A stretch of 64,000 nt of DNA, from contig NZ_JANIAC010000002.1 in NCBI RefSeq assembly GCF_024723255.1, positions 124,001-188,000 on the forward strand, in the 5' to 3' direction. Position 1 is the stretch's first letter; the number at the start of each line of letters is the position of its first letter. The translations under genes and the position numbers were made by a program. This DNA comes from Aestuariibaculum sp. M13. Lineage in GTDB: Bacteria; Bacteroidota; Bacteroidia; Flavobacteriales; Flavobacteriaceae. Of the stretch, positions 1-64,000 are shown piece by piece. The notes below the pieces were generated by a model, which was not told where the DNA came from, did not search any database, and saw only the letters and a list, made by a program, of their open reading frames with translations.

Positions 1-372
1 AAAATGTTCCCATGGTATAAAGATAAGAATTGGACATTAGATAATTATGGACCCATTATTATACCTAAAAAAGGTATGGAAATACAACTTAACGATGATT
101 CTTTCGAACTGTATAAATACATTTTACAAACCTATGAAAATATCGATATAAAAAAACAAAATGATAACTTCTATGCTAATGGCAATGTGTTGACCAAATA
201 CATTTTTAAGCGAAATTATTATTTTATGTTGGGAGACAACAGAAACGATTCAAGGGATTCCAGGTATATGGGTTTTATACCTGAAGAAAATATTATTGGT
301 AAAGTGTCATGTATATTGTTTTCCAATAAAGATGGGTGTTTTCAATGGAATCGTTTGTTTAAAGGTGTTTAA
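1..372 (+). CDS. lepB: Type I signal peptidase (S26), C-terminal part, cut by left edge
   Basis: The reading frame is open to position 1, so the gene starts outside the window and only about 123 residues are seen. The segment NWTLDNYGPIIIPKKGM and the later MLGDNRNDSRDSR are the C-terminal conserved boxes of Bacteroidetes leader peptidases; the second is box E, with the GDN..SxDSR core. The catalytic Ser and Lys (boxes B and D) would lie upstream and cannot be checked. The enzyme removes signal peptides on the periplasmic face of the inner membrane. It ends 13 nt before the RND pump gene and is probably in one operon with it. A copy beside a pump and close to an integration scar is more likely a dedicated accessory peptidase than the housekeeping LepB, but that is inference. 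Confidence 0.85.
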   Translation, partial: KMFPWYKDKNWTLDNYGPIIIPKKGMEIQLNDDSFELYKYILQTYENIDIKKQNDNFYANGNVLTKYIFKRNYYFMLGDNRNDSRDSRYMGFIPEENIIGKVSCILFSNKDGCFQWNRLFKGV

Positions 373-385
373 AAAGAAATAAGGT

Positions 386-3300
386 ATGAAGTTTAAGTTA
401 CCGTCGTTTACAGTGTTAACCCTTTTTTGTTGCCTTTCTCTTATTGGGTTGAGTCTGTTGCCTTTATTAAATGTGCAATTAAAACCTTCCAAGCAAAAAC
501 ACTCCTTGTACATAAGTTACAGTTGGAGAGATGCTTCAGCTAAAGTAGTTGAGCAGGAGGTGACCTCAAAACTAGAAGGGGTTTTTAATACGGTGGGTGG
601 TGTTAGAAATATTAACTCTACCTCATTTAAAGGAGGAGGTAAAATTTGGTTGGATTTCAAAAAGAATTCCGATATGAATATGCTCCGTTTCGAAGCTGCC
701 AATCTCATTCGCCAAATATATCCTAATCTACCTGAAGGGGTCAGCTATCCCAATCTTTCAGGTGATTTTCAAGACGATGAGGAAGATGCCAAAAAGGCCA
801 TTTTATCCTACAGTATCAATGCCCATGAAAGCCCATATTATATAAAAAAATATGTTGAGGAAAAGCTCATGCCCCGTTTAACAAACTTAAAAGGGGTGAA
901 CGAAGTGCGATTAAACGGAGCAACCTCTTACGAATGGGTAATCGAGTATGATACCGATAAGCTTCTACAGCTCAATCTATCGGTCAATGATATTGCTGAA
1001 AGTATAAACACCTATATCGGATACCAGGAATTGGGGGTTGGGGACTATTATGTTGATGAAACTTCGAAAAAAGAGCAGGTTTCAGTTACGTTGGTATATA
1101 ACACCTTAGATGAAATAGAATGGAGCCATATCCCCATACGTAAAATTGGAAACAGAATAATCTATTTAAGGGATGTGGCTCAAGTGCGTTTTAAAGAAGC
1201 GGAAGTTAGAAATTATAACCGCATCAATGGCTTGAATTCGGTATCCATTGTTATCTATTCAGACAAGGGGAGTAATACTATCGAGTTGGCAAAACAAGTA
1301 AAGGGAGTCGTTGAGGGGTTGAAGATGGAAGTGGGAAATGATGGCTATTCTTTAAAATTAACTAATGATGCTTCAGCGTTTTTATCGGAAGAAATAAACA
1401 AAATAGAAGCTAGGACTTGTTATTCCCTATTGATTTTATTGTTACTGATTATTCTTATCAATAGGAGCATTAAATATCTAACCGTTTTATTTTTAAGCAT
1501 CCTGGTTAATCTATCCATAGCGGTTATTTTCTATTATATTTTGGATATAGAATTACACATTTATGCTTTTGCAGGTATAACCATTTCTTTTGGAATCATA
1601 ATAGATAATAGTATCATTATGATTGACCATTTAAGGAACAAAAAGGACAAAAAGGCTTTTTTGGCTATCTTGGCAGCCACTTTAACTACCATTGGTGCGT
1701 TGACAATCATTTTCTTTTTAAAGGAAGACCAACGCATCAACTTAATTGATTTTGGACTGATTATGGCCGTTAATTTAGGGGTGTCGTTGTTGGTGTCGCT
1801 GTTTTTTGTTCCTGCATTGATGGAGCGTTTAAAGTTTCAAAGCAAAAAGAGTAAATTCTCCATTAAACGTAAACGAAGAATCATAAAATTTACAAAAGGA
1901 TATTATACACTCTCTATACATCTAAAAAGAAAACCAATAAGACTGGGTTTAATTTTGCTTTTGATTTTGGGCTTTGGTATACCATTGCATTTAGCACCTG
2001 ATAAAATTAAGGGTGACTCTTTTTGGGTAAGCTTGTATAATGATACTTTAGGTAAGGAATGGTTTGTTAAAGAAGTAAAACCAACGTTGAAAAAGTTTAT
2101 AGGTGGTTCGTTACGTTTATTTACTGAAGAAACTTTTGCCAATTCTTACAACACTGAGCCAGAGGAGACCATGCTGAGAGTGACAGCCAAAATGCCACCG
2201 GGGTGTTCCATTGAACAGTTAAATGAAGCAGTTGTAAAAATGGAAAATTTGATTTCTAAATATGATGAAGTGAGATTATATGAAACCAATATATACAATC
2301 CACAAAATGCCATAATACGAATTTATTTTAAAGACGAATTTGAGTTTGGAAGTTTCCCTTATACTTTGAAAAGTTTATTGGAATCCAAAGCTATAAGTTT
2401 AGGGGCTTCCGATTGGACGGTTTCAGGTGTAGGCCGAGGGTTTTCCAATACTTTAGGAACAGGATATAAGAGTCAACGGATTACCTTGGAAGGCTATAAT
2501 TATGATAGGTTGTATGGCTATGCAGAAGAATTGAAGAAACAACTTGTAGATAGTTCGATGTCCAGAATTAGGGAAATTGAAATTCAAAGTGGCGGCCACT
2601 CAACAACAAATTTGGATGAATATTATCTGAGTTTCGATCCTGAAAAAGTTGCTGAAGTAGGAATTTCCCAGTCTAGTATATATGGCTTTTTGAAGAATCA
2701 AGTTTATTCCAATAATATTGCAAGTATTGTTAACCATGATGAATTACAATCGGTAAAGTTAGTATCAAATAATTATAAAAAGTTTAATGTTTGGGATTTG
2801 AGTAATGTTCCCCTATGGATTCAAAATAAGCAGTACAAATTAAACCAATTGGCAACCATTGAAAAGCGCAATACAGGAAATATAATTTCTAAAACTAATC
2901 AAAAGTACAGTTTGAATTTGACATATGATTTTATTGGAACATATCAACTGGCTAAAAAAGTAAAAGAGGACAATGTTAAAAGTTTCGAGGGGAAATTGCC
3001 CATAGGTTATAGTGTGGGAAAATCGACAAAAAACAACTGGGATAAGGACGGTGCAAATCAATATTACTCACTATTTATTGTCGTATTGATTATTTTCTTT
3101 ATTTGTTCCATTTTATTGGAATCCTTAAAACAGCCTTTTGCAATAATAATGATGATCCCCATTTCATTTATTGGTGTTTTTTTAACTTTCTATCTTTTTG
3201 ATTTTAATTTTGACCAAGGTGGGTATGCGTCATTTATTTTACTATGTGGGATTAGTGTAAATTCGGCACTGTATATAATCAACGATTATAACAATCTATT

Positions 3301-3586
3301 AAAACAATATCCAGAAAGAGATGTGAAATTATTATACTTTAAAGCATTCAATTACAAGATAATCCCTGTCTTACTTACAATAATATCTACGGTTGTGGGG
3401 TTAATTCCTTTTGTTTGGAATGGGCAAAATGAAGGCTTTTGGTTCTCGTTTGCTGTTGGGTCGATTGGAGGGTTGATTTTTTCTTTGGTCGGTATCTTAG
3501 TTTATTTACCTGTTTTTGTTTTAAAAGATTATAGAAGTAAAACTCATAAATATAAAGTAGTTGAAATTCATAATGGGGATATTTAG
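386..3586 (+). CDS. RND-family efflux permease (AcrB/CusA superfamily)
   Basis: This is a complete 1066-residue inner-membrane proton antiporter with the usual RND layout: one N-terminal helix (about 10-30), a large periplasmic porter domain, a bundle of helices (about 340-480), then the second repeat with porter domain and a final helix bundle (about 890-1050). In TM4 the proton-relay pair reads D407-N408 (GIIIDNS), where E. coli AcrB has Asp-Asp. The TM10 segment GISVNSA has Asn where AcrB has Lys940. Similar variants occur in divergent Bacteroidetes RND pumps, so it is probably still active. No membrane-fusion (HlyD) or TolC gene lies downstream; they may be left of the window. The signal peptidase next to it suggests export of a processed peptide, as in some flavobacterial peptide-secretion clusters. 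The substrate is unknown. Confidence 0.88.
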   Translation: MKFKLPSFTVLTLFCCLSLIGLSLLPLLNVQLKPSKQKHSLYISYSWRDASAKVVEQEVTSKLEGVFNTVGGVRNINSTSFKGGGKIWLDFKKNSDMNMLRFEAANLIRQIYPNLPEGVSYPNLSGDFQDDEEDAKKAILSYSINAHESPYYIKKYVEEKLMPRLTNLKGVNEVRLNGATSYEWVIEYDTDKLLQLNLSVNDIAESINTYIGYQELGVGDYYVDETSKKEQVSVTLVYNTLDEIEWSHIPIRKIGNRIIYLRDVAQVRFKEAEVRNYNRINGLNSVSIVIYSDKGSNTIELAKQVKGVVEGLKMEVGNDGYSLKLTNDASAFLSEEINKIEARTCYSLLILLLLIILINRSIKYLTVLFLSILVNLSIAVIFYYILDIELHIYAFAGITISFGIIIDNSIIMIDHLRNKKDKKAFLAILAATLTTIGALTIIFFLKEDQRINLIDFGLIMAVNLGVSLLVSLFFVPALMERLKFQSKKSKFSIKRKRRIIKFTKGYYTLSIHLKRKPIRLGLILLLILGFGIPLHLAPDKIKGDSFWVSLYNDTLGKEWFVKEVKPTLKKFIGGSLRLFTEETFANSYNTEPEETMLRVTAKMPPGCSIEQLNEAVVKMENLISKYDEVRLYETNIYNPQNAIIRIYFKDEFEFGSFPYTLKSLLESKAISLGASDWTVSGVGRGFSNTLGTGYKSQRITLEGYNYDRLYGYAEELKKQLVDSSMSRIREIEIQSGGHSTTNLDEYYLSFDPEKVAEVGISQSSIYGFLKNQVYSNNIASIVNHDELQSVKLVSNNYKKFNVWDLSNVPLWIQNKQYKLNQLATIEKRNTGNIISKTNQKYSLNLTYDFIGTYQLAKKVKEDNVKSFEGKLPIGYSVGKSTKNNWDKDGANQYYSLFIVVLIIFFICSILLESLKQPFAIIMMIPISFIGVFLTFYLFDFNFDQGGYASFILLCGISVNSALYIINDYNNLLKQYPERDVKLLYFKAFNYKIIPVLLTIISTVVGLIPFVWNGQNEGFWFSFAVGSIGGLIFSLVGILVYLPVFVLKDYRSKTHKYKVVEIHNGDI

Positions 3587-3867
3587 TTTTATTAATCATT
3601 TGCAGAGGTATGTTGTGTTTCTATTATATAAAACAAATGATCCTTAAAAGTAATTAGTTGTGTGCTGCTAAATTATTAAATAAAAACAGGCTGGACTTGC
3701 AATATAGAAAGTCGGTAATTTTTCTAAGACCTATACTATATTTTTAAATTGATAAAATTCTTGTGCTTCTTGATAGAAGTTTATATCATAAAAGGAGCGT
3801 CAATGTTTCCTTTTGTGTCATTTTTATCTTTGCAGTTTTGTTACCTAAATTTTATATGAATTACAAA

Positions 3868-3914
3868 TTGGTTAACATCAAAAAAAAATGTATATTTGTA
3901 TCCAAATGAATACA
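3868..3914 (+). promoter_or_regulatory. Promoter and likely operator of the toxin-antitoxin pair
   Basis: In the 337-nt gap after the RND gene, TTG (3868-3870), a 20-nt spacer and TATATTTG (3891-3898) match the Bacteroidetes -33/-7 promoter consensus. An inverted repeat TGTAT (3897-3901) / ATACA (3910-3914) overlaps the expected start of transcription and is placed well for autorepression by the antitoxin. I see no gene or other feature in 3587-3867. Confidence 0.6.
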
Positions 3915-3923
3915 ATTTAATAA

Positions 3924-4223
3924 ATGTACTTTATTGAGAAAACTTCAGAGTTCGATAAATGGTTAAGGAAACTAAAGGATATTAAGGCTAAGGCTAAAAT
4001 TTTATTCAGGATTCAAAAATTAGAGAATGATGAACATTTTGGAGATTGTAAACCTGTTGGAAATGGTATTAGTGAATTAAGAATAAATTATGCCAAGGGA
4101 TATAGGATTTACTTCAAAGAAAAGGATGGAAAAATTATAATACTTTTGGTAGGCGGGGATAAGTCAACTCAGCAAAAGGATATTGAAAAAGCAAAAGAGA
4201 TTTGGAATAAATTAAAAGACTAA
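3924..4223 (+). CDS. RelE/HigB-type toxin of a toxin-antitoxin pair
   Basis: This 99-residue protein belongs to the RelE/ParE superfamily (phage-derived Gp49-like / addiction-module killer type). It shows an N-terminal strand and basic helix (EFDKWLRKLKDIKAKAKI), the segment GISELRINYAKGYRIYF, and the strand IIILLVGGDKSTQ followed by a C-terminal helix (DIEKAKEIWNKL). The Arg/Tyr pattern in the GYRIYF strand is where RelE-like mRNA interferases carry catalytic residues. Known members cleave mRNA at the ribosome. The antitoxin gene follows after 2 nt, giving the toxin-first order typical of higBA-like modules. It sits in the accessory segment just before the tRNA scar. Confidence 0.85.
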   Translation: MYFIEKTSEFDKWLRKLKDIKAKAKILFRIQKLENDEHFGDCKPVGNGISELRINYAKGYRIYFKEKDGKIIILLVGGDKSTQQKDIEKAKEIWNKLKD

Positions 4224-4225
4224 AA

Positions 4226-4510
4226 ATGGAAGCATCAAAATTTGATATTGCAGATTACTTAGACAGTAATGAAATGATTGCTGAATATCTTAATACAGTA
4301 CTTGAAGAAGGAGATAACACAGATGTTATTATCGCTTTAGGGCATATAGCAAAAGCCATTGGTATGTCTAAAATAGCTGAGGAAACAGGGTTAAGTAGAC
4401 CAAGCCTATATAAAGCATTATCTGAAGGAGCTAAACCTCAATTTTCAACGATAATGAAAGTATTGAAGGCTGTAGGAGGTCAGATTAGAATTAATCCGAT
4501 TTCAGCATAA
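4226..4510 (+). CDS. HTH antitoxin (HigA-like addiction-module antidote)
   Basis: The protein has 94 residues. The second half is a Cro/XRE-type helix-turn-helix: AIGMSKIAEETGLSRPSLYK, then a wing-like tail ending in GGQIRINPISA, the usual end of the putative addiction module antidote family. The N-terminal part (FDIADYLDSNEMIAEYLN) is the typical cap that contacts the toxin. It neutralises the preceding toxin and represses the shared promoter, probably through the TGTAT/ATACA repeat. It is co-transcribed with the toxin (2-nt gap) and no transcriptional terminator follows immediately. Confidence 0.87.
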   Translation: MEASKFDIADYLDSNEMIAEYLNTVLEEGDNTDVIIALGHIAKAIGMSKIAEETGLSRPSLYKALSEGAKPQFSTIMKVLKAVGGQIRINPISA

Positions 4511-4693
4511 AAAATGTAAATCATATAAAGTCTATTGTGATTAATAAGATTTCTGTAATTTTATAATAGAGCAATAATTTTAGTATAAATACAAACAAAA
4601 GTTCCTGTCAAATAAGTTACTTATTCGGTTACCAAAGGTTAATTGGAGTCTGAAACTTATTGATTTCACAACATAAGTTGGGATTTTAGGTCT

Positions 4694-4708
4694 TCCTGCC
4701 ACCCCGAC
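4694..4708 (+). other. tRNA 3'-end relic (probably tRNA-Pro), putative att site
   Basis: The 15 nt TCCTGCCACCCCGAC match the 3' end of a bacterial tRNA: 3' half of the T stem (CCTGC, 4695-4699), acceptor strand CACCCCG (4700-4706) and discriminator A. The implied 5' acceptor CGGGGTG is typical of tRNA-Pro. No D, anticodon or 5' T-arm sequence precedes it, so this is not a working tRNA. Integrases that target tRNA genes leave exactly such a 3' fragment at the far end of the inserted element. A terminator follows immediately, as after a real tRNA. This marks the probable border between accessory DNA (left) and chromosomal DNA (right). Confidence 0.55.
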
Positions 4709-4710
4709 AA

Positions 4711-4750
4711 ACAACGCCTGATGAATTTCATCAGGCGTTGTTATTTTTAT
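4711..4750 (+). terminator. Rho-independent terminator behind the tRNA relic
   Basis: A perfect 13-bp stem CAACGCCTGATGA (4712-4724) / TCATCAGGCGTTG (4728-4740) with a 3-nt loop is followed by TTATTTTTAT on the + strand. No + strand gene ends nearby except the antitoxin 200 nt upstream. It looks like the original terminator of the tRNA whose 3' end precedes it. Confidence 0.8.
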
Positions 4751-4770
4751 GAAGCTGATAAAGCCAATTG

Positions 4771-5613
4771 TTATAGTTTAGCAGGAATAACCAAAAAAGG
4801 AACATTTAAGTGAAACCCTATTTGGTTTATGGTGGATTTAAAGAATAGATTTGTAAAGAATGAGTGTTTGTTATTTAGCATGACTAATAAATTAATTCTG
4901 TTTTTAAGTTGAAAATTTGAAATACCTTCCTCAACAGTTTGTTTATCTACTTCATGAATTAAGTAGGTCGCATCTTTAAAATGATTTTTAAGAGCTTCTT
5001 TATTTTCTTTTTGATATCCAGCCAAACCGTATCCATCGAGTACGTGAAGGATATTAACACAAGTATGATCTAATGAAATTAAATCCAAAATGGGTTTTAT
5101 ATGTCGTTCTTCATATTCCACGCCATAATCTGTTGGGAACAATACTTCATGAAGTTCTTCAAATTCAAATTCACTGGGAATAGCCAGCACCGGACATTTT
5201 ACGTGTTTTAAAACATGTACGGTGTTAGACCCAAACAGAATGCCTTCGACACCTGTTGCTCCCTTGGTGCCCATAACAACATAGTCTATGTGTTTGTCTT
5301 TTATAATATCATTGATTTCTGAAATTAGAGTGTTAAAGGCGGCAATGATTTCTATAGTGTGTTTAGGATTATCAAATTCGTTTTTTATTCGAGTTTTAAA
5401 ATCTTCCAGACCATGAATCGAATTGTCTCTAATAGCGTCGTACATCCCAAATTGAGCTGGCTGAACTAATACATATTCAACATGATAAATAGCAGGTGTG
5501 TATATGTTTAATAAATAGAATGTACAGGTTTCATTTTTAAAAAGTTGCATGGCATACTTTATGGCATTCCATGAGTTCTCGGAAAAATCGGTGGGAAGCA
5601 GTATTGTTTTCAT
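4771..5613 (-). CDS. Universal stress protein, tandem USP domains
   Basis: The protein has 280 residues and two UspA folds. The first (about 1-148) starts MKTILLPTDFSENSWNAIKY and ends with the nucleotide-binding signature GTKGATGVEGILFGS (G-x2-G-x9-G-S) and VKCPVLAIP, so it can bind ATP. The second (about 155-280) keeps the opening strand (VLFPTDYGVEYEER) but has no glycine signature, ending in LNVPFLVIPAK, and is degenerate. It is a cytoplasmic stress protein of unknown client. It is the second gene of a USP pair, 32 nt behind the next USP, so it should share the TGAT-N4-ATCA promoter at 6514-6556. Confidence 0.92.
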   Translation of the reverse strand: MKTILLPTDFSENSWNAIKYAMQLFKNETCTFYLLNIYTPAIYHVEYVLVQPAQFGMYDAIRDNSIHGLEDFKTRIKNEFDNPKHTIEIIAAFNTLISEINDIIKDKHIDYVVMGTKGATGVEGILFGSNTVHVLKHVKCPVLAIPSEFEFEELHEVLFPTDYGVEYEERHIKPILDLISLDHTCVNILHVLDGYGLAGYQKENKEALKNHFKDATYLIHEVDKQTVEEGISNFQLKNRINLLVMLNNKHSFFTNLFFKSTINQIGFHLNVPFLVIPAKL

Positions 5614-5645
5614 GACTTTAGTTTTATTTAGTTAGCTGTTATTCG

Positions 5646-6494
5646 TTAGTAGCGTTTGATGTTTTGCAAGGCTAAAAATGGAATATCTAAGTTTAAGCCG
5701 AATTCATCTATGGCAGATTGGTATATCATATTTTCTAAAAATGAATGTCTCGTATTTACCATGACTAGCATATTAATGTCATTCTCTTTTATGTGTTGGT
5801 AAATTGAATTTATAATATGTTTACTATTAGCTATTTTAAAATTAAGGGTGGTTTTATGTAACTCTTCTTTTATAAATTTTTGATTGTCTTTTTGTCTTAA
5901 GGATAGTTTGTCGCTAACAGATATATAAAGTACATCAACTACAGCTCTATAAGTTGATGCCATTTCACAAAGTAATTTTAATTCTCTTCTTTTATATGGA
6001 ATTAAATAGTTGGTAGGAAAGAGTATATGTTTAGGTTGTGTGTATTTATAGTTTTCAGGAATGGCTAAAACAGGGCACTGCACGTATTTTATAACTTGTA
6101 GAGTATGGCTTCCAAAGGTTATTTTTTTATCATTAGTTTTTCCTTTAGTTCCCATGATAATAACATCAATGTTTTTATCATCAACAATAGCGTCCATTTC
6201 GTCTATTAGCATATTATTTGCTGAAATAATATTATAAGTATGTTTTGGATTAGGAGAGATGGTTTTAATGGTTTTTAAAGTGCGTTCTAAGGAAGTTTTC
6301 GATGAGTTGCTTACGGTTTCAGTTACCTTTTCTACGTTGCTTTCATCAATTAGATCTTCAGACTCATATATTTCATCTTGATAAGCGTGCATTATATAAA
6401 ATTCACTTACCTCATATTTAAATAGGTCGATGGCAAACTTTATAGCATTGAATGCATTTTCAGAAAAATCGGTAGGAATTAATATCTTTCTCAT
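5646..6494 (-). CDS. Universal stress protein, tandem USP domains
   Basis: This is a 282-residue double USP, paralogous to its neighbours. Domain 1 opens MRKILIPTDFSENAFNAIKF and has the ATP signature GTKGKTNDKKITFGS, then VQCPVLAIPE. Domain 2 (from about 157) is degenerate, with an MLVMVNTRHSF segment shared with the flanking copy. The frame extends one codon upstream to a GTG at 6497; I chose the ATG at 6494 because it aligns with the MKTILLPTDF starts of the paralogues. It is first in a two-gene operon, and its start codon lies 24-27 nt behind a TAnnTTTA element coupled to a TGAT-N4-ATCA site. This places it under the proposed Crp/Fnr-type regulator. Confidence 0.9.
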   Translation of the reverse strand: MRKILIPTDFSENAFNAIKFAIDLFKYEVSEFYIMHAYQDEIYESEDLIDESNVEKVTETVSNSSKTSLERTLKTIKTISPNPKHTYNIISANNMLIDEMDAIVDDKNIDVIIMGTKGKTNDKKITFGSHTLQVIKYVQCPVLAIPENYKYTQPKHILFPTNYLIPYKRRELKLLCEMASTYRAVVDVLYISVSDKLSLRQKDNQKFIKEELHKTTLNFKIANSKHIINSIYQHIKENDINMLVMVNTRHSFLENMIYQSAIDEFGLNLDIPFLALQNIKRY

Positions 6495-6513
6495 CACTTT
6501 AGGTATTAGTATT

Positions 6514-6556
6514 TAAAAGTAATTAGTACAGGGAGTTGATGCAATGATATTTATCA
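6514..6556 (-). promoter_or_regulatory. TGAT-N4-ATCA operator plus -7 element (site A, USP operon)
   Basis: TGATATTTATCA lies at 6545-6556. On the minus strand the -7 element TACTTTTA (6521-6514) starts 29.5 nt from the centre of the palindrome, the same spacing as at the other sites of this window. The USP start codon follows about 24 nt later. Confidence 0.7.
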
Positions 6557-6566
6557 GATGGATTTA

Positions 6567-6607
6567 AAAAAAGGGAATGTTTTTAATAAAGAAACATTCC
6601 CTTTTTT
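6567..6607. terminator. Bidirectional terminator hairpin
   Basis: A perfect 16-bp inverted repeat, AAAAAAGGGAATGTTT (6567-6582) / AAACATTCCCTTTTTT (6592-6607), with a 9-nt loop. A- and T-runs on the two sides let it work in both directions. It separates the USP pair promoter from transcripts entering from the right. Confidence 0.75.
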
Positions 6608-6649
6608 CATCGCAAATCCTCAAGAAAGCGAACTGATCAATAGCCAATT

Positions 6650-6819
6650 TGAAACTAAAAGAAACAGGACGTTTTAACTTAACGGCCTGTTTCTTCTAAA
6701 GATTTAATGCTAAGCCTTGATTTTTGGCTTTCAACAATATGTATTTAGATTTTATAACTTGAAAAGCATTAAACCGTTTGTTGTTTTAGTTTGTCATTAA
6801 ATAAATGAACGTTTTATGG
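6650..6819 (-). ncRNA. Candidate small RNA under the stress regulator
   Basis: The 378-nt gap 6498-6875 has no plausible reading frame, yet it contains a complete promoter copy (site B) pointing left. The expected start is near 6819. Within the transcript AATGCT/AGCATT (6765-6770 with 6706-6711) can close a stem that encloses a smaller AAGCC/GGCTT hairpin (6712-6716 with 6726-6730). The transcript would end at a strong hairpin (6660-6694) followed by TTTTAGTTTC, giving roughly 160-170 nt. ATGs on this strand lead only to frames of a few codons. The RNA is inferred from promoter, structure and terminator; no homology to a known family is recognised. Confidence 0.45.
6660..6694 (-). terminator. 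Terminator of the candidate small RNA
   Basis: AGAAACAGG (6660-6668) pairs with CCTGTTTCT (6686-6694), extended inward by CGTT/AACG (6670-6673 with 6681-6684) across one mismatch. On the minus strand the stem is followed by TTTTAGTTTC. Confidence 0.65.
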
Positions 6820-6822
6820 TGT

Positions 6823-6865
6823 CGAAGATATTTTAACTTTTCAGTTTTAAAAATGATATTTATCA
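6823..6865 (-). promoter_or_regulatory. TGAT-N4-ATCA operator plus -7 element (site B, no ORF)
   Basis: TGATATTTATCA (6854-6865) has the same 12-nt sequence as site A. The minus-strand octamer TATCTTCG (6830-6823) starts 29.5 nt from the palindrome centre, exactly as at the gene-linked sites, although its TTCG is a weaker match to TAnnTTTG. It lies 11 nt past the 3' end of the membrane-protein gene and drives no reading frame. Confidence 0.55.
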
Positions 6866-6875
6866 GTCGTTAAAA

Positions 6876-7262
6876 TTATAACGGAACAACATTATAAGCC
6901 ATGTTTAAAAGAAATAATCCAACAAGAAATAAAAGCGTGTAAATAAGTTGAATAAGTTTAATGTTTATGATTTGTAATACGTAAACGGTTTGCTTTGGAA
7001 AAATAAAAAGCGATAATCCAATAAAAATGGAAAACCAGCCTGTAAGTGTAATGATTAACGTCCAGTTTGGTTCCCATATGTTATGAAAAAGGGTGTTTAC
7101 TAAACCTACAAGAATGGCTATAAAAGATGATAGAATGAGAAATTTTTCATCTTTCAAATCGCTGAAAATTTGTTTAATGCGTTTCGGGTTGAAACTCAAT
7201 ATCAGGAAGAATATGATGAGATACCATCCCCAGAATTTTGCTAATAAAATTGAAGTTTCCAT
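6876..7262 (-). CDS. Small four-helix membrane protein, unknown function
   Basis: The protein has 128 residues with four hydrophobic segments at about 8-24, 43-60, 67-87 and 103-125, and a short charged loop (NPKRIKQIFSDLKDEK, about 26-41). No family that I can name is recognised; it resembles small conserved inner-membrane proteins found beside stress genes in Flavobacteriia. The start codon is 5 nt from the stop of the preceding USP gene, so the two are co-transcribed from site C. A role in the stress response is inferred from that context alone. There is no signal peptide and no soluble domain. Confidence 0.75.
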   Translation of the reverse strand: METSILLAKFWGWYLIIFFLILSFNPKRIKQIFSDLKDEKFLILSSFIAILVGLVNTLFHNIWEPNWTLIITLTGWFSIFIGLSLFIFPKQTVYVLQIINIKLIQLIYTLLFLVGLFLLNMAYNVVPL

Positions 7263-7267
7263 AATAT

Positions 7268-8116
7268 TTAAGGTGTTTCATGTAATACTAAAAATGGTAT
7301 TTTTAAATGATAGCTTAATTCTTCAATTTGCGAATGAAATAAGATTTGCTGAAAATAGTTTAAGTTTTTGGCTACCATACAAATCATATTGATCTCTCTG
7401 CTATCAATAAAGCATTGTACAGCATCTTCTAATTTCCTGTTTGTTAAGTAGTGAAAACTAGATTCGATACAGGTAAAGTAATCTTCAAGCAATTCACGGT
7501 TTTTTAATTGTTCAGCATTTAAATCGGTTTTGTTTTTACTAATGTGTAATACGCGAAGAGATGCTTCGTTGTGTTCTAATATATCTAATAGTGGTTGGAG
7601 AATTTGAATGTTATAGGTTAGTGAAAAATCTGAAGGAAAAGCAATTTCCTTTATGGTGTTAAACGTTGCTTTTTCGGGAACTGTTAAAACATTACATTTT
7701 ACTTTTTTTATAACATCTCCTGTATTGCTTCCCATAACAATCTTTCTTAAACCATCGGAGCCTTTTGTACCCATAACAATAAGGTCTATATTTTTTTCTT
7801 CAACATGTTTCCGAATAGAGTCAATAAAGAAATTATAGTCAAACAGTGTATGGAATTTATGATTGGTGTTTGCCGGGAGTTCTGTTATTATACGTTTTAA
7901 AATGCTATGTAATTTTTGTTTAGTTGGTTTTACATAAACATCTTCTAGCACCTCCTCTGAAACGATATAAGGGGAGCCATTCATGTAATTCTCGCCAACT
8001 CTGTTAACATGCAGTAAATAAAAATGACATGTATCTTTTTCAAAAAAGTTAATAGCATACTTTATGGCATTCCATGAGTTCTCAGAAAAGTCCGTTGGTA
8101 AGAGTATATTTTTCAT
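7268..8116 (-). CDS. Universal stress protein, tandem USP domains
   Basis: This is the third double-USP protein, 282 residues. Domain 1 begins MKNILLPTDFSENSWNAIKY and carries the nucleotide-binding signature GTKGSDGLRKIVMGS and VKCNVLTVPE. Domain 2 (from about 160, EIAFPSDFSLTYN) lacks the glycine signature and ends LKIPFLVLHETP. The segment SSFHYLTNRKLEDAVQCF in domain 2 is not shared with the other two copies. It heads an operon with the small membrane protein and has its own TGAT-N4-ATCA promoter (site C). Three similar USPs within 3.4 kb point to local duplication followed by divergence. Confidence 0.92.
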   Translation of the reverse strand: MKNILLPTDFSENSWNAIKYAINFFEKDTCHFYLLHVNRVGENYMNGSPYIVSEEVLEDVYVKPTKQKLHSILKRIITELPANTNHKFHTLFDYNFFIDSIRKHVEEKNIDLIVMGTKGSDGLRKIVMGSNTGDVIKKVKCNVLTVPEKATFNTIKEIAFPSDFSLTYNIQILQPLLDILEHNEASLRVLHISKNKTDLNAEQLKNRELLEDYFTCIESSFHYLTNRKLEDAVQCFIDSREINMICMVAKNLNYFQQILFHSQIEELSYHLKIPFLVLHETP

Positions 8117-8137
8117 TTTAACAACATCTTAATATGT

Positions 8138-8180
8138 CTAAATTACAATGAAGATGTTGTTGCTAAAATGATATTCATCA
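8138..8180 (-). promoter_or_regulatory. TGAT-N4-ATCA operator plus -7 element (site C)
   Basis: TGATATTCATCA at 8169-8180 extends to an 18-nt palindrome AAATGAT-ATTC-ATCATTT. The minus-strand octamer TAATTTAG (8145-8138) starts 29.5 nt from the centre. The USP gene starts 29 nt further on. Confidence 0.7.
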
Positions 8181-8203
8181 TTTTAATGAGGTGAGCCAAA
8201 GCA

Positions 8204-9262
8204 TTAAGTAATGCTTTTTAATTTGTTAAGGTCTAATATTTTAATGTTTCGTCCTTCAGCAGAAATAATGCCCGATTTTTTAAATTCGGTTAGGGCTCTT
8301 ATTAAGGTTTCTGTTGCAATACCGGCAACACTGGCCAGGTCATTTCTTGAAATTTTTATAGGGTCGTCTGGCTTCCGATTTATTTTTTCAGCAAACTTTA
8401 AAATGGTTGAGGCGGTTTTTTTATTTACGGTTCCATAAGCCATTTGTAATAGTAATCCTTTGGCAGAGGAGAGGTCGTCGGTTAGTAATTCTATAAGCGC
8501 TAAAGCGACTTTGTGATTTTTATCCAGAAGTTCATTGAAGTGTAAAAGGGAGATGCCCAGTAATTTTGTATCTGAAATGGCCGAAGCAGTTTCTTTATGT
8601 GGCGCATTAGTGTTTAAGGAAGTGTAGCCAAACAAATCGTCTTCTTTATAAAGTGCGGTAACCAGTTCCTTGCCTTTTTCATCAATTCTAAAACATTTAA
8701 CTGTGCCATAGCTAATAAGGTAGATGAAATTAGAATGATCGCCTTCGTAGTAAATAATATCTTCTTCATTATACTTAAACTCCTTTCCGTGGTCATCAAA
8801 GAAATTTTTTAAATCGTTAAGCGATTTTATTTCGTTTTCTTCAGTATGCGCTGCTTCAGCAACTTGATTCTGGTGTTTTAAATCTTCCAGTATGGAAACT
8901 TTTGCTAACCGGCTTTCAATAGCACTTACAATATCGTCTTCAGTAAAGGGTTTTGTAATATAATCGTCAGCTCCAAGATTCATGCCTTTTCTAATGTCCT
9001 GTCGTTCAGTTTTCGCCGATAAAAATATAAACGGAATATGTTTAGTTGTACTTTGTTTAGACAGGGTTTGTAGCGTTGTATAACCATCCATAACAGGCAT
9101 CATAATATCGCAGATAATAATATCAGGGATTTGTTTTTTTGCCAGTTCAACACCTAAACGACCATTAGAAGCGGTTAAAACTTTGTAATTAGAGAGCTCT
9201 AAAAGTTCGGCTGTGTTTTCTCTTAAAACAGTATCATCTTCAATTAATAAAACAGTTTTCAT
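8204..9262 (-). CDS. Response regulator fused to Crp/Fnr-type DNA-binding module
   Basis: The protein has 352 residues. The receiver domain (1-120) has the acidic pair D9-D10, phospho-acceptor D52 (IICDIMMP), and K104 (ITKPF). A linker helix leads to a cyclic-nucleotide-binding-type beta roll (about 150-250, YYEGDHSNFIYLISYGTVK), a dimerisation helix (about 252-275) and an HTH_Crp domain (about 280-345). The recognition helix TETLIRALTEF has E318 and R322 where FNR has Glu209 and Arg213, the residues that read TGA/TCA; FNR Ser212 is Ile321 here. It has no cysteine cluster, so it is not an Fe-S sensor like FNR; the input is phosphorylation. The stop-start overlap (4 nt) with the kinase gene makes it the cognate partner. 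It is the best candidate for the protein that binds the TGAT-N4-ATCA sites. Confidence 0.93.
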   Translation of the reverse strand: MKTVLLIEDDTVLRENTAELLELSNYKVLTASNGRLGVELAKKQIPDIIICDIMMPVMDGYTTLQTLSKQSTTKHIPFIFLSAKTERQDIRKGMNLGADDYITKPFTEDDIVSAIESRLAKVSILEDLKHQNQVAEAAHTEENEIKSLNDLKNFFDDHGKEFKYNEEDIIYYEGDHSNFIYLISYGTVKCFRIDEKGKELVTALYKEDDLFGYTSLNTNAPHKETASAISDTKLLGISLLHFNELLDKNHKVALALIELLTDDLSSAKGLLLQMAYGTVNKKTASTILKFAEKINRKPDDPIKISRNDLASVAGIATETLIRALTEFKKSGIISAEGRNIKILDLNKLKSIT

Positions 9263-11139
9263 GGTGTGGCTGTATTTGGAAAAGTTATTATGAAGGTAGA
9301 ACCAATATGTTCTTTAGTTTCAAAACAAATAGAACCACCTAAGTTTTCTAAGTGGTTTTTAACGATATTTAAGCCAATGCCAGTGCCTTGGGTGTTGAGT
9401 ACATTTTCGGCTCTGAAATAGCGTTCAAATATATGTTTCTGGTCTTTTTCAGGAATACCAATACCTTGATCTATAACTTTAATGGTTGTAGTGTTATTGT
9501 TTTGTTTTACAATAAGTTCAATGCTTGTGCTTTCGTGTGAATATTTTATAGCATTATAAAGCAAGTTGGATAAAATAAGCTGAATTATTTTTTCATCCTG
9601 GTATATCGATAAATCATCAATATTTTCAGGGTATTTAATTTGCTGCCCTTCTTTTAAATGCATATTCGCATCGTAAACCGCCTCGTTAATAACCTTGCTG
9701 AGTTTAAAATGACTAAAGCGGTAATTTACTTTACCCGTTTCCAGTTTTTCAACCGATAAAAAGTCGTTAAGAATATTATTTAGGAAATGAACTTTATCTA
9801 CAACAGTTTTAATGTGTTTGTTGCGCTTGTCTTGCTGTTCCTCTAGCTGATATTTGTTTAATAATTCACAGGATGTTAAAATAGCACTTAGCGGTGTTTT
9901 GAATTCATGGGATACTAACGATAAGAAGCTTGTTTTGAGTTCGTTGAGTTCCTTTTCTTTGTTCAGGGCTTTTTCTAATTGTTTGGTTCGTTCTTCAACC
10001 TGATTTTCAAGATTCGTGGTATAGTTTTTACGTTCGGTAATATCTAAAATAATGGCGACCAACACATCCATTTCATTTAAACGTGATAGCTGAAGGTGCA
10101 CTTCAATAGGGTATTCGCTGCCATCTTTTCTTTTGTGAATACTTTCAAATTCTAATTTCTCTATATCTTTTTTTAATAAAGATTTGATTGTTTTTCTGAA
10201 GTTAGATTCGGTTTCACTCTTAGTTAAATCTAAAGGCGTCATCGCTTTTAGTTCTTCTAAACTGTAACCTATATTTTTCTGAGCTCCATAATTAGCATTT
10301 ACAAACTTTAAAGTGTGAGCATCGAAAACGTAAATTTCGTTAAGAGATTCATCGAAGATGGTAGCCAGGTGAAGGCGCTCTTCTTCGGCTATTTTCTTTG
10401 TTGTAACATCGTTTTGTATGCCCACAAAATTAGAGACAACACCTCTGGAATTGGTTATCGGGAAAATGTATAAATCGTTCCAGAACATGGAACCGTCTTT
10501 TCGGTAATTACGAATGGTAATTTGGCAACTTTCTCCTTTTTGTAAGGCTTCGTTGAGTTTTTTTATAGCCTCTTGTTTGGTGTCTTTGCCTAAAAGAAAT
10601 CTAAAATTATGATTTAGAATTTCTTCCTCAGGATATCCTGTTAAGTTTTGAAAACTGGAATTAAAATAGATTATGGGGTTGTCCTTTTTTAAAGCGTCGG
10701 TAATGAAAATGCCACTTTTAGCAGATTCCAAAGCCTGCGTTCGCAACATCAGGTTTTTTTCTACTTCTTTCCGTTTAGAAATATCATTAATTAAGGCGAT
10801 AACAAAGTTTTGATTGTAACTTTTAAACGGATTTAATTCAATATCAATAGGGAAGATAGTACCATCTTTTTTTAACCCGTAAATGTCGGCAGACTCTGTC
10901 ATTTTACGACGTTTACCTTCCTCAATAAACCGTTGAAAATAGTTATGATGATTGATGTGATAATTTGAAGGGATAAGTACATTAAGAGGTTTGCCTATTA
11001 ATTCCTCCCTGGTATATCCAAATATGGCTTCAGAAGCCGCATTCACTTCTCTTAATATTTGATGACTATCAACTATAACCACGCCTTCTGATACGGTTTC
11101 TAATAGAATGTTAAATATTTCCTGATCTTGGTGAAACAT
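9259..11139 (-). CDS. Hybrid-free PAS sensor histidine kinase with a LOV-like domain
   Basis: The protein has 626 residues and no membrane segment, so it is a cytoplasmic sensor. PAS1 (about 8-125) and PAS3 (about 253-372) are ordinary PAS/PAC domains. PAS2 (about 135-248) is LOV-like: NHNFRFLLG matches the flavin-site motif of LOV domains, and NYRKDGSMFWND plus FVGIQNDVT are the other two LOV signatures. F179 occupies the position of the adduct-forming Cys. A coiled coil (about 374-402) links to HisKA with H411 (SHEFKTPL) and the ATPase domain (about 510-622; N529, DQGIGIP, GTGIGL). It should phosphorylate the REC-Crp regulator, whose gene overlaps its 3' end by 4 nt. The signal is unknown; redox, a small ligand or light through a flavin are possible. 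Confidence 0.92.
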   Translation of the reverse strand: MFHQDQEIFNILLETVSEGVVIVDSHQILREVNAASEAIFGYTREELIGKPLNVLIPSNYHINHHNYFQRFIEEGKRRKMTESADIYGLKKDGTIFPIDIELNPFKSYNQNFVIALINDISKRKEVEKNLMLRTQALESAKSGIFITDALKKDNPIIYFNSSFQNLTGYPEEEILNHNFRFLLGKDTKQEAIKKLNEALQKGESCQITIRNYRKDGSMFWNDLYIFPITNSRGVVSNFVGIQNDVTTKKIAEEERLHLATIFDESLNEIYVFDAHTLKFVNANYGAQKNIGYSLEELKAMTPLDLTKSETESNFRKTIKSLLKKDIEKLEFESIHKRKDGSEYPIEVHLQLSRLNEMDVLVAIILDITERKNYTTNLENQVEERTKQLEKALNKEKELNELKTSFLSLVSHEFKTPLSAILTSCELLNKYQLEEQQDKRNKHIKTVVDKVHFLNNILNDFLSVEKLETGKVNYRFSHFKLSKVINEAVYDANMHLKEGQQIKYPENIDDLSIYQDEKIIQLILSNLLYNAIKYSHESTSIELIVKQNNNTTTIKVIDQGIGIPEKDQKHIFERYFRAENVLNTQGTGIGLNIVKNHLENLGGSICFETKEHIGSTFIITFPNTATP

Positions 11140-11206
11140 GAATGATTTTAAGTTAGGAATGGTTACTTAAAAATACGAAAAAATCAACTTTAAATGTTAA
11201 TGTAAC

Positions 11207-11249
11207 TGATGAATATCATTACAAAAACACTCTATAGCGTGTATTTTTA
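11207..11249 (+). promoter_or_regulatory. TGAT-N4-ATCA operator plus -7 element (site D)
   Basis: TGATGAATATCA (11207-11218) is followed on the + strand by TATTTTTA (11242-11249), 29.5 nt from the centre. The TerB-like gene starts at 11271. In the other direction, toward the kinase gene, no TAnnTTTG-like octamer occurs at this spacing. Confidence 0.7.
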
Positions 11250-11270
11250 TTGTAATAAAAACGCGACGTC

Positions 11271-11678
11271 ATGGAAACTACAAAGAAATTAACCCATACC
11301 TTTTACCAAAATCTTGGTAAGCTATTTTATGCCATTGCGGCTTCCGATAATCAGGTGAGACAAACAGAGTTTAATAAGCTGAAAGCATTAGTGAAAAGCA
11401 ATTGGTTAGACATGGACCCTTTAGTGGATGAATTTGGTACAGATGCAGCTTACGAGATAGAAATTGTTTTCGACTGGCTAAACGCACAACAAGCATTAAA
11501 CGTTAATACTTGTTTTAATGATTTTGTGACTTATAAAAACGCTCAACCTCATCTGTTCACTCCCGAGGGTAAAAAACTCATTTTAAAAACAGCTCATGCT
11601 GTAGCCGATGCTTTTTCAGGCATTAATAAGTCTGAATTAATCCTTTTAGCGAAGTTAGATTTGGAATTGAAAAAATAG
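11271..11678 (+). CDS. TerB-like helical protein
   Basis: This is a 135-residue, all-helical, soluble protein. The N-terminal part (LGKLFYAIAASDNQVRQTEFNKL) and the C-terminal KKLILKTAHAVADAFSGINK resemble the two halves of TerB/DjlA-type domains, in which acidic residues near such helices bind metal. TerB proteins are linked to tellurite resistance and general envelope stress; their biochemistry is poorly known. It is transcribed alone from site D, divergently from the kinase-regulator operon, and is followed by another TGAT-N4-ATCA promoter. The family assignment rests on the overall pattern only. Confidence 0.65.
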   Translation: METTKKLTHTFYQNLGKLFYAIAASDNQVRQTEFNKLKALVKSNWLDMDPLVDEFGTDAAYEIEIVFDWLNAQQALNVNTCFNDFVTYKNAQPHLFTPEGKKLILKTAHAVADAFSGINKSELILLAKLDLELKK

Positions 11679-11723
11679 CACATGATCCTTTTGGTATAAG
11701 ACTAAAAACGTCAGATTTCACTC

Positions 11724-11766
11724 TGATATATATCATTTTATTATTGGTATAAACGCTTTAATTTAG
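11724..11766 (+). promoter_or_regulatory. TGAT-N4-ATCA operator plus -7 element (site E)
   Basis: The fully self-complementary 12-mer TGATATATATCA lies at 11724-11735. TAATTTAG (11759-11766) starts 29.5 nt from its centre and is identical to the octamer at site C. It drives the five-gene cbpA operon starting at 11789. Confidence 0.72.
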
Positions 11767-11788
11767 GAAATACTTTAATAAGAAAACC

Positions 11789-12676
11789 ATGGCTTATATA
11801 GATTATTATAAGGTATTAGGAATGTCGAAAACAGCTTCCGAAAACGATATTAAAAAAGCGTACAGGAAGTTAGCAAGAAAATATCACCCTGACTTAAATC
11901 CTAATGATGCTGAGGCCGAAAAGAAATTCAAAGAAATTAACGAGGCTAACGAAGTTTTAAGCAACCCTGAGAATCGTAAAAAATACGATCAGTATGGAGA
12001 GCACTGGCAACATGCCGAAGAATACGAAAAAGCAAGACAGCAGGAACAGTACCATCGTCAGCATCAAAGTGATGGTGGTCGTTATTCTGAAGAGGATTTT
12101 TCAGAGTTTTTTGAGAATATGTTTGGTGGCGCCGGAAGAGCTTCAGGTGGCCGACAAGTTAAGTTTAGAGGACAGGATTTCAACGCAACACTTCAGCTGG
12201 ATTTAAAAGATGTATATGCCACACACAAGCGCACTTTAACAGTAAACAATAAGAATATTAGAATTACAATTCCGGCAGGTGTTGAAAACGGTCAAATCAT
12301 TAAAATTAAAGGTCATGGCGGTAAAGGCATTAATGGCGGACCAAATGGTGATTTGTACATTCAGTTTTCTATTGAAAACCATTCAAAATTTAAACGCGAC
12401 AAAGATAATCTTTATACAAATGTAGATTTGGATTTGTACAAAGCTTTATTAGGAGGAGACATTATGGTTGACACGTTTACCGGAAAAGTAAAACTTACAG
12501 TAAAACCGGAAACTCAAAGCGACACCAAAGTAAAATTAAAAGGCAAAGGATTTCCTAAATATAAAATGGAAGGGCAGTTTGGTGATTTAATCATTACCTA
12601 TAAAATTATTTTGCCAACCAAACTTTCTGAAAAAGAAAGAGCACTGATAGAACAATTACAAACCTTAAGAACCTAA
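11789..12676 (+). CDS. cbpA: CbpA-like DnaJ (Hsp40) co-chaperone
   Basis: The protein has 295 residues. The J domain (about 4-68) has the HPD tripeptide at 33-35 ([10 protein letters not shown]) that stimulates DnaK ATPase. A flexible G/F-like segment (about 70-125) follows, then two C-terminal substrate-binding beta domains (about 128-285). There is no CxxCxGxG zinc-finger region, so this is a type II DnaJ like E. coli CbpA rather than DnaJ proper. CbpA acts under starvation or stress with DnaK and also binds curved DNA. The next gene encodes a CbpM-like modulator overlapping by 1 nt (TAATG), the same pairing as in E. coli. First gene of a five-gene operon under site E. Confidence 0.92.
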
Positions 12677-12972
12677 TGGAAACAACAGATTTTATATCGG
12701 TACAACTTATTTGCAAGCATTATAATATTCCACAGGACTTTATAAACAGGTTACAGGAATTTGAGTTAATAGAATTAAAGATGGAATCAAACGATTTTTT
12801 TATTCATAAAACAGAATTGAAAAGGGTTGAAAAAATGGTTCGGTTGCATTACGATTTAGATATTAATATGGAAGGTATTGATGCAATTTCTAATCTCTTA
12901 GATCAGGTAGATAGTTTGAAAAAGCAAATAACAAACCTGAACAACAGATTGCGTTTGTATGAGGATTTTTAA
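12676..12972 (+). CDS. cbpM: CbpM-like chaperone modulator
   Basis: This is a 98-residue protein of the CbpM / MerR_2 type: a winged-helix-like N-terminal half (VQLICKHYNIPQDFINRLQE, FFIHKTELKRVEKMVRL), then a helical C-terminal half with a coiled-coil end (LLDQVDSLKKQITNLNNRL). In E. coli CbpM binds the J domain of CbpA and inhibits both co-chaperone and DNA-binding activity. The start codon overlaps the cbpA stop codon, which strongly supports coupled translation and a shared function. Confidence 0.88.
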   Translation: METTDFISVQLICKHYNIPQDFINRLQEFELIELKMESNDFFIHKTELKRVEKMVRLHYDLDINMEGIDAISNLLDQVDSLKKQITNLNNRLRLYEDF

Positions 12973-12981
12973 ATAGCAGCC

Positions 12982-13902
12982 ATGGAACAAATAAAACAAT
13001 GGACAATAGATAATCCAACACTTTACAGTGTTGTAAAATATGTTTTGCTTGTTGTTTTTGTGTTTGTTTTAATTCAGCTGGTAAGAAGGTTGCTACGGAA
13101 ACAAGTAACCGATTCTACAGCAAGATACAAGTCACAAAAGGCTATCGAGATTGTAGGTTATGTTGTTTTAATTTTTTTAACGGTTTCTTATTTTACGGGG
13201 AATATTAGAGATTTTACCTTAGCTATTGGTTTGTTTTCTGCGGGCGTAGCCATTACGCTTCAGGAACTTATTTTAAGCATTGCAGGATCACTTTATATTT
13301 TTGTTGTTAAAGTATATAAACCAGGCGACCGTATAGAAATAAACGGCATTAAAGGCGATGTCATAGATGTGGATAGTATTTACACCACGATGATGGAAAT
13401 AGGGCAGTGGGTAAGTAGCGATAATTACAGTGGTCGTATTGTTAAACTAAGCAACTCCTTTGTGTTTAAAGGGCCGATATATAATTATTCCAGTGATTTT
13501 CCTTTTATATGGGATGAATTTAATATTCCCATTAAATACGGAAGCAATATAGAATTAGCTAAATCTATAGTTATTGAAATCGCTTCCAAAATTCTTTCAG
13601 AGTATACCGCAAATTCTAAATCGCAATGGCAAGAGGTGGTCAATAAATACTATATAGAGGACGCTCAGGTCGATCCCACACTGGCTATAACATTAAACGA
13701 TAACTGGATTCAGTTTAACCTGAGATATATTGTAGATTATAAAAAACGGCGATTAGTAAAACATATGCTTAATGAGGAAATTCATAAAGTTATTTTAGAA
13801 ACAAATCGTGAAGTAGAACTGGCATCAACGACGTTAGAACTTATAAAAATTCCAGAACTGAGTGTTGAATTAAAAAATAATCAAACACATGCTAACCTTT
13901 AA
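12982..13902 (+). CDS. Small-conductance mechanosensitive channel (MscS family)
   Basis: The protein has 306 residues. Three transmembrane segments lie at about 17-38, 52-70 and 77-112; the last, with GLFSAGVAITLQELILSIAG, is the pore-lining TM3 that is glycine/alanine rich in MscS. The beta domain follows (VYKPGDRIEINGIKGDVIDV, about 116-175), then the C-terminal alpha/beta domain. It would release solutes during osmotic downshock. It lies 9 nt behind cbpM in the same operon and overlaps the next gene by 14 nt. The length is close to E. coli MscS (286). Confidence 0.9.
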   Translation: MEQIKQWTIDNPTLYSVVKYVLLVVFVFVLIQLVRRLLRKQVTDSTARYKSQKAIEIVGYVVLIFLTVSYFTGNIRDFTLAIGLFSAGVAITLQELILSIAGSLYIFVVKVYKPGDRIEINGIKGDVIDVDSIYTTMMEIGQWVSSDNYSGRIVKLSNSFVFKGPIYNYSSDFPFIWDEFNIPIKYGSNIELAKSIVIEIASKILSEYTANSKSQWQEVVNKYYIEDAQVDPTLAITLNDNWIQFNLRYIVDYKKRRLVKHMLNEEIHKVILETNREVELASTTLELIKIPELSVELKNNQTHANL

Positions 13903-14473
13903 AAACTATAACATAGCCGATTGGTTATCATTTTACCGAATAGCCGCTGCACCTTTTTTACTTGTAATAATTGGGTTAGATCATCGTTTGCTGTTTTCGT
14001 GTTTTTTATTAATAAGTTATTTAACCGATGCTCTGGATGGGTATTTAGCTAGAAGGCTTAAAATAACGAGTCCCAGAGGTTCTCAGCTTGATTCTTTTGG
14101 CGACCAAATAACCTTGATTGTAGGGCTTGTAGGTTTGTTTTATTTCGAGATGGCCTTTATTAAAATCCATCTAAAATTAATAATTATTGCGTTTATCCCT
14201 TATGTGTCTCAAATGCTTATAGCATATTTTAAGTATGGCAAAGCCACGGCGTTTCATACGTATTTGGCAAAACTTTCAGCTATACTTCAAAGTATATTCA
14301 TCTTATTCTCCCTGTTTTTCTTTCCGGAAAAGCACTTGTTTTACATCATGATTATTATTGGAGTTTTAGAAACCATAGAAGAGATTACCCTCATTTTTAT
14401 GTACGATAACTGGGCATCCGATGTTAAAGGTATTTACTGGGCCTTAAGAGATAAACGAAGATTGAAAGAATAA
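13889..14473 (+). CDS. CDP-alcohol phosphatidyltransferase
   Basis: This is a 194-residue integral membrane protein. The complete family motif D-x2-D-G-x2-A-R-x8-G-x3-D-x3-D is present (DALDGYLARR, then G-SQL-D-SFG-D, about residues 47-69), so the enzyme should be active. Members make phosphatidylglycerol phosphate, cardiolipin or related phospholipids from CDP-diacylglycerol in the inner membrane; which alcohol is used here cannot be told from sequence. It overlaps the mscS gene by 14 nt and so is translationally coupled to it. With the downstream phosphoesterase it suggests membrane-lipid remodelling as part of the stress response. Confidence 0.88.
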   Translation: MLTFKNYNIADWLSFYRIAAAPFLLVIIGLDHRLLFSCFLLISYLTDALDGYLARRLKITSPRGSQLDSFGDQITLIVGLVGLFYFEMAFIKIHLKLIIIAFIPYVSQMLIAYFKYGKATAFHTYLAKLSAILQSIFILFSLFFFPEKHLFYIMIIIGVLETIEEITLIFMYDNWASDVKGIYWALRDKRRLKE

Positions 14474-14489
14474 TTAAAAACATACTCTA

Positions 14490-15710
14490 ATGCGCAGCTA
14501 TTCGTTATTTACCATATTACTGTTATGCGCTGCTGTTTTACTGGTTGATGTGCTGTCGTTTTACTGGTTACAAAACATTACTAAACTTATAAGTTCGTCA
14601 TTTCTGAAAAATAGTATTTTTATACTATTCTGGTGTTTTTCTATAGGGTTGATAAGTGCCATAATTGTTCTAAAAGTAACTTTAGATGATATCAATCCAC
14701 AACGAAAACATCTTTTAATCTCATCGTTATACGGGCTAACAGTGTCATCATTTATTCCGAAAATTCTTTTTGTTATTGTAATATCCGTGCTGTTTTTCGG
14801 GAATTATATGTTTTCAGAAAATCAGTCTTTAGTGGTCATACCATTAGTTGGTCTGCTTTCAGGAGTTTTACCATTTCTGGCTATTTCCTATGGTATTTTC
14901 AGAGCCGTTTATCGCTTTAAAATTTATAAGCATAAATTGTATTTTGATCATTTGCCTGAAGCCTTTGCAGGATTAAAGATTGTGCATATTTCCGACTTGC
15001 ATTTGGGAGGGTTTAATAAGCGATACAAGGTGTTAAAGAAAGCTGTGAATCTGATTAATGATTTGCATGCAGATTATATTTTTTTTACGGGTGATTTGGT
15101 AAACAACTACGCCTGGGAGCTTGTAGGCTGGGATAAAGTGTTTAATCAACTATTGGCAAAAAAAGGAAAATACGCAGTCTTAGGAAATCATGATTATGGC
15201 GATTATTCGAAGTGGAATAACAATGAGGAAAAAGAGGAAAACTTAAATCAAATTAAGCATTTTTATAAAGAAGTAGACTTTAAATTATTACTTAATTCGT
15301 CGGAGATTGTGGAGAGCGAAGGAGAAGCTATTGCCATTGTTGGTGTGGAAAACTGGGGAAAACCACCGTTTAAGCAATATGGCAATTTAACCGAGGCTTT
15401 AAAATCGGCTTTACATATTCCGTTTAAAATTTTATTATCTCACGATCCCACGCATTGGAATGAAGAAGTAATAGAAGATACCACTATCGCTCTTACTTTG
15501 TCAGGACATACACACGGTATGCAATTGGGACTCAATTATAAAAATATGACCTGGAGTCCCATAAAATACAAGTATAAACATTGGGCAGGTTTATATAAGC
15601 ATAATCAGCAGTATTTACATGTTAACAGGGGACTGGGTTGGATTGGTTTTCCTGGCCGATTAGGTATGCGTCCTGAGATTACTTATTTAGAACTTCACTC
15701 GAATCAATAG
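14490..15710 (+). CDS. Membrane-anchored metallophosphoesterase
   Basis: The protein has 406 residues. The N-terminal 135 residues hold four or five transmembrane helices; the rest is a calcineurin-like phosphoesterase with all metal-binding motifs: ISDLHLGG, FTGDLVN, LGNHDYG, LLSHDP and LSGHTHGMQLG. YkuE/YpbG-type relatives are thought to dephosphorylate lipid or lipid-linked substrates. It lies 16 nt behind the CDP-alcohol phosphatidyltransferase; a phospholipid-phosphate substrate is a reasonable guess but not shown. Last gene of the cbpA operon; only a weak AT hairpin follows. Confidence 0.87.
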   Translation: MRSYSLFTILLLCAAVLLVDVLSFYWLQNITKLISSSFLKNSIFILFWCFSIGLISAIIVLKVTLDDINPQRKHLLISSLYGLTVSSFIPKILFVIVISVLFFGNYMFSENQSLVVIPLVGLLSGVLPFLAISYGIFRAVYRFKIYKHKLYFDHLPEAFAGLKIVHISDLHLGGFNKRYKVLKKAVNLINDLHADYIFFTGDLVNNYAWELVGWDKVFNQLLAKKGKYAVLGNHDYGDYSKWNNNEEKEENLNQIKHFYKEVDFKLLLNSSEIVESEGEAIAIVGVENWGKPPFKQYGNLTEALKSALHIPFKILLSHDPTHWNEEVIEDTTIALTLSGHTHGMQLGLNYKNMTWSPIKYKYKHWAGLYKHNQQYLHVNRGLGWIGFPGRLGMRPEITYLELHSNQ

Positions 15711-15766
15711 GGGTTTTAAAATCATGATTTTATGATTTAGGCTTTTGGGTTGTAAGTGTAAAAAAC

Positions 15767-15809
15767 TGATGTTCATCATTTTACATTTTTTATTATCTCA
15801 ATAGATTTA
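15767..15809 (+). promoter_or_regulatory. TGAT-N4-ATCA operator plus -7 element (site F)
   Basis: TGATGTTCATCA (15767-15778) is followed by TAGATTTA (15802-15809), 29.5 nt from the centre. The PepSY-like gene starts at 15838. Confidence 0.7.
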
Positions 15810-15837
15810 ATCGTATTAACCCGTAAAGATTAGAATC

Positions 15838-16335
15838 ATGAAAAAGTTAATTATTGGTTTGTTTATTTTGGGATTAACCATCCCTATGCACGCCCAAGAT
15901 CCCATTCAATTACCAACAGTAGTTTTAGTTCACAACTATAAATATTTGGATGCTACGGGCTCAGAAGATTTGGCGGTAGACGTTGAACAGTTAGAGTTAA
16001 AAGTTAGCGATTTCAACGTTAAAGAATTAGATGTCTATTCAGAAGACAATGAATTTTACAGAGTGTTTTTTATCATTCCAAAAGGAAAAATATTAGCAAC
16101 TTACGATGAGCATAGCCATCTAATAAGAACAGCTGAAAGATTTCAAGATATCGATTTACCAATACATATAAAAGAATCGATTGCTGAAAGATTTCCTCAA
16201 TGGACTGTTTCAAAAAATGTGTATTTGGTGAATTATTACGAACCAGACAACATAAAAAAAATGTACAAAATTACATTAGAAAATGGTGATAAACGTATTA
16301 GAATAAAAGTAGATGATCATGGTGATTTTATGTAA
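15838..16335 (+). CDS. Secreted PepSY-like protein
   Basis: The protein has 165 residues. A signal peptide (MKKLIIGLFILGLTIPMHAQ) indicates export to the periplasm. The C-terminal half (IKESIAERFPQWTVSKNVYL, then YKITLENGDKRIRIKVDDHG) matches the strand pattern of PepSY-like (BLIP-like) domains common in Bacteroidetes exported proteins, whose function is mostly unknown. It follows site F directly, and the BON-domain gene lies 63 nt downstream on the same strand, so the two probably form an envelope-stress operon. Confidence 0.7.
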   Translation: MKKLIIGLFILGLTIPMHAQDPIQLPTVVLVHNYKYLDATGSEDLAVDVEQLELKVSDFNVKELDVYSEDNEFYRVFFIIPKGKILATYDEHSHLIRTAERFQDIDLPIHIKESIAERFPQWTVSKNVYLVNYYEPDNIKKMYKITLENGDKRIRIKVDDHGDFM

Positions 16336-16398
16336 AATCCTTATGATTCTAATGTGTTAAACATAGCTAGACCAGATAAAATATTAAATCTTAAAATT

Positions 16399-17067
16399 AT
16401 GAAAACAGATTCTCAAATAAAACAAGATGTGCTTGACGAATTAGCGTGGCAATCAAGTATAGATGAAACTCAAATAGGGGTCATTGTAAAAGATGGTATA
16501 GTGACTCTAAACGGCGTGGTAGATTCATATGCAAAGAAAATGGCAGCAGAACGCGCAGCTAAAAGTGTTTATGGAGTAAAAGCCGTGGCAGAAGATATCG
16601 AAGTTAATTTTAAAACAGGACAAGGAAAATCAGATGCAGAGATTGCTAAAGTAGTGGTTGATGCTATTAAATGGAATTCCTCCCTTCCTGAAGATAAAAT
16701 TAGCATTAAAGTAGAAAATGCCTGGGTTTATTTATCAGGAGAGGTAGAATGGTCTTTTCAAAAAACCGCGGCCAAGGTAGCTGTCGAAAACTTACATGGT
16801 GTTAAAGGCGTTGTAGATAATCTTAAAATAAAACAACGTGTAGAACCTGTGGAAGTTAAAGACAGAATTACCAAAGCCTTTGAAAGATCGGCTGATCTTG
16901 AAGCTAAAAACATTCAGGTAGAAGTTAGTGGAGGTGTGGTAACCTTAAGCGGAACAGTGCACTCTATTACCGAAAAAGAAGAAGCTCGAAGAGCCACTTT
17001 TTTCGCACCTGGAGTAACTAAGGTTATTAATAACTTAAAAGTTAAATTCTACCCTGAATACGCCTAA
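16399..17067 (+). CDS. Triple BON-domain protein
   Basis: The protein has 222 residues and three consecutive BON repeats (about 2-73, 78-148, 152-220). Each has the pattern D..I...V...L..........I.V.V..G.V.L.G.V......A...A....GV..V.N.L.V, with GIVTLNGVVD, AWVYLSGEVE and GVVTLSGTVH as the central strands. BON domains (as in OsmY) bind phospholipid or the envelope. I see no signal peptide at the chosen start (MKTDSQIKQD). The frame is open upstream to 16354 but that extension looks like untranslated sequence. OsmY-like proteins are classic stress-induced products, consistent with site F upstream. Confidence 0.88.
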   Translation: MKTDSQIKQDVLDELAWQSSIDETQIGVIVKDGIVTLNGVVDSYAKKMAAERAAKSVYGVKAVAEDIEVNFKTGQGKSDAEIAKVVVDAIKWNSSLPEDKISIKVENAWVYLSGEVEWSFQKTAAKVAVENLHGVKGVVDNLKIKQRVEPVEVKDRITKAFERSADLEAKNIQVEVSGGVVTLSGTVHSITEKEEARRATFFAPGVTKVINNLKVKFYPEYA

Positions 17068-17080
17068 GTATTTTCTAAAG

Positions 17081-17125
17081 AACAACTAAAAGTATGATAC
17101 AAATACAATTATGCTTTTAGTTGTT
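17081..17125. terminator. Bidirectional terminator between convergent genes
   Basis: AACAACTAAAAG (17081-17092) is complementary to CTTTTAGTTGTT (17114-17125); the latter is followed by TTCTTTTT. It serves the BON gene and overlaps the stop codon of the convergent mlaD-like gene. Confidence 0.55.
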
Positions 17126-18103
17126 TTCTTTTTCAGCTTTCTTTTGCTGACGCTCTAATTTTCTAAAATAACCACGAGTTAAAAAGTTGTGTTTTAAAGC
17201 CTCCATGTTCTGATTGAAGTTATCCGTGCCTTCGTTTATATTTTTTATGGATTGCTCCAGGTTTTTTACAAATTCTTCATCGTTAAAAAGGTAGTTTACC
17301 GCGCCATTTCCATTTCTGTAGTCGGAAATCGTTTCGTTTAGATTATTAATGACTGTTTTAATCTCTTCGGTTGAGGTTTCAAGGTTTGTAAGTACAGCAC
17401 TTACTTTTTGGGCTTCAATAGAATCGTTAAGCAATTTGCCTGCAACACTTTCATCAAAATTCACGGAGTTTATTATAGTATTTAATTCTCGCATGGCTTT
17501 ATTGGCTTCAATACTCATGATTCGCAATTGGTTTACGGTTTGTTTTAAATTTGAGGCTACTAAAGTGTCGTTAATCAACATACCCAAGGTTCCTTTATCA
17601 TCCGACATGGCATCGGCTACATTAAGCAATTTTGCTGTTAATAGGGCGGCATTTTCATTGGTTACATTTAAGGTGTTTAACATTTCGCTCGTGCCTATTT
17701 TCGTGTAGGTTTTAATTACATCGCCCGATGAAATCATTTCAGCATCACCTTTTCCTGGAATAATATTTACAATCATATTACCCACAAGTCCGTCTGTACT
17801 AATGGTGGCAATCGCATCTTTTTTTATATGTTGAACCATTTTTTCATCGATAACCATATTTACGTTTATGGTAGAATCGTTAATCATGAAAATGGTTTTT
17901 ACGGTTCCAATATTAATACCCGAATACCTTACATTATTACCTTGCATAAGGCCATTTACGTTAGTGAAATTAGCACTTATGGAGAAGGTTTTAACAAACA
18001 TGTTTTGTCGGTTGCCAATTAAATAGACAGCAACCACAAAAAGTATTAAACCAATAACAACAAAAAGGCCTAAATTCAGTTTTTGATTATTTGTTTGTTT
18101 CAT
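17117..18103 (-). CDS. MCE-family lipid transport protein (MlaD-like)
   Basis: The protein has 328 residues. One N-terminal transmembrane helix (LGLFVVIGLILFVVAVYLIG, about 12-31) anchors a periplasmic MCE domain (about 38-118: ANFTNVNGLMQGNNVRYSGI). The remaining 200 residues are helical and coiled coil. MCE proteins form hexameric tunnels that carry phospholipids between the inner and outer membrane, powered by an MlaEF-type ABC transporter, here encoded by the two genes just upstream (12-nt gap). No periplasmic MlaC or outer-membrane MlaA gene is present, as is usual for Bacteroidetes loci. Confidence 0.88.
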   Translation of the reverse strand: MKQTNNQKLNLGLFVVIGLILFVVAVYLIGNRQNMFVKTFSISANFTNVNGLMQGNNVRYSGINIGTVKTIFMINDSTINVNMVIDEKMVQHIKKDAIATISTDGLVGNMIVNIIPGKGDAEMISSGDVIKTYTKIGTSEMLNTLNVTNENAALLTAKLLNVADAMSDDKGTLGMLINDTLVASNLKQTVNQLRIMSIEANKAMRELNTIINSVNFDESVAGKLLNDSIEAQKVSAVLTNLETSTEEIKTVINNLNETISDYRNGNGAVNYLFNDEEFVKNLEQSIKNINEGTDNFNQNMEALKHNFLTRGYFRKLERQQKKAEKENN

Positions 18104-18115
18104 GACTCTAAATAT

Positions 18116-18898
18116 TTATTTAAAGAATGCTTTTACTTTATCGTCTTTAGAAGCTCTTAAATCTTCAAAAGTACCTTCGGCATAATTAACACCTTCAACC
18201 AATAAAATCATCCGTTCCGATACGACACGTGCGCAATCGACATCGTGGGTAATTATAAGCGATGACGTTTTATATTGTTTTTGTACGCGACGCATGAGTT
18301 CTATAATTTCTTTTGATGTAATCGGGTCTAAACCACTTGTAGGTTCGTCGTATAAAATGATTTTAGGTTTTAGTATTAATGTTCTGGCTAATGCCACGCG
18401 TCTTTGCATACCACCGGAAAGCTCATTGGGCATAAGGTCTATAGTGTTTGCAAGACCAACATTTTCTAAAGCTTCTAAAACCAGGGGTTCGGTGTCCGTA
18501 ATATTGCCAAATTTGTGTTTGTGCCGTCTTAGCGGAAATTCTAAATTTTCCCGAACCGTCATAGAATCGTATAAAGCACTTCCTTGAAACAGGAATCCGA
18601 TTTCGGTTCGAAGTTTATCTAAATCCATGCGATTTAAGGTGTTGATGTCTTGCCCCATAACATTAATGCTACCGGAATCGGGCAGCATTAAACCAACCAG
18701 ACATTTTACCATTACCGATTTACCCGCGCCCGATCTGCCCATAATTACGAGATTTTCACCTTCGTATAGTTTTAGGTTGAATCCGTTTAACACTGCTTTA
18801 TCACCAAACGATTTTTTCAAATTTTTGATTTCAAGAATAGGTTGTTTAACCTGTAAACTTTCAATTGAATGTGATATGTTATGTGTTTCGATCATCAT
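18116..18898 (-). CDS. ABC transporter ATPase of lipid uptake system (MlaF-like)
   Basis: The protein has 260 residues and all ATPase motifs: Walker A GRSGAGKS (54-61), Q loop (GFLFQGS), signature LSGGMQRR, Walker B IILYDEPTSGLDP, and the switch His (IITHDV). The sequence pattern is that of MlaF/Ttg2A. It drives lipid movement through the MlaE-like permease, whose stop codon abuts this start, and the MCE protein encoded next. Two adjacent ATGs (18898, 18895) are possible starts. It belongs to a three-gene operon read from site G. Confidence 0.92.
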   Translation of the reverse strand: MMIETHNISHSIESLQVKQPILEIKNLKKSFGDKAVLNGFNLKLYEGENLVIMGRSGAGKSVMVKCLVGLMLPDSGSINVMGQDINTLNRMDLDKLRTEIGFLFQGSALYDSMTVRENLEFPLRRHKHKFGNITDTEPLVLEALENVGLANTIDLMPNELSGGMQRRVALARTLILKPKIILYDEPTSGLDPITSKEIIELMRRVQKQYKTSSLIITHDVDCARVVSERMILLVEGVNYAEGTFEDLRASKDDKVKAFFK

Positions 18899-19669
18899 TT
18901 AAATTTCAAAGAAAATATCGGTTACAAACACAGCTATAAAGTCGATAATAAAGAGCAACATGGATGAAAAAACCACCGCCGAATTGGCTGCTAAACCTAC
19001 ACCAACCGTACCTTTTTCGCAATAATATCCTTTAAAACAGCCTACCAGTCCTATGGCAAATCCAAAAAAATAGGTTTTAATAGTCGCTGGGATTAAATCT
19101 CCAAACTCTAAAGCATTAAAAACCTTATTAAAATATAACAGAAAGGAAACGTCTCCCTTTAAATTCTCTATAATGTAAGACCCGTAAAGCGCAATGGCAT
19201 CGCCTAAAACAACCAGAATAGGAAGCATTAAAGTGGTAGCCAGAATACGAGTTACTACCAAAAACTTAAACGGATTGGTACCTGAAACTTCCATAGCATC
19301 AATTTGTTCGGTAACACGCATAGATCCCAATTCGGCACCAATACCAGAAGCAATACGCCCAGCGAAGGTTAGAGCAATAATTACAGGGCCAATTTCACGA
19401 ATTATAGAAATACTAACCATGGAAGGCATCCACGATTCCGCTCCGAATTCTTCTAAAGTGGGACGGGTTTGTAAAGTAATAACCAAGCCAATTATGAAAC
19501 CCGTAACTCCAACTAATAATAAAGACCGGTTACCAATGTTATAGCACTGTTTGAGTAGCTCATTAAATTCAAAAGGTTTATTAAAAAGCTCTTTAAAGAA
19601 CCTTTTGGTAAAATAAGTGAGTTCACCAATTTCTATAAAAAAGGATTTTATTTTAGTTGGTTTTAGCAT
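18899..19669 (-). CDS. ABC transporter permease of lipid uptake system (MlaE-like)
   Basis: The protein has 256 residues and five to six transmembrane helices. The conserved MlaE core is clear: IGLVITLQTRPTLEEFGAES, then SISIIREIGPVIIALTFAGR and GAELGSMRVTEQIDAMEVSG, where Glu residues near the coupling helix contact the ATPase. It is first in an mlaEFD-type operon that keeps outer-membrane lipid asymmetry in known systems. Its start codon lies 26 nt behind the -7 element of site G, so envelope lipid traffic appears to be tied to the same regulator as the USP and chaperone genes. Confidence 0.92.
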   Translation of the reverse strand: MLKPTKIKSFFIEIGELTYFTKRFFKELFNKPFEFNELLKQCYNIGNRSLLLVGVTGFIIGLVITLQTRPTLEEFGAESWMPSMVSISIIREIGPVIIALTFAGRIASGIGAELGSMRVTEQIDAMEVSGTNPFKFLVVTRILATTLMLPILVVLGDAIALYGSYIIENLKGDVSFLLYFNKVFNALEFGDLIPATIKTYFFGFAIGLVGCFKGYYCEKGTVGVGLAANSAVVFSSMLLFIIDFIAVFVTDIFFEI

Positions 19670-19687
19670 TGCATGTGTTTCTATATT

Positions 19688-19730
19688 TAAAGTTATAATA
19701 GCAATGACACATATAAAATGATTAAAATCA
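19688..19730 (-). promoter_or_regulatory. TGAT-N4-ATCA operator plus -7 element (site G)
   Basis: TGATTAAAATCA (19719-19730). On the minus strand TAACTTTA (19695-19688) starts 29.5 nt from the centre. It drives the mla-like operon. The octamer is identical to that of site I on the + strand. Confidence 0.7.
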
Positions 19731-19821
19731 TTTGGTTAATTAGGTTAAGTTACTAAAATTAAGTGTAAAACAAATATTACTAACCTTTAAAAGGAAAAGT
19801 ATATGTAAAGTGGTTTAAAAC

Positions 19822-19864
19822 TGATATTCCTCATTGCAAAACAGTTAGTTTGTTATGATATTTA
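19822..19864 (+). promoter_or_regulatory. TGAT-N4-ATCA-like operator plus -7 element (site H)
   Basis: TGATATTCCTCA (19822-19833) has one mismatch in the right half. GATATTTA (19857-19864) sits at the standard 29.5-nt spacing and deviates from TAnnTTTG at the first base. It drives the coiled-coil gene at 19888. This is the weakest of the gene-linked sites. Confidence 0.55.
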
Positions 19865-19887
19865 GTAGAATCTTAAACTAAATAGTC

Positions 19888-20490
19888 ATGAAAAACAAGG
19901 ATATTCATTTTGTCGATCGGGTAATAGATGCTCTTAGAAAATCGGCTACCGAACTTGAGGAATTTCAGGTACAGGCTGCTTTAGGAAAAGCAGAGGCTCA
20001 AGATAAATATGAAGAGGTTAAGAAAAAATTTAATCAATTCATTCACGATAACGAACATAAAATAAAAGATGTTAAAGAGAAAATAGAAGAATTGCACACT
20101 AAATTCGATCAGCTTCGTGTACAATTAGCATTAGGTAAAGCAGAAACCAAAGACATGTTTAAAAAACAAAAAAAACAGCTGCTGGCTATAATACATGATA
20201 TAGAAACTAAAATAAAAACCAACGAAACGTTAAATAGAATGTATGCACTAACGCTTATTGAAATGGAGCAGTTTAAAATACAACTGGAAATTTTAGAGCA
20301 AAAATTCAATAAGGAAAAACCGGAGGCTAAGGCGTCTTTCGAACAAGGGAAAAAAGACTTCAATACTTTTATAGATAAGTTTAGAAGTAAATACACCCAA
20401 AAGAAAGAAGAAACCAAATTGGAGCATTTTCAAAATGAAATATCTGCAGCCTACGACCATTTTAAAAAAGCATTTTCAATGCCAAACTAA
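19888..20490 (+). CDS. Coiled-coil protein with internal repeats, unknown function
   Basis: The protein has 200 residues, highly charged, with no signal peptide or membrane segment, and is almost entirely helical. Three related units can be seen: FQVQAALGKAEAQDKYEEV (about 26-44), LRVQLALGKAETKDMFKKQ (about 76-94) and a more diverged FKIQLEILEQKFN.. unit (about 131-165), each followed by a helix ending in F.I-type residues. No family is recognised. It may be a structural or apolipoprotein-like stress protein that coats membranes or partners, but this is a guess. It is monocistronic, from site H to a strong terminator, divergent from the mla-like operon. Confidence 0.75.
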   Translation: MKNKDIHFVDRVIDALRKSATELEEFQVQAALGKAEAQDKYEEVKKKFNQFIHDNEHKIKDVKEKIEELHTKFDQLRVQLALGKAETKDMFKKQKKQLLAIIHDIETKIKTNETLNRMYALTLIEMEQFKIQLEILEQKFNKEKPEAKASFEQGKKDFNTFIDKFRSKYTQKKEETKLEHFQNEISAAYDHFKKAFSMPN

Positions 20491-20504
20491 TTATAACCTC
20501 TCTG

Positions 20505-20544
20505 AAAAAGAAAAGCACAATTTAAAGTTGTGCTTTTCTTTTTT
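20505..20544. terminator. Bidirectional terminator between convergent genes
   Basis: AAAAAGAAAAGCACAA (20505-20520) / TTGTGCTTTTCTTTTT (20528-20543), loop 7 nt. A- and T-rich flanks serve both the coiled-coil gene and the convergent AarF gene. Confidence 0.85.
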
Positions 20545-20571
20545 GGTGGAACGTTATTTTATGAATACTCT

Positions 20572-22275
20572 TCAGTAATCGTAATCGCCTTTTTTTATAT
20601 TAGAGAGCATGCCAAAACCTAATAGAAAAGCAATGACGAAACAAATAATTCCAATTACAGATATACCTTTCCAAAGCGGAAGAATTTTAAAGGCTATAAA
20701 CAGAGAGGCGCCAACAATTAAAGCAACCATAATAAAGGCTGTTATGAGCTGTTTAGTTATTCTTTGAAGGGTGTGAACCATAGGATCAATGCCCTTGTGG
20801 GTAAGATCTACTTTTATTTGACCAGAATTTATTTTTCGAATGGCATTTTTTAAATCCATTGGAAATTCTTCAATATAATCGGTAAGTTCTACAATAGAAT
20901 TTATGACTTTTTTTCCCATTTTTATAGGATTGTATTTTCTGGTGGCACTGGCTGTTAAATAGGGTTTTGCAATTTCAAATTGTTCTAAATCCGTATCCAG
21001 TTTTTCAATAACACCTTCAATGGTTACTAAGGAACGTGCAAAAAGGAAAAAGTAAGTTGGCACTTTTAATCCGTGAGAAATAATAATATCTTTTAGTTCC
21101 AATAGTACCGTGCTCATTTCGTTATCATGAATATCACGCACGTAATATTTTTCTACAAACTCATTAATATCAAACTCCAGATCTCTGCGGTTTGCAATTG
21201 GAGCATTATTGGAAAGAGCTTGTAAGACTTTGATTATTTTCTTTACATCCTTATCGGTAATAGCCATAAATAATCTTCCAAAAATTGTAATATCTCGAGG
21301 GAGCATACTACCCATCATGCCAAAATCTAAATAGCAAATATGGTTGTTTGGGAGCACTAATAAATTGCCAGGATGTGGATCGGCATGAAAGAAACCATAT
21401 TCGAAAATTTGTTTGTAAAAGCTAATGCTTAAACGTCTGGCAATAATTTTCGTGTCAACATTTTTAGCCTTAAGTTCTTCAATTCTATCAATTTTAATTC
21501 CAGATACAAATTCCAATGCCAGAACTCTTGAGGTTGTAAATTCCTGATACACTTTAGGAGCTTGAGCAAATTGTTCCAAAGAATCGTCTTTTTTAATGTT
21601 ATTATAAAATCGTTGAACGTTAATGGATTCATGAATAAAGTCGAGTTCTTTTAAAATAGAGGATTCAAAATTTTTAACTAAGCCAACAGGATCAAAACTT
21701 TTTAATGAAGGAATTCTGTGCTCTAGAATTCTGGCAATTTTGTACATGACTTTAATATCTTCAACAATAACATCATGAATGCCTGCACGTTGGATTTTTA
21801 AAGCAATTCGTTTGCCAGAGTGCAAGGTTACTTTGTGAACCTGTGCCATTGAAGCCGATGCAAAAGGGGTAGGCTCAAACCAAGCAAACAGATGTTCTAC
21901 AGAATTTTTTAATTCGGTTTCCACAACTTCCTTGGCTAAATCTTCAGACATAGGAGGTACATTGTCCTGAAGTTTTTCAAGTTCGATGGTCAATTCCAAA
22001 GGAACCAAATCGGGGCGGTTACTTAAAATTTGACCAAACTTCACAAAAGTAGGGCCTAATTCTTCGCAAACTAATCGCATTTTAGCCCATTTGCTATACT
22101 GTGCAACATGTTTTTTTGTGCTGTTAGGAATGAATTTTTGAATGAAAGTATAGCGTTTGTTTTCTTCCAGATAATGTACTAAATCCTCAAAGCCATATTT
22201 CATCAAGACTTTAAGAATCTGGTTATATCTGGAAAAGGATTTAAAACGTTTTGTTATGTCGGTTACGATTCCCAT
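20572..22275 (-). CDS. AarF/ABC1/UbiB-family atypical kinase
   Basis: The protein has 567 residues. The family-specific N-terminal motif (TFVKFGQILSNRPDLVP, about 76-92, the KxGQ region) is followed by the Ala-rich loop FASASMAQVHKV (138-149) replacing the usual P-loop, catalytic K160 (ALKIQ), the catalytic loop HADPHPGN (297-304) and DFG (317-319). Two C-terminal transmembrane helices (about 505-560) anchor it. Known members (UbiB, Coq8) support ubiquinone or other isoprenoid lipid metabolism through ATPase activity. The phasin-like gene lies 4 nt upstream and is co-transcribed, as often seen for Bacteroidetes AarF genes. Confidence 0.9.
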   Translation of the reverse strand: MGIVTDITKRFKSFSRYNQILKVLMKYGFEDLVHYLEENKRYTFIQKFIPNSTKKHVAQYSKWAKMRLVCEELGPTFVKFGQILSNRPDLVPLELTIELEKLQDNVPPMSEDLAKEVVETELKNSVEHLFAWFEPTPFASASMAQVHKVTLHSGKRIALKIQRAGIHDVIVEDIKVMYKIARILEHRIPSLKSFDPVGLVKNFESSILKELDFIHESINVQRFYNNIKKDDSLEQFAQAPKVYQEFTTSRVLALEFVSGIKIDRIEELKAKNVDTKIIARRLSISFYKQIFEYGFFHADPHPGNLLVLPNNHICYLDFGMMGSMLPRDITIFGRLFMAITDKDVKKIIKVLQALSNNAPIANRRDLEFDINEFVEKYYVRDIHDNEMSTVLLELKDIIISHGLKVPTYFFLFARSLVTIEGVIEKLDTDLEQFEIAKPYLTASATRKYNPIKMGKKVINSIVELTDYIEEFPMDLKNAIRKINSGQIKVDLTHKGIDPMVHTLQRITKQLITAFIMVALIVGASLFIAFKILPLWKGISVIGIICFVIAFLLGFGMLSNIKKGDYDY

Positions 22276-22279
22276 GGTA

Positions 22280-22648
22280 TTAAGCTTCCATTTTGTTCAA
22301 TCTGGCCTCCAAAAGCGCAACAGCTGTGTCCAGCTTTTCAATTTTTTCATTTAGGGCTTTGATTTCATCTAAGTGAGCTACATTTATTTTTTTATAAAAC
22401 TTAGCCACCAGTTCTTCAATTTTAGTATCTAATTCTTCTTTGAATTCATGGGTTTTTAAAAAAATCTTATCCATAAATTCCAGTTCATTTCCATTTTCAT
22501 CCAACTGAGATTCGGCCATTGCTTTGTTGATGTTATCTTTTCCTTTTTCGGAATACTCATTTAGTTTTTCTAAAAATTTAGTGTCTCTGGCCAAAACATA
22601 TAAACTAGAACTTAAAGTGAGTAATTCTATGATGGTTTTAGTTTTCAT
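22280..22648 (-). CDS. Small helical, phasin-like protein
   Basis: This is a 122-residue helical protein with a coiled-coil C terminus (LNEKIEKLDTAVALLEARLNKM, 96-120 region). It resembles short phasin-like or poly(hydroxyalkanoate) granule-associated family proteins that precede AarF/UbiB genes; the assignment is loose. It starts the operon with the AarF kinase. Its start codon is about 107 nt from the minus-strand -7 element of site I, so the leader would be near 95 nt, longer than for the other genes of the set. Confidence 0.65.
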   Translation of the reverse strand: MKTKTIIELLTLSSSLYVLARDTKFLEKLNEYSEKGKDNINKAMAESQLDENGNELEFMDKIFLKTHEFKEELDTKIEELVAKFYKKINVAHLDEIKALNEKIEKLDTAVALLEARLNKMEA

Positions 22649-22747
22649 AACTATATTTTTTATTGATCATATTTACAGAAGAAAATGTGCTGTTTTAGTT
22701 GTTGTTAATCTTTTGTATGTAAGACTACACTTAACTTATACTTGTAT

Positions 22748-22790
22748 TAAATGTATTAACAATTATGGTTTTTTAACATGATATATATCA
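22748..22790 (-). promoter_or_regulatory. Leftward promoter of the shared operator (site I, minus side)
   Basis: The palindrome TGATATATATCA (22779-22790) also has TACATTTA on the minus strand (22755-22748) at the same 29.5-nt spacing. One operator could therefore activate both the AarF operon and the CBS-domain operon. Confidence 0.5.
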
Positions 22791-22821
22791 TGTGAGAAAA
22801 GCGCTTTAAGTTCTAACTTTA
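22779..22821 (+). promoter_or_regulatory. TGAT-N4-ATCA operator plus -7 element (site I, plus side)
   Basis: TGATATATATCA (22779-22790) flanked as CATGATATATATCATG, a 16-nt perfect palindrome. TAACTTTA (22814-22821) starts 29.5 nt from its centre. The CBS-domain gene starts at 22850. Confidence 0.72.
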
Positions 22822-22849
22822 AGTGTTGGATAAACTAAATAATTGCGCC

Positions 22850-23257
22850 ATGAAAACCAATTCAATTGTATTAGTAATGACTAGAGATGTGGTAACGGTA
22901 TCACCGCATCAAAAGCTTTTAGATGTAAAACATATTTACGAAAAAGAAAAATGGCATCATCACATTCCGGTTTTGGAAAATGATAAACTGGTGGGTATGG
23001 TTAGTTTGGTGGACTTTATGTACAACATCGCAGGAGCCGGATTGAAAGATAATCATGAGGTTTATAAAACCTTGGAGGTGAAAGATATCATGACTGCTAA
23101 GCCTTTTTATTTAACTACCAGTGCGAGTGTTGAAGATGCTGCAAAAGTATTTTCTAAAGCATATTATCATGCCGTACCTGTTTTAGAAGACGATAAGCTG
23201 GTAGGAATTGTTTCAACTGCCGATATTATAAATTATTACCTTAAGAAAGCCGTGTAA
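22850..23257 (+). CDS. Tandem CBS-domain protein
   Basis: The protein has 135 residues and consists only of two CBS domains (about 6-66 and 76-135): VTVSPHQKLLDVKHIYEKEK with HHIPVLENDKLVGMVSLVDF, and FYLTTSASVEDAAKVFSKAY with HAVPVLEDDKLVGIVSTADI. Such stand-alone pairs bind adenine nucleotides and report energy state, usually to a partner. I chose the ATG at 22850 over a GTG 27 nt upstream because it fits the family start and the promoter distance. The L,D-transpeptidase gene follows after 16 nt. Stand-alone CBS proteins are also members of hypoxia or stress regulons in other bacteria. Confidence 0.88.
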   Translation: MKTNSIVLVMTRDVVTVSPHQKLLDVKHIYEKEKWHHHIPVLENDKLVGMVSLVDFMYNIAGAGLKDNHEVYKTLEVKDIMTAKPFYLTTSASVEDAAKVFSKAYYHAVPVLEDDKLVGIVSTADIINYYLKKAV

Positions 23258-23273
23258 AAGATTTAAAGTATCA

Positions 23274-24179
23274 ATGGATATGAAACTTTTTAAAGCATTT
23301 CTGATTGTTTTTACTTGGCTTTTATCGAATTCACTATTAGCTCAGAATACAAAGGTTTATTCAAGAGATAAAGAGCAAATTTACCCCGAATATATTCAGG
23401 TAGATCGAAATATTCTGGTTGAGAGTTATTTTCAATTTATGGATTCACTTGTAACGGTATATGATTCTATAACAGCTTATACTTTAACGGAGCATCTTTT
23501 GGTTAGAAATAACCCGTGGATTATTGATACACTTCAAAATACCGATTATTACCGAATGAAAGCGAGAGATTCCTTTGTGTACAATCAAAAAAAGATGATT
23601 GTAATTCCAAAAGGAAATAGAATTAGGCTACCTGATTCACATACGGCAGATTCCCTTCAAAATGTATTTAATCACACTCAAATAGATATCAATATCCCTG
23701 AATTTAAACTTCGTATTTTTCACGATGCTGTTAAGATGTATGAGTTTCCTATTCGGGTAGGACGAAATGAAAAGAAGTTTCTTGAGATGTCAGGCAGAGA
23801 GGAGGATTTAAGAACTAAAACCGGAACGGGAAGTATTGTAGGTTATAATAAAGATCCGAGATATGCCAATCCTGCTAATAATCATGATTATACTGTAACC
23901 AGACGAGATGATAAAAAAATCACTTTAGTTCCGCAAATTCCGTTTATAGAAACCGAGCTAAATGGTATTAGATACGGACAAATGATTCACCCGACGACCA
24001 ATCCTGAGACTTTAGGGAAAGCATATTCTAATGGATGTATCGGTACTAAAGAGGCTGATGCCTGGGTGATTTATTATTATGCACCTATCAATACTAAAGT
24101 AACAATTAGATATGATTTGAGGGTTCTTAATGAGAATGGAGATATTGAAATTTTAAAAGATATTTATGGGTATCAATAA
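23274..24179 (+). CDS. L,D-transpeptidase (YkuD domain), exported
   Basis: The protein has 301 residues. A hydrophobic N terminus (FKAFLIVFTWLLSNSLLAQ) is a signal peptide. The catalytic YkuD domain covers roughly 135-285, with the His of MIHPTTNPETLG and catalytic C255 in SNGCIGT; Arg/Gly after it are kept in sense (GTKEAD). These enzymes make 3-3 peptidoglycan crosslinks or attach proteins to peptidoglycan in the periplasm, and 3-3 crosslinks often strengthen the wall under envelope stress. It is co-transcribed with the CBS gene. An ATG two codons downstream (23280) is an equally good start. Confidence 0.88.
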   Translation: MDMKLFKAFLIVFTWLLSNSLLAQNTKVYSRDKEQIYPEYIQVDRNILVESYFQFMDSLVTVYDSITAYTLTEHLLVRNNPWIIDTLQNTDYYRMKARDSFVYNQKKMIVIPKGNRIRLPDSHTADSLQNVFNHTQIDINIPEFKLRIFHDAVKMYEFPIRVGRNEKKFLEMSGREEDLRTKTGTGSIVGYNKDPRYANPANNHDYTVTRRDDKKITLVPQIPFIETELNGIRYGQMIHPTTNPETLGKAYSNGCIGTKEADAWVIYYYAPINTKVTIRYDLRVLNENGDIEILKDIYGYQ

Positions 24180-24214
24180 AAAAAAGCCTGATACTGTTAT
24201 CAGGCTTTTTTTTT
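24178..24214. terminator. Bidirectional terminator between convergent genes
   Basis: AAAAAGCCTGATA (24181-24193) / TATCAGGCTTTTT (24198-24210) with a 4-nt loop, preceded by A-run and followed by T-run. It separates the stress island from the glycan locus. Confidence 0.88.
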
Positions 24215-24227
24215 AAAAGAATATTAT

Positions 24228-25532
24228 TTATTCATGCTTTTTATAAACATGAGCACCATACCAGGCTATAAAACAAAAGCAAATAAGCGGTAAGACAAAC
24301 GAAAAGTTGATTTCTGAAACGCCTAAAACTGTTGTGTCGGCAACACCATGTCCGCCAAGGTCAATAATATCACCTTGAAGTTTTGGTAATAAAGCACCAC
24401 CTACAATAGCCATAACTAGTCCCGCTGACCCAATTTTTGATTCTTCCTCGGTTAAATCACCTAATGCAATTCCGTAAATTGTAGGGAACATTAAAGACAT
24501 AAAAAATGAAATCATAACAAGGAAATAAAGTCCAACAGAACCTTTTATAACAATTGCTCCTAAAACACATAAAGCGGCCAATAAGGCAAAAGACATTAAA
24601 AGTTTACCAGAGCTAACAAAACGTAACATGTATGTTCCAACAGCTCTTCCAACAGTAAACAGTATAAATGCTGCCATCTGATAATATCCGGCTGTGACGC
24701 TATCGACACCAATAGCCTCTGCATATTGATAAATATAGGTCCAGCACATAATCTGAGCACCTACATATAAAATTTGAGCTAAAACTCCTAGAATGTATTT
24801 TTTGTTTTTAGCCAAAATACCAAAGGTTTCTCCAATTTTTGGAGTATTTCCCTCATCTTTTGATTGTGGCATTTTACTAACTAAAAATAACACGAATACA
24901 GCAGAAATAACTAAACCTAAAACCACATAAGGGTTGCGAATCACTATTAAATCTGAGGTTCTTATTAATAGTTTAGAAGCTTCATCTAAAACACTAAAGT
25001 CAGCAATGTCATCTGATTGTAAATTTTTTAACACGAATTGTTGAGCGACTAATAACCCAATAATTAATCCAACAGGATTAAAGGCCTGTGCGAGATTTAA
25101 ACGTTGTGTAGCTGTTTCTTTAGCACCCATAGCTAAGGCATAAGGGTTGGCTGCGGTTTCTAAAAAGGCCAATCCGAAGGTTAAAATATAAAGACCCAAA
25201 CAGAAAAACCAAAACTTTTCGGTAATTGCAGCTGGATAAAATAATAAAGCGCCGGTCGCATAAAGAGCCAATCCAATTAAAATTCCAACTTTATAAGAGT
25301 ACTTTCTCATAAAAATGGCCGCTGGAAGCGCCATACAAAAATAACCACCGTAAAATGCCATTTGAACCCAGGCGGCTTGCGAGTTAGATAGTTCTAATAC
25401 TTTTTTGAAAGCTTGCACCATAGGGTCGGTTACGGCATTTGCAAAACCCCATAAAGCAAAAAGCGAAGTGACTAGAATAAATGGTACGAGCATTTTTTTC
25501 TCAACCACAGGAACGTGTTTAATTTCACTCAT
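24228..25532 (-). CDS. Sugar MFS transporter (FucP/NagP type)
   Basis: This is a 434-residue inner-membrane protein with 12 transmembrane helices. Features of the fucose:H+ symporter family: FALWGFANAVTDPMVQAFKK in helix 1, QMAFYGGYFCMALPAAIFMR, and LETAANPYALAMG in helix 5. Close relatives in Bacteroidetes include NagP (N-acetylglucosamine) and FucP (fucose), and the sequence alone does not decide between them. The locus yields fucose, GlcNAc and mannose; the nearby nagB-type gene makes GlcNAc a good guess and the adjacent GH29 makes fucose another. It is divergent from the sialidase-like gene, and both face a GTCGAAA box. Confidence 0.88.
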   Translation of the reverse strand: MSEIKHVPVVEKKMLVPFILVTSLFALWGFANAVTDPMVQAFKKVLELSNSQAAWVQMAFYGGYFCMALPAAIFMRKYSYKVGILIGLALYATGALLFYPAAITEKFWFFCLGLYILTFGLAFLETAANPYALAMGAKETATQRLNLAQAFNPVGLIIGLLVAQQFVLKNLQSDDIADFSVLDEASKLLIRTSDLIVIRNPYVVLGLVISAVFVLFLVSKMPQSKDEGNTPKIGETFGILAKNKKYILGVLAQILYVGAQIMCWTYIYQYAEAIGVDSVTAGYYQMAAFILFTVGRAVGTYMLRFVSSGKLLMSFALLAALCVLGAIVIKGSVGLYFLVMISFFMSLMFPTIYGIALGDLTEEESKIGSAGLVMAIVGGALLPKLQGDIIDLGGHGVADTTVLGVSEINFSFVLPLICFCFIAWYGAHVYKKHE

Positions 25533-25563
25533 GTTTAATATTTAGTTTAGTTTTTAATTGAAG

Positions 25564-25608
25564 GAAAAATAATTTTTTTGTTGACAATAATAAATATTTT
25601 TTCGACGA
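25564..25608 (-). promoter_or_regulatory. GTCGAAA box and -7 element of the MFS gene
   Basis: TTTTTTCGACGA (25597-25608) is an exact inverted copy of the box at 25675-25686, 78 nt apart centre to centre. On the minus strand GTCG starts at 25606, TATTTTTC (25571-25564) lies 35 nt further and the start codon 74 nt away. Confidence 0.5.
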
Positions 25609-25674
25609 GCGCTACTTTTAATTATCTAAATGTTATAAAGAATAATATTTCAAATAGGACTTTTAAAGACGCAT

Positions 25675-25718
25675 TCGTCGAAAAAAATGCAGAGCGTGAG
25701 CTATTTATGTTAATCTTG
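25675..25718 (+). promoter_or_regulatory. GTCGAAA box and -7 element of the sialidase-like gene
   Basis: TCGTCGAAAAAA (25675-25686) pairs as inverted repeat with the MFS-side copy. GTCG begins at 25677, TAATCTTG (25711-25718) follows after 34 nt and the start codon after 70 nt. Confidence 0.5.
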
Positions 25719-25746
25719 TTTATTCCGATAACACAAGGTTTTAAAA

Positions 25747-27645
25747 ATGAACACTAAAATAAAAATCACTCGCCCTAATTGTTTTAAACGTTTTAAAGCA
25801 GGTATCTTAGTAGTTGGGGTGTTTTTTGGAGGATTTCAAGTTGTATTTGGTCAAACGGGAAGTGTCTATGAACCTTTACGTTATGCTGGAGGGATACATA
25901 TAGATCGTTTTACACATGAAGGCGGTTTACGATATGCTATTGGCGTAGAAAATATTCAAACCATGAGAGCGAACAGAACGCATCCTGAATGGAGTGATGG
26001 TTTTGGATGGACCTATAATCACGCTTCAAATTTAGCGTATTGGAATGGGCAGTTTTTTCAGCAATATTTAAGTGGAGAATCAGATGAACATGTTCCTCCG
26101 GTTCAAACACTATTAATAACATCGAAGAATGGAAAAGAATGGAGTTTTCCTCAAGTTATTTTTCCACCATATCAAGCGCCTAAAGGTGTGGCATTGCAAG
26201 AAGGAGCTACTGGGTATATGATGCATCAGCGTATGGGTTTTTATGTGGCGCCAAACGGACGGTTTTTAACCCTCGCATTTTATGGGCATTCCGAAAATCC
26301 GTTTAGAGAAAATGGGATTGGTAGGGTTGTTAGAGAAATATATAAAGACGGTAGCTTCGGACCAATTTATTTCATTCGTTATGATAGTCAGACAAAATGG
26401 AATGAAACCAATACGTCTTATCCATTTTATAAAACCTCTAAAGACAAAGGTTTTATTAAGGCTTGTGAGGCACTACTTAGCAATAAGTTACAAACCTTGC
26501 AATGGTTTGAAGAAGATAATGGTGATGATGGTTTTTATTCATTTAACAAAGGAGAGCAGGCGTTTTCATGGTATCATAGAAAAGATGGTAAGGTTGTAGG
26601 GCTATGGAAAAAGTCTTATGCAGCCTTGTCTGATGATGAAGGAGAAACTTTTTCAAATCCCGTTAAGGCAAAAACCTTAATTATGTCTGGAGGAAAAGTA
26701 TGGGGGCAGCAAACTGATGACGGAAAATATGCGATGTCTTATAATCCTATAGACCAAACACAATATCGTTTCCCGATGGCTTTGGTGACAAGTGATGATG
26801 GAATTGTTTATGATAACTTATTGTTAGTGCAGGGAGAAGTGCCACCGCGTCGTTTTTTTGGAAGATGGAAGGATTTCGGACCGTGCTATATGCGTGGAAT
26901 TTCAGAAGGAAATGGAAATCCACCCGGCGATGATATGTGGATGACTTATAGTATGAACAAGGAGGATATTTGGATGTCTCGTATACCGGTTCCTGTTAAA
27001 TATGTTGTAGAAGAAGACATTCATGATGATTTTGAAAACATGAAAGAGGGAGGGCACATTATAGATTGGAATACGTATTCACCAAAATGGGCTCCGGTAA
27101 GTTTGATTAAAGAAAATAGAGGCAATCAATGCTTGCAACTAATTGATGAAGATTATTACGATTATAGCCGTGCTATTCGCATTTTTAAAGAAGGAACTCA
27201 GGTAAGCGTAAGTTTTAAACTGAAATTGGAAAGTGTTGACACGACGCAGTTTGATATTGATATTACAGATCGATATGGCAATCGACCAGTTCAAATATCT
27301 ATAGATAAAAACGGAGTTTTAAATGCTTCTAAAGGCTCTAACATGAAGTCTATATTGAAGTTGGACCTAAGGAAATGGTACAATATAAAAATAGTGATGA
27401 ATACTGCTGGATTAGGAAGTTATTCGTTGTTTGTTAATGAGGAACAGGTTTTAACGGAAGTTTCAACTGTTATGGCGGTTAAATCTGTAGAAAGAATATC
27501 TTTTAGAACCGGAGCATATAGAGACATTCCTAATAGAGAAACACCTAACGAAGTGAAATATCCTCCGCTTGAAAATGCAGATGAGAAACAAAATAAATCT
27601 ATGTATTTAATTGACGATGTGTTCATCTCATCCGAATTGAAATAA
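25747..27645 (+). CDS. Exported sialidase-fold (beta-propeller) protein with C-terminal jelly-roll domain
   Basis: The protein has 632 residues. A signal peptide lies at about 20-36 (ending VVFGQ). Residues about 40-415 form repeated strands with Asp-box-like units (TSKNGKEWSFP, ALSDDEGETFSNP, VTSDDGIVYDN), the hallmark of six- or seven-bladed sialidase-type propellers. Residues about 425-632 are a concanavalin/LamG-like domain (DDFENMKEGG, YSLFVNEEQVL). Motifs HQRMGFYVAP and PPRRFFGRWKDFG supply conserved His/Arg that could be catalytic, but the classical sialidase Arg triad and FRIP motif are not seen. It may be a glycosidase of a propeller family such as GH145-like proteins. The substrate is unknown; being in the N-glycan locus suggests a capping sugar. 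Confidence 0.6.
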   Translation: MNTKIKITRPNCFKRFKAGILVVGVFFGGFQVVFGQTGSVYEPLRYAGGIHIDRFTHEGGLRYAIGVENIQTMRANRTHPEWSDGFGWTYNHASNLAYWNGQFFQQYLSGESDEHVPPVQTLLITSKNGKEWSFPQVIFPPYQAPKGVALQEGATGYMMHQRMGFYVAPNGRFLTLAFYGHSENPFRENGIGRVVREIYKDGSFGPIYFIRYDSQTKWNETNTSYPFYKTSKDKGFIKACEALLSNKLQTLQWFEEDNGDDGFYSFNKGEQAFSWYHRKDGKVVGLWKKSYAALSDDEGETFSNPVKAKTLIMSGGKVWGQQTDDGKYAMSYNPIDQTQYRFPMALVTSDDGIVYDNLLLVQGEVPPRRFFGRWKDFGPCYMRGISEGNGNPPGDDMWMTYSMNKEDIWMSRIPVPVKYVVEEDIHDDFENMKEGGHIIDWNTYSPKWAPVSLIKENRGNQCLQLIDEDYYDYSRAIRIFKEGTQVSVSFKLKLESVDTTQFDIDITDRYGNRPVQISIDKNGVLNASKGSNMKSILKLDLRKWYNIKIVMNTAGLGSYSLFVNEEQVLTEVSTVMAVKSVERISFRTGAYRDIPNRETPNEVKYPPLENADEKQNKSMYLIDDVFISSELK

Positions 27646-27675
27646 TCTTACTGAACATAACTAAAAACTTAAATA

Positions 27676-29781
27676 ATGAATTACAAAGGCTTATTGATTA
27701 TTATGCTAGCATTTATTCAACTATACAGTTGTAAAGACGCAGTTGCGCAGCCAAAAGCATATGGTCCAACACCTTCTGAAAAACAATTGAAATGGCATGA
27801 AATGGAGTTTTACGCCTTCGTCCATTTTTCTTTAAACACCTTTACTAATAAAGAATGGGGTTACGGAGATGAATCTCCTGAATTATTTAATCCAACAGAA
27901 TTGGATGCCAAACAATGGGCTAGAGTAGCAAAGGAAGCGGGTATGAAAGGGATTATCATAACAGCAAAGCATCACGACGGATTTTGTTTGTGGCCATCAG
28001 AATACACAGAGCGTTCTGTTAAAAATTCACCATGGAAAGATGGTAAAGGCGATGTAGTTAAAGAGTTGGCTGAAGCTTGTAAGGAATATGGTTTAAAACT
28101 AGGTATCTATTTATCGCCATGGGATAGGAATCACCCAGGTTACGGAAAAGAAGAGTATATCACATATTTCAGAAATCAGTTAAAGGAATTGTTAACCAAT
28201 TACGGTGATGTTTTCGAGATGTGGTTTGATGGAGCTAATGGTGGTGATGGTTATTACGGAGGAGCTAATGAAACAAGAAAAATAAATACTTTAGAGTATT
28301 ACGACTGGGATGAAACCTATAAAATGATTTACGATATTTCTCCCAACACTTTGGTTTGGGGTATTGGGCCATCAGAAGCACGTTGGATAGGGAATGAAAG
28401 AGGAAGAGCAGGAAAAACCAATTGGTGTTTATTACGACAAAAAGATGAGTTAGCGGGAAAAGTCCATTATTCCGAATTTATGAATGGCCATGAAGACGGT
28501 GAAAAATGGGTACCAGGAGAAGCCGATGTATCAATTCGTCCGGGGTGGTTTTATCATGAATCTGAAGACGATAAAGTCAGACCACTAGAAGAAATGGTGG
28601 ATATCTATTACGAGTCGATTGGAAGAAATGCAAATCTGTTACTTAATCTTCCAGTAGATAAGCGCGGACTTGTTAATGAAAATGACATAGCCAGATTAAA
28701 GGAACTTACCGCGGTAATTAAAGCAGATTTCAAAGAAGAACTTTTAGCGAACAGTAAAGTTTCAGCTGATAATATTCGAGGTAATAGCGAAACATATTCC
28801 ACAGACAACTTAGTAGATGATAATAAAGAAACCTATTGGGCTACTGATGATAGTATAAGCACAGCTTCAGTTCTATTTGAATTTGAAAGACCAACGAAAT
28901 TAAATCGATTAGAATTTCAGGAGTATATTAAGTTAGGTCAGCGAGTAAAAGCATTTAATGTTGAAGTTAAAGTAAACGGCAAGTGGGAAACTATAGCAAG
29001 CGAAACCACTATTGGTTACAAGAGGATTTTACGTTTACCAAGAGTGAAAGCAGAAGCTCTTAGGGTAAATTTTACAGAGTCTAAATCAAGTTTAGTTATT
29101 TCTGCAATTAAAGCATATAACGCACCAACTTTAGTAACCATGCCTAAAGTTACGCGTGATAAATCAGGAGAGATAACTGTTGAAGCTGAAGGCGATAATA
29201 TAATTTACTATACCCTGGACGGAACGGAGCCAACAGTAGATAGTCAACTTTATTCAAAATCCATTAAAGCGCCACAGGCGGTTACATTAAAAGTTATGTC
29301 TTATAATGAAGAAGAAGGTGTAAGTAGTAAGGTGAAAACTGTAAATTATGGAAAGGCTAAAGGAAAATGGAAAGTGATTTCCAGTTCAGCAAAGGACTTT
29401 AAATCTGCAGACAGAACTATTGATGGTGATAGAAATACATTTTGGACTTTTGGAGAAAACAATCCAGATAACCCACAAGAAATTGTAATTGATATGACAG
29501 AGACTTTAAGTATTAAGGGGTTTTCTTATTTTCCTAAGCAGTTGGGGCATGATTTAAATTTAATTTCTCAATACGAGTTTTATACAAGCACAGATAATAA
29601 ACTCTGGGTAAAACAATCTGAGGGAGAGTTTTCCAACATTAAGAATAATCCGGTAGAGCAATTAAAAACATTTAATAGTGTAAAGGCTCGTTACATAAAA
29701 TTTGTTGCAAAATCAGGGATTGATGACAAGCATATTTTTTCAATAGCTGAATTAGATGTACAGGAAACATTAGAAAACTAA
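27676..29781 (+). CDS. GH29 alpha-L-fucosidase with FN3-like and F5/8-C domains
   Basis: The protein has 701 residues and is exported (hydrophobic start with YSCKD, a lipobox-like Cys at about 19). The GH29 barrel (about 30-345) has the substrate-binding HFSLNTFTNKEWG and TAKHHDGFCLW and the nucleophile D185 in MWFDGANG. After it come an F5/8 type C (discoidin) domain (about 350-490), a chitobiase-type C-terminal module (IIYYTLDGTEPTVDS, about 510-560) and a second discoidin domain (about 565-695). The architecture is that of subfamily B enzymes, which remove alpha-1,3/4-linked fucose. It works in the periplasm or on the cell surface, and follows the sialidase-like gene by 30 nt in the same operon. 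Confidence 0.9.
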   Translation: MNYKGLLIIMLAFIQLYSCKDAVAQPKAYGPTPSEKQLKWHEMEFYAFVHFSLNTFTNKEWGYGDESPELFNPTELDAKQWARVAKEAGMKGIIITAKHHDGFCLWPSEYTERSVKNSPWKDGKGDVVKELAEACKEYGLKLGIYLSPWDRNHPGYGKEEYITYFRNQLKELLTNYGDVFEMWFDGANGGDGYYGGANETRKINTLEYYDWDETYKMIYDISPNTLVWGIGPSEARWIGNERGRAGKTNWCLLRQKDELAGKVHYSEFMNGHEDGEKWVPGEADVSIRPGWFYHESEDDKVRPLEEMVDIYYESIGRNANLLLNLPVDKRGLVNENDIARLKELTAVIKADFKEELLANSKVSADNIRGNSETYSTDNLVDDNKETYWATDDSISTASVLFEFERPTKLNRLEFQEYIKLGQRVKAFNVEVKVNGKWETIASETTIGYKRILRLPRVKAEALRVNFTESKSSLVISAIKAYNAPTLVTMPKVTRDKSGEITVEAEGDNIIYYTLDGTEPTVDSQLYSKSIKAPQAVTLKVMSYNEEEGVSSKVKTVNYGKAKGKWKVISSSAKDFKSADRTIDGDRNTFWTFGENNPDNPQEIVIDMTETLSIKGFSYFPKQLGHDLNLISQYEFYTSTDNKLWVKQSEGEFSNIKNNPVEQLKTFNSVKARYIKFVAKSGIDDKHIFSIAELDVQETLEN

Positions 29782-29836
29782 ATTCTCCTGTTAGGTATTT
29801 AAAAATATTTCCTTTGGAGCAGTTCTGTTGTTATTA

Positions 29837-29879
29837 GTCGAAATTATAAAAACAAAACAGATTGTAATAGGTAACTTAG
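29837..29879 (+). promoter_or_regulatory. GTCGAAA box and -7 element of the nagB-type gene
   Basis: GTCGAAATTA starts at 29837, TAACTTAG lies at 29872-29879 (35 nt on) and the start codon at 29907 (70 nt). This is the same spacing as at the MFS and sialidase-like genes, though the A-tract is broken. Confidence 0.4.
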
Positions 29880-29906
29880 ATAACCATCATTTAATTAGTA
29901 ATCGAC

Positions 29907-31844
29907 ATGTTTATGATTAATACGGTAATAAATAAATCTAAGGAAATAAGTTACAGCGAGGCTGGTAAGTTTGAAGAAACGCGATTTGAAAAAATTCACA
30001 ATGTTATTTTTGAATCGTCGCAAGAAGCATCGGTTTTAGTAGCACACGAAATAGCAAACTTAATTCGTCGTAAAGAAGAATTAGACGAAGTCTGTGTGTT
30101 AGGGTTGGCAACTGGTTCTTCACCTGTAAAGGTGTATGAGGAATTGGTAAGAATGCACCGTGAGGAAGGATTGAGTTTTAAAAATGTGGTAACTTTTAAC
30201 TTAGATGAGTATTATCCTTTGGATAAAGATAATATTCAGAGTTACTATTATTTTATGCATGATCATCTTTTTAATCATGTCGATATTTTACATGAGAATA
30301 TAAATATTCCAGATGGTACTGTAAGTGATCAGGACTTGCATCAGTATTGTATTGATTATGAAATGAAAATTCAATCTTATGGAGGTATCGATTTTCAGTT
30401 GTTAGGAATAGGAAGAACAGGACATATCGGATTTAATGAGCCAGGTTCTCATATAAATTCAGGAACCAGAGCTATTAATTTAGATTATATAACGCGAGTA
30501 GATGCAGCTCCTGCTTTTTTAGGCTTAAAAAATGTACCTAGAAAGGCAATAACAATGGGAGTAGGAACGGTAAGGAAAGCCAAACGCATTGTACTTTTAG
30601 CTTGGGGTATCAATAAAGCGGGTATTGTTAAGGAAGCCATAGAAGGAGAAATATCTTCACACGTTCCTGCTACATATTTACAAGAACATAATAATACCAC
30701 ATTTGTACTTGATGTTGAAGCGTCGTATGAGTTAACAAGGGTAAAAACGCCTTGGTTGGTGAAATCCTGTCGATGGAATGATGAATTGAAGTGTAAAGCC
30801 GTAATTTGGTTAAGTGAGCTAACGGGAAAACCATTTTTAAAACTTACGGACAAGGATTATAATGATAATGGAATGTCCAGCATATTAACCGAAGAAGGTT
30901 CTGCTTATAATTTGAACATAAAAATGTTTAATAAAATGCAGCATACCATTACAGGTTGGCCAGGAGGAAAACCAAATGTGGATGATAGTTGCAGACCAGA
31001 ACGTTCCGAGCCAGCTAAAAAGCGAGTGATTATTTTCAGTCCGCACCCAGATGATGATGTCATATCTATGGGCGGAACCTTTGCGAGATTAGTAGAGCAA
31101 GGGCATGAAGTTCACGTGGCATATCAAACTTCAGGAAATATAGCAGTGTCTAATGAGGAAGCCTTAAAATTTGTAGAAGTTTCTAAAGTGTTGAATTCAG
31201 ATTCAGCCGAAGTAGATAGTATTATTCATTTTTTAAAGAATAAATCTCAAAATGATATAGATACTCTTGAGGTAAGAAAATTAAAAACTACAATTAGAAA
31301 ATGTGAGTCTTTAGCGGCTACAAGATATGTAGGTTTATCAGACGATAATGTTCACTTTTTAGAACTTCCGTTTTATGAGACAGGAACCATAAAAAAAGGG
31401 AAACTTACTGAAGTGGATATTAAAATTATGTGCGATTTAATAGATGATATTAAGCCTCATCAAATTTATGCAGCAGGTGATTTGGCAGATCCACACGGAA
31501 CTCATAAAGTGTGTTTAGATGCTTTGTTTGAAGCTTTAAAAATATTAAAGCCAGAAAGTTATATGAACGATTGCTGGGTATGGTTATATCGTGGTGCATG
31601 GCACGAATGGGAACCTTACCAGATAGATATGGCTGTTCCTATGAGTCCGGATCAGGTGCTTAAAAAACGTCAGTCGATATTCTATCACCAATCACAAAAA
31701 GATGGTGTCATGTTTCAAGGTGATGATAATCGTGAGTTTTGGGTACGTGCCGAAGATAGAAATCGCGAAACAGCAAAAAAATATAAAGACCTTGGTTTAG
31801 CAGATTACGAGGCAATAGAAGCGTTTAAACGCTTCTATTTTTAA
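29907..31844 (+). CDS. nagB: Glucosamine-6-phosphate deaminase fused to PIG-L (LmbE) deacetylase domain
   Basis: The protein has 645 residues and is cytoplasmic. The NagB domain (about 30-300) has ATGSSPVKVYEELVRMHRE, the catalytic NLDEYYPL and GIGRTGHIGFNEPGSH; it converts glucosamine-6-phosphate to fructose-6-phosphate and ammonia. The C-terminal half (about 370-600) is a PIG-L/LmbE domain with zinc motif HPDDD (380-384) and a later DPHGTH segment; such enzymes remove N-acetyl groups from GlcNAc-type sugars. Long NagB-PIG-L fusions are common in Bacteroidetes. No separate nagA is in the window, so the second domain might deacetylate GlcNAc-6-phosphate, which is inference. ATG at 29913 is an alternative start. 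It has its own GTCGAAA-type promoter. Confidence 0.92.
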   Translation: MFMINTVINKSKEISYSEAGKFEETRFEKIHNVIFESSQEASVLVAHEIANLIRRKEELDEVCVLGLATGSSPVKVYEELVRMHREEGLSFKNVVTFNLDEYYPLDKDNIQSYYYFMHDHLFNHVDILHENINIPDGTVSDQDLHQYCIDYEMKIQSYGGIDFQLLGIGRTGHIGFNEPGSHINSGTRAINLDYITRVDAAPAFLGLKNVPRKAITMGVGTVRKAKRIVLLAWGINKAGIVKEAIEGEISSHVPATYLQEHNNTTFVLDVEASYELTRVKTPWLVKSCRWNDELKCKAVIWLSELTGKPFLKLTDKDYNDNGMSSILTEEGSAYNLNIKMFNKMQHTITGWPGGKPNVDDSCRPERSEPAKKRVIIFSPHPDDDVISMGGTFARLVEQGHEVHVAYQTSGNIAVSNEEALKFVEVSKVLNSDSAEVDSIIHFLKNKSQNDIDTLEVRKLKTTIRKCESLAATRYVGLSDDNVHFLELPFYETGTIKKGKLTEVDIKIMCDLIDDIKPHQIYAAGDLADPHGTHKVCLDALFEALKILKPESYMNDCWVWLYRGAWHEWEPYQIDMAVPMSPDQVLKKRQSIFYHQSQKDGVMFQGDDNREFWVRAEDRNRETAKKYKDLGLADYEAIEAFKRFYF

Positions 31845-31909
31845 AAGTTAAGAACGAACTCATTATAGTTTTTTATTGTTTAGTTTATGTTATTTGAGTT
31901 TGGTTAATT

Positions 31910-31955
31910 AGATGGTTGTTTCTATTGAATTAGAGGTAACCATCTTCCTTTTTAT
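31910..31955 (+). terminator. Terminator after the nagB-type gene
   Basis: AGATGGTT (31910-31917) / AACCATCT (31938-31945) followed by TCCTTTTTAT. It lies between two convergent genes, the nagB fusion and the LytTR regulator. Confidence 0.6.
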
Positions 31956-31962
31956 AAACATA

Positions 31963-32676
31963 CTAAACAGAAGCGTCTAAAATTTTTTGCTTTACTTCAT
32001 CAATATAAGAGCGTCCAATAACATATCTTAAACCTTCAATTTCCACACTATTTCCCTCTAAAGCATCAATTTTGTCGATAGCTACAGTGTAAGATCTGTG
32101 AATTCTAATAAAATCGCCTGGAGGCAGTAAGTTTGTAAAATCCTTTAAGGTATAATGGACGATGTAAGAGCCAGAAAATGTTTTTATTTTTAAGTAATCC
32201 TTTAAACTTTCAATGATTAAAATTTCATTAAGAAAAATTTTCTTCATTTTCTTTTTGTCTATTTTAATAAAGATAAAAGGAGTTTCTTTATTAGCGCTAA
32301 CCGGTATTTTTTTTGCGTTTTCAAGACGTTTGGTAATTTTATTTAAGGTTTTCATAAACCTAGGCATTTCAATAGGCTTTACCAGATAGTCTAAAACATC
32401 TAACTCATAAGTTTCCAAGGCATATTCATCATAAGCACTGGTAATAATAATTAATGGTGGATTTTCTAAGCTTTTTATGAAATTAATACCATCAAGAACA
32501 GGCATATTAATATCAAGAAAAATAACATCAACATTGTTGTTTTTAAGAAAATTTAATCCATCGATCGCATTGTTAAAAGTTTCTGCGATTTCATAATTAT
32601 CTATTTGCTCAAGATAATTTTTAATCACATTTACAGCTAACGGCTCGTCATCAATTATCAAGCATTTAATTTTCAT
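31963..32676 (-). CDS. LytTR-family response regulator
   Basis: The protein has 237 residues. The receiver domain (1-120) has D9-D10 and phospho-acceptor D55 (VIFLDINMPVLDG), with K104-region VKPIEMPRF. The LytTR DNA-binding domain (about 135-235) is recognised from FIFIKIDKKKMKKIFLNEIL, IIESLKDYLKIKT and FIRIHRSYTVAIDKIDAL. LytTR regulators bind direct repeats upstream of target promoters as dimers. The kinase gene lies 39 nt upstream in the same operon. Location in the middle of the glycan locus makes it a candidate local regulator; most Bacteroidetes loci of this type use a hybrid two-component protein or ECF sigma factor instead. Confidence 0.92.
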   Translation of the reverse strand: MKIKCLIIDDEPLAVNVIKNYLEQIDNYEIAETFNNAIDGLNFLKNNNVDVIFLDINMPVLDGINFIKSLENPPLIIITSAYDEYALETYELDVLDYLVKPIEMPRFMKTLNKITKRLENAKKIPVSANKETPFIFIKIDKKKMKKIFLNEILIIESLKDYLKIKTFSGSYIVHYTLKDFTNLLPPGDFIRIHRSYTVAIDKIDALEGNSVEIEGLRYVIGRSYIDEVKQKILDASV

Positions 32677-32715
32677 AGTTTGTTTGGTCGTAGTTTTTAG
32701 TTTTGTAATAGTTTG

Positions 32716-33774
32716 TTAAGCAACTTTAATCTTTAGTTTAACAACAAATTTGTTCTTTTTTTGCTTTATTGAAAGTTTGTAATCGTTTTTATTGTAGCCT
32801 AATTCCAATCTTTTTTTTGCATTTACCAATCCAATTCCGCCGGCTTTTTTATTCGGTTTTTGATGCTCACTAATTTGAGGTAATGGGTTGGTGACGGTAA
32901 AGTAAAGAAAATTTTCTATAATCTTAAAGTTGATGTTGATTTTTACTTTGCCAATATTCTTGTCAGCCCCGTGTTTAAAGGCGTTTTCAATAAAAGTTAA
33001 TAAAAGAATAGGTGCGATTTTCTTGTCTTGAATGTCGCCGGATATGTACATATTAACTTCTAAATTCTCATCATATCTAACACGCTCTAAATCCAGATAA
33101 TTTTGAATATATATAATTTCCTTTTCTAAAGTTTGTCGCCTTTCTCGTGTTTCATAAAGGAGATAACGCATCAATTCAGAAAGTTTTAAAATCATTCGAG
33201 GTGTTTTGTTCGATTTTTCTACTGATAATGAATAGATGTTATTTAAAGTGTTAAAAAAGAAATGCGGAGAAACCTGTGTTTTTAAAAAACGCAGTTCTGT
33301 TTCTAATTGGGTTTTTTCTAAAAGGGCTACACGCTTATGTTCTTTGAGGTAGTCTAAAGTTATTTTTATAGCGGTAACAAAAGTGATGACATAAAGCTCG
33401 CCAATCATCATATCTATAGTATAATTTAAACTTAGCTTGTCGGTAGCTTCAGGACCTTCGGGCCATACGTTATGGCTAACCAGCCAATAGGTTAAATTGT
33501 ACTTTACTAGGACCATAATAAATATGGATCCTAAAACAGAAATAACATAGAGCACATACTTTTTATTATAAACCAAATAGGGCATTAGAATAAATATGTT
33601 CAAGTAGCACAAAATCATATGTATAGGAAATCCAATAAGAGTGGTTTTTAAAGAATATCCGTAATCGTCAAAATAACTTCCCCAGCGTAATGTATTCAGA
33701 AGAAAGTAAATTGACCAAAAAACAATGTGGTAAAACAATGGAATTTTAAAGAGTTTGTTTTGATTTGCATCCAT
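32716..33774 (-). CDS. LytS/YehU-type sensor histidine kinase
   Basis: The protein has 352 residues. Four transmembrane helices (about 12-32, 45-66, 74-95 and 118-142) precede a coiled-coil linker and a His_kinase domain: the motif TQVSPHFFFNTLNNIYSL holds phospho-accepting H171. The ATPase domain follows (PILLLTFIENAFKHG, GGIGLVNAKKRL). There is no large periplasmic sensor domain, so the stimulus is likely sensed in the membrane or through a transporter. The frame starts with TTG at 33786; the ATG at 33774 is preferred. It is divergent from the 12-gene glycosidase operon. Confidence 0.9.
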   Translation of the reverse strand: MDANQNKLFKIPLFYHIVFWSIYFLLNTLRWGSYFDDYGYSLKTTLIGFPIHMILCYLNIFILMPYLVYNKKYVLYVISVLGSIFIMVLVKYNLTYWLVSHNVWPEGPEATDKLSLNYTIDMMIGELYVITFVTAIKITLDYLKEHKRVALLEKTQLETELRFLKTQVSPHFFFNTLNNIYSLSVEKSNKTPRMILKLSELMRYLLYETRERRQTLEKEIIYIQNYLDLERVRYDENLEVNMYISGDIQDKKIAPILLLTFIENAFKHGADKNIGKVKININFKIIENFLYFTVTNPLPQISEHQKPNKKAGGIGLVNAKKRLELGYNKNDYKLSIKQKKNKFVVKLKIKVA

Positions 33775-33891
33775 TTTAGAAAACAATTTTTATTTTTTGG
33801 TGTTTAGGTCTTAAAATGTGTTATCCGTCTAAAATAATTTTAAAGTTTAGAAAAAACTAGAAACTTTAGAGTTCAATATTAAAAATATTAT

Positions 33892-36135
33892 ATGAAAAAC
33901 GTATCGGTAATTGTTTTATTAGTTGGTCTTTTTGTGAGCTGCGGAGACAATGTTACTAATAAAACCATGACTAGCAAAATTTTAAGTGATAAAGTAGATC
34001 CGTTTATTGGCACAGGAGGACATGGACATACATACCCAGGAGCAACAGTGCCTTTTGGAATGTTACAGGTTAGTCCTATAAACGGTATAAGTAAATGGGA
34101 CTGGTGCTCTGGGTATCATTATTCAGATTCCATTGCCGTAGGATTTAGTCACTTAAGTTTAAGCGGAACAGGAATTGGAGATTTAGCCGATATTTTATTC
34201 ATGCCGATAAATAAAGAAGTGGATCTTTCGGTTTATCCAAAATCGAGAGACAGCATTACGTATAAATCAAAATACAGTCATTCAAATGAAACAGCCAAGC
34301 CAGGTTATTATCAATTGTATTTGGATGATCACAATATAAATGTAGAATTAACAACGGCTAAACGCACAGGGTATCATAAGTATACCTTTAAGGCTGGAGA
34401 TGCTCAATCTGTTGTTGTTGATTTAGGGTTTACTTTAAACTGGGATAGAACGGTTGAGACTATTATTACTGTTGAAGATGAACATACCATTTCTGGTTAC
34501 CGATACAGTAAGGGATGGGCGCCTAATCAAAAAGTATTTTTTGTAGCGAAGTTTTCAAAACCTATTACTGGTAAAAATGTATTTGCTGATGGCTCAAAAG
34601 TTAAAGGGAACAAAGTTGAAGGAGAAAAAACAGCCATTCAGCTATTTTTCGATAATGCTGACTCTAATGAGCTTTTTGCAAAAGTAGCTTTGTCCTCTGT
34701 TAGTATTGAAAATGCTAAAGGAAATTTAGAAGATGGTGGTTTTGAATTTGAAGCAGTTAAATCTACTGCAGATAAAAGCTGGAATAATGCTTTAAAATCT
34801 ATTGAAGTAGAAAGCTCAGTAGATTCATTGGAAACCATTTTTTATACCGCCATGTATCATGCTCAAGTAGCTCCGGTAACTTTTAGTGATGCTAATGGGG
34901 AGTTTAGACTGGAAACAGACAGCATTGCAACAGCGAAAGATTATACAGCATATTCTACATTGTCGCTTTGGGATACTTTTAGAGCAGAGCAACCACTATT
35001 AACTTTAATAGCGCCTAAAAATGTCTCGGATATCATCAATTCGATGTTGGCATATTATGAAACAAAGAAGATTTTACCGGTATGGACACTTTATGCCAAT
35101 GAAACGAATACTATGACAGGGTATCATTCCATTCCTGTAATTGTTGAAGCTTACTTAAAAGGTATTAAAGGTTTTGATGCTGAAAAGGCGTTTGAAGCGA
35201 TGAAAAATACCATGATGCAGGATGAACGCGGTTTAAAATATTATAAAGAATTCGGATATATTCCGTACACGTCAATAGATGAATCGGTTACTATTACTTT
35301 AGAATATGCTTACGACGACTGGTGTGTGGCGCAAATGGCAAAAGCCCTTGGTAAAACAGAAGATTATAATTTCTTTTTAAAACGTTCTGAAGCTTACAAA
35401 CACTTATTAGATACCGAAACCGGATTTATGCGTGGAAAATCTGAAGATGGTAAATCTTGGAACGAGCCATTCGATCCGAAATACTCAAACCATAGAGTTC
35501 AAACCGATTATACCGAAGGTAATGCCTGGCAACATAGCTGGTTTGTACCTCATGCTGTTAAGGAATTAGCAGAGTTGCATGGTGGTGAAGATGTATTTAC
35601 TTCGCGTTTAGAGCAACTTTTCACTGAAAGTTCTGAGATTACAGGGACTCACACCTCGGCAGATATTTCAGGTTTAATTGGTCAGTACGCACATGGTAAC
35701 GAGCCTAGTCACCATATTGCTTATATGTTTAACGATGCCAATAAACCATGGAGAACACAATATTGGGTACGTCATATTTTAGACACGCAATACAATACAA
35801 CGCCTAACGGATTAAGTGGTAATGAAGATTGTGGGCAAATGTCGGCTTGGTATGTATTTAGTTCAATTGGTCTTTACCCAATGAATCCGGCTTCAGCTGA
35901 ATACGAAATTGGAAGTCCGATTTTCGACAAGACCACCTTGAATTTAGCAAACGGAAAAACATTCACCATTGAAGCAGAAAACGTTTCCGATAAGAATATT
36001 TACATTCAATCGGCAACCTTAAATGGTGAAGATTTCAACGACACATCAATAGCCCATAAAACAATTTTAGAAGGAGGTACTTTACATTTCGTAATGGGAC
36101 CAAATCCAAATAAAAACTGGGGAATTAAAAAATAG
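33892..36135 (+). CDS. GH92 alpha-mannosidase (exported, lipoprotein)
   Basis: The protein has 747 residues. The N terminus (LLVGLFVSCGDN) is a lipoprotein signal with Cys at about 17. The GH92 N-terminal beta-sandwich begins VDPFIGTGGHGHTYPGATVP; the (alpha/alpha)6 domain carries E604 in YAHGNEPSHH, the catalytic acid by comparison with Bacteroides BT3990, and NEDCGQMSAWYVFSSIG (from 644) with the catalytic base Asp region. These are calcium-dependent exo-alpha-mannosidases that trim N-glycans or fungal mannan. It is the first gene of a tight 12-gene operon, with gaps of 2 to about 70 nt, ending at 53296. The linkage cannot be assigned from sequence alone; the HGNEPSHH type is often alpha-1,2. 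Confidence 0.93.
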   Translation: MKNVSVIVLLVGLFVSCGDNVTNKTMTSKILSDKVDPFIGTGGHGHTYPGATVPFGMLQVSPINGISKWDWCSGYHYSDSIAVGFSHLSLSGTGIGDLADILFMPINKEVDLSVYPKSRDSITYKSKYSHSNETAKPGYYQLYLDDHNINVELTTAKRTGYHKYTFKAGDAQSVVVDLGFTLNWDRTVETIITVEDEHTISGYRYSKGWAPNQKVFFVAKFSKPITGKNVFADGSKVKGNKVEGEKTAIQLFFDNADSNELFAKVALSSVSIENAKGNLEDGGFEFEAVKSTADKSWNNALKSIEVESSVDSLETIFYTAMYHAQVAPVTFSDANGEFRLETDSIATAKDYTAYSTLSLWDTFRAEQPLLTLIAPKNVSDIINSMLAYYETKKILPVWTLYANETNTMTGYHSIPVIVEAYLKGIKGFDAEKAFEAMKNTMMQDERGLKYYKEFGYIPYTSIDESVTITLEYAYDDWCVAQMAKALGKTEDYNFFLKRSEAYKHLLDTETGFMRGKSEDGKSWNEPFDPKYSNHRVQTDYTEGNAWQHSWFVPHAVKELAELHGGEDVFTSRLEQLFTESSEITGTHTSADISGLIGQYAHGNEPSHHIAYMFNDANKPWRTQYWVRHILDTQYNTTPNGLSGNEDCGQMSAWYVFSSIGLYPMNPASAEYEIGSPIFDKTTLNLANGKTFTIEAENVSDKNIYIQSATLNGEDFNDTSIAHKTILEGGTLHFVMGPNPNKNWGIKK

Positions 36136-36139
36136 TAGG

Positions 36140-38014
36140 ATGGATATAATAGATATAAGTATTATTGTCTCCTACGTTTTAATAACCGTAGGAGTAGGAG
36201 TCTGGATTTCAAAAAAGGCTTCACAGGGGTTAGACCATTATTTTTTAGGTGGAAAATCCATTAAATGGTATTACTTAGGTTTAAGTAATGGCTCCGGAAT
36301 GTTTGATGTCTCTGGAACGGCCTGGATGGTTGGAATTTTATTCCTGTATGGTGTTAAAAGTTTCATGTTTATGTGGCTTTGGCCTATCTGGAATCAGATT
36401 TTCGTTATGATGTTCCTGGCAGTTTGGATTCGCCGTTCAAAAGTAATGACAGGTTCTGAATGGATTTTAACACGATTCGGAAATGATAAAGCCGGAAAAG
36501 CATCTCATATTATTGTGGCTATTTTTGCTATTATTTCAGCCATTGGTTTTATAGCTTATTTCTTTGAAGGTGTAGGAAAGTTTTTAACCATTATTTTACC
36601 TTGGGATTTAACTGCGCAAATAGGTGAAACAGTATTGTTTACATCCACCCAATCTTACGCATTAATCATTATTTTACTAACGACAATTTATACCATAAAA
36701 GGGGGGATGTTTTCTGTTGTGGCAACAGAGGTTCTTCAGTATTTAATAATGGTTGTGGCAGGTCTTCTTGTGGCGAGTTATACGTTAATTACCTTTACAG
36801 ATTTCGAAATAACGTCTATCATTTCAGAAGAATGGAAAAACATTTTCTTTGGATGGGAATTAGGTCCGCAGTGGAGTGATAAATATCAGGCGTTTAACGA
36901 TTTGATAGACTCTGAAGGCTATAAAATGTTCGGTGCTTTTATTGGTATGTCTTTGTTTAAAGGCTTCTTTGCAAGTATTGCAGGACCAACGCCGAGTTAC
37001 GATTTACAACGTATTCTTTCTACAAAAACGGTTAAAGAAGCAGCGTATATGTCTGGATTTACGAACCTGATTTTATTTATTCCAAGGTATTTATTAATTG
37101 GTGGAATTGTAGTTATAGCATTGGTTGTTTTATCTTCGGAAATGAATAATGGCGCTTTAACTGGAGGCGATTTAGAAATTATTCTACCAAAAGTGATTAA
37201 TTTTCATGTTCCTGTTGGGATAAAAGGCTTGCTGTTGGCAGGTTTATTAGCAGCTTTTATGTCTACGTTTTCAGCCTTTGTAAATGCTGGTCCAGCGTAC
37301 ATAGTTAACGATATTTATAAAAAATATTTTAAACCAGTTGCTGATAGTTCACACTATATAAAAGTGAGTCATTTGGCTTCTTTGGTTATTGTTTTGCTGG
37401 GGGTTTTAATGGGCTTTTTTGCAGACTCCATTAACTCGTTAACCTTATGGATTACTAGTTCTCTGTTTGGTGGTTATGTAGCAGCTAATTTTCTGAAATG
37501 GGTTTGGTGGCGTTTTAATGGCTGGGGCTATTTCTGGGGTATGCTAGCAGGTCTTGTAATAGCGTCATTTCAGTTTGTATTAGATCAGAATAAAATGAAT
37601 TTTGATGTAGAGGGTGTATGGTATCAATTAGCAACCATGCCATCAATCTACTTATTCCCAATCATCTTTGGTTTTTCATTATTAGGTAGTTTATTAGGAA
37701 CCTGTTTTTCAAAACCTACTGATGAAGCGGTTCTAAAATCGTTCTACACGAATGTTAGACCTTGGGGTTGGTGGAAACCTGTATTTGAAAAATTAAAAGC
37801 AGAAGATGCGTCTTTTGAGAAAAATAATGAGTTTTTTAGCGATATGTTAAATTGTATTATTGGGATTGTATGGCAATCGAGTATGATTGTTTTGCCAATA
37901 TTTCTTTTAATACGCGATTATCCTAAAACAATCATATCGTTAGTTGTATTTGTAATTACCTCAATAATTTTAAAATACACTTGGTTAAATAAAGTGAATA
38001 AAATAACAGATTAA
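36140..38014 (+). CDS. Sodium:solute symporter (SSS family)
   Basis: This is a 624-residue inner-membrane protein with about 13-14 helices. SSS features: first helix ISIIVSYVLITVGVGVWISK, then YFLGGKSIKWYYLGLSNGSG, and helix 8 region AGLLAAFMSTFSAFVNAGPA with the Ser/Thr residues that bind sodium. It lies 4 nt behind the GH92 gene and 13 nt before the cytoplasmic GH130 phosphorylase gene. This suggests that it imports the GH130 substrate, a mannose-GlcNAc type disaccharide, or mannose. The insert around residues 235-270 (EEWKNIFFGWELGPQWSDKY) is large and hydrophilic. Substrate unproven. Confidence 0.88.
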   Translation: MDIIDISIIVSYVLITVGVGVWISKKASQGLDHYFLGGKSIKWYYLGLSNGSGMFDVSGTAWMVGILFLYGVKSFMFMWLWPIWNQIFVMMFLAVWIRRSKVMTGSEWILTRFGNDKAGKASHIIVAIFAIISAIGFIAYFFEGVGKFLTIILPWDLTAQIGETVLFTSTQSYALIIILLTTIYTIKGGMFSVVATEVLQYLIMVVAGLLVASYTLITFTDFEITSIISEEWKNIFFGWELGPQWSDKYQAFNDLIDSEGYKMFGAFIGMSLFKGFFASIAGPTPSYDLQRILSTKTVKEAAYMSGFTNLILFIPRYLLIGGIVVIALVVLSSEMNNGALTGGDLEIILPKVINFHVPVGIKGLLLAGLLAAFMSTFSAFVNAGPAYIVNDIYKKYFKPVADSSHYIKVSHLASLVIVLLGVLMGFFADSINSLTLWITSSLFGGYVAANFLKWVWWRFNGWGYFWGMLAGLVIASFQFVLDQNKMNFDVEGVWYQLATMPSIYLFPIIFGFSLLGSLLGTCFSKPTDEAVLKSFYTNVRPWGWWKPVFEKLKAEDASFEKNNEFFSDMLNCIIGIVWQSSMIVLPIFLLIRDYPKTIISLVVFVITSIILKYTWLNKVNKITD

Positions 38015-38026
38015 ATTATATAAAAA

Positions 38027-38992
38027 GTGGCAAATATACCTTGGCAAGACAGACCGGAGAATAATAATGAGGTCATGTGGAGATATTCTGAAAACCCGAT
38101 TATAGATCGATATGCAATCCCATCATCAAACAGTATTTTTAACAGCGCTGTAGTACCTTTTAAAGATGGATTCGCAGGTGTGTTCAGATGTGATAATAAG
38201 GCGGTGCAGATGAATATTTTTGCAGGCTTTAGTAAAGATGGAATTAACTGGGATATTAATCATGATCCAATTGTGATGAAAGCCGGAAACACCGAGATGA
38301 TTGAGTCGGATTATAAATACGATCCTCGTGTGGTATTTATTGAAGATAGATATTGGATTACCTGGTGTAACGGGTATCATGGCCCAACAATTGGTATCGC
38401 ATATACATTTGATTTTGTGGAGTTTTTTCAATGTGAAAATGCCTTTTTACCATTCAATAGAAATGGGGTGTTATTCCCAAAAAAAATTAATGGAAAATAT
38501 GCGATGTTAAGTCGCCCGAGTGATAACGGTCATACGCCTTTTGGTGATATCTATATTAGTTACAGCCCGGATATGAAATACTGGGGAGAGCATCGTTGTG
38601 TTATGAAAGTAGCTCCTTTTCAGGATAGTGCCTGGCAATGTACTAAAATAGGCGCAGGACCTATACCAATTTTAACTGATGACGGTTGGTTAATGTTGTA
38701 TCATGGGGTTATTAATACCTGTAATGGATTCCGTTATGCTATGGGAGCTGCCATTTTAGATGAAAATGAACCAGACAAGGTAAAATACAGAACCAAGCCT
38801 TATTTATTAGGCCCTGCAGAAATGTATGAGTTAACAGGTGATGTACCAAATGTTGTATTCCCATGTGCAGCGTTACATGATTACGAAGAAGATAAATTAG
38901 CAGTGTATTATGGCGCTGCCGATACCGTTGTAGCTATGGCATTTGGTAAATTGAGTGAAGTAGTAGAATTCACAAAAAATAACAGTTTGTAA
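38027..38992 (+). CDS. GH130 beta-mannoside phosphorylase
   Basis: The protein has 321 residues, a five-bladed propeller enzyme. Conserved pieces: [16 protein letters not shown], then [15 protein letters not shown] with the catalytic Asp region, GPTIGIAYT, the phosphate-binding [20 protein letters not shown], and [19 protein letters not shown]. There is no signal peptide, so it acts in the cytoplasm. The sequence pattern fits the subfamily that phosphorolyses Man-beta-1,4-GlcNAc (Bacteroides BT1033 type), the core disaccharide of N-glycans, giving mannose-1-phosphate and GlcNAc. It starts with GTG at 38027; the next ATG would remove conserved N-terminal sequence. It is sandwiched between a transporter and a binding-protein gene (2-nt gap to the latter). 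Confidence 0.88.
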
Positions 38993-38993
38993 T

Positions 38994-40073
38994 TTGAAAA
39001 TACAGAGAAAAATAAAGGTGTTGTTTGGAGCAATGAGTTGTTTTTGTGCCGTTGGTTGCGCACAACCTAAGCAAGACATGGAACCCAGACAATACATAGC
39101 CTATAAAACTTCAGAATCCATTTCTATTGATGGAATGGGTTCTGAGGCTTCATGGGATAAAGCCGAATGGACTGATTTGTTTATCGATATTGAAGGTGAT
39201 AAAAAACCAAAATATGAAACCAAAGTAAAAATGCTTTGGGATGAACAATACTATTACATTCTGGCTAGAATGGAAGAGCCTCACGTATGGGCCGATTTAA
39301 AACAGCGTGATACTATTATTTTTTATAATAATGATTTCGAAGTGTTTATTGATCCGGATAGTGACTCCTACAATTATTATGAATTGGAAATTAACGCCTT
39401 AAATACAGTTTGGGATTTGTTTTTAACGAAACCTTACCGCGATAATCCAAAGATTTTAAACGACTGGGATATTAATGGGTTAAAGTCAGCCGTTACTATT
39501 CAAGGTACTCTAAATAATTCAAAAGATATAGATGAAGGCTGGACATTAGAAATTGCCATTCCTTTTGCAGCTTATAAAACCTCGTATTTTCATAAAAATG
39601 TACCGGTTGATAGTTTTTGGCGTGTTAATTTTTCACGTGTTAACTGGCAACATGATTTATCAAACGGAAAGTATAGTCGTAAAAAAGGAGAGGATGGTAA
39701 ATTTATACCAGAATACAACTGGGTATGGTCCCCAATGGGCGTGATTAATATGCACGAGCCAGAAAAATGGGGTTATGTGTATTTTTCATCGAAGGAAATT
39801 GGTGGGAAAGATGCCTTTGAAATTCCTCAAGATGAAAAAATAAAATGGCAAATGTTCAGTTTATACCGTGCTCAAAAAAGCTATAAAAACAAAAATAAAG
39901 TTTGGGCATCATCATTATCCGAACTTGTCGATAACGATATTAAGGTTGATGGTAAAGTTTTAAAACCAGTTTTAGAAAACCATTCAACGGGGTATAATAT
40001 TTCTGTGAAAAGCCCTTTTTCAAATAAAACACTGATAATTAAGGAAAATGGAGAATTTTCTGAAATAAAATAA
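38994..40073 (+). CDS. Surface lipoprotein with family-9-like carbohydrate-binding domain
   Basis: The protein has 359 residues. It starts with TTG right after the GH130 stop; the N terminus (KVLFGAMSCFCAVGCAQ) is a lipoprotein signal. A CBM9/DOMON-like domain fills about 35-250: ISIDGMGSEASWDKAEWTDL, TKVKMLWDEQYYYILARMEE, NDFEVFIDPDSDSYNYYELE, and WTLEIAIPFAAY. Such proteins bind sugars without cleaving them. The C-terminal 90 residues have no clear domain. It probably helps capture glycan at the cell surface. No catalytic motif is seen. Confidence 0.82.
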   Translation: MKIQRKIKVLFGAMSCFCAVGCAQPKQDMEPRQYIAYKTSESISIDGMGSEASWDKAEWTDLFIDIEGDKKPKYETKVKMLWDEQYYYILARMEEPHVWADLKQRDTIIFYNNDFEVFIDPDSDSYNYYELEINALNTVWDLFLTKPYRDNPKILNDWDINGLKSAVTIQGTLNNSKDIDEGWTLEIAIPFAAYKTSYFHKNVPVDSFWRVNFSRVNWQHDLSNGKYSRKKGEDGKFIPEYNWVWSPMGVINMHEPEKWGYVYFSSKEIGGKDAFEIPQDEKIKWQMFSLYRAQKSYKNKNKVWASSLSELVDNDIKVDGKVLKPVLENHSTGYNISVKSPFSNKTLIIKENGEFSEIK

Positions 40074-40144
40074 AAATCCAGAATAAAAAGAAGCAGGGTT
40101 CAAAAAAAAAATTGAACGTATTATTATTAAGAAAAAGTCGATAC

Positions 40145-41314
40145 ATGTTACAGTTAAACTTAATCAATACAACATCGAAATTCATAAAATCAGGAGTTTG
40201 TCTTTTGATGTTTTCTGCACTTTTAAACTGTGAAAACAAGGTAGAAAAAGAAGGAAAAGTTGAAGCTCCAGTTGAAAACTTAAAATTGATTGGTTACGTG
40301 GCGGGTTACGAAGATTTTGATCCTTCTCAGGTCGATGCCAAGAAGTTAACACATATTAATTATGCTTTTGCCAATATTGTACAAGGCAAACCAAAATTTG
40401 AGTTAGCTGTAGATTCTAGTAAAATTGCGAGTTTAATGGCGTTAAAATCTAAAAAATCAGATTTAAAAGTGTTGTACTCTGTTGGTGGTTGGGTTTGGTC
40501 TGATCAATTTTCTCATTTAGCGGCATCAGAATCAGCACGACAAATTTTTGCTAATGGTTGTGTTTCACTTTTGAAAAAACACGGTTTTGATGGTGTTGAT
40601 TTAGACTGGGAATACCCGGGGCAACGTGGTGAGGACAACGCATTTCGTCCGTCGGATAAAGAGAATTTTACGTTATTATTAAAAACCATCCGCGAAGCTT
40701 TAGAAATACAAGGAAAAACAGATAACAAGCATTATTTACTAACTATTGCGAGTGGTGCAGATCAGGCTTATATAGATCATACCCAATTAGGCAAGGCTCA
40801 GGAGTATCTTGATTTTATTAATGTAATGTGTTACGACTACTATCATGGATGGCATTATCAAACGGGGCATCATGCGAATTTAAATCCTTCACATGCAGAA
40901 AAATTTGAAGGAAATAGTGGTAAACAAGCCATAGAACGCCATTTGAAAGCGGGTGTTCCGGCAAATAAATTAGTGATGGGCATTCCGTTTTACGGAAGAA
41001 TGTGGGAAAAAGTGAATCCGCAGAATAACGGATTGTACCAATCGGCTAAGTCTACCGGTATGATTGTACCGTATTGGGATATTGTTGAGAAAATCAAGTC
41101 TGGGCATTTTAAAGAATTATATGATGAATCTGCTAAAGCATCATATCTGTGGAATGCAAAAGATAGCGTGTTCATCTCATGGGAAACACCTAAAGATATC
41201 GAAACTAAAGTTCAGTTTATAAAAGAAAATGGACTTGGAGGCGCGATGTTTTGGGAATACAGTTTAGATAACAATCAGGAATTATTAAACGCATTGTTTA
41301 AGGGTATGGAATAA
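40145..41314 (+). CDS. GH18 glycoside hydrolase (chitinase / endo-N-acetylglucosaminidase family)
   Basis: The protein has 389 residues and a lipoprotein signal (LLMFSALLNCEN). The GH18 barrel shows SVGGWVWSDQFSHLA (SxGG motif) and DGVDLDWEYPG with catalytic E156, then MCYDYYHGWHY and MGIPFYGRMW; all catalytic residues are present. The family contains chitinases and the endo-beta-N-acetylglucosaminidases that release N-glycans from protein. The motif spectrum here is chitinase-like rather than EndoH-like, so action on the chitobiose core is likely but the exact cut is not certain. The frame is open to a TTG at 40112; the ATG at 40145 gives a normal signal. In the 12-gene operon. Confidence 0.88.
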   Translation: MLQLNLINTTSKFIKSGVCLLMFSALLNCENKVEKEGKVEAPVENLKLIGYVAGYEDFDPSQVDAKKLTHINYAFANIVQGKPKFELAVDSSKIASLMALKSKKSDLKVLYSVGGWVWSDQFSHLAASESARQIFANGCVSLLKKHGFDGVDLDWEYPGQRGEDNAFRPSDKENFTLLLKTIREALEIQGKTDNKHYLLTIASGADQAYIDHTQLGKAQEYLDFINVMCYDYYHGWHYQTGHHANLNPSHAEKFEGNSGKQAIERHLKAGVPANKLVMGIPFYGRMWEKVNPQNNGLYQSAKSTGMIVPYWDIVEKIKSGHFKELYDESAKASYLWNAKDSVFISWETPKDIETKVQFIKENGLGGAMFWEYSLDNNQELLNALFKGME

Positions 41315-41373
41315 CAAAAGACGTCTAGGGATAGACAAAAGGCGACAAAATAACAAACGACTAACAACAACTT

Positions 41374-42489
41374 ATGAAAACAAAATACTTACTAATAACT
41401 GCTTTGGTGTTACTCTGCATATCTTGTGGATATCAAAAAAAAGAGAATACTATAGCTGAAGTTGATTCTCCTGAACCTAAAAAAGAAGCTTTCGAATTTG
41501 GGGTTTGGACAACCGCAAATGGAAAAAAATCGGATGAAGAATTCCTTAAGGAATTTGAAAAATACAGTAACGGAGGCATAGATGAAGTGTTAATCAACAC
41601 CGGAACTGACCCTAAGTTGTTAGAGCGATTAGTGCCTTTAGCCAAGGAAAAAGGTTTACGGGTGCATGCCTGGATTATGGCAGTAAACCGTCCGGGAGAT
41701 ACTATTGCTCTGCAACATCCAGAATGGTATCAGGTAAGTAGAGAAGGAAAATCTTGCTTTGATACACGTCCTTATGTAGGGTATTATCAGTGGTTATGTC
41801 CGAAAAGAAAAGAATCACGAAATCATATTTTGGGCTTAGTGGAAGGTTTGGCAAAAGTTGAAGGAGTGGAGAGTGTCCACTTAGATTATATTCGTTTTCC
41901 GGACATCTTTTTACCAATCGGACTATTACCAAAATACAATTTAGTTCAGGATGAAGAATTACCTGAATACGATTTTTGTTATTGCGATGTGTGCATTAGC
42001 GAGTTTGAAAAATTACACCATAAAAATCCTTTAAAAAGTAAAAATACGGCGATTGATATGGAGTGGAAAAACTTCAGATTAAACGCTATTAAATCTGTTG
42101 TTGATGATGCTTATAAAATCGTTCACAATAACAATAAGATTTTAACAGCTGCGGTATTTCCATACCCTGAAATGGCCGATCACATGGTGCGTCAACGTTG
42201 GGATAAATGGGATATTGATGAAGTTTACCCAATGATTTACCATGGATTTTACGACGAAGAGGTTGACTGGATTGGTTATGCGACCAAGCAAGGTGTAACC
42301 GATACTGAAAGCGAAGGGATTTCATTGAACACAGGAATTTACATCCCCGATTTTAAAACCGCTGAGGATTTAAAGCAAGCTATTTTATATGCTAAAGAAA
42401 ATGGAGCAAAAGGGGTTTCATTTTTCGATGGTAATGCGATTTCAGATGAGTTTTTTGAAACTATAAAAACGACAAAAGCTAATTTATAA
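41374..42489 (+). CDS. Putative glycoside hydrolase, GH10-like (GHL10/DUF4015-type) lipoprotein
   Basis: The protein has 371 residues. The signal LVLLCISCGYQ makes it a lipoprotein. The barrel starts FEFGVWTTANGKKSDEEFLK, followed by GIDEVLINTG, LRVHAWIMAVNRP, VEGVESVHLDYIRFPD and VYPMIYHGFYDEEVDW, the pattern of GHL-type proteins (glycosidase-like families related to GH10). Asp/Tyr of HLDYIRFPD and the Tyr-rich IYHGFYDE segment line the presumed active site. A CxC-xxC cluster (DFCYCDVCISEF, about 205) could bind metal or form a disulfide. The substrate is unknown. It lies in the operon directly between the GH18 and GH92 genes. Confidence 0.7.
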   Translation: MKTKYLLITALVLLCISCGYQKKENTIAEVDSPEPKKEAFEFGVWTTANGKKSDEEFLKEFEKYSNGGIDEVLINTGTDPKLLERLVPLAKEKGLRVHAWIMAVNRPGDTIALQHPEWYQVSREGKSCFDTRPYVGYYQWLCPKRKESRNHILGLVEGLAKVEGVESVHLDYIRFPDIFLPIGLLPKYNLVQDEELPEYDFCYCDVCISEFEKLHHKNPLKSKNTAIDMEWKNFRLNAIKSVVDDAYKIVHNNNKILTAAVFPYPEMADHMVRQRWDKWDIDEVYPMIYHGFYDEEVDWIGYATKQGVTDTESEGISLNTGIYIPDFKTAEDLKQAILYAKENGAKGVSFFDGNAISDEFFETIKTTKANL

Positions 42490-42498
42490 TCATACGAA

Positions 42499-44739
42499 AT
42501 GAAGTTTGGAGTTTACATAGTTTCAGTTTGTGCAATGCTTTTTGTGGGTTGCAAACAAACCGATGATATTATTCAAACAAACTTTACACAATATGTTAAT
42601 CCATTTATAGGAACCGATGGGTCGGGAAATACGTATCCGGGGGCCACAGTCCCTTTCGGCATGGTGCAACTCAGTCCCGATATAGGTATTCCGGGATGGG
42701 ATAGAATTGCGGGGTATTTCTATCAGGATTCTATAATTTCCGGTTTTTCACATACGCACCTATCTGGAACTGGAGCGGGCGATTTATATGATATTTTAGT
42801 CATGCCTACCAATAGCCATTTTAATGAACGAATGGAGGCTAATAATTTTAAACCTTTTTCAAGATATAATCATGAGCAGGAATCGGCTGAACCAGGGTAT
42901 TATCAAGTTGATTTAATAGATTATGGCATCAAGGCAGAGTTAACAGCTACTCAAAGAACAGGTATTCATAAATATACCTTTCCAAAAGATACATTGTCGC
43001 AAATTCATATCGATTTAGGCTATGCGCTTAATTGGGATGCACCTACAGATACATATATAAAAGTGTTGAACGACAGCACACTTCAAGGTTATCGAAAATC
43101 TACAGGATGGGCTAAAGATCAGCGTGTGTATTTTGAAATTCAGGCGTCTAAACCATTTCAGTCCTATCAGTTGTTTTCAAATGATTCAATAGTAGAAGGT
43201 GAAGCCTCAGGAAAAAACACCAAAATCATTTTAAATTATAAAACTGAAGATATTGATGTCATCATTTTAAAAACAGGGTTATCGACAGCAAGTCTGGATG
43301 GTGCCCATAAATCTTTGGAGAACGAAGCGCCTCATTTCAATTTTAAGGAATATAAAGAGCAAGCGAACCAGGTTTGGGAACATCAACTTGAAAAAATTGA
43401 AGTATTCACTACTGATGAAACAAAGAAGCATATTTTTTACACGATGCTGTATCAATCCATGTTAGCGCCAACTTTATTGAGTGATTACAATAACGAATAC
43501 AAAGGTGCTAATGATAGTGTTATGACAACTTCTGGTTTTAAACGTTACGATACCTTTTCGTTATGGGATACGTATCGTGCAGCACATCCTTTATACACCA
43601 TAATACATCCTAATAGGGTTTCGGATATGATTAATTCATTGCTGGCGCATTATAAGGAAACTGGATTGTTACCGGTTTGGTCGATGCAAGGGAATGAAAC
43701 AAATATGATGATTGGTAATCATGCGATTCCTGTTATTGTTGATGCTTATTTTAAAGGAGTTAACGGGTTTAATGAAAATTTAGTCTATGAAGCCTGTAAA
43801 GTTAGTTCTATGGTGGATGCTCGTCAGTTGGATGAATATAAGACATTAGGCTTTATTCCAGTTGATGAGCATCACGAAAATTGGTCGGTTTCAAAAACTT
43901 TGGAATATGCATACAACGATTGGTGTGTCGCTCAATTTGCCAAAGCTTTAAATAAAACAGAAGATTACGAGTATTTCCTAAATCGTTCTGAAAACTGGAG
44001 GAATTTATACGATTCAAAGAGTACTTTTTTACGTCCAAAAAAGGAAGAAGGAAGCTTTATAGAAAACTTCATTCCTAAAGAATATACACCCTATTATTGC
44101 GAGAGTAATGCCTGGCAATATATGTGGTCAGTACCCCAAAACATTGAAGGTTTGATAAAAGAAGTTGGTACTGAGCAATTTGAAAAAAAACTGGATTCTA
44201 TGTTTAGTTTTTACCCTTTAGCTACCGACAAATTACCTATTTTTAGCACGGGTATGATAGGTCAATATGCCCACGGTAATGAGCCAAGTCATCATGTGGG
44301 CTACTTGTATAATTACATAGGGAAGCCTGAAAAAACTCAGGAAATTATCAGAAGAATTTTAGAAACACAATATAACAATACACCAGATGGCCATTGCGGA
44401 AATGAAGACTGCGGACAAATGTCGTCTTGGTATGTATTTAGTGCTTTAGGGTTTTATCCGGTAAATCCTGCCCAGGGTGTTTACGCTTTTGGTTCGCCTA
44501 TTTTCGATAAGGCCATTATTCACTTAGAATCGGGAAAAGATTTTACAATTGAAGCTGAAAATAACACCTCGAAAAACAAATACATTCAATCTATAACTTT
44601 AAACGGAAAAGAAATTTCAAAAAGTTATATAGAACACAAAGACATTATTAACGGTGGCTCATTACGATTTGTTATGGGGCCTCAACCAAATAAAAACCAA
44701 ACGTACACAATGGCAATATCGTCACAGGTATATAAATAA
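42499..44739 (+). CDS. GH92 alpha-mannosidase (second copy)
   Basis: The protein has 746 residues and a lipoprotein signal (CAMLFVGCKQT). Landmarks: NPFIGTDGSGNTYPGATVPF at the start of the mature protein, E595 in YAHGNEPSHHVGYLYNYIG and GNEDCGQMSSWYVFSALGFY. It is the closest relative of the first GH92 in this operon, with a similar N-terminal half, so both probably act on related alpha-mannosyl linkages. It is exported to the periplasm or outer membrane. It lies 10 nt behind the GH10-like gene and 10 nt before the glycosylasparaginase gene. Confidence 0.93.
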   Translation: MKFGVYIVSVCAMLFVGCKQTDDIIQTNFTQYVNPFIGTDGSGNTYPGATVPFGMVQLSPDIGIPGWDRIAGYFYQDSIISGFSHTHLSGTGAGDLYDILVMPTNSHFNERMEANNFKPFSRYNHEQESAEPGYYQVDLIDYGIKAELTATQRTGIHKYTFPKDTLSQIHIDLGYALNWDAPTDTYIKVLNDSTLQGYRKSTGWAKDQRVYFEIQASKPFQSYQLFSNDSIVEGEASGKNTKIILNYKTEDIDVIILKTGLSTASLDGAHKSLENEAPHFNFKEYKEQANQVWEHQLEKIEVFTTDETKKHIFYTMLYQSMLAPTLLSDYNNEYKGANDSVMTTSGFKRYDTFSLWDTYRAAHPLYTIIHPNRVSDMINSLLAHYKETGLLPVWSMQGNETNMMIGNHAIPVIVDAYFKGVNGFNENLVYEACKVSSMVDARQLDEYKTLGFIPVDEHHENWSVSKTLEYAYNDWCVAQFAKALNKTEDYEYFLNRSENWRNLYDSKSTFLRPKKEEGSFIENFIPKEYTPYYCESNAWQYMWSVPQNIEGLIKEVGTEQFEKKLDSMFSFYPLATDKLPIFSTGMIGQYAHGNEPSHHVGYLYNYIGKPEKTQEIIRRILETQYNNTPDGHCGNEDCGQMSSWYVFSALGFYPVNPAQGVYAFGSPIFDKAIIHLESGKDFTIEAENNTSKNKYIQSITLNGKEISKSYIEHKDIINGGSLRFVMGPQPNKNQTYTMAISSQVYK

Positions 44740-44749
44740 TATTGAGAAC

Positions 44750-45766
44750 ATGGGAGACAGAAGACATTTTATTAAAAACGCAGCGTTAGGAACTTTAGGT
44801 GTTAGCACGCTTTTAAGTTGTAAAGAGGAAGCTAAATCAGCAGTTTCAGCTGTTGCAACCGAAGAAAAAACAGGAAAAAAACCTTTAATTATATCCACTT
44901 GGAATCATGGCTTACCAGCTAACGAAGAAGCATGGAAATTACTAAAATCTGGTAAATCTGGACTGGATGCTATTGTTGCGGGAGTTGGAATTCCGGAAGG
45001 GGATCCGAAAGTGAGAAGTGTTGGTTACGGTGGTTACCCAGATCGAGAAGGTAAAGTGACTTTAGATGCTTGTATAATGGATTCTAATAGCGATTGTGGT
45101 TCGGTATCTTTTCTTCAAAATATAAAACACCCTATTGCAGTTGCACAAAAAGTATTAGAAAATACGCCTCATGTTATGTTAACTGGCGCTGGCGCCTTAC
45201 AGTTTGCTAAAGAGCAAGGTTTTAAAGAAGAAAATTTGTTAACAGAAGCCTCTGAAAAAGACTGGAAAAACTGGTTAGAAAAATCGAAATATCAACCAGT
45301 CATTAATATTGAAAATCACGATACTATAAGCATGTTGGTGATTGATGAAAATGGCGACATTACGGGGGGGTGTACAACCAGTGGTGCGGCTTGGAAAATG
45401 CACGGACGCGTAGGAGATTCTCCTATAATTGGTGCAGGATTATTTTTAGATAATGAAGTTGGAGCTGCCGCTGCTACAGGACTTGGTGAAGCAGTTATAA
45501 GAACGGCAGGAAGTGCTATGGTTGTTGAGTTAATGCGTCAGGGGAAATCTCCGGACGAAGCTTGTAAAGAAATTGTAGAACGTATTTATGATAAACACAA
45601 AAACCATAAAGATATGGAATATTTGCAGGTAGGATTTATAGCCGTAAATAAGGCCGGTGAATATGGTGGTTATAGTTTAAGATCTGGGTTTAATTATGCA
45701 GTTTACGATGAAGCTCATGGTAACAGAATGGAAGATTCTAAATTTAAAATGACCTGGGATAAATAA
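44750..45766 (+). CDS. N4-(beta-N-acetylglucosaminyl)-L-asparaginase (glycosylasparaginase), exported
   Basis: The protein has 338 residues, an Ntn hydrolase. It hydrolyses the amide bond between GlcNAc and asparagine, the last step in N-glycan breakdown. Autocleavage is expected before T192 (NHDTISMLVIDENG), which becomes the N-terminal nucleophile; other family motifs are GCTTSGAAWKMHGRVGDSPI and GAGLFLDNEVGAAAATGLGE. The N terminus RRHFIKNAALGTLGVSTLLS has a twin-arginine motif and ends at a lipobox Cys, so the enzyme is exported, probably folded. I start it at 44750; the frame is open further upstream inside the GH92 gene. It directly proves that the locus handles asparagine-linked sugar. 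Confidence 0.92.
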   Translation: MGDRRHFIKNAALGTLGVSTLLSCKEEAKSAVSAVATEEKTGKKPLIISTWNHGLPANEEAWKLLKSGKSGLDAIVAGVGIPEGDPKVRSVGYGGYPDREGKVTLDACIMDSNSDCGSVSFLQNIKHPIAVAQKVLENTPHVMLTGAGALQFAKEQGFKEENLLTEASEKDWKNWLEKSKYQPVINIENHDTISMLVIDENGDITGGCTTSGAAWKMHGRVGDSPIIGAGLFLDNEVGAAAATGLGEAVIRTAGSAMVVELMRQGKSPDEACKEIVERIYDKHKNHKDMEYLQVGFIAVNKAGEYGGYSLRSGFNYAVYDEAHGNRMEDSKFKMTWDK

Positions 45767-45789
45767 AACAAGACACAAACTAACTTAAA

Positions 45790-48117
45790 ATGATAAAATT
45801 TAGTCACTCAAAAATATTGCTTTTAGGACTTGGATTGATGTTGGCATTGTGCCAGTCGAAACAGGTAAATTTCACAGAAGCCGATATTCAAATCATTCCA
45901 AAACCTGTTGAATTAACCTTGAATCAAGGTGGATTTGAGATAAACGAGAACACGCAATTTGTTATTGAAGATGAAAGTCAGAAAGCTGCTTTAGAGGTTT
46001 TAATTAATAAATTAAAAACGGCTGCAGGATTTACTCCTGAAATTGTTAATGAAGCGCCTTCAGAAAATTATGTTCAATTTGTAACAGATGCTAATCTCAA
46101 ACCCGAAGCTTATGAGTTAGATTCAGATTCAAAGGGTGTAATCATAAAATCCAACGGGGCTGCTGGTTTTGTGTATGGTATTGAAACGCTTAGACAATTA
46201 CTGCCAACAACAATCGAGAATACTTCTTTAGTAGCAAATCAAGATTGGATTGTTCCTAATGTTTCGATTAAAGATGAACCGCGTTTTCAATATCGAGGTT
46301 TAATGTTAGATTTATCGCGCCATTTTTTCGACAGTGATTATATTAAGCAAACTATCGATCGTTTAGCGATGCATAAAATGAATGTGTTGCATTTGCATTT
46401 GGTTGATGATCAAGGGTGGCGAATAGAAATTAAAAAATATCCAAAATTAACCGAAGTTGGTGCATGGCGCGTCGATCAGGAAGATAAATTCTGGCACAAC
46501 CGCGATAAAAATCCACATGGTGTTAAAGGAACTTACGGCGGTTTTTTAACCCAGGAAGAATTAAAAGATATCGTTGCTTACGCAGCGTCTAAAAACATAG
46601 AGGTGATTCCTGAAATTGAAATGCCAGCTCACGTGTCGAGTGCAATAGCGTCCTACCCGGAACTGGCCTGTTTTAATCAAGAGATTGGAGTACCTTCTGG
46701 TGGACTTTGGCCAATCACAGATATTTATTGTGCAGGAAAGGACAGTACGTTCAAGTTTTTAGAGAATGTATTGGATGAAGTCATGACCATTTTTCCATCA
46801 AAATATATTCATATTGGAGGCGACGAAGCCACTAAAACCAATTGGAAAATCTGTCCGCATTGTCAAAAACGTGTTAAAGAGGAAGGTTTAAAAGATGTTG
46901 ATGAATTACAAAGTTATTTTGTAAAACGTATGGAAAAATACATCAACTCGAAAGGCAAACAACTAATAGGTTGGGATGAAATTATTGAAGGTGGTCTTGC
47001 TCCTGAAGCTACGGTGATGAGCTGGAGAGGTAACAAACCAGGTATCGAAGCAGCAAAGCAAGGACATGACGTGATTATGACACCAACATCTCATTGTTAT
47101 TTTGATTATTATCAAGGACCTCAGGAATACGAACCAACAGCATTTACGGCTTATACACCTTTAAGTAAGGTATACGAATTCGATCCGGTTGCAGATGAAA
47201 TGACTTCCGAAGAAGCGAAGCATGTTTTAGGTGGTCAGGCGAATTTATGGGCGGAATATTTACCAACTACAGATCAGTCTGAATATATGATCTTCCCAAG
47301 ATTGGCAGCCATGTCTGAAGCTTTATGGAGTACTAAGGAATCTCGTAATTTTGAAGATTTTTCACGCCGAATGGAAATGATGTTTGAGCGTTATAAGGAT
47401 TTAGATATCAATTATGCGAAAAGTGCCTATATTTTAAGGCCTGCATATTCTTTCGATTCAATTAATCAAGCAGTCAATTTATCCCTTAAAAATGAATTTC
47501 CAAATCCAGATATTCGTTATGTGTTAGGAGCTGCGGACTTAAATGAAAATGCACAGAAGTACGCTGATACGTTTCAGATTAAAGAAACTACAATTTTAAA
47601 GGCGTCTTTATTCAAAGATGAAAAACCTGTTGGAATCACTTATGTAGATACGATTAAATTTCATAAAGCCATAGGAAAAAAAGTTTCCTACAATACGCAG
47701 TATAGCAATGCTTATAAAGGAACTGGAGCAACCACTCTGGATAATGCATTAAGAGGTTCTCAAAATTTTCACGACGGACAATGGCAAGGCTGGTTAACCG
47801 ATATGGAAGTGGTAATCGATTTAGAAAATGAAACCGAAATTAGTAATGTAGCTGTTGGAACTTTAGAAAGTCAGAAGGCAGGTATTTATTTTCCTGTTGC
47901 TGTTGAAGTATCGATATCTAATGATGGTAAAGTTTTCGAAAAAATAGGAGAAACAACAAGACCATATGCGCAAGCTTCAAAAGTCTCTAAAAAAGATTTT
48001 GCGGTGAATTTCCCTGAACAATCTGCAAGATTTGTAAAAGTGAAAGCAAAAGCTTTAGAAAATAATCCAAGAGGTGGCGGGGTTTGGCTATTTGTTGATG
48101 AAATATTGGTAAACTAA
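45790..48117 (+). CDS. GH20 beta-N-acetylhexosaminidase
   Basis: The protein has 775 residues with a lipoprotein-like start (LGLMLALCQSK). A GH20b domain (about 30-150, IQIIPKPVELTLNQGGFEI) leads to the catalytic barrel (about 155-500) with RGLMLDLSRHFF, LHLHLVDDQGWRIEIKKYP and the catalytic pair D345-E346 in HIGGDEATK. After the barrel, about 500-620 is unassigned, and the C terminus (about 640-775, GSQNFHDGQWQGWLTDMEVV) is an F5/8 C-like binding domain. It removes terminal beta-GlcNAc or GalNAc from N-glycan antennae or chitobiose. In the operon with 23- and 26-nt gaps. Confidence 0.92.
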   Translation: MIKFSHSKILLLGLGLMLALCQSKQVNFTEADIQIIPKPVELTLNQGGFEINENTQFVIEDESQKAALEVLINKLKTAAGFTPEIVNEAPSENYVQFVTDANLKPEAYELDSDSKGVIIKSNGAAGFVYGIETLRQLLPTTIENTSLVANQDWIVPNVSIKDEPRFQYRGLMLDLSRHFFDSDYIKQTIDRLAMHKMNVLHLHLVDDQGWRIEIKKYPKLTEVGAWRVDQEDKFWHNRDKNPHGVKGTYGGFLTQEELKDIVAYAASKNIEVIPEIEMPAHVSSAIASYPELACFNQEIGVPSGGLWPITDIYCAGKDSTFKFLENVLDEVMTIFPSKYIHIGGDEATKTNWKICPHCQKRVKEEGLKDVDELQSYFVKRMEKYINSKGKQLIGWDEIIEGGLAPEATVMSWRGNKPGIEAAKQGHDVIMTPTSHCYFDYYQGPQEYEPTAFTAYTPLSKVYEFDPVADEMTSEEAKHVLGGQANLWAEYLPTTDQSEYMIFPRLAAMSEALWSTKESRNFEDFSRRMEMMFERYKDLDINYAKSAYILRPAYSFDSINQAVNLSLKNEFPNPDIRYVLGAADLNENAQKYADTFQIKETTILKASLFKDEKPVGITYVDTIKFHKAIGKKVSYNTQYSNAYKGTGATTLDNALRGSQNFHDGQWQGWLTDMEVVIDLENETEISNVAVGTLESQKAGIYFPVAVEVSISNDGKVFEKIGETTRPYAQASKVSKKDFAVNFPEQSARFVKVKAKALENNPRGGGVWLFVDEILVN

Positions 48118-48143
48118 TTAGACTCTAATAGATAAACTTAAAA

Positions 48144-49472
48144 ATGAAAAAACGTTATATAGCTGCAGCTTTACTGATGACATTATTCAGTTTTCAAACT
48201 AAAGCGCAGGAATCAGAGCAAAGTAAGGAAGAGCGCATGGCGTGGTTTAAAGATGCCAAGCTTGGTATTTTTATCCACTGGGGTATCTATGCCGTAAACG
48301 GAATCGACGAATCCTGGTCGTTTCACAACGGATACATCACTTATGATGATTATATGAAGCAATTAAATGGCTTTACAGCTAAGAACTATGATCCTGAATA
48401 CTGGGCAAAACTAATTAAAGAAAGCGGCGCAAAATATACAGTTATTACTACAAAACATCATGATGGTGTAGCTTTATGGAATACCAAACAGGGCGATTTA
48501 AATGTTATTGATAAAACCCCGGCGAAAAAAGATTTAATCACGCCTTTTGCAAAAGCGGTTCGTAAAGAAGGCTTAAAATTAGGGTTGTATTATTCATTGT
48601 TAGACTGGTCTTATCCTGATTATCCAAACTTTTTAAGAAATGAAAAACGTTATAAAGAAGATGATAAACGTTGGGATAAATTCACCAAATTTAATTTCGG
48701 TCAATTAAAAGAATTAGCTGCTTACAATCCGGATTTATACTGGTTTGATGGCGATTGGGAACAGAAAGCAGAAAAGTGGAAAGCTAAAGAAATTCGTGAG
48801 CTTTTATTCAAAGAAACCCCTTCAACCATCATCAATTCAAGACTACAAGGTTACGGAGATTACGCGACGCCAGAGCAAGGGGTTCCTGTAAACAAACCAA
48901 AAGATAAGTACTGGGAATTATGCATGACCATGAACAACTCTTGGGGCTATCAACCAAACGACACCAAATACAAGAGCTTGAATCAAATCATTCGCATTTT
49001 TGTGGACTGTATTAATATGGGAGGTAATCTACTTTTAGATATCGGACCTAAAGCGGATGGAACTATTCCAGAGGAGCAAGTTGAAATCTTAAAAGGATTA
49101 GGAAAATGGACGAACAAGCATGCTGCAGCCATTTATGGAACACGTGCAGGAATTCCATTCGGTCATTTTAATGGTTATACGGCATTATCGAAAGATAAAA
49201 CCATTTTGTATCTGTACGTAGACAACAAACCAAACGGGCCGTTATTAATTAAAGGACTTAAAAATAAAGTAAACCGTGCTTGGGTAGTTGGTAATGGCAC
49301 CAAATTAAAAACCGATGTGGTTGGGAAATTATACTGGAGCAAAGTTCCTGGTTTATTATATATCGATTTGCCAGAACACGTACAGGATGAAAACGTTACA
49401 GTAATCGCTCTTCAGTTAGATGGCGAGGTTGATTTATATGGAGACGCTGGTCAGGTAATAGAAAGTAATTAG
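48144..49472 (+). CDS. GH29 alpha-L-fucosidase (second copy, short form)
   Basis: The protein has 442 residues with a signal peptide (AALLMTLFSFQTKAQ). The GH29 barrel has FIHWGIYAVNGIDESW, VITTKHHDGVALWN, LKLGLYYSLLDWSYPDYPN, and nucleophile D202 in YWFDGDWEQ; the tail (about 345-442) is the usual beta-sandwich. There are no extra binding domains, unlike the 701-residue copy. The WFDGDWE type resembles subfamily A-like, broad-specificity fucosidases that can cleave alpha-1,2 or core alpha-1,6 fucose; this remains inference. It is 8 nt before the third GH92 gene. Confidence 0.9.
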   Translation: MKKRYIAAALLMTLFSFQTKAQESEQSKEERMAWFKDAKLGIFIHWGIYAVNGIDESWSFHNGYITYDDYMKQLNGFTAKNYDPEYWAKLIKESGAKYTVITTKHHDGVALWNTKQGDLNVIDKTPAKKDLITPFAKAVRKEGLKLGLYYSLLDWSYPDYPNFLRNEKRYKEDDKRWDKFTKFNFGQLKELAAYNPDLYWFDGDWEQKAEKWKAKEIRELLFKETPSTIINSRLQGYGDYATPEQGVPVNKPKDKYWELCMTMNNSWGYQPNDTKYKSLNQIIRIFVDCINMGGNLLLDIGPKADGTIPEEQVEILKGLGKWTNKHAAAIYGTRAGIPFGHFNGYTALSKDKTILYLYVDNKPNGPLLIKGLKNKVNRAWVVGNGTKLKTDVVGKLYWSKVPGLLYIDLPEHVQDENVTVIALQLDGEVDLYGDAGQVIESN

Positions 49473-49479
49473 AAGAATT

Positions 49480-51813
49480 ATGGATATGAGTCGGTTAACA
49501 ATATTTTTTGGGGTATTACTATTAAGCTTTGTTTCTTGCAATAAGGCGACCAAACAATCTGAAAATACCAAAGCGGTTAAAAATGATAATTTAGTCGACT
49601 TGGTAAACCCGTTAATGGGAACCGACTCCGATTACAGTTTATCTAACGGAAATACCTATCCAGCTATAGCCACACCATGGGCGATGAACTTCTGGACTCC
49701 CCAAACGGCAAAAATGGGAGATGGCTGGACCTATGCTTATGATGCCAAGAAAATAAGAGGGATCAAGCAAACACATCAACCAAGTCCGTGGATTAATGAT
49801 TATGCCGCCTTTTCTTTAATGGCAGTTACTGGCGATTTAAAATTTCAGGAGGATGAACGTGCCTCATGGTTCTCGCATAAAGCGGAAACTGTAAAACCGT
49901 ATCATTATTCGGTGTATTTAGCTGATTACGATGTGAAAGCAGAAGTTGCTCCAACCGAAAGAGCAGCACATTTTAAATTTACGTTTCCTGAAGCCGAACA
50001 GTCGTATATTTTATTAGATGCCTTTTTTAAAGGATCCATGGTGAAAATCATTCCTGAAGAACGAAAAATCATTGGCTATTGCAGAAATAACAGTGGCGGC
50101 GTTCCAGAGAATTTTCATAACTATTTTGTTGCGGAATTCGATTGTGATTTTGAAATAATAAACACCTGGCATGACGATTGGAAATTACAGGAAAACGTTA
50201 AAAACAGTGAAGGAAATCATGTTGGTGCGATCATTGGATTTAAAACCAAACGAGGCGATGTGGTGCATGTAAAAGTAGCGTCGTCTTTTATAAGTCCAGA
50301 ACAAGCGCAGTTAAATCTTGATAGAGAAATTGGAGGAGATTCTTTTGAAGACACTAAAGACAAAGCAAAGCAGGCATGGAATAAAGAGTTAAACAGAATT
50401 GAAATAGAAGATGATAATATCGATCATATTCGAACTTTTTATTCGTGTTTATATCGTGTTTTACTGTTTCCGAGAAAGTTTTATGAATTTGATGCAAATA
50501 ACAACATCGTTCATTACAGTCCGTACAACGGAAAAGTATTATCAGGTTATATGTTCACTGATAACGGGTTTTGGGATACATTTAGAGCTGTTTTTCCATT
50601 TTTTAATATGATGTATCCAGAATTGAATAGTCACATCATGGAGGGGCTTGCAAATACATATAAAGAATCAGGATGGTTGCCGGAATGGGCAAGTCCCGGG
50701 CATCGCGATTGTATGATTGGTTCTAATTCAGCGCCAATAATTGTTGATGCATTTCTTAAAGGAAATGTAAAAGAGAAAGATGTTGATGTCCTTTTTGAAG
50801 CGATTCTAAAAAATGCTACCGTTGAAGACGGTCGCCCAGTAAATTCTGTTGGTCGTGCAGGGTTAGACTATTATAATACCTTAGGATACGTGCCTTATAA
50901 TGTAGATATAAAAGAAAATGCAGCTAGAACTTTAGAATATGCGTATGCAGATTTTACAATTTCTGAAATGGCTAAAAAACTCGGTAAACAAGAATTAGTA
51001 GAAAAGTTCGAAAAGCAGTCGTTGAATTATAATCACTTGTTCGATCCTTCATCGGGGTTAATGCGTGGAAAAAATGAAGACGGTTCGTTTCAATATCCAT
51101 TTAACCCGTTAAAATGGGGTGATGCATTTACCGAAGGCAATAGTTTACATTATACTTGGTCGGTATTTCATGATGTTCAGGGATTAATCAATCTCATGGG
51201 CGGAAATGAAGCGTTTGTTTCAAAATTAGATGGTGTTTTTATGATGCCTCCAAAATTTGACGATTCGTATTACGGACACACTATCCATGAAATTAGAGAA
51301 ATGCAGGTGGTAAATATGGGGAACTATGCGCATGGGAATCAACCTATTCAGCATATGATTTACCTGTACAATTTTGCAGGAGCACCTTACAAAACTCAGC
51401 AACACATAAGAGAAGTTTTAACTAAACTATATTCATCAGCCCCAGATGGCTATTGTGGTGATGAGGATAACGGCCAAACTTCGGCTTGGTATGTGTTCAG
51501 CTCTTTAGGATTTTATCCGGTAACCCCTGGAATAAATCAGTATGTCATCGGTAGTCCGCTATTCAAAAAGGCAACACTTCATTTAGAAAACGGGAATACT
51601 TTCGAAATACATTCAGAAAATAACTCAGAAGACAACTTTTATATTCAATCAGTAGATCTGAATGAAGCATTTTACAACAATACCTATTTGAATTATGAAA
51701 CCATCCAGAATGGAGGTGTTTTAAAATTCAATCTTACAAACACAGCAAACATAGAGTGGGGAAGCAAAGTGGAAAATGCTCCTTATTCACTTAATAACTC
51801 AATTAAAAAATAA
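49480..51813 (+). CDS. GH92 enzyme with Gln at the acid position (predicted mannose-phosphate type)
   Basis: The protein has 777 residues and a lipoprotein signal (GVLLLSFVSCNKA). GH92 landmarks are present (NPLMGTDSDYSLSNGNTYPA, GDEDNGQTSAWYVFSSLGFY), but where the other copies have HGNEP this one reads YAHGNQPIQHMIYLYNFAG with Q621. In Cellulosimicrobium CcGH92_5 (CcMan5) the same Glu-to-Gln change marks an enzyme that hydrolyses mannose-alpha-1-phospho-6-mannose, where the phosphate leaving group needs no acid. This protein is therefore predicted to uncap phosphomannosyl groups rather than cleave plain mannosides; a weak alpha-mannosidase is the alternative. Start could also be the ATG at 49486. 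Confidence 0.88.
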   Translation: MDMSRLTIFFGVLLLSFVSCNKATKQSENTKAVKNDNLVDLVNPLMGTDSDYSLSNGNTYPAIATPWAMNFWTPQTAKMGDGWTYAYDAKKIRGIKQTHQPSPWINDYAAFSLMAVTGDLKFQEDERASWFSHKAETVKPYHYSVYLADYDVKAEVAPTERAAHFKFTFPEAEQSYILLDAFFKGSMVKIIPEERKIIGYCRNNSGGVPENFHNYFVAEFDCDFEIINTWHDDWKLQENVKNSEGNHVGAIIGFKTKRGDVVHVKVASSFISPEQAQLNLDREIGGDSFEDTKDKAKQAWNKELNRIEIEDDNIDHIRTFYSCLYRVLLFPRKFYEFDANNNIVHYSPYNGKVLSGYMFTDNGFWDTFRAVFPFFNMMYPELNSHIMEGLANTYKESGWLPEWASPGHRDCMIGSNSAPIIVDAFLKGNVKEKDVDVLFEAILKNATVEDGRPVNSVGRAGLDYYNTLGYVPYNVDIKENAARTLEYAYADFTISEMAKKLGKQELVEKFEKQSLNYNHLFDPSSGLMRGKNEDGSFQYPFNPLKWGDAFTEGNSLHYTWSVFHDVQGLINLMGGNEAFVSKLDGVFMMPPKFDDSYYGHTIHEIREMQVVNMGNYAHGNQPIQHMIYLYNFAGAPYKTQQHIREVLTKLYSSAPDGYCGDEDNGQTSAWYVFSSLGFYPVTPGINQYVIGSPLFKKATLHLENGNTFEIHSENNSEDNFYIQSVDLNEAFYNNTYLNYETIQNGGVLKFNLTNTANIEWGSKVENAPYSLNNSIKK

Positions 51814-51820
51814 TTAAAGT

Positions 51821-53296
51821 ATGAAAAAGACGCTTATAGCTATTACGGCATTGCTATCGATGCAATCGTTTTCGCAGGCTATTTATGAAGATGAACGTTA
51901 TGTGCCGGAAACCGATCCGTTAGTATTAGAAAAACTTGATGAATGGCAAGACCTTAAGTTCGGATTACTAATGCACTGGGGTACTTATAGTCAATGGGGA
52001 ATTGTGGAATCATGGTCCTTGTCACCAGAAGAGTACGGATGGTGTGAACGTAAAAAAGGAAGCAATCCAGACGATTATTTTGCATATAAAAAGGAATATG
52101 AAGCGCTTCAAACCACTTTTAATCCAACAAAATTCGACCCAGATAAATGGGCAAAAGCAGCCAAACATGCTGGGATGAAATATGTGGTGTTTACGACAAA
52201 GCACCATGACGGATTTAGTATGTTCGATTCAAAATATACCGATTATAAAATTACATCGCCTAAAACACCTTTCTCCTCAAATCCTAAGGCGAATATTGCT
52301 AAAGAAGTATTCAATTCATTTAGAAACGAAGGACTTTGGGCAGGAGCATATTTCTCAAAACCAGATTGGAATGTAGATAGTTACTGGTGGCCAAAATACC
52401 CACCAAAAGATAGAAACGTAAACTATTCGCCTTCAGAAAATCCTGAAAAATGGCAGGAGTATGTCGATTTCACGCATAACCAGATTATGGAACTTTTAAC
52501 CGATTATGGTAAAATTGATATTCTTTGGTTAGATGGTGGTTGGGTTGCTAAAACGCCAAAAGCTGAAATTACGGAGTGGTACAAACATACGCTTGACAAT
52601 GTTGAAGATGGCTACTTGAAACACCGCATCATCAATCAGGATATTAAAATGGATGAGTTAGTGGTTAAAGCTCGTAAACAACAACCTGGTTTAATTGTGG
52701 TTGATCGTGCTGTTCACGGCAAAAACCAAAACTACTTAACACCTGAAAATCGTGTGCCAGAGAAGACGTTGCCATATCCTTGGGAGTCTTGCATTATTTC
52801 AGGTGGAGGATGGTCATACACGCCAAATGCAAAATACATGAGTCCTCGCGAAGGTATTCACACGCTTATTGATGTGGTTGCTAAAGGTGGTAATTTACTA
52901 TTAAATATTGCCCCAAGTCCGGAAGGTGAGTGGCAGCAAGGTGCATACGATTTATTACAGGCTTATGGCGATTGGATGGATGTAAACAGCACAGCTATTT
53001 ATGCTACAAAACCAATCGCGCCATTTAAAGAAAATAACATTTGTATGACGCAAAATGAAAAAGGTAATGTGTTTTTATTCTATATGGCAGGAGAAAATGA
53101 AAACAAAATTCCTGCTGAAGTTATTGTGAAATCAATCACACCAAAAAAAGGAACAAAAATTACTATGCTTGGTTCAAAAACACGTTTAAAATGGGAGAAA
53201 CAAGCTGAAGGATTTAAAGTGATTATTCCTGAAAACTTAAGAAACAACCTGCCTTCAAAATATGCTTGGACATTAAAAATTGATGCAGTAAATTAA
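51821..53296 (+). CDS. GH29 alpha-L-fucosidase (third copy)
   Basis: The protein has 491 residues with a signal peptide (TLIAITALLSMQSFSQA). The barrel has LKFGLLMHWGTYSQWGIVES, YVVFTTKHHDGFSMFDSKY, AYFSKPDWNVDSYWW and nucleophile D238 in ILWLDGGW; TLPYPWESCI and GGNLLLNIAPSPEGEW follow. It differs from the other two GH29 proteins around the nucleophile (LWLDGG versus MWFDGA and YWFDGD), so the three probably hydrolyse different fucose linkages. It has a long insert of about 60 residues (EWYKHTLDNVEDGYLKHRII region). Last gene of the 12-gene operon; a terminator follows. Confidence 0.9.
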   Translation: MKKTLIAITALLSMQSFSQAIYEDERYVPETDPLVLEKLDEWQDLKFGLLMHWGTYSQWGIVESWSLSPEEYGWCERKKGSNPDDYFAYKKEYEALQTTFNPTKFDPDKWAKAAKHAGMKYVVFTTKHHDGFSMFDSKYTDYKITSPKTPFSSNPKANIAKEVFNSFRNEGLWAGAYFSKPDWNVDSYWWPKYPPKDRNVNYSPSENPEKWQEYVDFTHNQIMELLTDYGKIDILWLDGGWVAKTPKAEITEWYKHTLDNVEDGYLKHRIINQDIKMDELVVKARKQQPGLIVVDRAVHGKNQNYLTPENRVPEKTLPYPWESCIISGGGWSYTPNAKYMSPREGIHTLIDVVAKGGNLLLNIAPSPEGEWQQGAYDLLQAYGDWMDVNSTAIYATKPIAPFKENNICMTQNEKGNVFLFYMAGENENKIPAEVIVKSITPKKGTKITMLGSKTRLKWEKQAEGFKVIIPENLRNNLPSKYAWTLKIDAVN

Positions 53297-53319
53297 TAAA
53301 CATTTGCTTTATATTATAG

Positions 53320-53365
53320 ATAGGTGTTTGCTTAATTTTTAATTATGTAAACACCTATTTTTGAT
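53320..53365 (+). terminator. Terminator of the 12-gene glycosidase operon
   Basis: ATAGGTGTTT (53320-53329) / AAACACCTAT (53349-53358) followed by TTTTTGATTT. It makes the GH3-GH92 pair downstream a separate transcription unit. Confidence 0.75.
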
Positions 53366-53445
53366 TTGATTACTAGTCAATAATTCGTTTAAAACTTTAG
53401 TTGCTTAGAAATGTGATTAATGCCTCAAATAGAACAATATAGTTT

Positions 53446-55869
53446 ATGAAAATAAAACAATTAATTCCATTATTAATAATAGGTGCTGTATCTTACAATA
53501 CAGTGTCTGCTCAGGAATTTATTTCAAAGAAAAGGAAAGTTAAAATATATCACGATAGTTGGATTGATTTTAATAAGAATAATAAAAAAGAAATTTACGA
53601 AGATCCAAATCAACCTTTAGATGCCAGAGTTAATGACTTAATAAGTCAGATGTCGTTGGATGAAAAAACCTGTCAAATGGCAACGCTTTATGGGTTTGGC
53701 CGTGTTCTTCAGGATGAATTACCAAACGCCGATTGGAAAAATCGAGTTTATAAAGATGGAATTGGTAACATCGATGAACATTTAAACGGTTTAGCTTATC
53801 ATAAGAGTGCCGAAACGGAATACTCTTGGCCGCCATCAAACCATGCGAAAGCTATTAATGAGGTGCAACGTTTTTTTGTTGAAGATACGCGTTTAGGTAT
53901 TCCGGTAGATTTTACCAACGAGGGTATTCGGGGCTTATGTCACGACGGCGCAACGAGTTTTCCAGCTCAAATAGGCATTGGAAGTACCTGGGATAAAGAT
54001 TTGGTTTCAGAAATTGGTGCCATCACAGGAAAGGAAGCCCGGGTTTTAGGCTATACCAATGTGTATTCTCCAATTTTAGATTTAGCCAGAGACCCGAGAT
54101 GGGGCAGAACGGTAGAGTGTTATGGGGAAGATCCTTATTTAGTGTCTCAGTTAGGCTTGGCAATGGTGAAATCTATAAAAAAACAGAATGTGGTAGCTAC
54201 AGCAAAGCATTTTGCGGTGTACAGTGCTCCAAAAGGTGGACGTGATGGCGATGCCAGAACCGATCCGCATATTACTGAGCGCGAAATGCATGAAATTTAC
54301 CTTGAGCCTTTTCGAACTGTAGTTCAGGAAGGCGGATTAAAAGGCATTATGTCTTCGTACAACGATTATAATGGTATTCCGGTAACCGGAAGTCATTATT
54401 TTTTAACCGAATTATTAAGAGATCAGTGGGGTTTTAAAGGGTATGTGGTTTCAGATAGCTGGGCTGTTGGAGGTTTGAAAGGGCGTCATCACGTTGCAGA
54501 AGACTTTAAAGAAACCGTATATTTATCAGTGATGGCGGGCTTAAATGTGCGTACTAATTTTTCACCTGCCGAAGATTTTATTTTGCCCTTAAGAGAATTG
54601 GTTGAAGAAGGCAGAATTCCAATGAGAGTTATAGACGACCGCGTTAAAGATGTTTTAAGAGTTAAATTTGAATTAGGTTTATTCGATAGTCCTTATGTAA
54701 ATAAAGCAAAAGAAGCTGATGCCATTGTTCATGGTGCCGAAAGTGAAAACATAGCTTTAAAAGCATCGCGAGAGTCTTTGGTGTTATTGAAAAATTCAGA
54801 AAATCTGTTACCAATTAAAGTTGATGCTTTCAAAAATATTTTGGTAACTGGGCCAAATGCCAAAGCGATAAATCATTCTATTAGCCGTTACGGTCCTTCC
54901 AACGTGAAAATTCAATCGGTTTATGAGGGCATTAAAACATTTGTTGGCGATAAAGCGAATGTGAATTTTGCACAGGGTTGTGACTTTTACGATGCAAACT
55001 GGCCTAAAAGTGAGTTGTATAGTATTGCTCCAGATGAAGTACAACAAAACTATATAAATGAGGCTATTAAAGCAGCTGGAAAATCAGATTTAATAGTGGT
55101 TGCTGTTGGTGATAATGAAGATACTGTAGGTGAATCAAAATCCAGAACCTCCTTAGATTTACCGGGAAACCAATTAGATTTAATAAAAGCACTTTACGCT
55201 ACCGGAAAGCCAATTGTGGTTGTTTTAATTAATGGTCGCCCTATGAGTATTAACTGGGTAGACGATCATATTTCGTCTATTATTGAAGCGTGGTTTCCCG
55301 GAGAATATGGTGGACAAGCCATTGCCGAAGCTATTTTTGGAGCTTATAATCCGGGCGGAAAATTATCAATAACGTTCCCAAGAACCGCAGGTCAAATTCC
55401 TTATAACTTCCCGTATAAAAGAAGTTCGCAAAAAGGACAAGGTAAAGGCGATATTGGACAAACCAGAATCAATACTGCCCTATATCCGTTTGGATATGGA
55501 TTAAGCTATACTACTTTTGAATACAGCGATATAAAAATTACACCGGATAACACTTCAAAAGATTTCAATTCTATTTCAGTGTCATTTAAGCTTAAAAATA
55601 CTGGGGAATATGAAGGTGATGAAGTGGTTCAGCTTTATATTCAGGATGAGTATGCTTCGGTTGTAACTTACACAAAAGTACTTAGAGGTTTTGAGCGTGT
55701 TACATTGAAACCTGGAGAGATAAAGGAAATAACAATGACGCTTAATCCAAAAGATTTATCTTTATTAAATCCAGAAATGGAACGCGTTGTTGAGCCTGGT
55801 ATGTTTAATGTTTTTATTGGATCCTCTTCAGAAGACGATCGTTTAACCGGGCAAATAATCATAAAATAA
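53446..55869 (+). CDS. GH3 beta-glycosidase
   Basis: The protein has 807 residues with a signal peptide (LIIGAVSYNTVSAQ). The GH3 barrel (about 60-400) has IPVDFTNEGIRGL, SPILDLARDPRWGRTVECYG, VVATAKHFAVYSAPKGGRDG and nucleophile D337 in GYVVSDSWAV. The second alpha/beta domain (about 430-660) holds the acid/base region (VVAVGDNEDTVGESKSRTSL), and a fibronectin type III-like domain ends it. The family includes beta-glucosidases, xylosidases and N-acetylglucosaminidases. The sequence pattern is glucosidase/xylosidase-like, not the NagZ type. A beta-xylosidase acting on xylose-bearing plant-type or algal N-glycans would fit but is a guess. Paired with GH92-4 (gap 11 nt). Confidence 0.9.
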   Translation: MKIKQLIPLLIIGAVSYNTVSAQEFISKKRKVKIYHDSWIDFNKNNKKEIYEDPNQPLDARVNDLISQMSLDEKTCQMATLYGFGRVLQDELPNADWKNRVYKDGIGNIDEHLNGLAYHKSAETEYSWPPSNHAKAINEVQRFFVEDTRLGIPVDFTNEGIRGLCHDGATSFPAQIGIGSTWDKDLVSEIGAITGKEARVLGYTNVYSPILDLARDPRWGRTVECYGEDPYLVSQLGLAMVKSIKKQNVVATAKHFAVYSAPKGGRDGDARTDPHITEREMHEIYLEPFRTVVQEGGLKGIMSSYNDYNGIPVTGSHYFLTELLRDQWGFKGYVVSDSWAVGGLKGRHHVAEDFKETVYLSVMAGLNVRTNFSPAEDFILPLRELVEEGRIPMRVIDDRVKDVLRVKFELGLFDSPYVNKAKEADAIVHGAESENIALKASRESLVLLKNSENLLPIKVDAFKNILVTGPNAKAINHSISRYGPSNVKIQSVYEGIKTFVGDKANVNFAQGCDFYDANWPKSELYSIAPDEVQQNYINEAIKAAGKSDLIVVAVGDNEDTVGESKSRTSLDLPGNQLDLIKALYATGKPIVVVLINGRPMSINWVDDHISSIIEAWFPGEYGGQAIAEAIFGAYNPGGKLSITFPRTAGQIPYNFPYKRSSQKGQGKGDIGQTRINTALYPFGYGLSYTTFEYSDIKITPDNTSKDFNSISVSFKLKNTGEYEGDEVVQLYIQDEYASVVTYTKVLRGFERVTLKPGEIKEITMTLNPKDLSLLNPEMERVVEPGMFNVFIGSSSEDDRLTGQIIIK

Positions 55870-55880
55870 AAGTGATAATT

Positions 55881-58142
55881 ATGAGAAAAAGTAACATAAC
55901 TCATTCTACTATAAATCAATTAAAAAAAGCTTTTGTTTTTGGTTTGTGTGGCATCGTTTTTCAAAGCCTGCAAGCCCAAGAGCAACCAGCAGATTATGTG
56001 AATCCGTTTATTGGAACTTCAAATTATGGCGCGACCTATCCAGGGCCTATCGCTCCAAGAGGAATGGCAAGTGTGAGCCCGTTTAACGTGGCGGGACCTC
56101 AAAATCCTTTAGAAAAAGATAGTCAGTGGTTGTCTAACCCTTATGTTAACGAAAACACCTTTTTAACTGGTTTTTCACATGTGAATTTAAGCGGCGTTGG
56201 TTGTCCGGATTTAGGGGTGTTATTATTGATGCCAACTACAGGAGATTTAAAAACCAATCATTTGGAATATGGTACCACCTATAAAAACGAAGTTGCCAAA
56301 GCAGGCTATTACAGTGTTGATTTAGATAAATATGATACAAAAGTAGAATTAACAGCTTCAGAACATGTGGGGGTTAGTCGAATTTCTTTTCCGGAAGGTA
56401 AATCTAATCTTTTATTAAATCTTGGTTTAGGACTTACAAACGAGCAAGGCGCCATGGTTAAAATTATATCGCCAACCGAAATTGAAGGCATGCGCACCGT
56501 AGGGTCGTTCTGTTATAATAGTCCTGAAGATTCTTATCCTGTGTATTTTGTAGCACAATTTTCTATGCCGGCAGAAACTTTCGGTGTTTGGAATACGCCT
56601 GCAAAATATGATGGTGTTGAAGCGCAATGGATGGGTTATAATGGTAAAACCCGTATTATGGAAAATGCCACAAAAACGGTAGCAGGCGATAGTATCGGCA
56701 CTTTTTTTTCATATCAATTCGAAAAGCCGGAAACCATTGAAGTTAAAATAGGAGTATCGTACGTAAGTATTGAAAATGCCAGAGAGAATTTAGAAAAAGA
56801 AACTCAAGGAAAATCATTCGATGATATCTATAATGAAACTTATAACAAATGGAACAACTTATTATCCAGAATAAAAGTTGAAGGCGGCTCACAAGACGAC
56901 AAAACCTTATTTTATACAGCATTATACCACACGTTAATTCACCCGAATATGCTTAACGATGTTAATGGTGAATATCCGGAAATTAAAACCGGAAAGATTG
57001 GCAAAACAATCGGAACGCGATACACGGTGTTTTCATTATGGGATACCTATAGAAATCTGCATCAGCTGATGTCGTTGGTTTATCCTGAACAGCAGGTCGA
57101 TATGGTTAATAGTATGATTGACATGTATGATGAAAATGGCTGGTTGCCAAAATGGGAATTAAATTCTACCGAAACCTTTACTATGGTGGGAGATCCTGCA
57201 AGTATTGTTATTACTGATACATATTTAAAAGGCATAAAGGATTTTAATGTTGAAAAGGCTTATGAAGCGATGCTTAAAAGTGCCGATCAAATTGAAAACA
57301 ATCCGTTACGTCCTGCATTGAAAGATTATATAGAAAAAGGCTATTTAACTACAGAAAGCAAAGGGCCGGTTTCCACCACTCAGGAATATAATATTGCCGA
57401 CTATGCAATCGCACTTATGGCGAAAGCCTTGGGAAAGAATGATGATTACAAACGTTTTTATAACCGTTCATTATCATATAGAACATTATTTGATAATGAT
57501 TGGGATTTACTAAGACCACGCAATGCCGATGGCAGTTGGTATGAGCCTTTCGATCCGGATGCAGGCGCAAACTTCACAGAAAATGTTGGTTTTATAGAAG
57601 GTAATGCATGGCAATATGCTTTTATGGAGCCACATGATATTAAAGGTTTGAAAAAGCTTATGGGTGGCGATAAGCCATTTACGGCTCAACTACAAAAGAT
57701 TTTTGATGCTGATAAATTCGATATGGCTAACGAACCTGATATCGCTTATCCATATTTATTTAATTATGTAAAAGGCGAGGAGTATCGCACACAGGAGTTG
57801 GTTAAAGCATTAGTTAGAAAGCATTTCAAAAACACTCCTGCTGGTTTACCAGGTAATGACGATACAGGAACCATGTCTGCATGGTTGGTGTATTCCATGA
57901 TGGGTTTTTACCCAATTATTCCGGGAGAACCATTATATACCATTACAACACCAATGTTCGATAAAGTTACCATTCAATTAAATTCTAAATATTATAATAA
58001 AAAAGAGTTGGTTATTGAGCGTGTAAAAAACAATGATGGTCATGTTAAGGAAATCCTAACAAAGAACAAGAAGAACAACAGTTATTTTATTAGTCATGAT
58101 GACTTAATTCATTCAGAAATAATAAAAATTATTCAGGAATAA
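55881..58142 (+). CDS. GH92 alpha-mannosidase (fourth copy, divergent type)
   Basis: The protein has 753 residues with a signal peptide (FVFGLCGIVFQSLQAQ). Landmarks: NPFIGTSNYGATYPGPIAPR, E618 in MANEPDIAYPYLFNYV, and GNDDTGTMSAWLVYSMMGFY. The catalytic acid and Asp residues are kept, but the surroundings differ from the HGNEPSHH copies, placing it in another GH92 branch with a different linkage preference. The frame is open to a GTG at 55872; the ATG at 55881 is preferred. It ends the GH3-GH92 transcription unit; a terminator follows. Confidence 0.92.
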   Translation: MRKSNITHSTINQLKKAFVFGLCGIVFQSLQAQEQPADYVNPFIGTSNYGATYPGPIAPRGMASVSPFNVAGPQNPLEKDSQWLSNPYVNENTFLTGFSHVNLSGVGCPDLGVLLLMPTTGDLKTNHLEYGTTYKNEVAKAGYYSVDLDKYDTKVELTASEHVGVSRISFPEGKSNLLLNLGLGLTNEQGAMVKIISPTEIEGMRTVGSFCYNSPEDSYPVYFVAQFSMPAETFGVWNTPAKYDGVEAQWMGYNGKTRIMENATKTVAGDSIGTFFSYQFEKPETIEVKIGVSYVSIENARENLEKETQGKSFDDIYNETYNKWNNLLSRIKVEGGSQDDKTLFYTALYHTLIHPNMLNDVNGEYPEIKTGKIGKTIGTRYTVFSLWDTYRNLHQLMSLVYPEQQVDMVNSMIDMYDENGWLPKWELNSTETFTMVGDPASIVITDTYLKGIKDFNVEKAYEAMLKSADQIENNPLRPALKDYIEKGYLTTESKGPVSTTQEYNIADYAIALMAKALGKNDDYKRFYNRSLSYRTLFDNDWDLLRPRNADGSWYEPFDPDAGANFTENVGFIEGNAWQYAFMEPHDIKGLKKLMGGDKPFTAQLQKIFDADKFDMANEPDIAYPYLFNYVKGEEYRTQELVKALVRKHFKNTPAGLPGNDDTGTMSAWLVYSMMGFYPIIPGEPLYTITTPMFDKVTIQLNSKYYNKKELVIERVKNNDGHVKEILTKNKKNNSYFISHDDLIHSEIIKIIQE

Positions 58143-58179
58143 TAGATTTCTGAAAAATAAAGTGTATTTATGCCACTTC

Positions 58180-58230
58180 AAAAAGCTTATAAATAGTGGG
58201 TTTTCCCATTCTTTGTAAGCTTTTTACTAT
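58180..58230 (+). terminator. Terminator after the fourth GH92 gene
   Basis: AAAAAGCTTA (58180-58189) / TAAGCTTTTT (58216-58225), with an inner stem AGTGGG/CCCATT, followed by ACTATT. The remaining 130 nt up to susC hold its promoter region. Confidence 0.75.
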
Positions 58231-58286
58231 TATAAAACAGCAATTATTCAATTTGTTTTTCATTCACTGCTTCAACATGGTTGTTG

Positions 58287-58330
58287 GTCGAAAAAAGAAT
58301 GTGAGTCAAGTTAAATAATTGTTAATTCAA
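58287..58330 (+). promoter_or_regulatory. GTCGAAAAAA box upstream of susC
   Basis: GTCGAAAAAA begins at 58287, 72 nt before the start codon, like the boxes of the MFS (74), sialidase-like (70) and nagB (70) genes. GAATGTGAG after it echoes AATGCAG..GTGAG after the 25677 box. The -7 element here is poor (TAATTCAA at 58323 is a weak match). Confidence 0.4.
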
Positions 58331-58358
58331 TCCTTATTAACTCAAAACTAAAAAATTT

Positions 58359-61300
58359 ATGAACCAAAAATTATTTAAACTACTGTTTGTATTTTGTTTC
58401 TTCGGTGTTTTGTATGCCGGAGCGCAAACTACAGTTTCAGGGGTTGTTTCCGATGCAAATAGCGGGATTCCTCTTCCAGGGGCCAACGTTATTGTTAAAG
58501 GGACATCAAAAGGGGTTGCTACAGATTTCGACGGGCGTTATGTTATCGAAATTTCAGGCGATGAAATATTGGTGTTTTCCAGCATTGGATATACAACTAA
58601 AGAAATTTCTATTGCGGGACAAAAAACAATTGATGTACAATTAGCTGAAAGCACTGAAAGCTTAGAAGAAGTTGTTGTAACTTCTTTTGGTATAAGCAAG
58701 GAAAAAAGGGCTCTTGGTTATGCCACTTCTATTGTTGAAGCAGAAGAAATAACAAAAACAGGAACACCTAATTTTGCAACAGCTTTATATGGTAAAGCGC
58801 CAGGTGTTCAAATTGCAGCAACTACGGGAGGATCAACTTCTGGAGTTAACATGCAAATTCGTGGTTTAGGATCTATTACTGGAAATTCACAACCTCTATA
58901 CGTTGTAGATGGGGTGCCTATTCGTAATGGAGAAAATGATAATACGAGTTACTGGAATGATCAACGTATCCAGGGTAATGGTATCTTAGATATTAACCCG
59001 GAAGATATTGAAAACATTTCTATTCTTAAAGGAGCTTCTGCTGCTGCAACTTATGGTAACGAAGCTATGAATGGTGTGGTTTTAATTACAACTAAAAGTG
59101 GAAAAGGTGTGAAAAAAGGATTAGGAGTTGCTTTTAATTCAACTTACACAATGGACAAAGCCGCATATTTTCCGCGTTTTCAAAATGTAAGAGGTCCTGG
59201 TTACCCAGTATATTTTAACGATGCTGGTCAGGATGAGGATATGTGGTTATATAACTCAGAGTATGGTGTAAGAACACCTATCGCTACTAATGTTAACTTT
59301 GGTCCTAAATTTGACGGGCAACCAACTTTAGCTTGGACAGGAGATGTAATTGCTTATAATGCGCAGGATGGAGTAGAAGCTTTATATCAAGATGCGCATA
59401 ACTTTATGAATAACATTTCTATTGTTAATGCTACTGATAAATCTAACACACGTTTTTCTTATACACGTCAGGATAACGAAGGTTTAAGTAGAAACTCGGA
59501 GAATGATAAGAACATTTTTAATTTAAATACAAGTTTTAACTGGAATGATGATTTAAAAACTGATGTTTTAGTGAATTACATAAATTCTAAAGTTAGTAAC
59601 AGACCTTACAAAATCGACCGTATGGTTAATAATTTTGGAGGGATGATGACTCGATTTGATAGTGGTGATTGGTATTATAAATATGCTCAAACGAGTTTAG
59701 GATATCGCTACGTGACAGGAAATGGAGCTAGTTTAACACCAGACGAAAACTTAAGAATTCCAGGGTATAGAGGTGATGTATTAGACTACGCTTGGCGTGT
59801 GAATAATTACCAATTTGAAGAAAATAGCGATCGTGTGCTTGCTAGTATAACTCAACATTGGAATATTATAGACGAGTTAACTTTAAGAGGTAGAATGTCT
59901 ACAGATTTCACGGCATTCGAATATGAAGACAAAAGACCTAGCGTAAGACCATTATCTCTTGGAAATGCAAATGGATCTTTATATAGAGTACAAAATAGAA
60001 TCGATAAATTAGTTTATGGTGATATCTTCTTAACTTATAATAAAGATTTAACTGAGGATTTAGGAATGACTTTAATGGCTGGTTATACAGGTACAAAATC
60101 GATGTATAAATGGACAGAAAGAGCTACTAACGGTGGGTTAAGTGTTGAGAACTGGTTCTCAATTAACGCTTCAACCAATACTCCTAATTCTAACAACGAT
60201 AAACAAGGTTTTGTTAAAGATGCCTTTGTAGGAACTGCAAGTTTTAGCTATAAAAACTTTTTATTCGTAGAGGGAACAGTTCGTCGTGACCGTACATCAA
60301 CTATGAATCCTAAAGATAATTCATTCTATTATCCTTCTGTTAATTCAAGTTTTGTGTTTTCTGATGCTTTCGAGATGCCAGACTTTATTAACTATGGTAA
60401 ATTCCGTGCATCTTGGGGTAAAGTAGGTAATTTCCCAGTACCTTACCAAGCAAATATAGCTTATACTCAAAGTTCTTTAGGAGATCAAGGTGATGGCTCT
60501 GTAATTTATACGACCCTTCCTTTAGCTGCGGGTAATGATGGTATTAAATCTGAAACAAAGCGTGATGCTGAGTTTGGTTTAGAGTTAAAAATGTTTAACG
60601 GACGTATGGGTATAGATATGGCTTATTACGATTCTAGATTACAAGACCAAATTTTACCATTAACATTACCTAACTCAGCAGGTGCTAATTCTGTTTTAAC
60701 AAACATTGGTACGATGCGTAATAAAGGTTTTGAAATAGCTTTTACAACAACACCAGTAGCAGGTAAAGATTTTACTTGGGATGCAAATATTAATTTTGCT
60801 TTCAATAAAAATACTGTAGAATCTTTAGCTCCAGGTCTAGAAGAATTAGTACACGCAAACTACGACGGTAGTGCTGCTAAATTAGTGTCACAGCCAGGTG
60901 AGCCAGTAGGTGTATTCTATACACACCCTGTAGCTACAGATGCTAACGGAAATAAAATTGTTGATCCAAATGGATTATATAAAGTAGATGCAGACGAGTG
61001 GATTAAAGTAGGAAGCGCTCAACCTAAATTTATTGGTGGTTTCTCAAACTTCTTTACTTATAAAAACTTTACGTTAAGTGCACTTGTTGATTTTAGAGTA
61101 GGTGGTTATGTAATGCCTACAGGTATTAACTGGATGACAAGTAGAGGTTTAACTGAAGAGAGTTTAAAATATATGGATGCTGAACACGGTGGTTTATCAT
61201 GGTTTGAGAACTCTGTAACTGGCAATAGAGAATTAATTGCTGAAGGTACTGCTCAAGGTCCAAACGGAGAGACTGTTTATGACAACGGTATCGTTTTAGA

Positions 61301-61676
61301 CGGTGTTAAAGCAGATGGAACTGAAAATGATTATATCACTTCTAATCCAGAGTATTATAACACAGTTTACAACTGGGGAGGACCTCAATACAGCCCAAAT
61401 ACACGTTATGAATTGTATATTAAAGAAAATACGTATTTCAAAATGCGTGAATTATCTCTAGCGTATCAATTACCATCAACAATAGTTAAGAAAATTGGTT
61501 TCCAGGATTTACAATTATCAGTATTTGGTAGAAACTTATTTTACTTCTATAGAACAATCAAAGATATGGACGCAGAGCAACTTACTGCAGGATCTAGATG
61601 GTTCCAAAACGTGAACAGTGCAGGTATGAACCCTTCTAGTAGAACATTTGGATTAAGTTTAAGAGCTAAACTTTAA
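58359..61676 (+). CDS. susC: SusC-type TonB-dependent outer-membrane glycan transporter
   Basis: The protein has 1105 residues with a signal peptide (LLFVFCFFGVLYAGAQ). A CarboxypepD_reg-like domain (about 25-100, TVSGVVSDANSGIPLPGANV) precedes the TonB-box region (LEEVVVTSFGISKEKRALGY), the plug (about 115-235, GKAPGVQI, IRGLGSI, YVVDGVPI, ILKGASAAATYG) and a 22-strand barrel ending in SLRAKL. With the SusD lid encoded next (SusC stop and downstream frame are 1-2 nt apart) it imports oligosaccharides across the outer membrane. It is the only SusCD pair of the locus. No anti-sigma-interacting STN domain is present, so it is not regulated by an ECF/anti-sigma pair through this protein. Confidence 0.95.
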   Translation: MNQKLFKLLFVFCFFGVLYAGAQTTVSGVVSDANSGIPLPGANVIVKGTSKGVATDFDGRYVIEISGDEILVFSSIGYTTKEISIAGQKTIDVQLAESTESLEEVVVTSFGISKEKRALGYATSIVEAEEITKTGTPNFATALYGKAPGVQIAATTGGSTSGVNMQIRGLGSITGNSQPLYVVDGVPIRNGENDNTSYWNDQRIQGNGILDINPEDIENISILKGASAAATYGNEAMNGVVLITTKSGKGVKKGLGVAFNSTYTMDKAAYFPRFQNVRGPGYPVYFNDAGQDEDMWLYNSEYGVRTPIATNVNFGPKFDGQPTLAWTGDVIAYNAQDGVEALYQDAHNFMNNISIVNATDKSNTRFSYTRQDNEGLSRNSENDKNIFNLNTSFNWNDDLKTDVLVNYINSKVSNRPYKIDRMVNNFGGMMTRFDSGDWYYKYAQTSLGYRYVTGNGASLTPDENLRIPGYRGDVLDYAWRVNNYQFEENSDRVLASITQHWNIIDELTLRGRMSTDFTAFEYEDKRPSVRPLSLGNANGSLYRVQNRIDKLVYGDIFLTYNKDLTEDLGMTLMAGYTGTKSMYKWTERATNGGLSVENWFSINASTNTPNSNNDKQGFVKDAFVGTASFSYKNFLFVEGTVRRDRTSTMNPKDNSFYYPSVNSSFVFSDAFEMPDFINYGKFRASWGKVGNFPVPYQANIAYTQSSLGDQGDGSVIYTTLPLAAGNDGIKSETKRDAEFGLELKMFNGRMGIDMAYYDSRLQDQILPLTLPNSAGANSVLTNIGTMRNKGFEIAFTTTPVAGKDFTWDANINFAFNKNTVESLAPGLEELVHANYDGSAAKLVSQPGEPVGVFYTHPVATDANGNKIVDPNGLYKVDADEWIKVGSAQPKFIGGFSNFFTYKNFTLSALVDFRVGGYVMPTGINWMTSRGLTEESLKYMDAEHGGLSWFENSVTGNRELIAEGTAQGPNGETVYDNGIVLDGVKADGTENDYITSNPEYYNTVYNWGGPQYSPNTRYELYIKENTYFKMRELSLAYQLPSTIVKKIGFQDLQLSVFGRNLFYFYRTIKDMDAEQLTAGSRWFQNVNSAGMNPSSRTFGLSLRAKL

Positions 61677-61713
61677 TATGATGGTGAAAATGAATAATTT
61701 TAAAAGATACAAC

Positions 61714-63288
61714 ATGAAGAAACATATTTTCATAGCATTAGTAGCGCTAGGACTAGTAAGTACAGGGTGTTCAGATGCAGAACTTAGCGACAACTATAGC
61801 GATCCTAATAAAATTGGAGAAACGACAGTTCCAAAACAATTTACAGGTGTGTTATATGCTAATGCTAATTACGTTTTACCGAACTACGGGAACTACTTTA
61901 TAATTTTAAGACCAACATTGTTACCTTGGACACAAGCTGCAGGATGGCTAAATAGTTTAAGTCAGTATAAAGTAGGAGCGGCTACAGTAGATGAGCAATG
62001 GAATCAATACTATAGCATGCTTACGCAGTATAGAGAATTACAAAAAGTGTATAATGCATCTTCATCTGAAGACCAAGCTAAAAATGAGATATTCATGTTA
62101 GCTTCTACCATTTATTTGTATGATCATACTCAAGATATGGTAGATTTATTTGGATATATTCCATTTACTGAAGCTGGTATGCTAAGTACTAACGGAGGAG
62201 ATTACATTTCTTCGTTACCTGCTTATGACTCATCAACTAGTCTCTATACAATGATGTTAGATGATTTAGCAACTATCGCAGATCAGTTAAATAGTATCTC
62301 TTTAGATGCCGTAACAGCTACGATATTTACAAATCAGGATTATGTAAATCATGGAGATTTATCAATTTGGAAAAAATACTGTAACTCTTTACGTTTACGT
62401 TTACTTAATAGAGTTTCAGGAACTTCTGAGTTTGCTTCTCGTGCGAGTTCTGAAATGGCTACAATTTTAAGCGGAAGCACCTATTCTGTAGTTGATTCAA
62501 ATGATGAAAACGTACAAATAGAAGTAGTTAATGTTGATTCTGATATCAACTCAAAAGGATTCGAAAATGGATTCGGAAGTGACGGTTGGTATACAAACTT
62601 TGCTGGTAAATTGATGGTAGACCATATGGTAGCCAATACCGACCCGAGATTACGTGTTTATTTTGAGGAAATTACCGGAGGTGGTTATGCTGGGATTGAC
62701 CCATTAGCAGATGCTACAGCGCAGCAGGCAGCTGCAGATGCTGGACAAATTAGTTTATTTAACAGATCTACTTTCAATTTAAATCAGGTATTTCCTGGTG
62801 TTATTATAGATGCTGCTGAAGTTAACTTTATTAAAGCAGAGTATTATTTACGTGCTGGTAATGACGCTATGGCAAAAACAGCTTACGAAACAGCTATCGA
62901 GCAGTCTGTGGAGTGGTATTTTTGGGTAAGATCAATTACTAATAACACTATTGCTGGAGCAGTAACGGCTTTAGGAGCTACTGAGGTATCCGATTATATC
63001 GCTGGTTCAGGTATTGCTTGGTCTGGAACAGCAGCTGAAAAGTTAGAGTTAATTGCTACTCAAAAATGGATTCATTATGGAGTTGTAAACTTACGTGAGA
63101 GCTGGGCAGAGCAACGTCGTTTAGACTTACCTGCACTTTCATTTATGGAGGATAATTCAGATGTTCAGTCATTACCACCTGTAAGATGGATTTATCCAGA
63201 TAAAGAGAGAGCTCTTAATACAGAGAATTTCTCAGAAGTATCTTCAATGGATAATATGACAACCCCAATTTTCTGGGACGTTAATTAA
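61714..63288 (+). CDS. susD: SusD/RagB-type surface glycan-binding lipoprotein
   Basis: The protein has 524 residues and a lipoprotein signal (FIALVALGLVSTGCSDAE). The SusD fold is recognised from the N-terminal TPR-like helices (about 60-170, WTQAAGWLNSLSQYK, YRELQKVYNA, IYLYDHTQDMVDLFGYIPFT) and the C-terminal region NFIKAEYYLRAGND, QKWIHYGVVNLRESWAEQRR and LPPVRWIYPDKERALN. It binds glycan above the SusC channel. I chose the ATG at 61714, as the upstream ATGs at 61678-61690 would put a charged stretch before the signal. This version is of the SusD/RagB_2 style (about 525 residues). Confidence 0.93.
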   Translation: MKKHIFIALVALGLVSTGCSDAELSDNYSDPNKIGETTVPKQFTGVLYANANYVLPNYGNYFIILRPTLLPWTQAAGWLNSLSQYKVGAATVDEQWNQYYSMLTQYRELQKVYNASSSEDQAKNEIFMLASTIYLYDHTQDMVDLFGYIPFTEAGMLSTNGGDYISSLPAYDSSTSLYTMMLDDLATIADQLNSISLDAVTATIFTNQDYVNHGDLSIWKKYCNSLRLRLLNRVSGTSEFASRASSEMATILSGSTYSVVDSNDENVQIEVVNVDSDINSKGFENGFGSDGWYTNFAGKLMVDHMVANTDPRLRVYFEEITGGGYAGIDPLADATAQQAAADAGQISLFNRSTFNLNQVFPGVIIDAAEVNFIKAEYYLRAGNDAMAKTAYETAIEQSVEWYFWVRSITNNTIAGAVTALGATEVSDYIAGSGIAWSGTAAEKLELIATQKWIHYGVVNLRESWAEQRRLDLPALSFMEDNSDVQSLPPVRWIYPDKERALNTENFSEVSSMDNMTTPIFWDVN

Positions 63289-63310
63289 AGTTTGATTTAT
63301 ATAAGTGTTC

Positions 63311-63347
63311 TAAAAAGGCCTTTCATTAATTTGAAAGGTCTTTTTTG
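63311..63347 (+). terminator. Terminator after susD
   Basis: AAAAAGGCCTTTCA (63312-63325) / TGAAAGGTCTTTTTT (63332-63346), one G-U pair, with the T-run at the end. Confidence 0.85.
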
Positions 63348-63377
63348 TTTTCGAGAGTTTACAAATAACTTTAAAAG

Positions 63378-63411
63378 TTTGCTTATAACCCGTCTTCAAT
63401 TTTTATATTTG
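63378..63411 (+). promoter_or_regulatory. Bacteroidetes-type promoter of the FGE-like gene
   Basis: TTTG (63378-63381), 22-nt spacer, TATATTTG (63404-63411): near-perfect match to the consensus. The start codon is 60 nt downstream. It makes the FGE-like gene a separate unit from susCD. Confidence 0.6.
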
Positions 63412-63470
63412 TTTGTATTGAAAACGAATTTTTTCAACCTATTTATTAAATAACAGTGGTCATTTCCTAA

Positions 63471-64000
63471 ATGAAAGCAACAATAAATTCTAAGATTTTA
63501 GTATTTCTTCTTACATCTTCAATTGTATTTAGTTGTAAAAATGAAAACAAAACGAATAGTTCCGAAATTAAAGAAATAGCAGAACTTAAATCAACTGGTA
63601 TCCCAAAGAGTCTTAAAGCTCCAAAGGGAATGGTTTGGGTAGAAGCAAAAACGTTTACTCAAGGTACTAAAAAAGATGATGAAATGGCTTTGCCAAGAGA
63701 AAAGCCTGGGCATGATGTATTTGTTGATGGATTTTTCATTGATGTTACTGAAGTCACCAATAAGCAATTTAAAGCTTTTGTTAAGGAGACAGGCTACATT
63801 ACGGTTGCAGAACGTCCTATAGATTGGGAAGATTTAAAAAAAGAATTACCAGAAGGTACACCAAAACCACACGATTCTGTTTTAAAGCCAGGTAGTTTAA
63901 TATTTAATAAAGAAATAAAGCAGGTAGCTAATATGCGAAACTACGAACAGTGGTGGCGTTGGCAGGTAGGAGCGGACTGGAAACATCCGGAAGGCCCTGA
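63471..64000 (+). CDS. Formylglycine-generating enzyme-like lipoprotein (SUMF1 family), cut by right edge
   Basis: Translation from 63471 is open to the window end (176 residues seen). The N terminus (ILVFLLTSSIVFSCKN) is a lipoprotein signal. The rest matches the start of the FGE-sulfatase domain: MVWVEAKTFTQGTKKDDEMA, FVDGFFIDVTEVTNKQFKAF, VKETGYITVAE and WWRWQVGADWKHPEGP, the last very close to the same region of human SUMF1. FGE-type enzymes oxidise a sulfatase cysteine to formylglycine. The copper-binding cysteines lie in the missing C-terminal half, so true activity cannot be judged. A sulfatase gene is expected downstream. Confidence 0.85.
   Translation, partial: MKATINSKILVFLLTSSIVFSCKNENKTNSSEIKEIAELKSTGIPKSLKAPKGMVWVEAKTFTQGTKKDDEMALPREKPGHDVFVDGFFIDVTEVTNKQFKAFVKETGYITVAERPIDWEDLKKELPEGTPKPHDSVLKPGSLIFNKEIKQVANMRNYEQWWRWQVGADWKHPEGP

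Follow-up and report, generated by a model that had tools for sequence, protein, structure and literature searches.

How a series of TGAT-N4-ATCA palindromes came to stand at one constant distance from the promoters of universal stress protein (USP), DnaJ-like and envelope genes, and which regulator reads them, are the questions raised by this locus. In the window (the whole 64-kb stretch of DNA that was analysed), we counted 12 exact palindromes, compared with 1.65 ± 1.31 in 100 dinucleotide shuffles (largest count, 5). Eight of these precede promoters between 6.5 and 22.8 kb, each 29.5 nt from the promoter box (Table 1); the other four, at 11060, 36877, 43863 and 47103, lack a TAnnTT box at this spacing.

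Table 1. Operators, genes and RNA of the island (window coordinates)
Feature	Coordinates	Strand	Description
Operator A	6545..6556	-	octamer TACTTTTA 6514-6521; upstream of USP 5646-6497
Operator B	6854..6865	-	octamer TATCTTCG 6823-6830; upstream of structured RNA
Operator C	8169..8180	-	octamer TAATTTAG 8138-8145; upstream of USP 7268-8116
Operator D	11207..11218	+	octamer TATTTTTA 11242-11249; upstream of 135-aa ORF 11271-11678
Operator E	11724..11735	+	octamer TAATTTAG 11759-11766; upstream of DnaJ/CbpA-like 11789-12676, then MerR_2/CbpM-like 12676-12972, MscS-like 12982-13902, CDP-alcohol phosphatidyltransferase 13889-14473, metallophosphatase 14490-15710
Operator F	15767..15778	+	octamer TAGATTTA 15802-15809; upstream of 165-aa ORF 15838-16335, BON protein 16354-17067
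Operator G	19719..19730	-	octamer TAACTTTA 19688-19695; upstream of MlaE-, ABC- and MlaD-type genes 17117-19669
Operator H	19822..19833	+	one mismatch; octamer GATATTTA 19857-19864; upstream of 200-aa ORF 19888-20490
Operator I	22779..22790	two-way	rightward octamer TAACTTTA 22814-22821, genes: CBS protein (ATG 22850), YkuD L,D-transpeptidase 23274-24179; leftward octamer TACATTTA 22748-22755, genes: phasin-like (below cut-off) 22280-22648, ABC1/AarF 20572-22275
REC-cNMP_binding-HTH_Crp_2 response regulator (REC-Crp)	8204..9262	-	Pfam PF00072, PF00027, PF13545
Histidine kinase	9259..11139	-	FixL-like PAS1, LOV-like PAS2, PAS3, HisKA, HATPase_c; 4-nt overlap with REC-Crp gene
Structured RNA gene	6655..6818	-	covariance-model match 6659-6780; predicted start ~6818, end ~6655

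Operators at a fixed distance from promoters

The observation of operators with a fixed promoter spacing, made in a preliminary description of this DNA, is confirmed and is larger than first described. Eight of the nine palindromes listed there are exact and that at 19822 has one mismatch, as claimed, and the spacing of 29.5 nt from the palindrome centre to the first base of the octamer was recovered at 10 of 10 promoters. A TAnnTTTG-like octamer, said to accompany every site, is present except at 19822, where GATATTTA departs from TAnnTT; on the kinase side of operator D, the octamer TTTTTTCG is a poor match. Start codons lie 24-36 nt away at eight promoters (24, 29, 29, 30, 36, 26, 31 and 36 nt), as described, the 36 nt of the rightward promoter of 22779 counting to ATG 22850, not to GTG 22823, and the leftward promoter of the same site has the reported 107 nt between the first base of its octamer and the start codon. 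Site B (6854) indeed has no ORF downstream but is not an orphan, being followed by a structured RNA. The close spacing of the genes behind operator E (11789-15710) suggests that they form one operon, and the 200-aa ORF behind operator H has a weak, below-cut-off match to the sll1863 stress family.

A class II activator typically has its palindrome centred at -41.5, over the -33 region, and the position near -41 proposed for these sites agrees with the computed one. According to the available part of PMC9723704, the TAnnTTTG box of Flavobacterium psychrophilum spans -12 to -5, which puts the operator centre at -41.5; with start positions taken from this species, the centre falls at the class II position in all ten promoters. 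Positions -35 to -33 read TT(T/G) in the promoters with fixed spacing. The TGAT-N4-ATCA core is that of FNR/Crp-type sites, as described, and the outer bases are unlike the FNR/FixK box consensus, TTGAT-N4-ATCAA: among 173 promoters from the loci of relatives, the base before the core is C (0.60) or A (0.30) and that after it is T (0.92), so that the outer positions of the FNR/FixK box do not recur in promoters whose core matches by selection.

These 173 promoters come from 54 genomic regions that surround homologues of the candidate regulator, in which 173 of 492 oriented cores have a TAnnTT at offset 35, compared with 2-18 cores at each of the 57 other offsets tested. A scan of 256 four-mers with 9 inner gaps and 20 promoter gaps ranked TGAT/4/23 first (175), the runner-up, excluding shifts of the top palindrome, reaching 39; around the loci of a distant regulator clade (~40% identity), TGAT is not dominant. 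In the records of relatives, the site precedes USP genes in 31 of 33, WG-repeat genes in 16 of 21 and HSP20 genes in 12 of 15, as well as 24 of the 28 members of the 135-aa ORF family and all four MlaE genes in the fetched records.

The genome-wide scan of the own genome (4.16 Mb) for the core, a 23-nt gap and TANNTT bore out the expected enrichment, with 18 occurrences compared with none for the backwards-read control and a chance expectation of ~3.2 (278 oriented cores, window base composition). Half of the matches (9/18) lie inside this cluster; two of the nine outside it fall within genes, and thus the genome-wide count includes chance hits. Other sites outside the cluster precede genes for HSP20, a CBS protein, pyruvate phosphate dikinase, a multicopper oxidase-cytochrome c protein, an ATP-cone protein and a pyridoxamine-oxidase-like protein ~9 kb from fnr, several of which plausibly fit a low-oxygen role. 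At C5:462202, strand and Pfam matches rule out HPP as the gene behind the site and identify the multicopper oxidase-cytochrome c protein.

The structured RNA behind operator B

The window RNA (6659-6780) scores 44.9 bits (E 6.8e-6) with covariance model R1 and 38.3 bits (E 1.1e-4) with model R2, and lies below the reach of the R2 genome search at E 1e-5. The fold of 6645-6819 has a z of -4.4, and a hairpin and a T-run are present at the locus. In relatives, units of ~180 nt occur singly or in tandem (1-5 units) with strong covariation, and an operator at the fixed spacing precedes 31 of the 38 RNA arrays tested; the window RNA is one diverged unit.

In window positions 4500-24500 and six loci, Rfam 15 gave no match at the gathering score, and L044 12300-13600 gave sub-threshold matches only. 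Tandem Repeats Finder reported no array in L044 or L029, probably because the units are over-diverged; the repeats were detected by a hairpin search. Six loci (L046, L025, L158, L160, L146 and L147) yielded no full-length sense match with default filters and a match with filters off, and L020 yielded none in either setting. The default filters of the RNA models therefore drop real copies, and absence from loci searched only with defaults is weak evidence. With filters off, the 11 loci searched among the 21 of the distant regulator clade yielded no RNA, the remaining 10 having been searched with default filters only, and neither did L033, L034, L040 or L041, four near relatives without LOV; L041, a candidate from the hairpin search, was rejected as a family member by this model search. 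The promoter and terminator consensus scan added nothing and missed the two minus-strand terminators, and a crude match count between the RNA leader and messages shows nothing.

REC-Crp, Fnr and the operator core

The best-supported candidate regulator is REC-Crp, paired with the adjacent PAS kinase. All three Pfam matches of REC-Crp are over the cut-off and define a protein with Crp/Fnr superfamily domains and a receiver; its recognition helix reads ATETLIR, and an alignment of relatives places the predicted phosphorylation-site Asp in the DIMMP region. PAS1 of the kinase matches FixL (1d06, E 1.5e-15), whose heme-PAS has a proximal His and a distal Arg. The aligned His is present in the window kinase and in 29 of 34 kinases compared; its loss from PAS1 was considered and is ruled out by the alignment. 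At the position of the Arg, the window kinase has Ala; Arg itself occurs in 0 of 24 LOV-bearing and 7 of 10 LOV-less kinases. A LOV domain occurs in 24 of the 34 kinases, and 20 of these 24, a set that includes the window kinase, have the LOV Cys. The photoactive Cys (NCRFLQ), lost in this genus, is absent from window PAS2, which has F179 instead.

Co-occurrence was tabulated in 199 genomes for REC-Crp and Fnr only among the Crp/Fnr paralogues, with Fnr scored absent if no match to the own Fnr (C5:299602-300276) reached E <= 1e-40. Sites were divided into T-type (ATCATT flank) and A-type (ATCATA). The mean number of T-type sites (genomes at least 90% complete, raw counts that ignore kinship) is 0.20 with neither regulator (n=25), 0.98 with Fnr only (n=58), 3.63 with REC-Crp only (n=35) and 6.33 with both (n=43), and that of A-type sites is 0.36 with neither, 1.91 with Fnr only and 3.14 with REC-Crp only. 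Site counts thus follow the presence of REC-Crp, even in genomes with no detected Fnr. Of the 127 T-type sites listed in 20 genomes, 79 are no more than 50 kb away from REC-Crp, compared with 3.8 expected; there are 0 or 1 T-type sites in 13 of 86 REC-Crp genomes. Co-occurrence and clustering back the reading of these sites as a regulon driven mainly by REC-Crp. The notion of a single regulator survives in this form and not as sole control, given that Fnr-only genomes keep sites of the same geometry, ATCATA being commoner than ATCATT. This rules out a motif unique to REC-Crp, and a site alone is therefore no proof of REC-Crp control.

Fnr appears to use the same operator core. E-(S/T)-x-I-R is common to the recognition helices of both proteins. 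The identical cores and the presence of both main effects in the 2x2 regulator table would fit equal weight for REC-Crp and Fnr on the same sites, integrating kinase and Fnr signals; we consider this the less likely arrangement, given that flank bias and clustering point to a partial division of labour. Among USP promoters, A stands at the second position behind the core in 4 of 53 cases from REC-Crp loci and in 12 of 14 from Fnr-only genomes. REC-Crp also goes with more A-type sites, so the flank shows a bias rather than a strict code. The flanking bases fall at about -35 to -33, and the bias could therefore stem from part of a -33 element in the promoter and not from regulator preference.

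That Fnr regulates the cluster, with REC-Crp merely a member of the island, is unlikely. The shared helix, the sites of Fnr-only genomes, some of them before USP genes (14 of 30 USP loci with one core mismatch allowed, 5 of 30 with exact cores), and the plausible low-oxygen genes behind own-genome sites outside the cluster speak for it; the excess of T-type sites in the 35 near-complete REC-Crp genomes with no detected Fnr, the clustering of sites around REC-Crp and the difference in USP flanks speak against it. We regard as very improbable that the sites are repressor operators, or serve another function with the spacing a coincidence: with TT(T/G) at -35 to -33, some promoters could themselves carry part of a -33 box, but the palindrome over the -33 region has the class II activator layout. 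Chance in AT-rich DNA, to which the two own-genome matches within genes might be credited, is negligible as an explanation of a palindrome count that none of the 100 shuffles equalled and of the spacing peak in relatives.

A candidate stress pathway and its counterparts

It is probable, in our assessment, that REC-Crp reads the palindromes as class II operators serving kinase-driven activation of stress genes and the RNA, and the shared operator and distance most likely allow one sensor-kinase pathway to switch them jointly. In the proposed sequence of events, the kinase, with its FixL-like heme-type PAS domain joined in many relatives by LOV, would phosphorylate REC-Crp at its receiver, and the resulting phosphorylated dimer would bind (C/A)TGAT-N4-ATCATT centred at -41.5 and recruit RNA polymerase to TAnnTT promoters with at most a partial -33 box. 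The predicted targets are universal stress proteins, the DnaJ/CbpM-like operon with MscS, genes of envelope lipid transport and repair, and the structured small RNA, a list like that of a survival programme for general stress or low oxygen. Fnr, as a separate protein, would read the same core and share, or have once held, part of the regulon.

The FixK palindrome has the TGAT-N4-ATCA core seen here. The FixL-FixJ-FixK system of Rhizobiales and Caulobacterales (PMC4999443) resembles the proposed pathway in having a heme-type PAS kinase at the top and a Crp/Fnr-family activator, lacking an Fe-S cluster, at the bottom, alongside which some genomes have an Fnr-type regulator. Here, the receiver and FixK-like domains are predicted in one protein, and a separate FixJ step would therefore not be needed; the outer operator bases also differ, and the predicted targets comprise stress proteins and an RNA instead of redox and nitrogen-fixation genes. 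The FNR and Anr regulons share the core half-site, the class II position and USP-type targets, which are known for Anr, but REC-Crp has a receiver where FNR has its N-terminal cysteine region, and its sites read (C/A)TGAT..ATCAT, not TTGAT..ATCAA. Stress control by the alphaproteobacterial LOV-HK and Bacillus YtvA acts through a sigma-factor switch. Both place a LOV or LOV-derived sensor above a broad stress programme (literature including PMC6798134), as may be the case here, whereas the output here would be a Crp-family activator on TAnnTT promoters and the window LOV lacks the Cys. Listeria LhrC exemplifies tandem or multicopy small RNAs, which resemble the present family in their multiple units of similar structure and, as proposed here, in their control by a stress-linked regulator; the RNA described here differs in having no Rfam family at the gathering score. 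A search of titles and abstract beginnings, mostly outside subscription journals, retrieved no paper on REC-Crp/FixL-LOV in Bacteroidetes or on the TGAT-N4-ATCA operator rule, a weak sign of novelty for the system.

To our knowledge, Bacteroidota have neither sigma-S nor sigma-B. A wider proposal, which we advance tentatively and hold at somewhat less than even, is that a FixL/LOV-type kinase and a REC-Crp fusion replace an alternative sigma factor in a stress and low-oxygen programme of Flavobacteriaceae, light-responsive in some genera, with an RNA arm (a new, often tandem ~180-nt family under the same class II promoter, acting in trans on mRNAs or trapping a protein) and a regulon acquired in part from Fnr, the bases beside the core changing in the process. 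The system would offer a concrete candidate pathway for the coordination of general stress responses in Bacteroidota, together with an operator rule suited to sequence scans, and it adds an RNA family with strong covariation. In some genera, its sensor may unite two domains, a PAS of the oxygen type and a LOV for blue light, and the contrast between Fnr and REC-Crp may reveal how a single operator core comes to be shared, and divided, between related activators.

Promoter geometry in the window and its relatives

The preliminary description, in which TGAT-N4-ATCA operators at a fixed distance from a promoter octamer were assigned to one regulator, proved right as an observation and largely right as an interpretation, except that two regulators seem to use the one operator core and that the promoter of site B (operator at 6854-6865) is followed by a structured RNA. 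The window contains 12 such palindromes against 1.65 expected, a number reached in 0 of 100 shuffles. The cluster at 6545-22790 comprises eight exact palindromes and one with a mismatch, and the proposed spacing holds throughout: the centre lies exactly 29.5 nt from the first base of the octamer in 10 of 10 cluster promoters. For the other exact palindromes (11060, which lies within the kinase gene, 36877, 43863 and 47103), the window scan detected no TAnnTT box at this distance. In the suggested genome-wide scan, core, spacing and TAnnTT together occur 18 times in the Aestuariibaculum sp. M13 genome, compared with ~3.2 predicted from base composition and 0 in the backwards-read control. Nine of these occurrences fall in the 6.5-22.8 kb cluster and nine elsewhere, two of the latter being intragenic (see Table).

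A homologue scan with the REC-Crp response regulator (8204-9262, minus strand) returned 80 loci, of which 54 (L019-L072) were used, the nearest coming from Aestuariibaculum, Hyunsoonleella, Aestuariivivens and Algibacter. Across these 54 loci, TAnnTT is found at offset 35 from the site start (the 29.5-nt geometry) after 173 of 492 oriented cores, and 2 to 18 times at each of the other offsets from 12 to 69. When 4-mers, inner gaps and promoter gaps were all scanned, TGAT/4/23 ranked first with 175. Shifted versions of this palindrome, such as ATGA/6/22 and GATA/2/24, are among the entries; the highest count for any other entry was 39. The consensus of the 173 promoters (the window and 33 near relatives) is AAA(C/A)-TGAT-(A/G)(T/A)AT-ATCA-TTT, then TAnnTT(T/A)(A/G), and 155 of them are followed by an ATG-started ORF, usually beginning 22-48 nt from the first base of the octamer. 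The TT(T/G) directly 3' of the core sits at about -35 to -33 and may in part be a -33 promoter element. In a distant regulator clade (21 loci, about 40% identity), ATGA-N6-TCAT leads at unchanged geometry with 17, ahead of TGAT and TGAC (9 apiece); thus, the half-site detail shifts and the spacing stays. The window system would be a variant of the known class II activation.

Proposed regulators of the operator, and the sensor kinase

The five HTH_Crp_2 matches in the genome are REC-Crp, an Fnr-like protein and three others. The gene for the Fnr-like protein adjoins a heavy-metal ATPase gene, which we read as CcoI-like, and the recognition helix E-(S/T)-x-I-R is common to REC-Crp and Fnr. Among 199 family genomes (198 genera), REC-Crp was found in 86 and Fnr in 119. 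Sites were split by the second base after the core (T-type or A-type), and the mean numbers per near-complete genome are 0.20 T-type and 0.36 A-type with neither regulator (n=25), 0.98 and 1.91 with Fnr only (n=58), 3.63 and 3.14 with REC-Crp only (n=35), and 6.33 and 3.77 with both (n=43); p-values on these means assume independent genomes. T-type sites number 0 or 1 in 13 of the 86 REC-Crp genomes. Of 127 T-type sites whose positions were listed, from 20 genomes, 79 are no more than 50 kb away from REC-Crp, against an expected 3.8. The universal stress protein (USP) gene served as a within-family test of the flank base: A is the second base after the core in 4 of 53 USP promoters at REC-Crp loci, compared with 12 of the 14 geometry-correct sites found, with one mismatch allowed, at 30 USP loci of Fnr-only genomes (5 sites are exact). 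Given the co-occurrence, the clustering near REC-Crp and the USP flank difference, we read REC-Crp as the main regulator of the cluster and Fnr as a user of the same operator class, which modifies the assignment of all sites to a single regulator. The flank-base difference could stem partly from the promoter instead of the protein, and USP genes were perhaps under Fnr control first.

In 34 of 34 near-clade records, REC-Crp is immediately preceded by a PAS histidine kinase gene; in the window, which is one of these records, the two genes overlap by 4 nt. The best PDB match of PAS1 is FixL (E 1.5e-15); a His aligned with the heme-ligand His of FixL is present in 29 of 34 kinases, including that of the window. 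PAS2 of the window kinase best matches LOV proteins. A LOV-type PAS2 occurs in 24 of 34 kinases, 20 of which have the photoactive Cys; this position is F179 in the window, and F and I in the two closest relatives. Arg at the FixL distal-Arg position is found in 0 of 24 LOV-containing compared with 7 of 10 LOV-less near-clade kinases. A reasonable reading of these sequences is that an oxygen-type kinase gained a LOV domain in one lineage, its oxygen pocket being loosened, and that photochemistry was later lost in the kinase of this genus. As described in PMC4682037, Cys-less LOV proteins can still signal via flavin photoreduction, so that a flavin redox or light role of the window PAS2 is possible.

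The structured RNA behind site B

It had been noted that site B precedes no ORF. Indeed, the promoter at 6854 has none, but two hairpin-plus-T-run elements lie downstream, and the RNA at 6645-6819 has a fold z of -4.4. Equivalent positions in relatives hold ~180-nt units, 1-5 in tandem, with a terminal hairpin of the type GAAACAGGAAG..CTTCCTGTTTC. In an alignment of 31 units (30 distinct), 32 pairs were defined, with compensatory changes in 18 compared with 8.4 in shuffles; 95.5% of cells are paired, and 42-56% once the partners are slid. With 60 units placed on the model, in a structure-fitted alignment, compensatory changes appear in 27 of 32 pairs compared with 14.3 in shuffles. With the first model, the window copy reaches 44.9 bits (E 6.8e-6), and with the updated one 38.3 bits (E 1.1e-4); it was missed at E 1e-5 in the genome search; therefore, it is a diverged member. 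Rfam 15 gave no gathering-score match for window 4500-24500 or six loci.

The RNA was found in 31 of 199 genomes at E <= 1e-3, namely 26 of 86 with REC-Crp and 5 of 113 without; the other 60 REC-Crp genomes yielded none at this sensitivity. In 19 of the 26 genomes with both, the best copy lies within 5 kb of a REC-Crp gene. In an order-wide search of 246 genomes, five reach E <= 1e-5, of which four belong to the same family. An operator with exact spacing precedes 31 of 38 arrays tested; the seven exceptions are two arrays in L144, one in each of L150, L151, L152 and L153, and, of the L148 array, the second half. Offset 35 was matched 33 times and other offsets at most 3. This count leaves out seven arrays found only with filters off (L046, L025, L158, L160, L146 and two in L147); L146 and the second L147 array lack an exact-spacing site upstream, which the other five have. 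The operators of the RNA and of a USP gene in L155 are related variants, TGACGGTCGTCA and TGACCGTCGTCA.

TGAC-N4-GTCA-like operators precede RNA units in L155, L147, L142 and L143, and in L155 a USP gene too. L148 (G125:C1:3858000-3877000) is a second island: it combines 10 sites of the correct geometry (counted with a relaxed core) with four USP matches and an RNA array of four units, and the single REC-Crp detected in its genome is ~480 kb away. RNA copies also occur in L149 (genome G138) and L150 (G142), from genomes in which a search for REC-Crp at E <= 1e-50 gave no match; the former has an operator upstream, and the latter none in the stretch.

A leader of the next gene is an unlikely identity for the RNA because the next same-strand gene, where seen, is 324-3308 nt from the octamer. 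The RNA may act in trans or, alternatively, trap a protein. A second hairpin with a T-run, at about 6565-6600 (minus strand), sits just upstream of operator A and may serve as an insulator between the RNA gene and the USP promoter.

Features of the proposed regulon, its RNA and its kinase (target counts are for the 34 near-clade records)
Feature	Location	Strand	Occurrence or remark
Structured RNA	window 6655-6818	-	came to light in explaining site B
Tandem RNA arrays (1-5 units)	L044:12504-13426, L042, L038, L029, L031, L026, L070		beside REC-Crp
Residues 64, 84, 179	kinase 9259-11139		FixL-aligned PAS1 residues and the position of the LOV Cys (F179 here)
Recurrent target USP			site before 49/122 genes, 31/33 records
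Recurrent target 135-aa ORF			site in 24/28
Recurrent target WG-repeat protein			site in 16/21
Recurrent target HSP20			site in 12/15
Recurrent target DnaJ/CbpA			site in 6/15
Recurrent target ribonucleotide reductase large subunit			site in 4/5
Recurrent target MlaE			site in 4/4
Own-genome site outside cluster	upstream of HSP20 gene
Own-genome site outside cluster	upstream of CBS protein gene
Own-genome site outside cluster	upstream of pyruvate phosphate dikinase gene
Own-genome site outside cluster	upstream of multicopper oxidase-cytochrome c protein gene
Own-genome site outside cluster	upstream of pyridoxamine-oxidase-like gene		~9 kb from fnr
Own-genome site outside cluster	upstream of ATP-cone protein gene
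Own-genome site outside cluster	upstream of 127-aa ORF		no Pfam match

Putative targets of the regulon

An ORF could be assigned to 149 of 175 promoters in the 34 near-clade records; several further window targets occur only once among these records. An exact site precedes the kinase gene in just 3 of 34 records; autoregulation through this geometry is therefore not a general feature. Two adjacent small ORFs at window 3924-4510 (plus strand) give the impression, by sequence, of a RelE/HigB-type toxin and an antitoxin. The window system would be a variant of the FixL-FixJ-FixK cascade, compressed into two proteins, and since its targets resemble sigma-S-type functions and low-oxygen survival genes, we call the regulon a stress programme.
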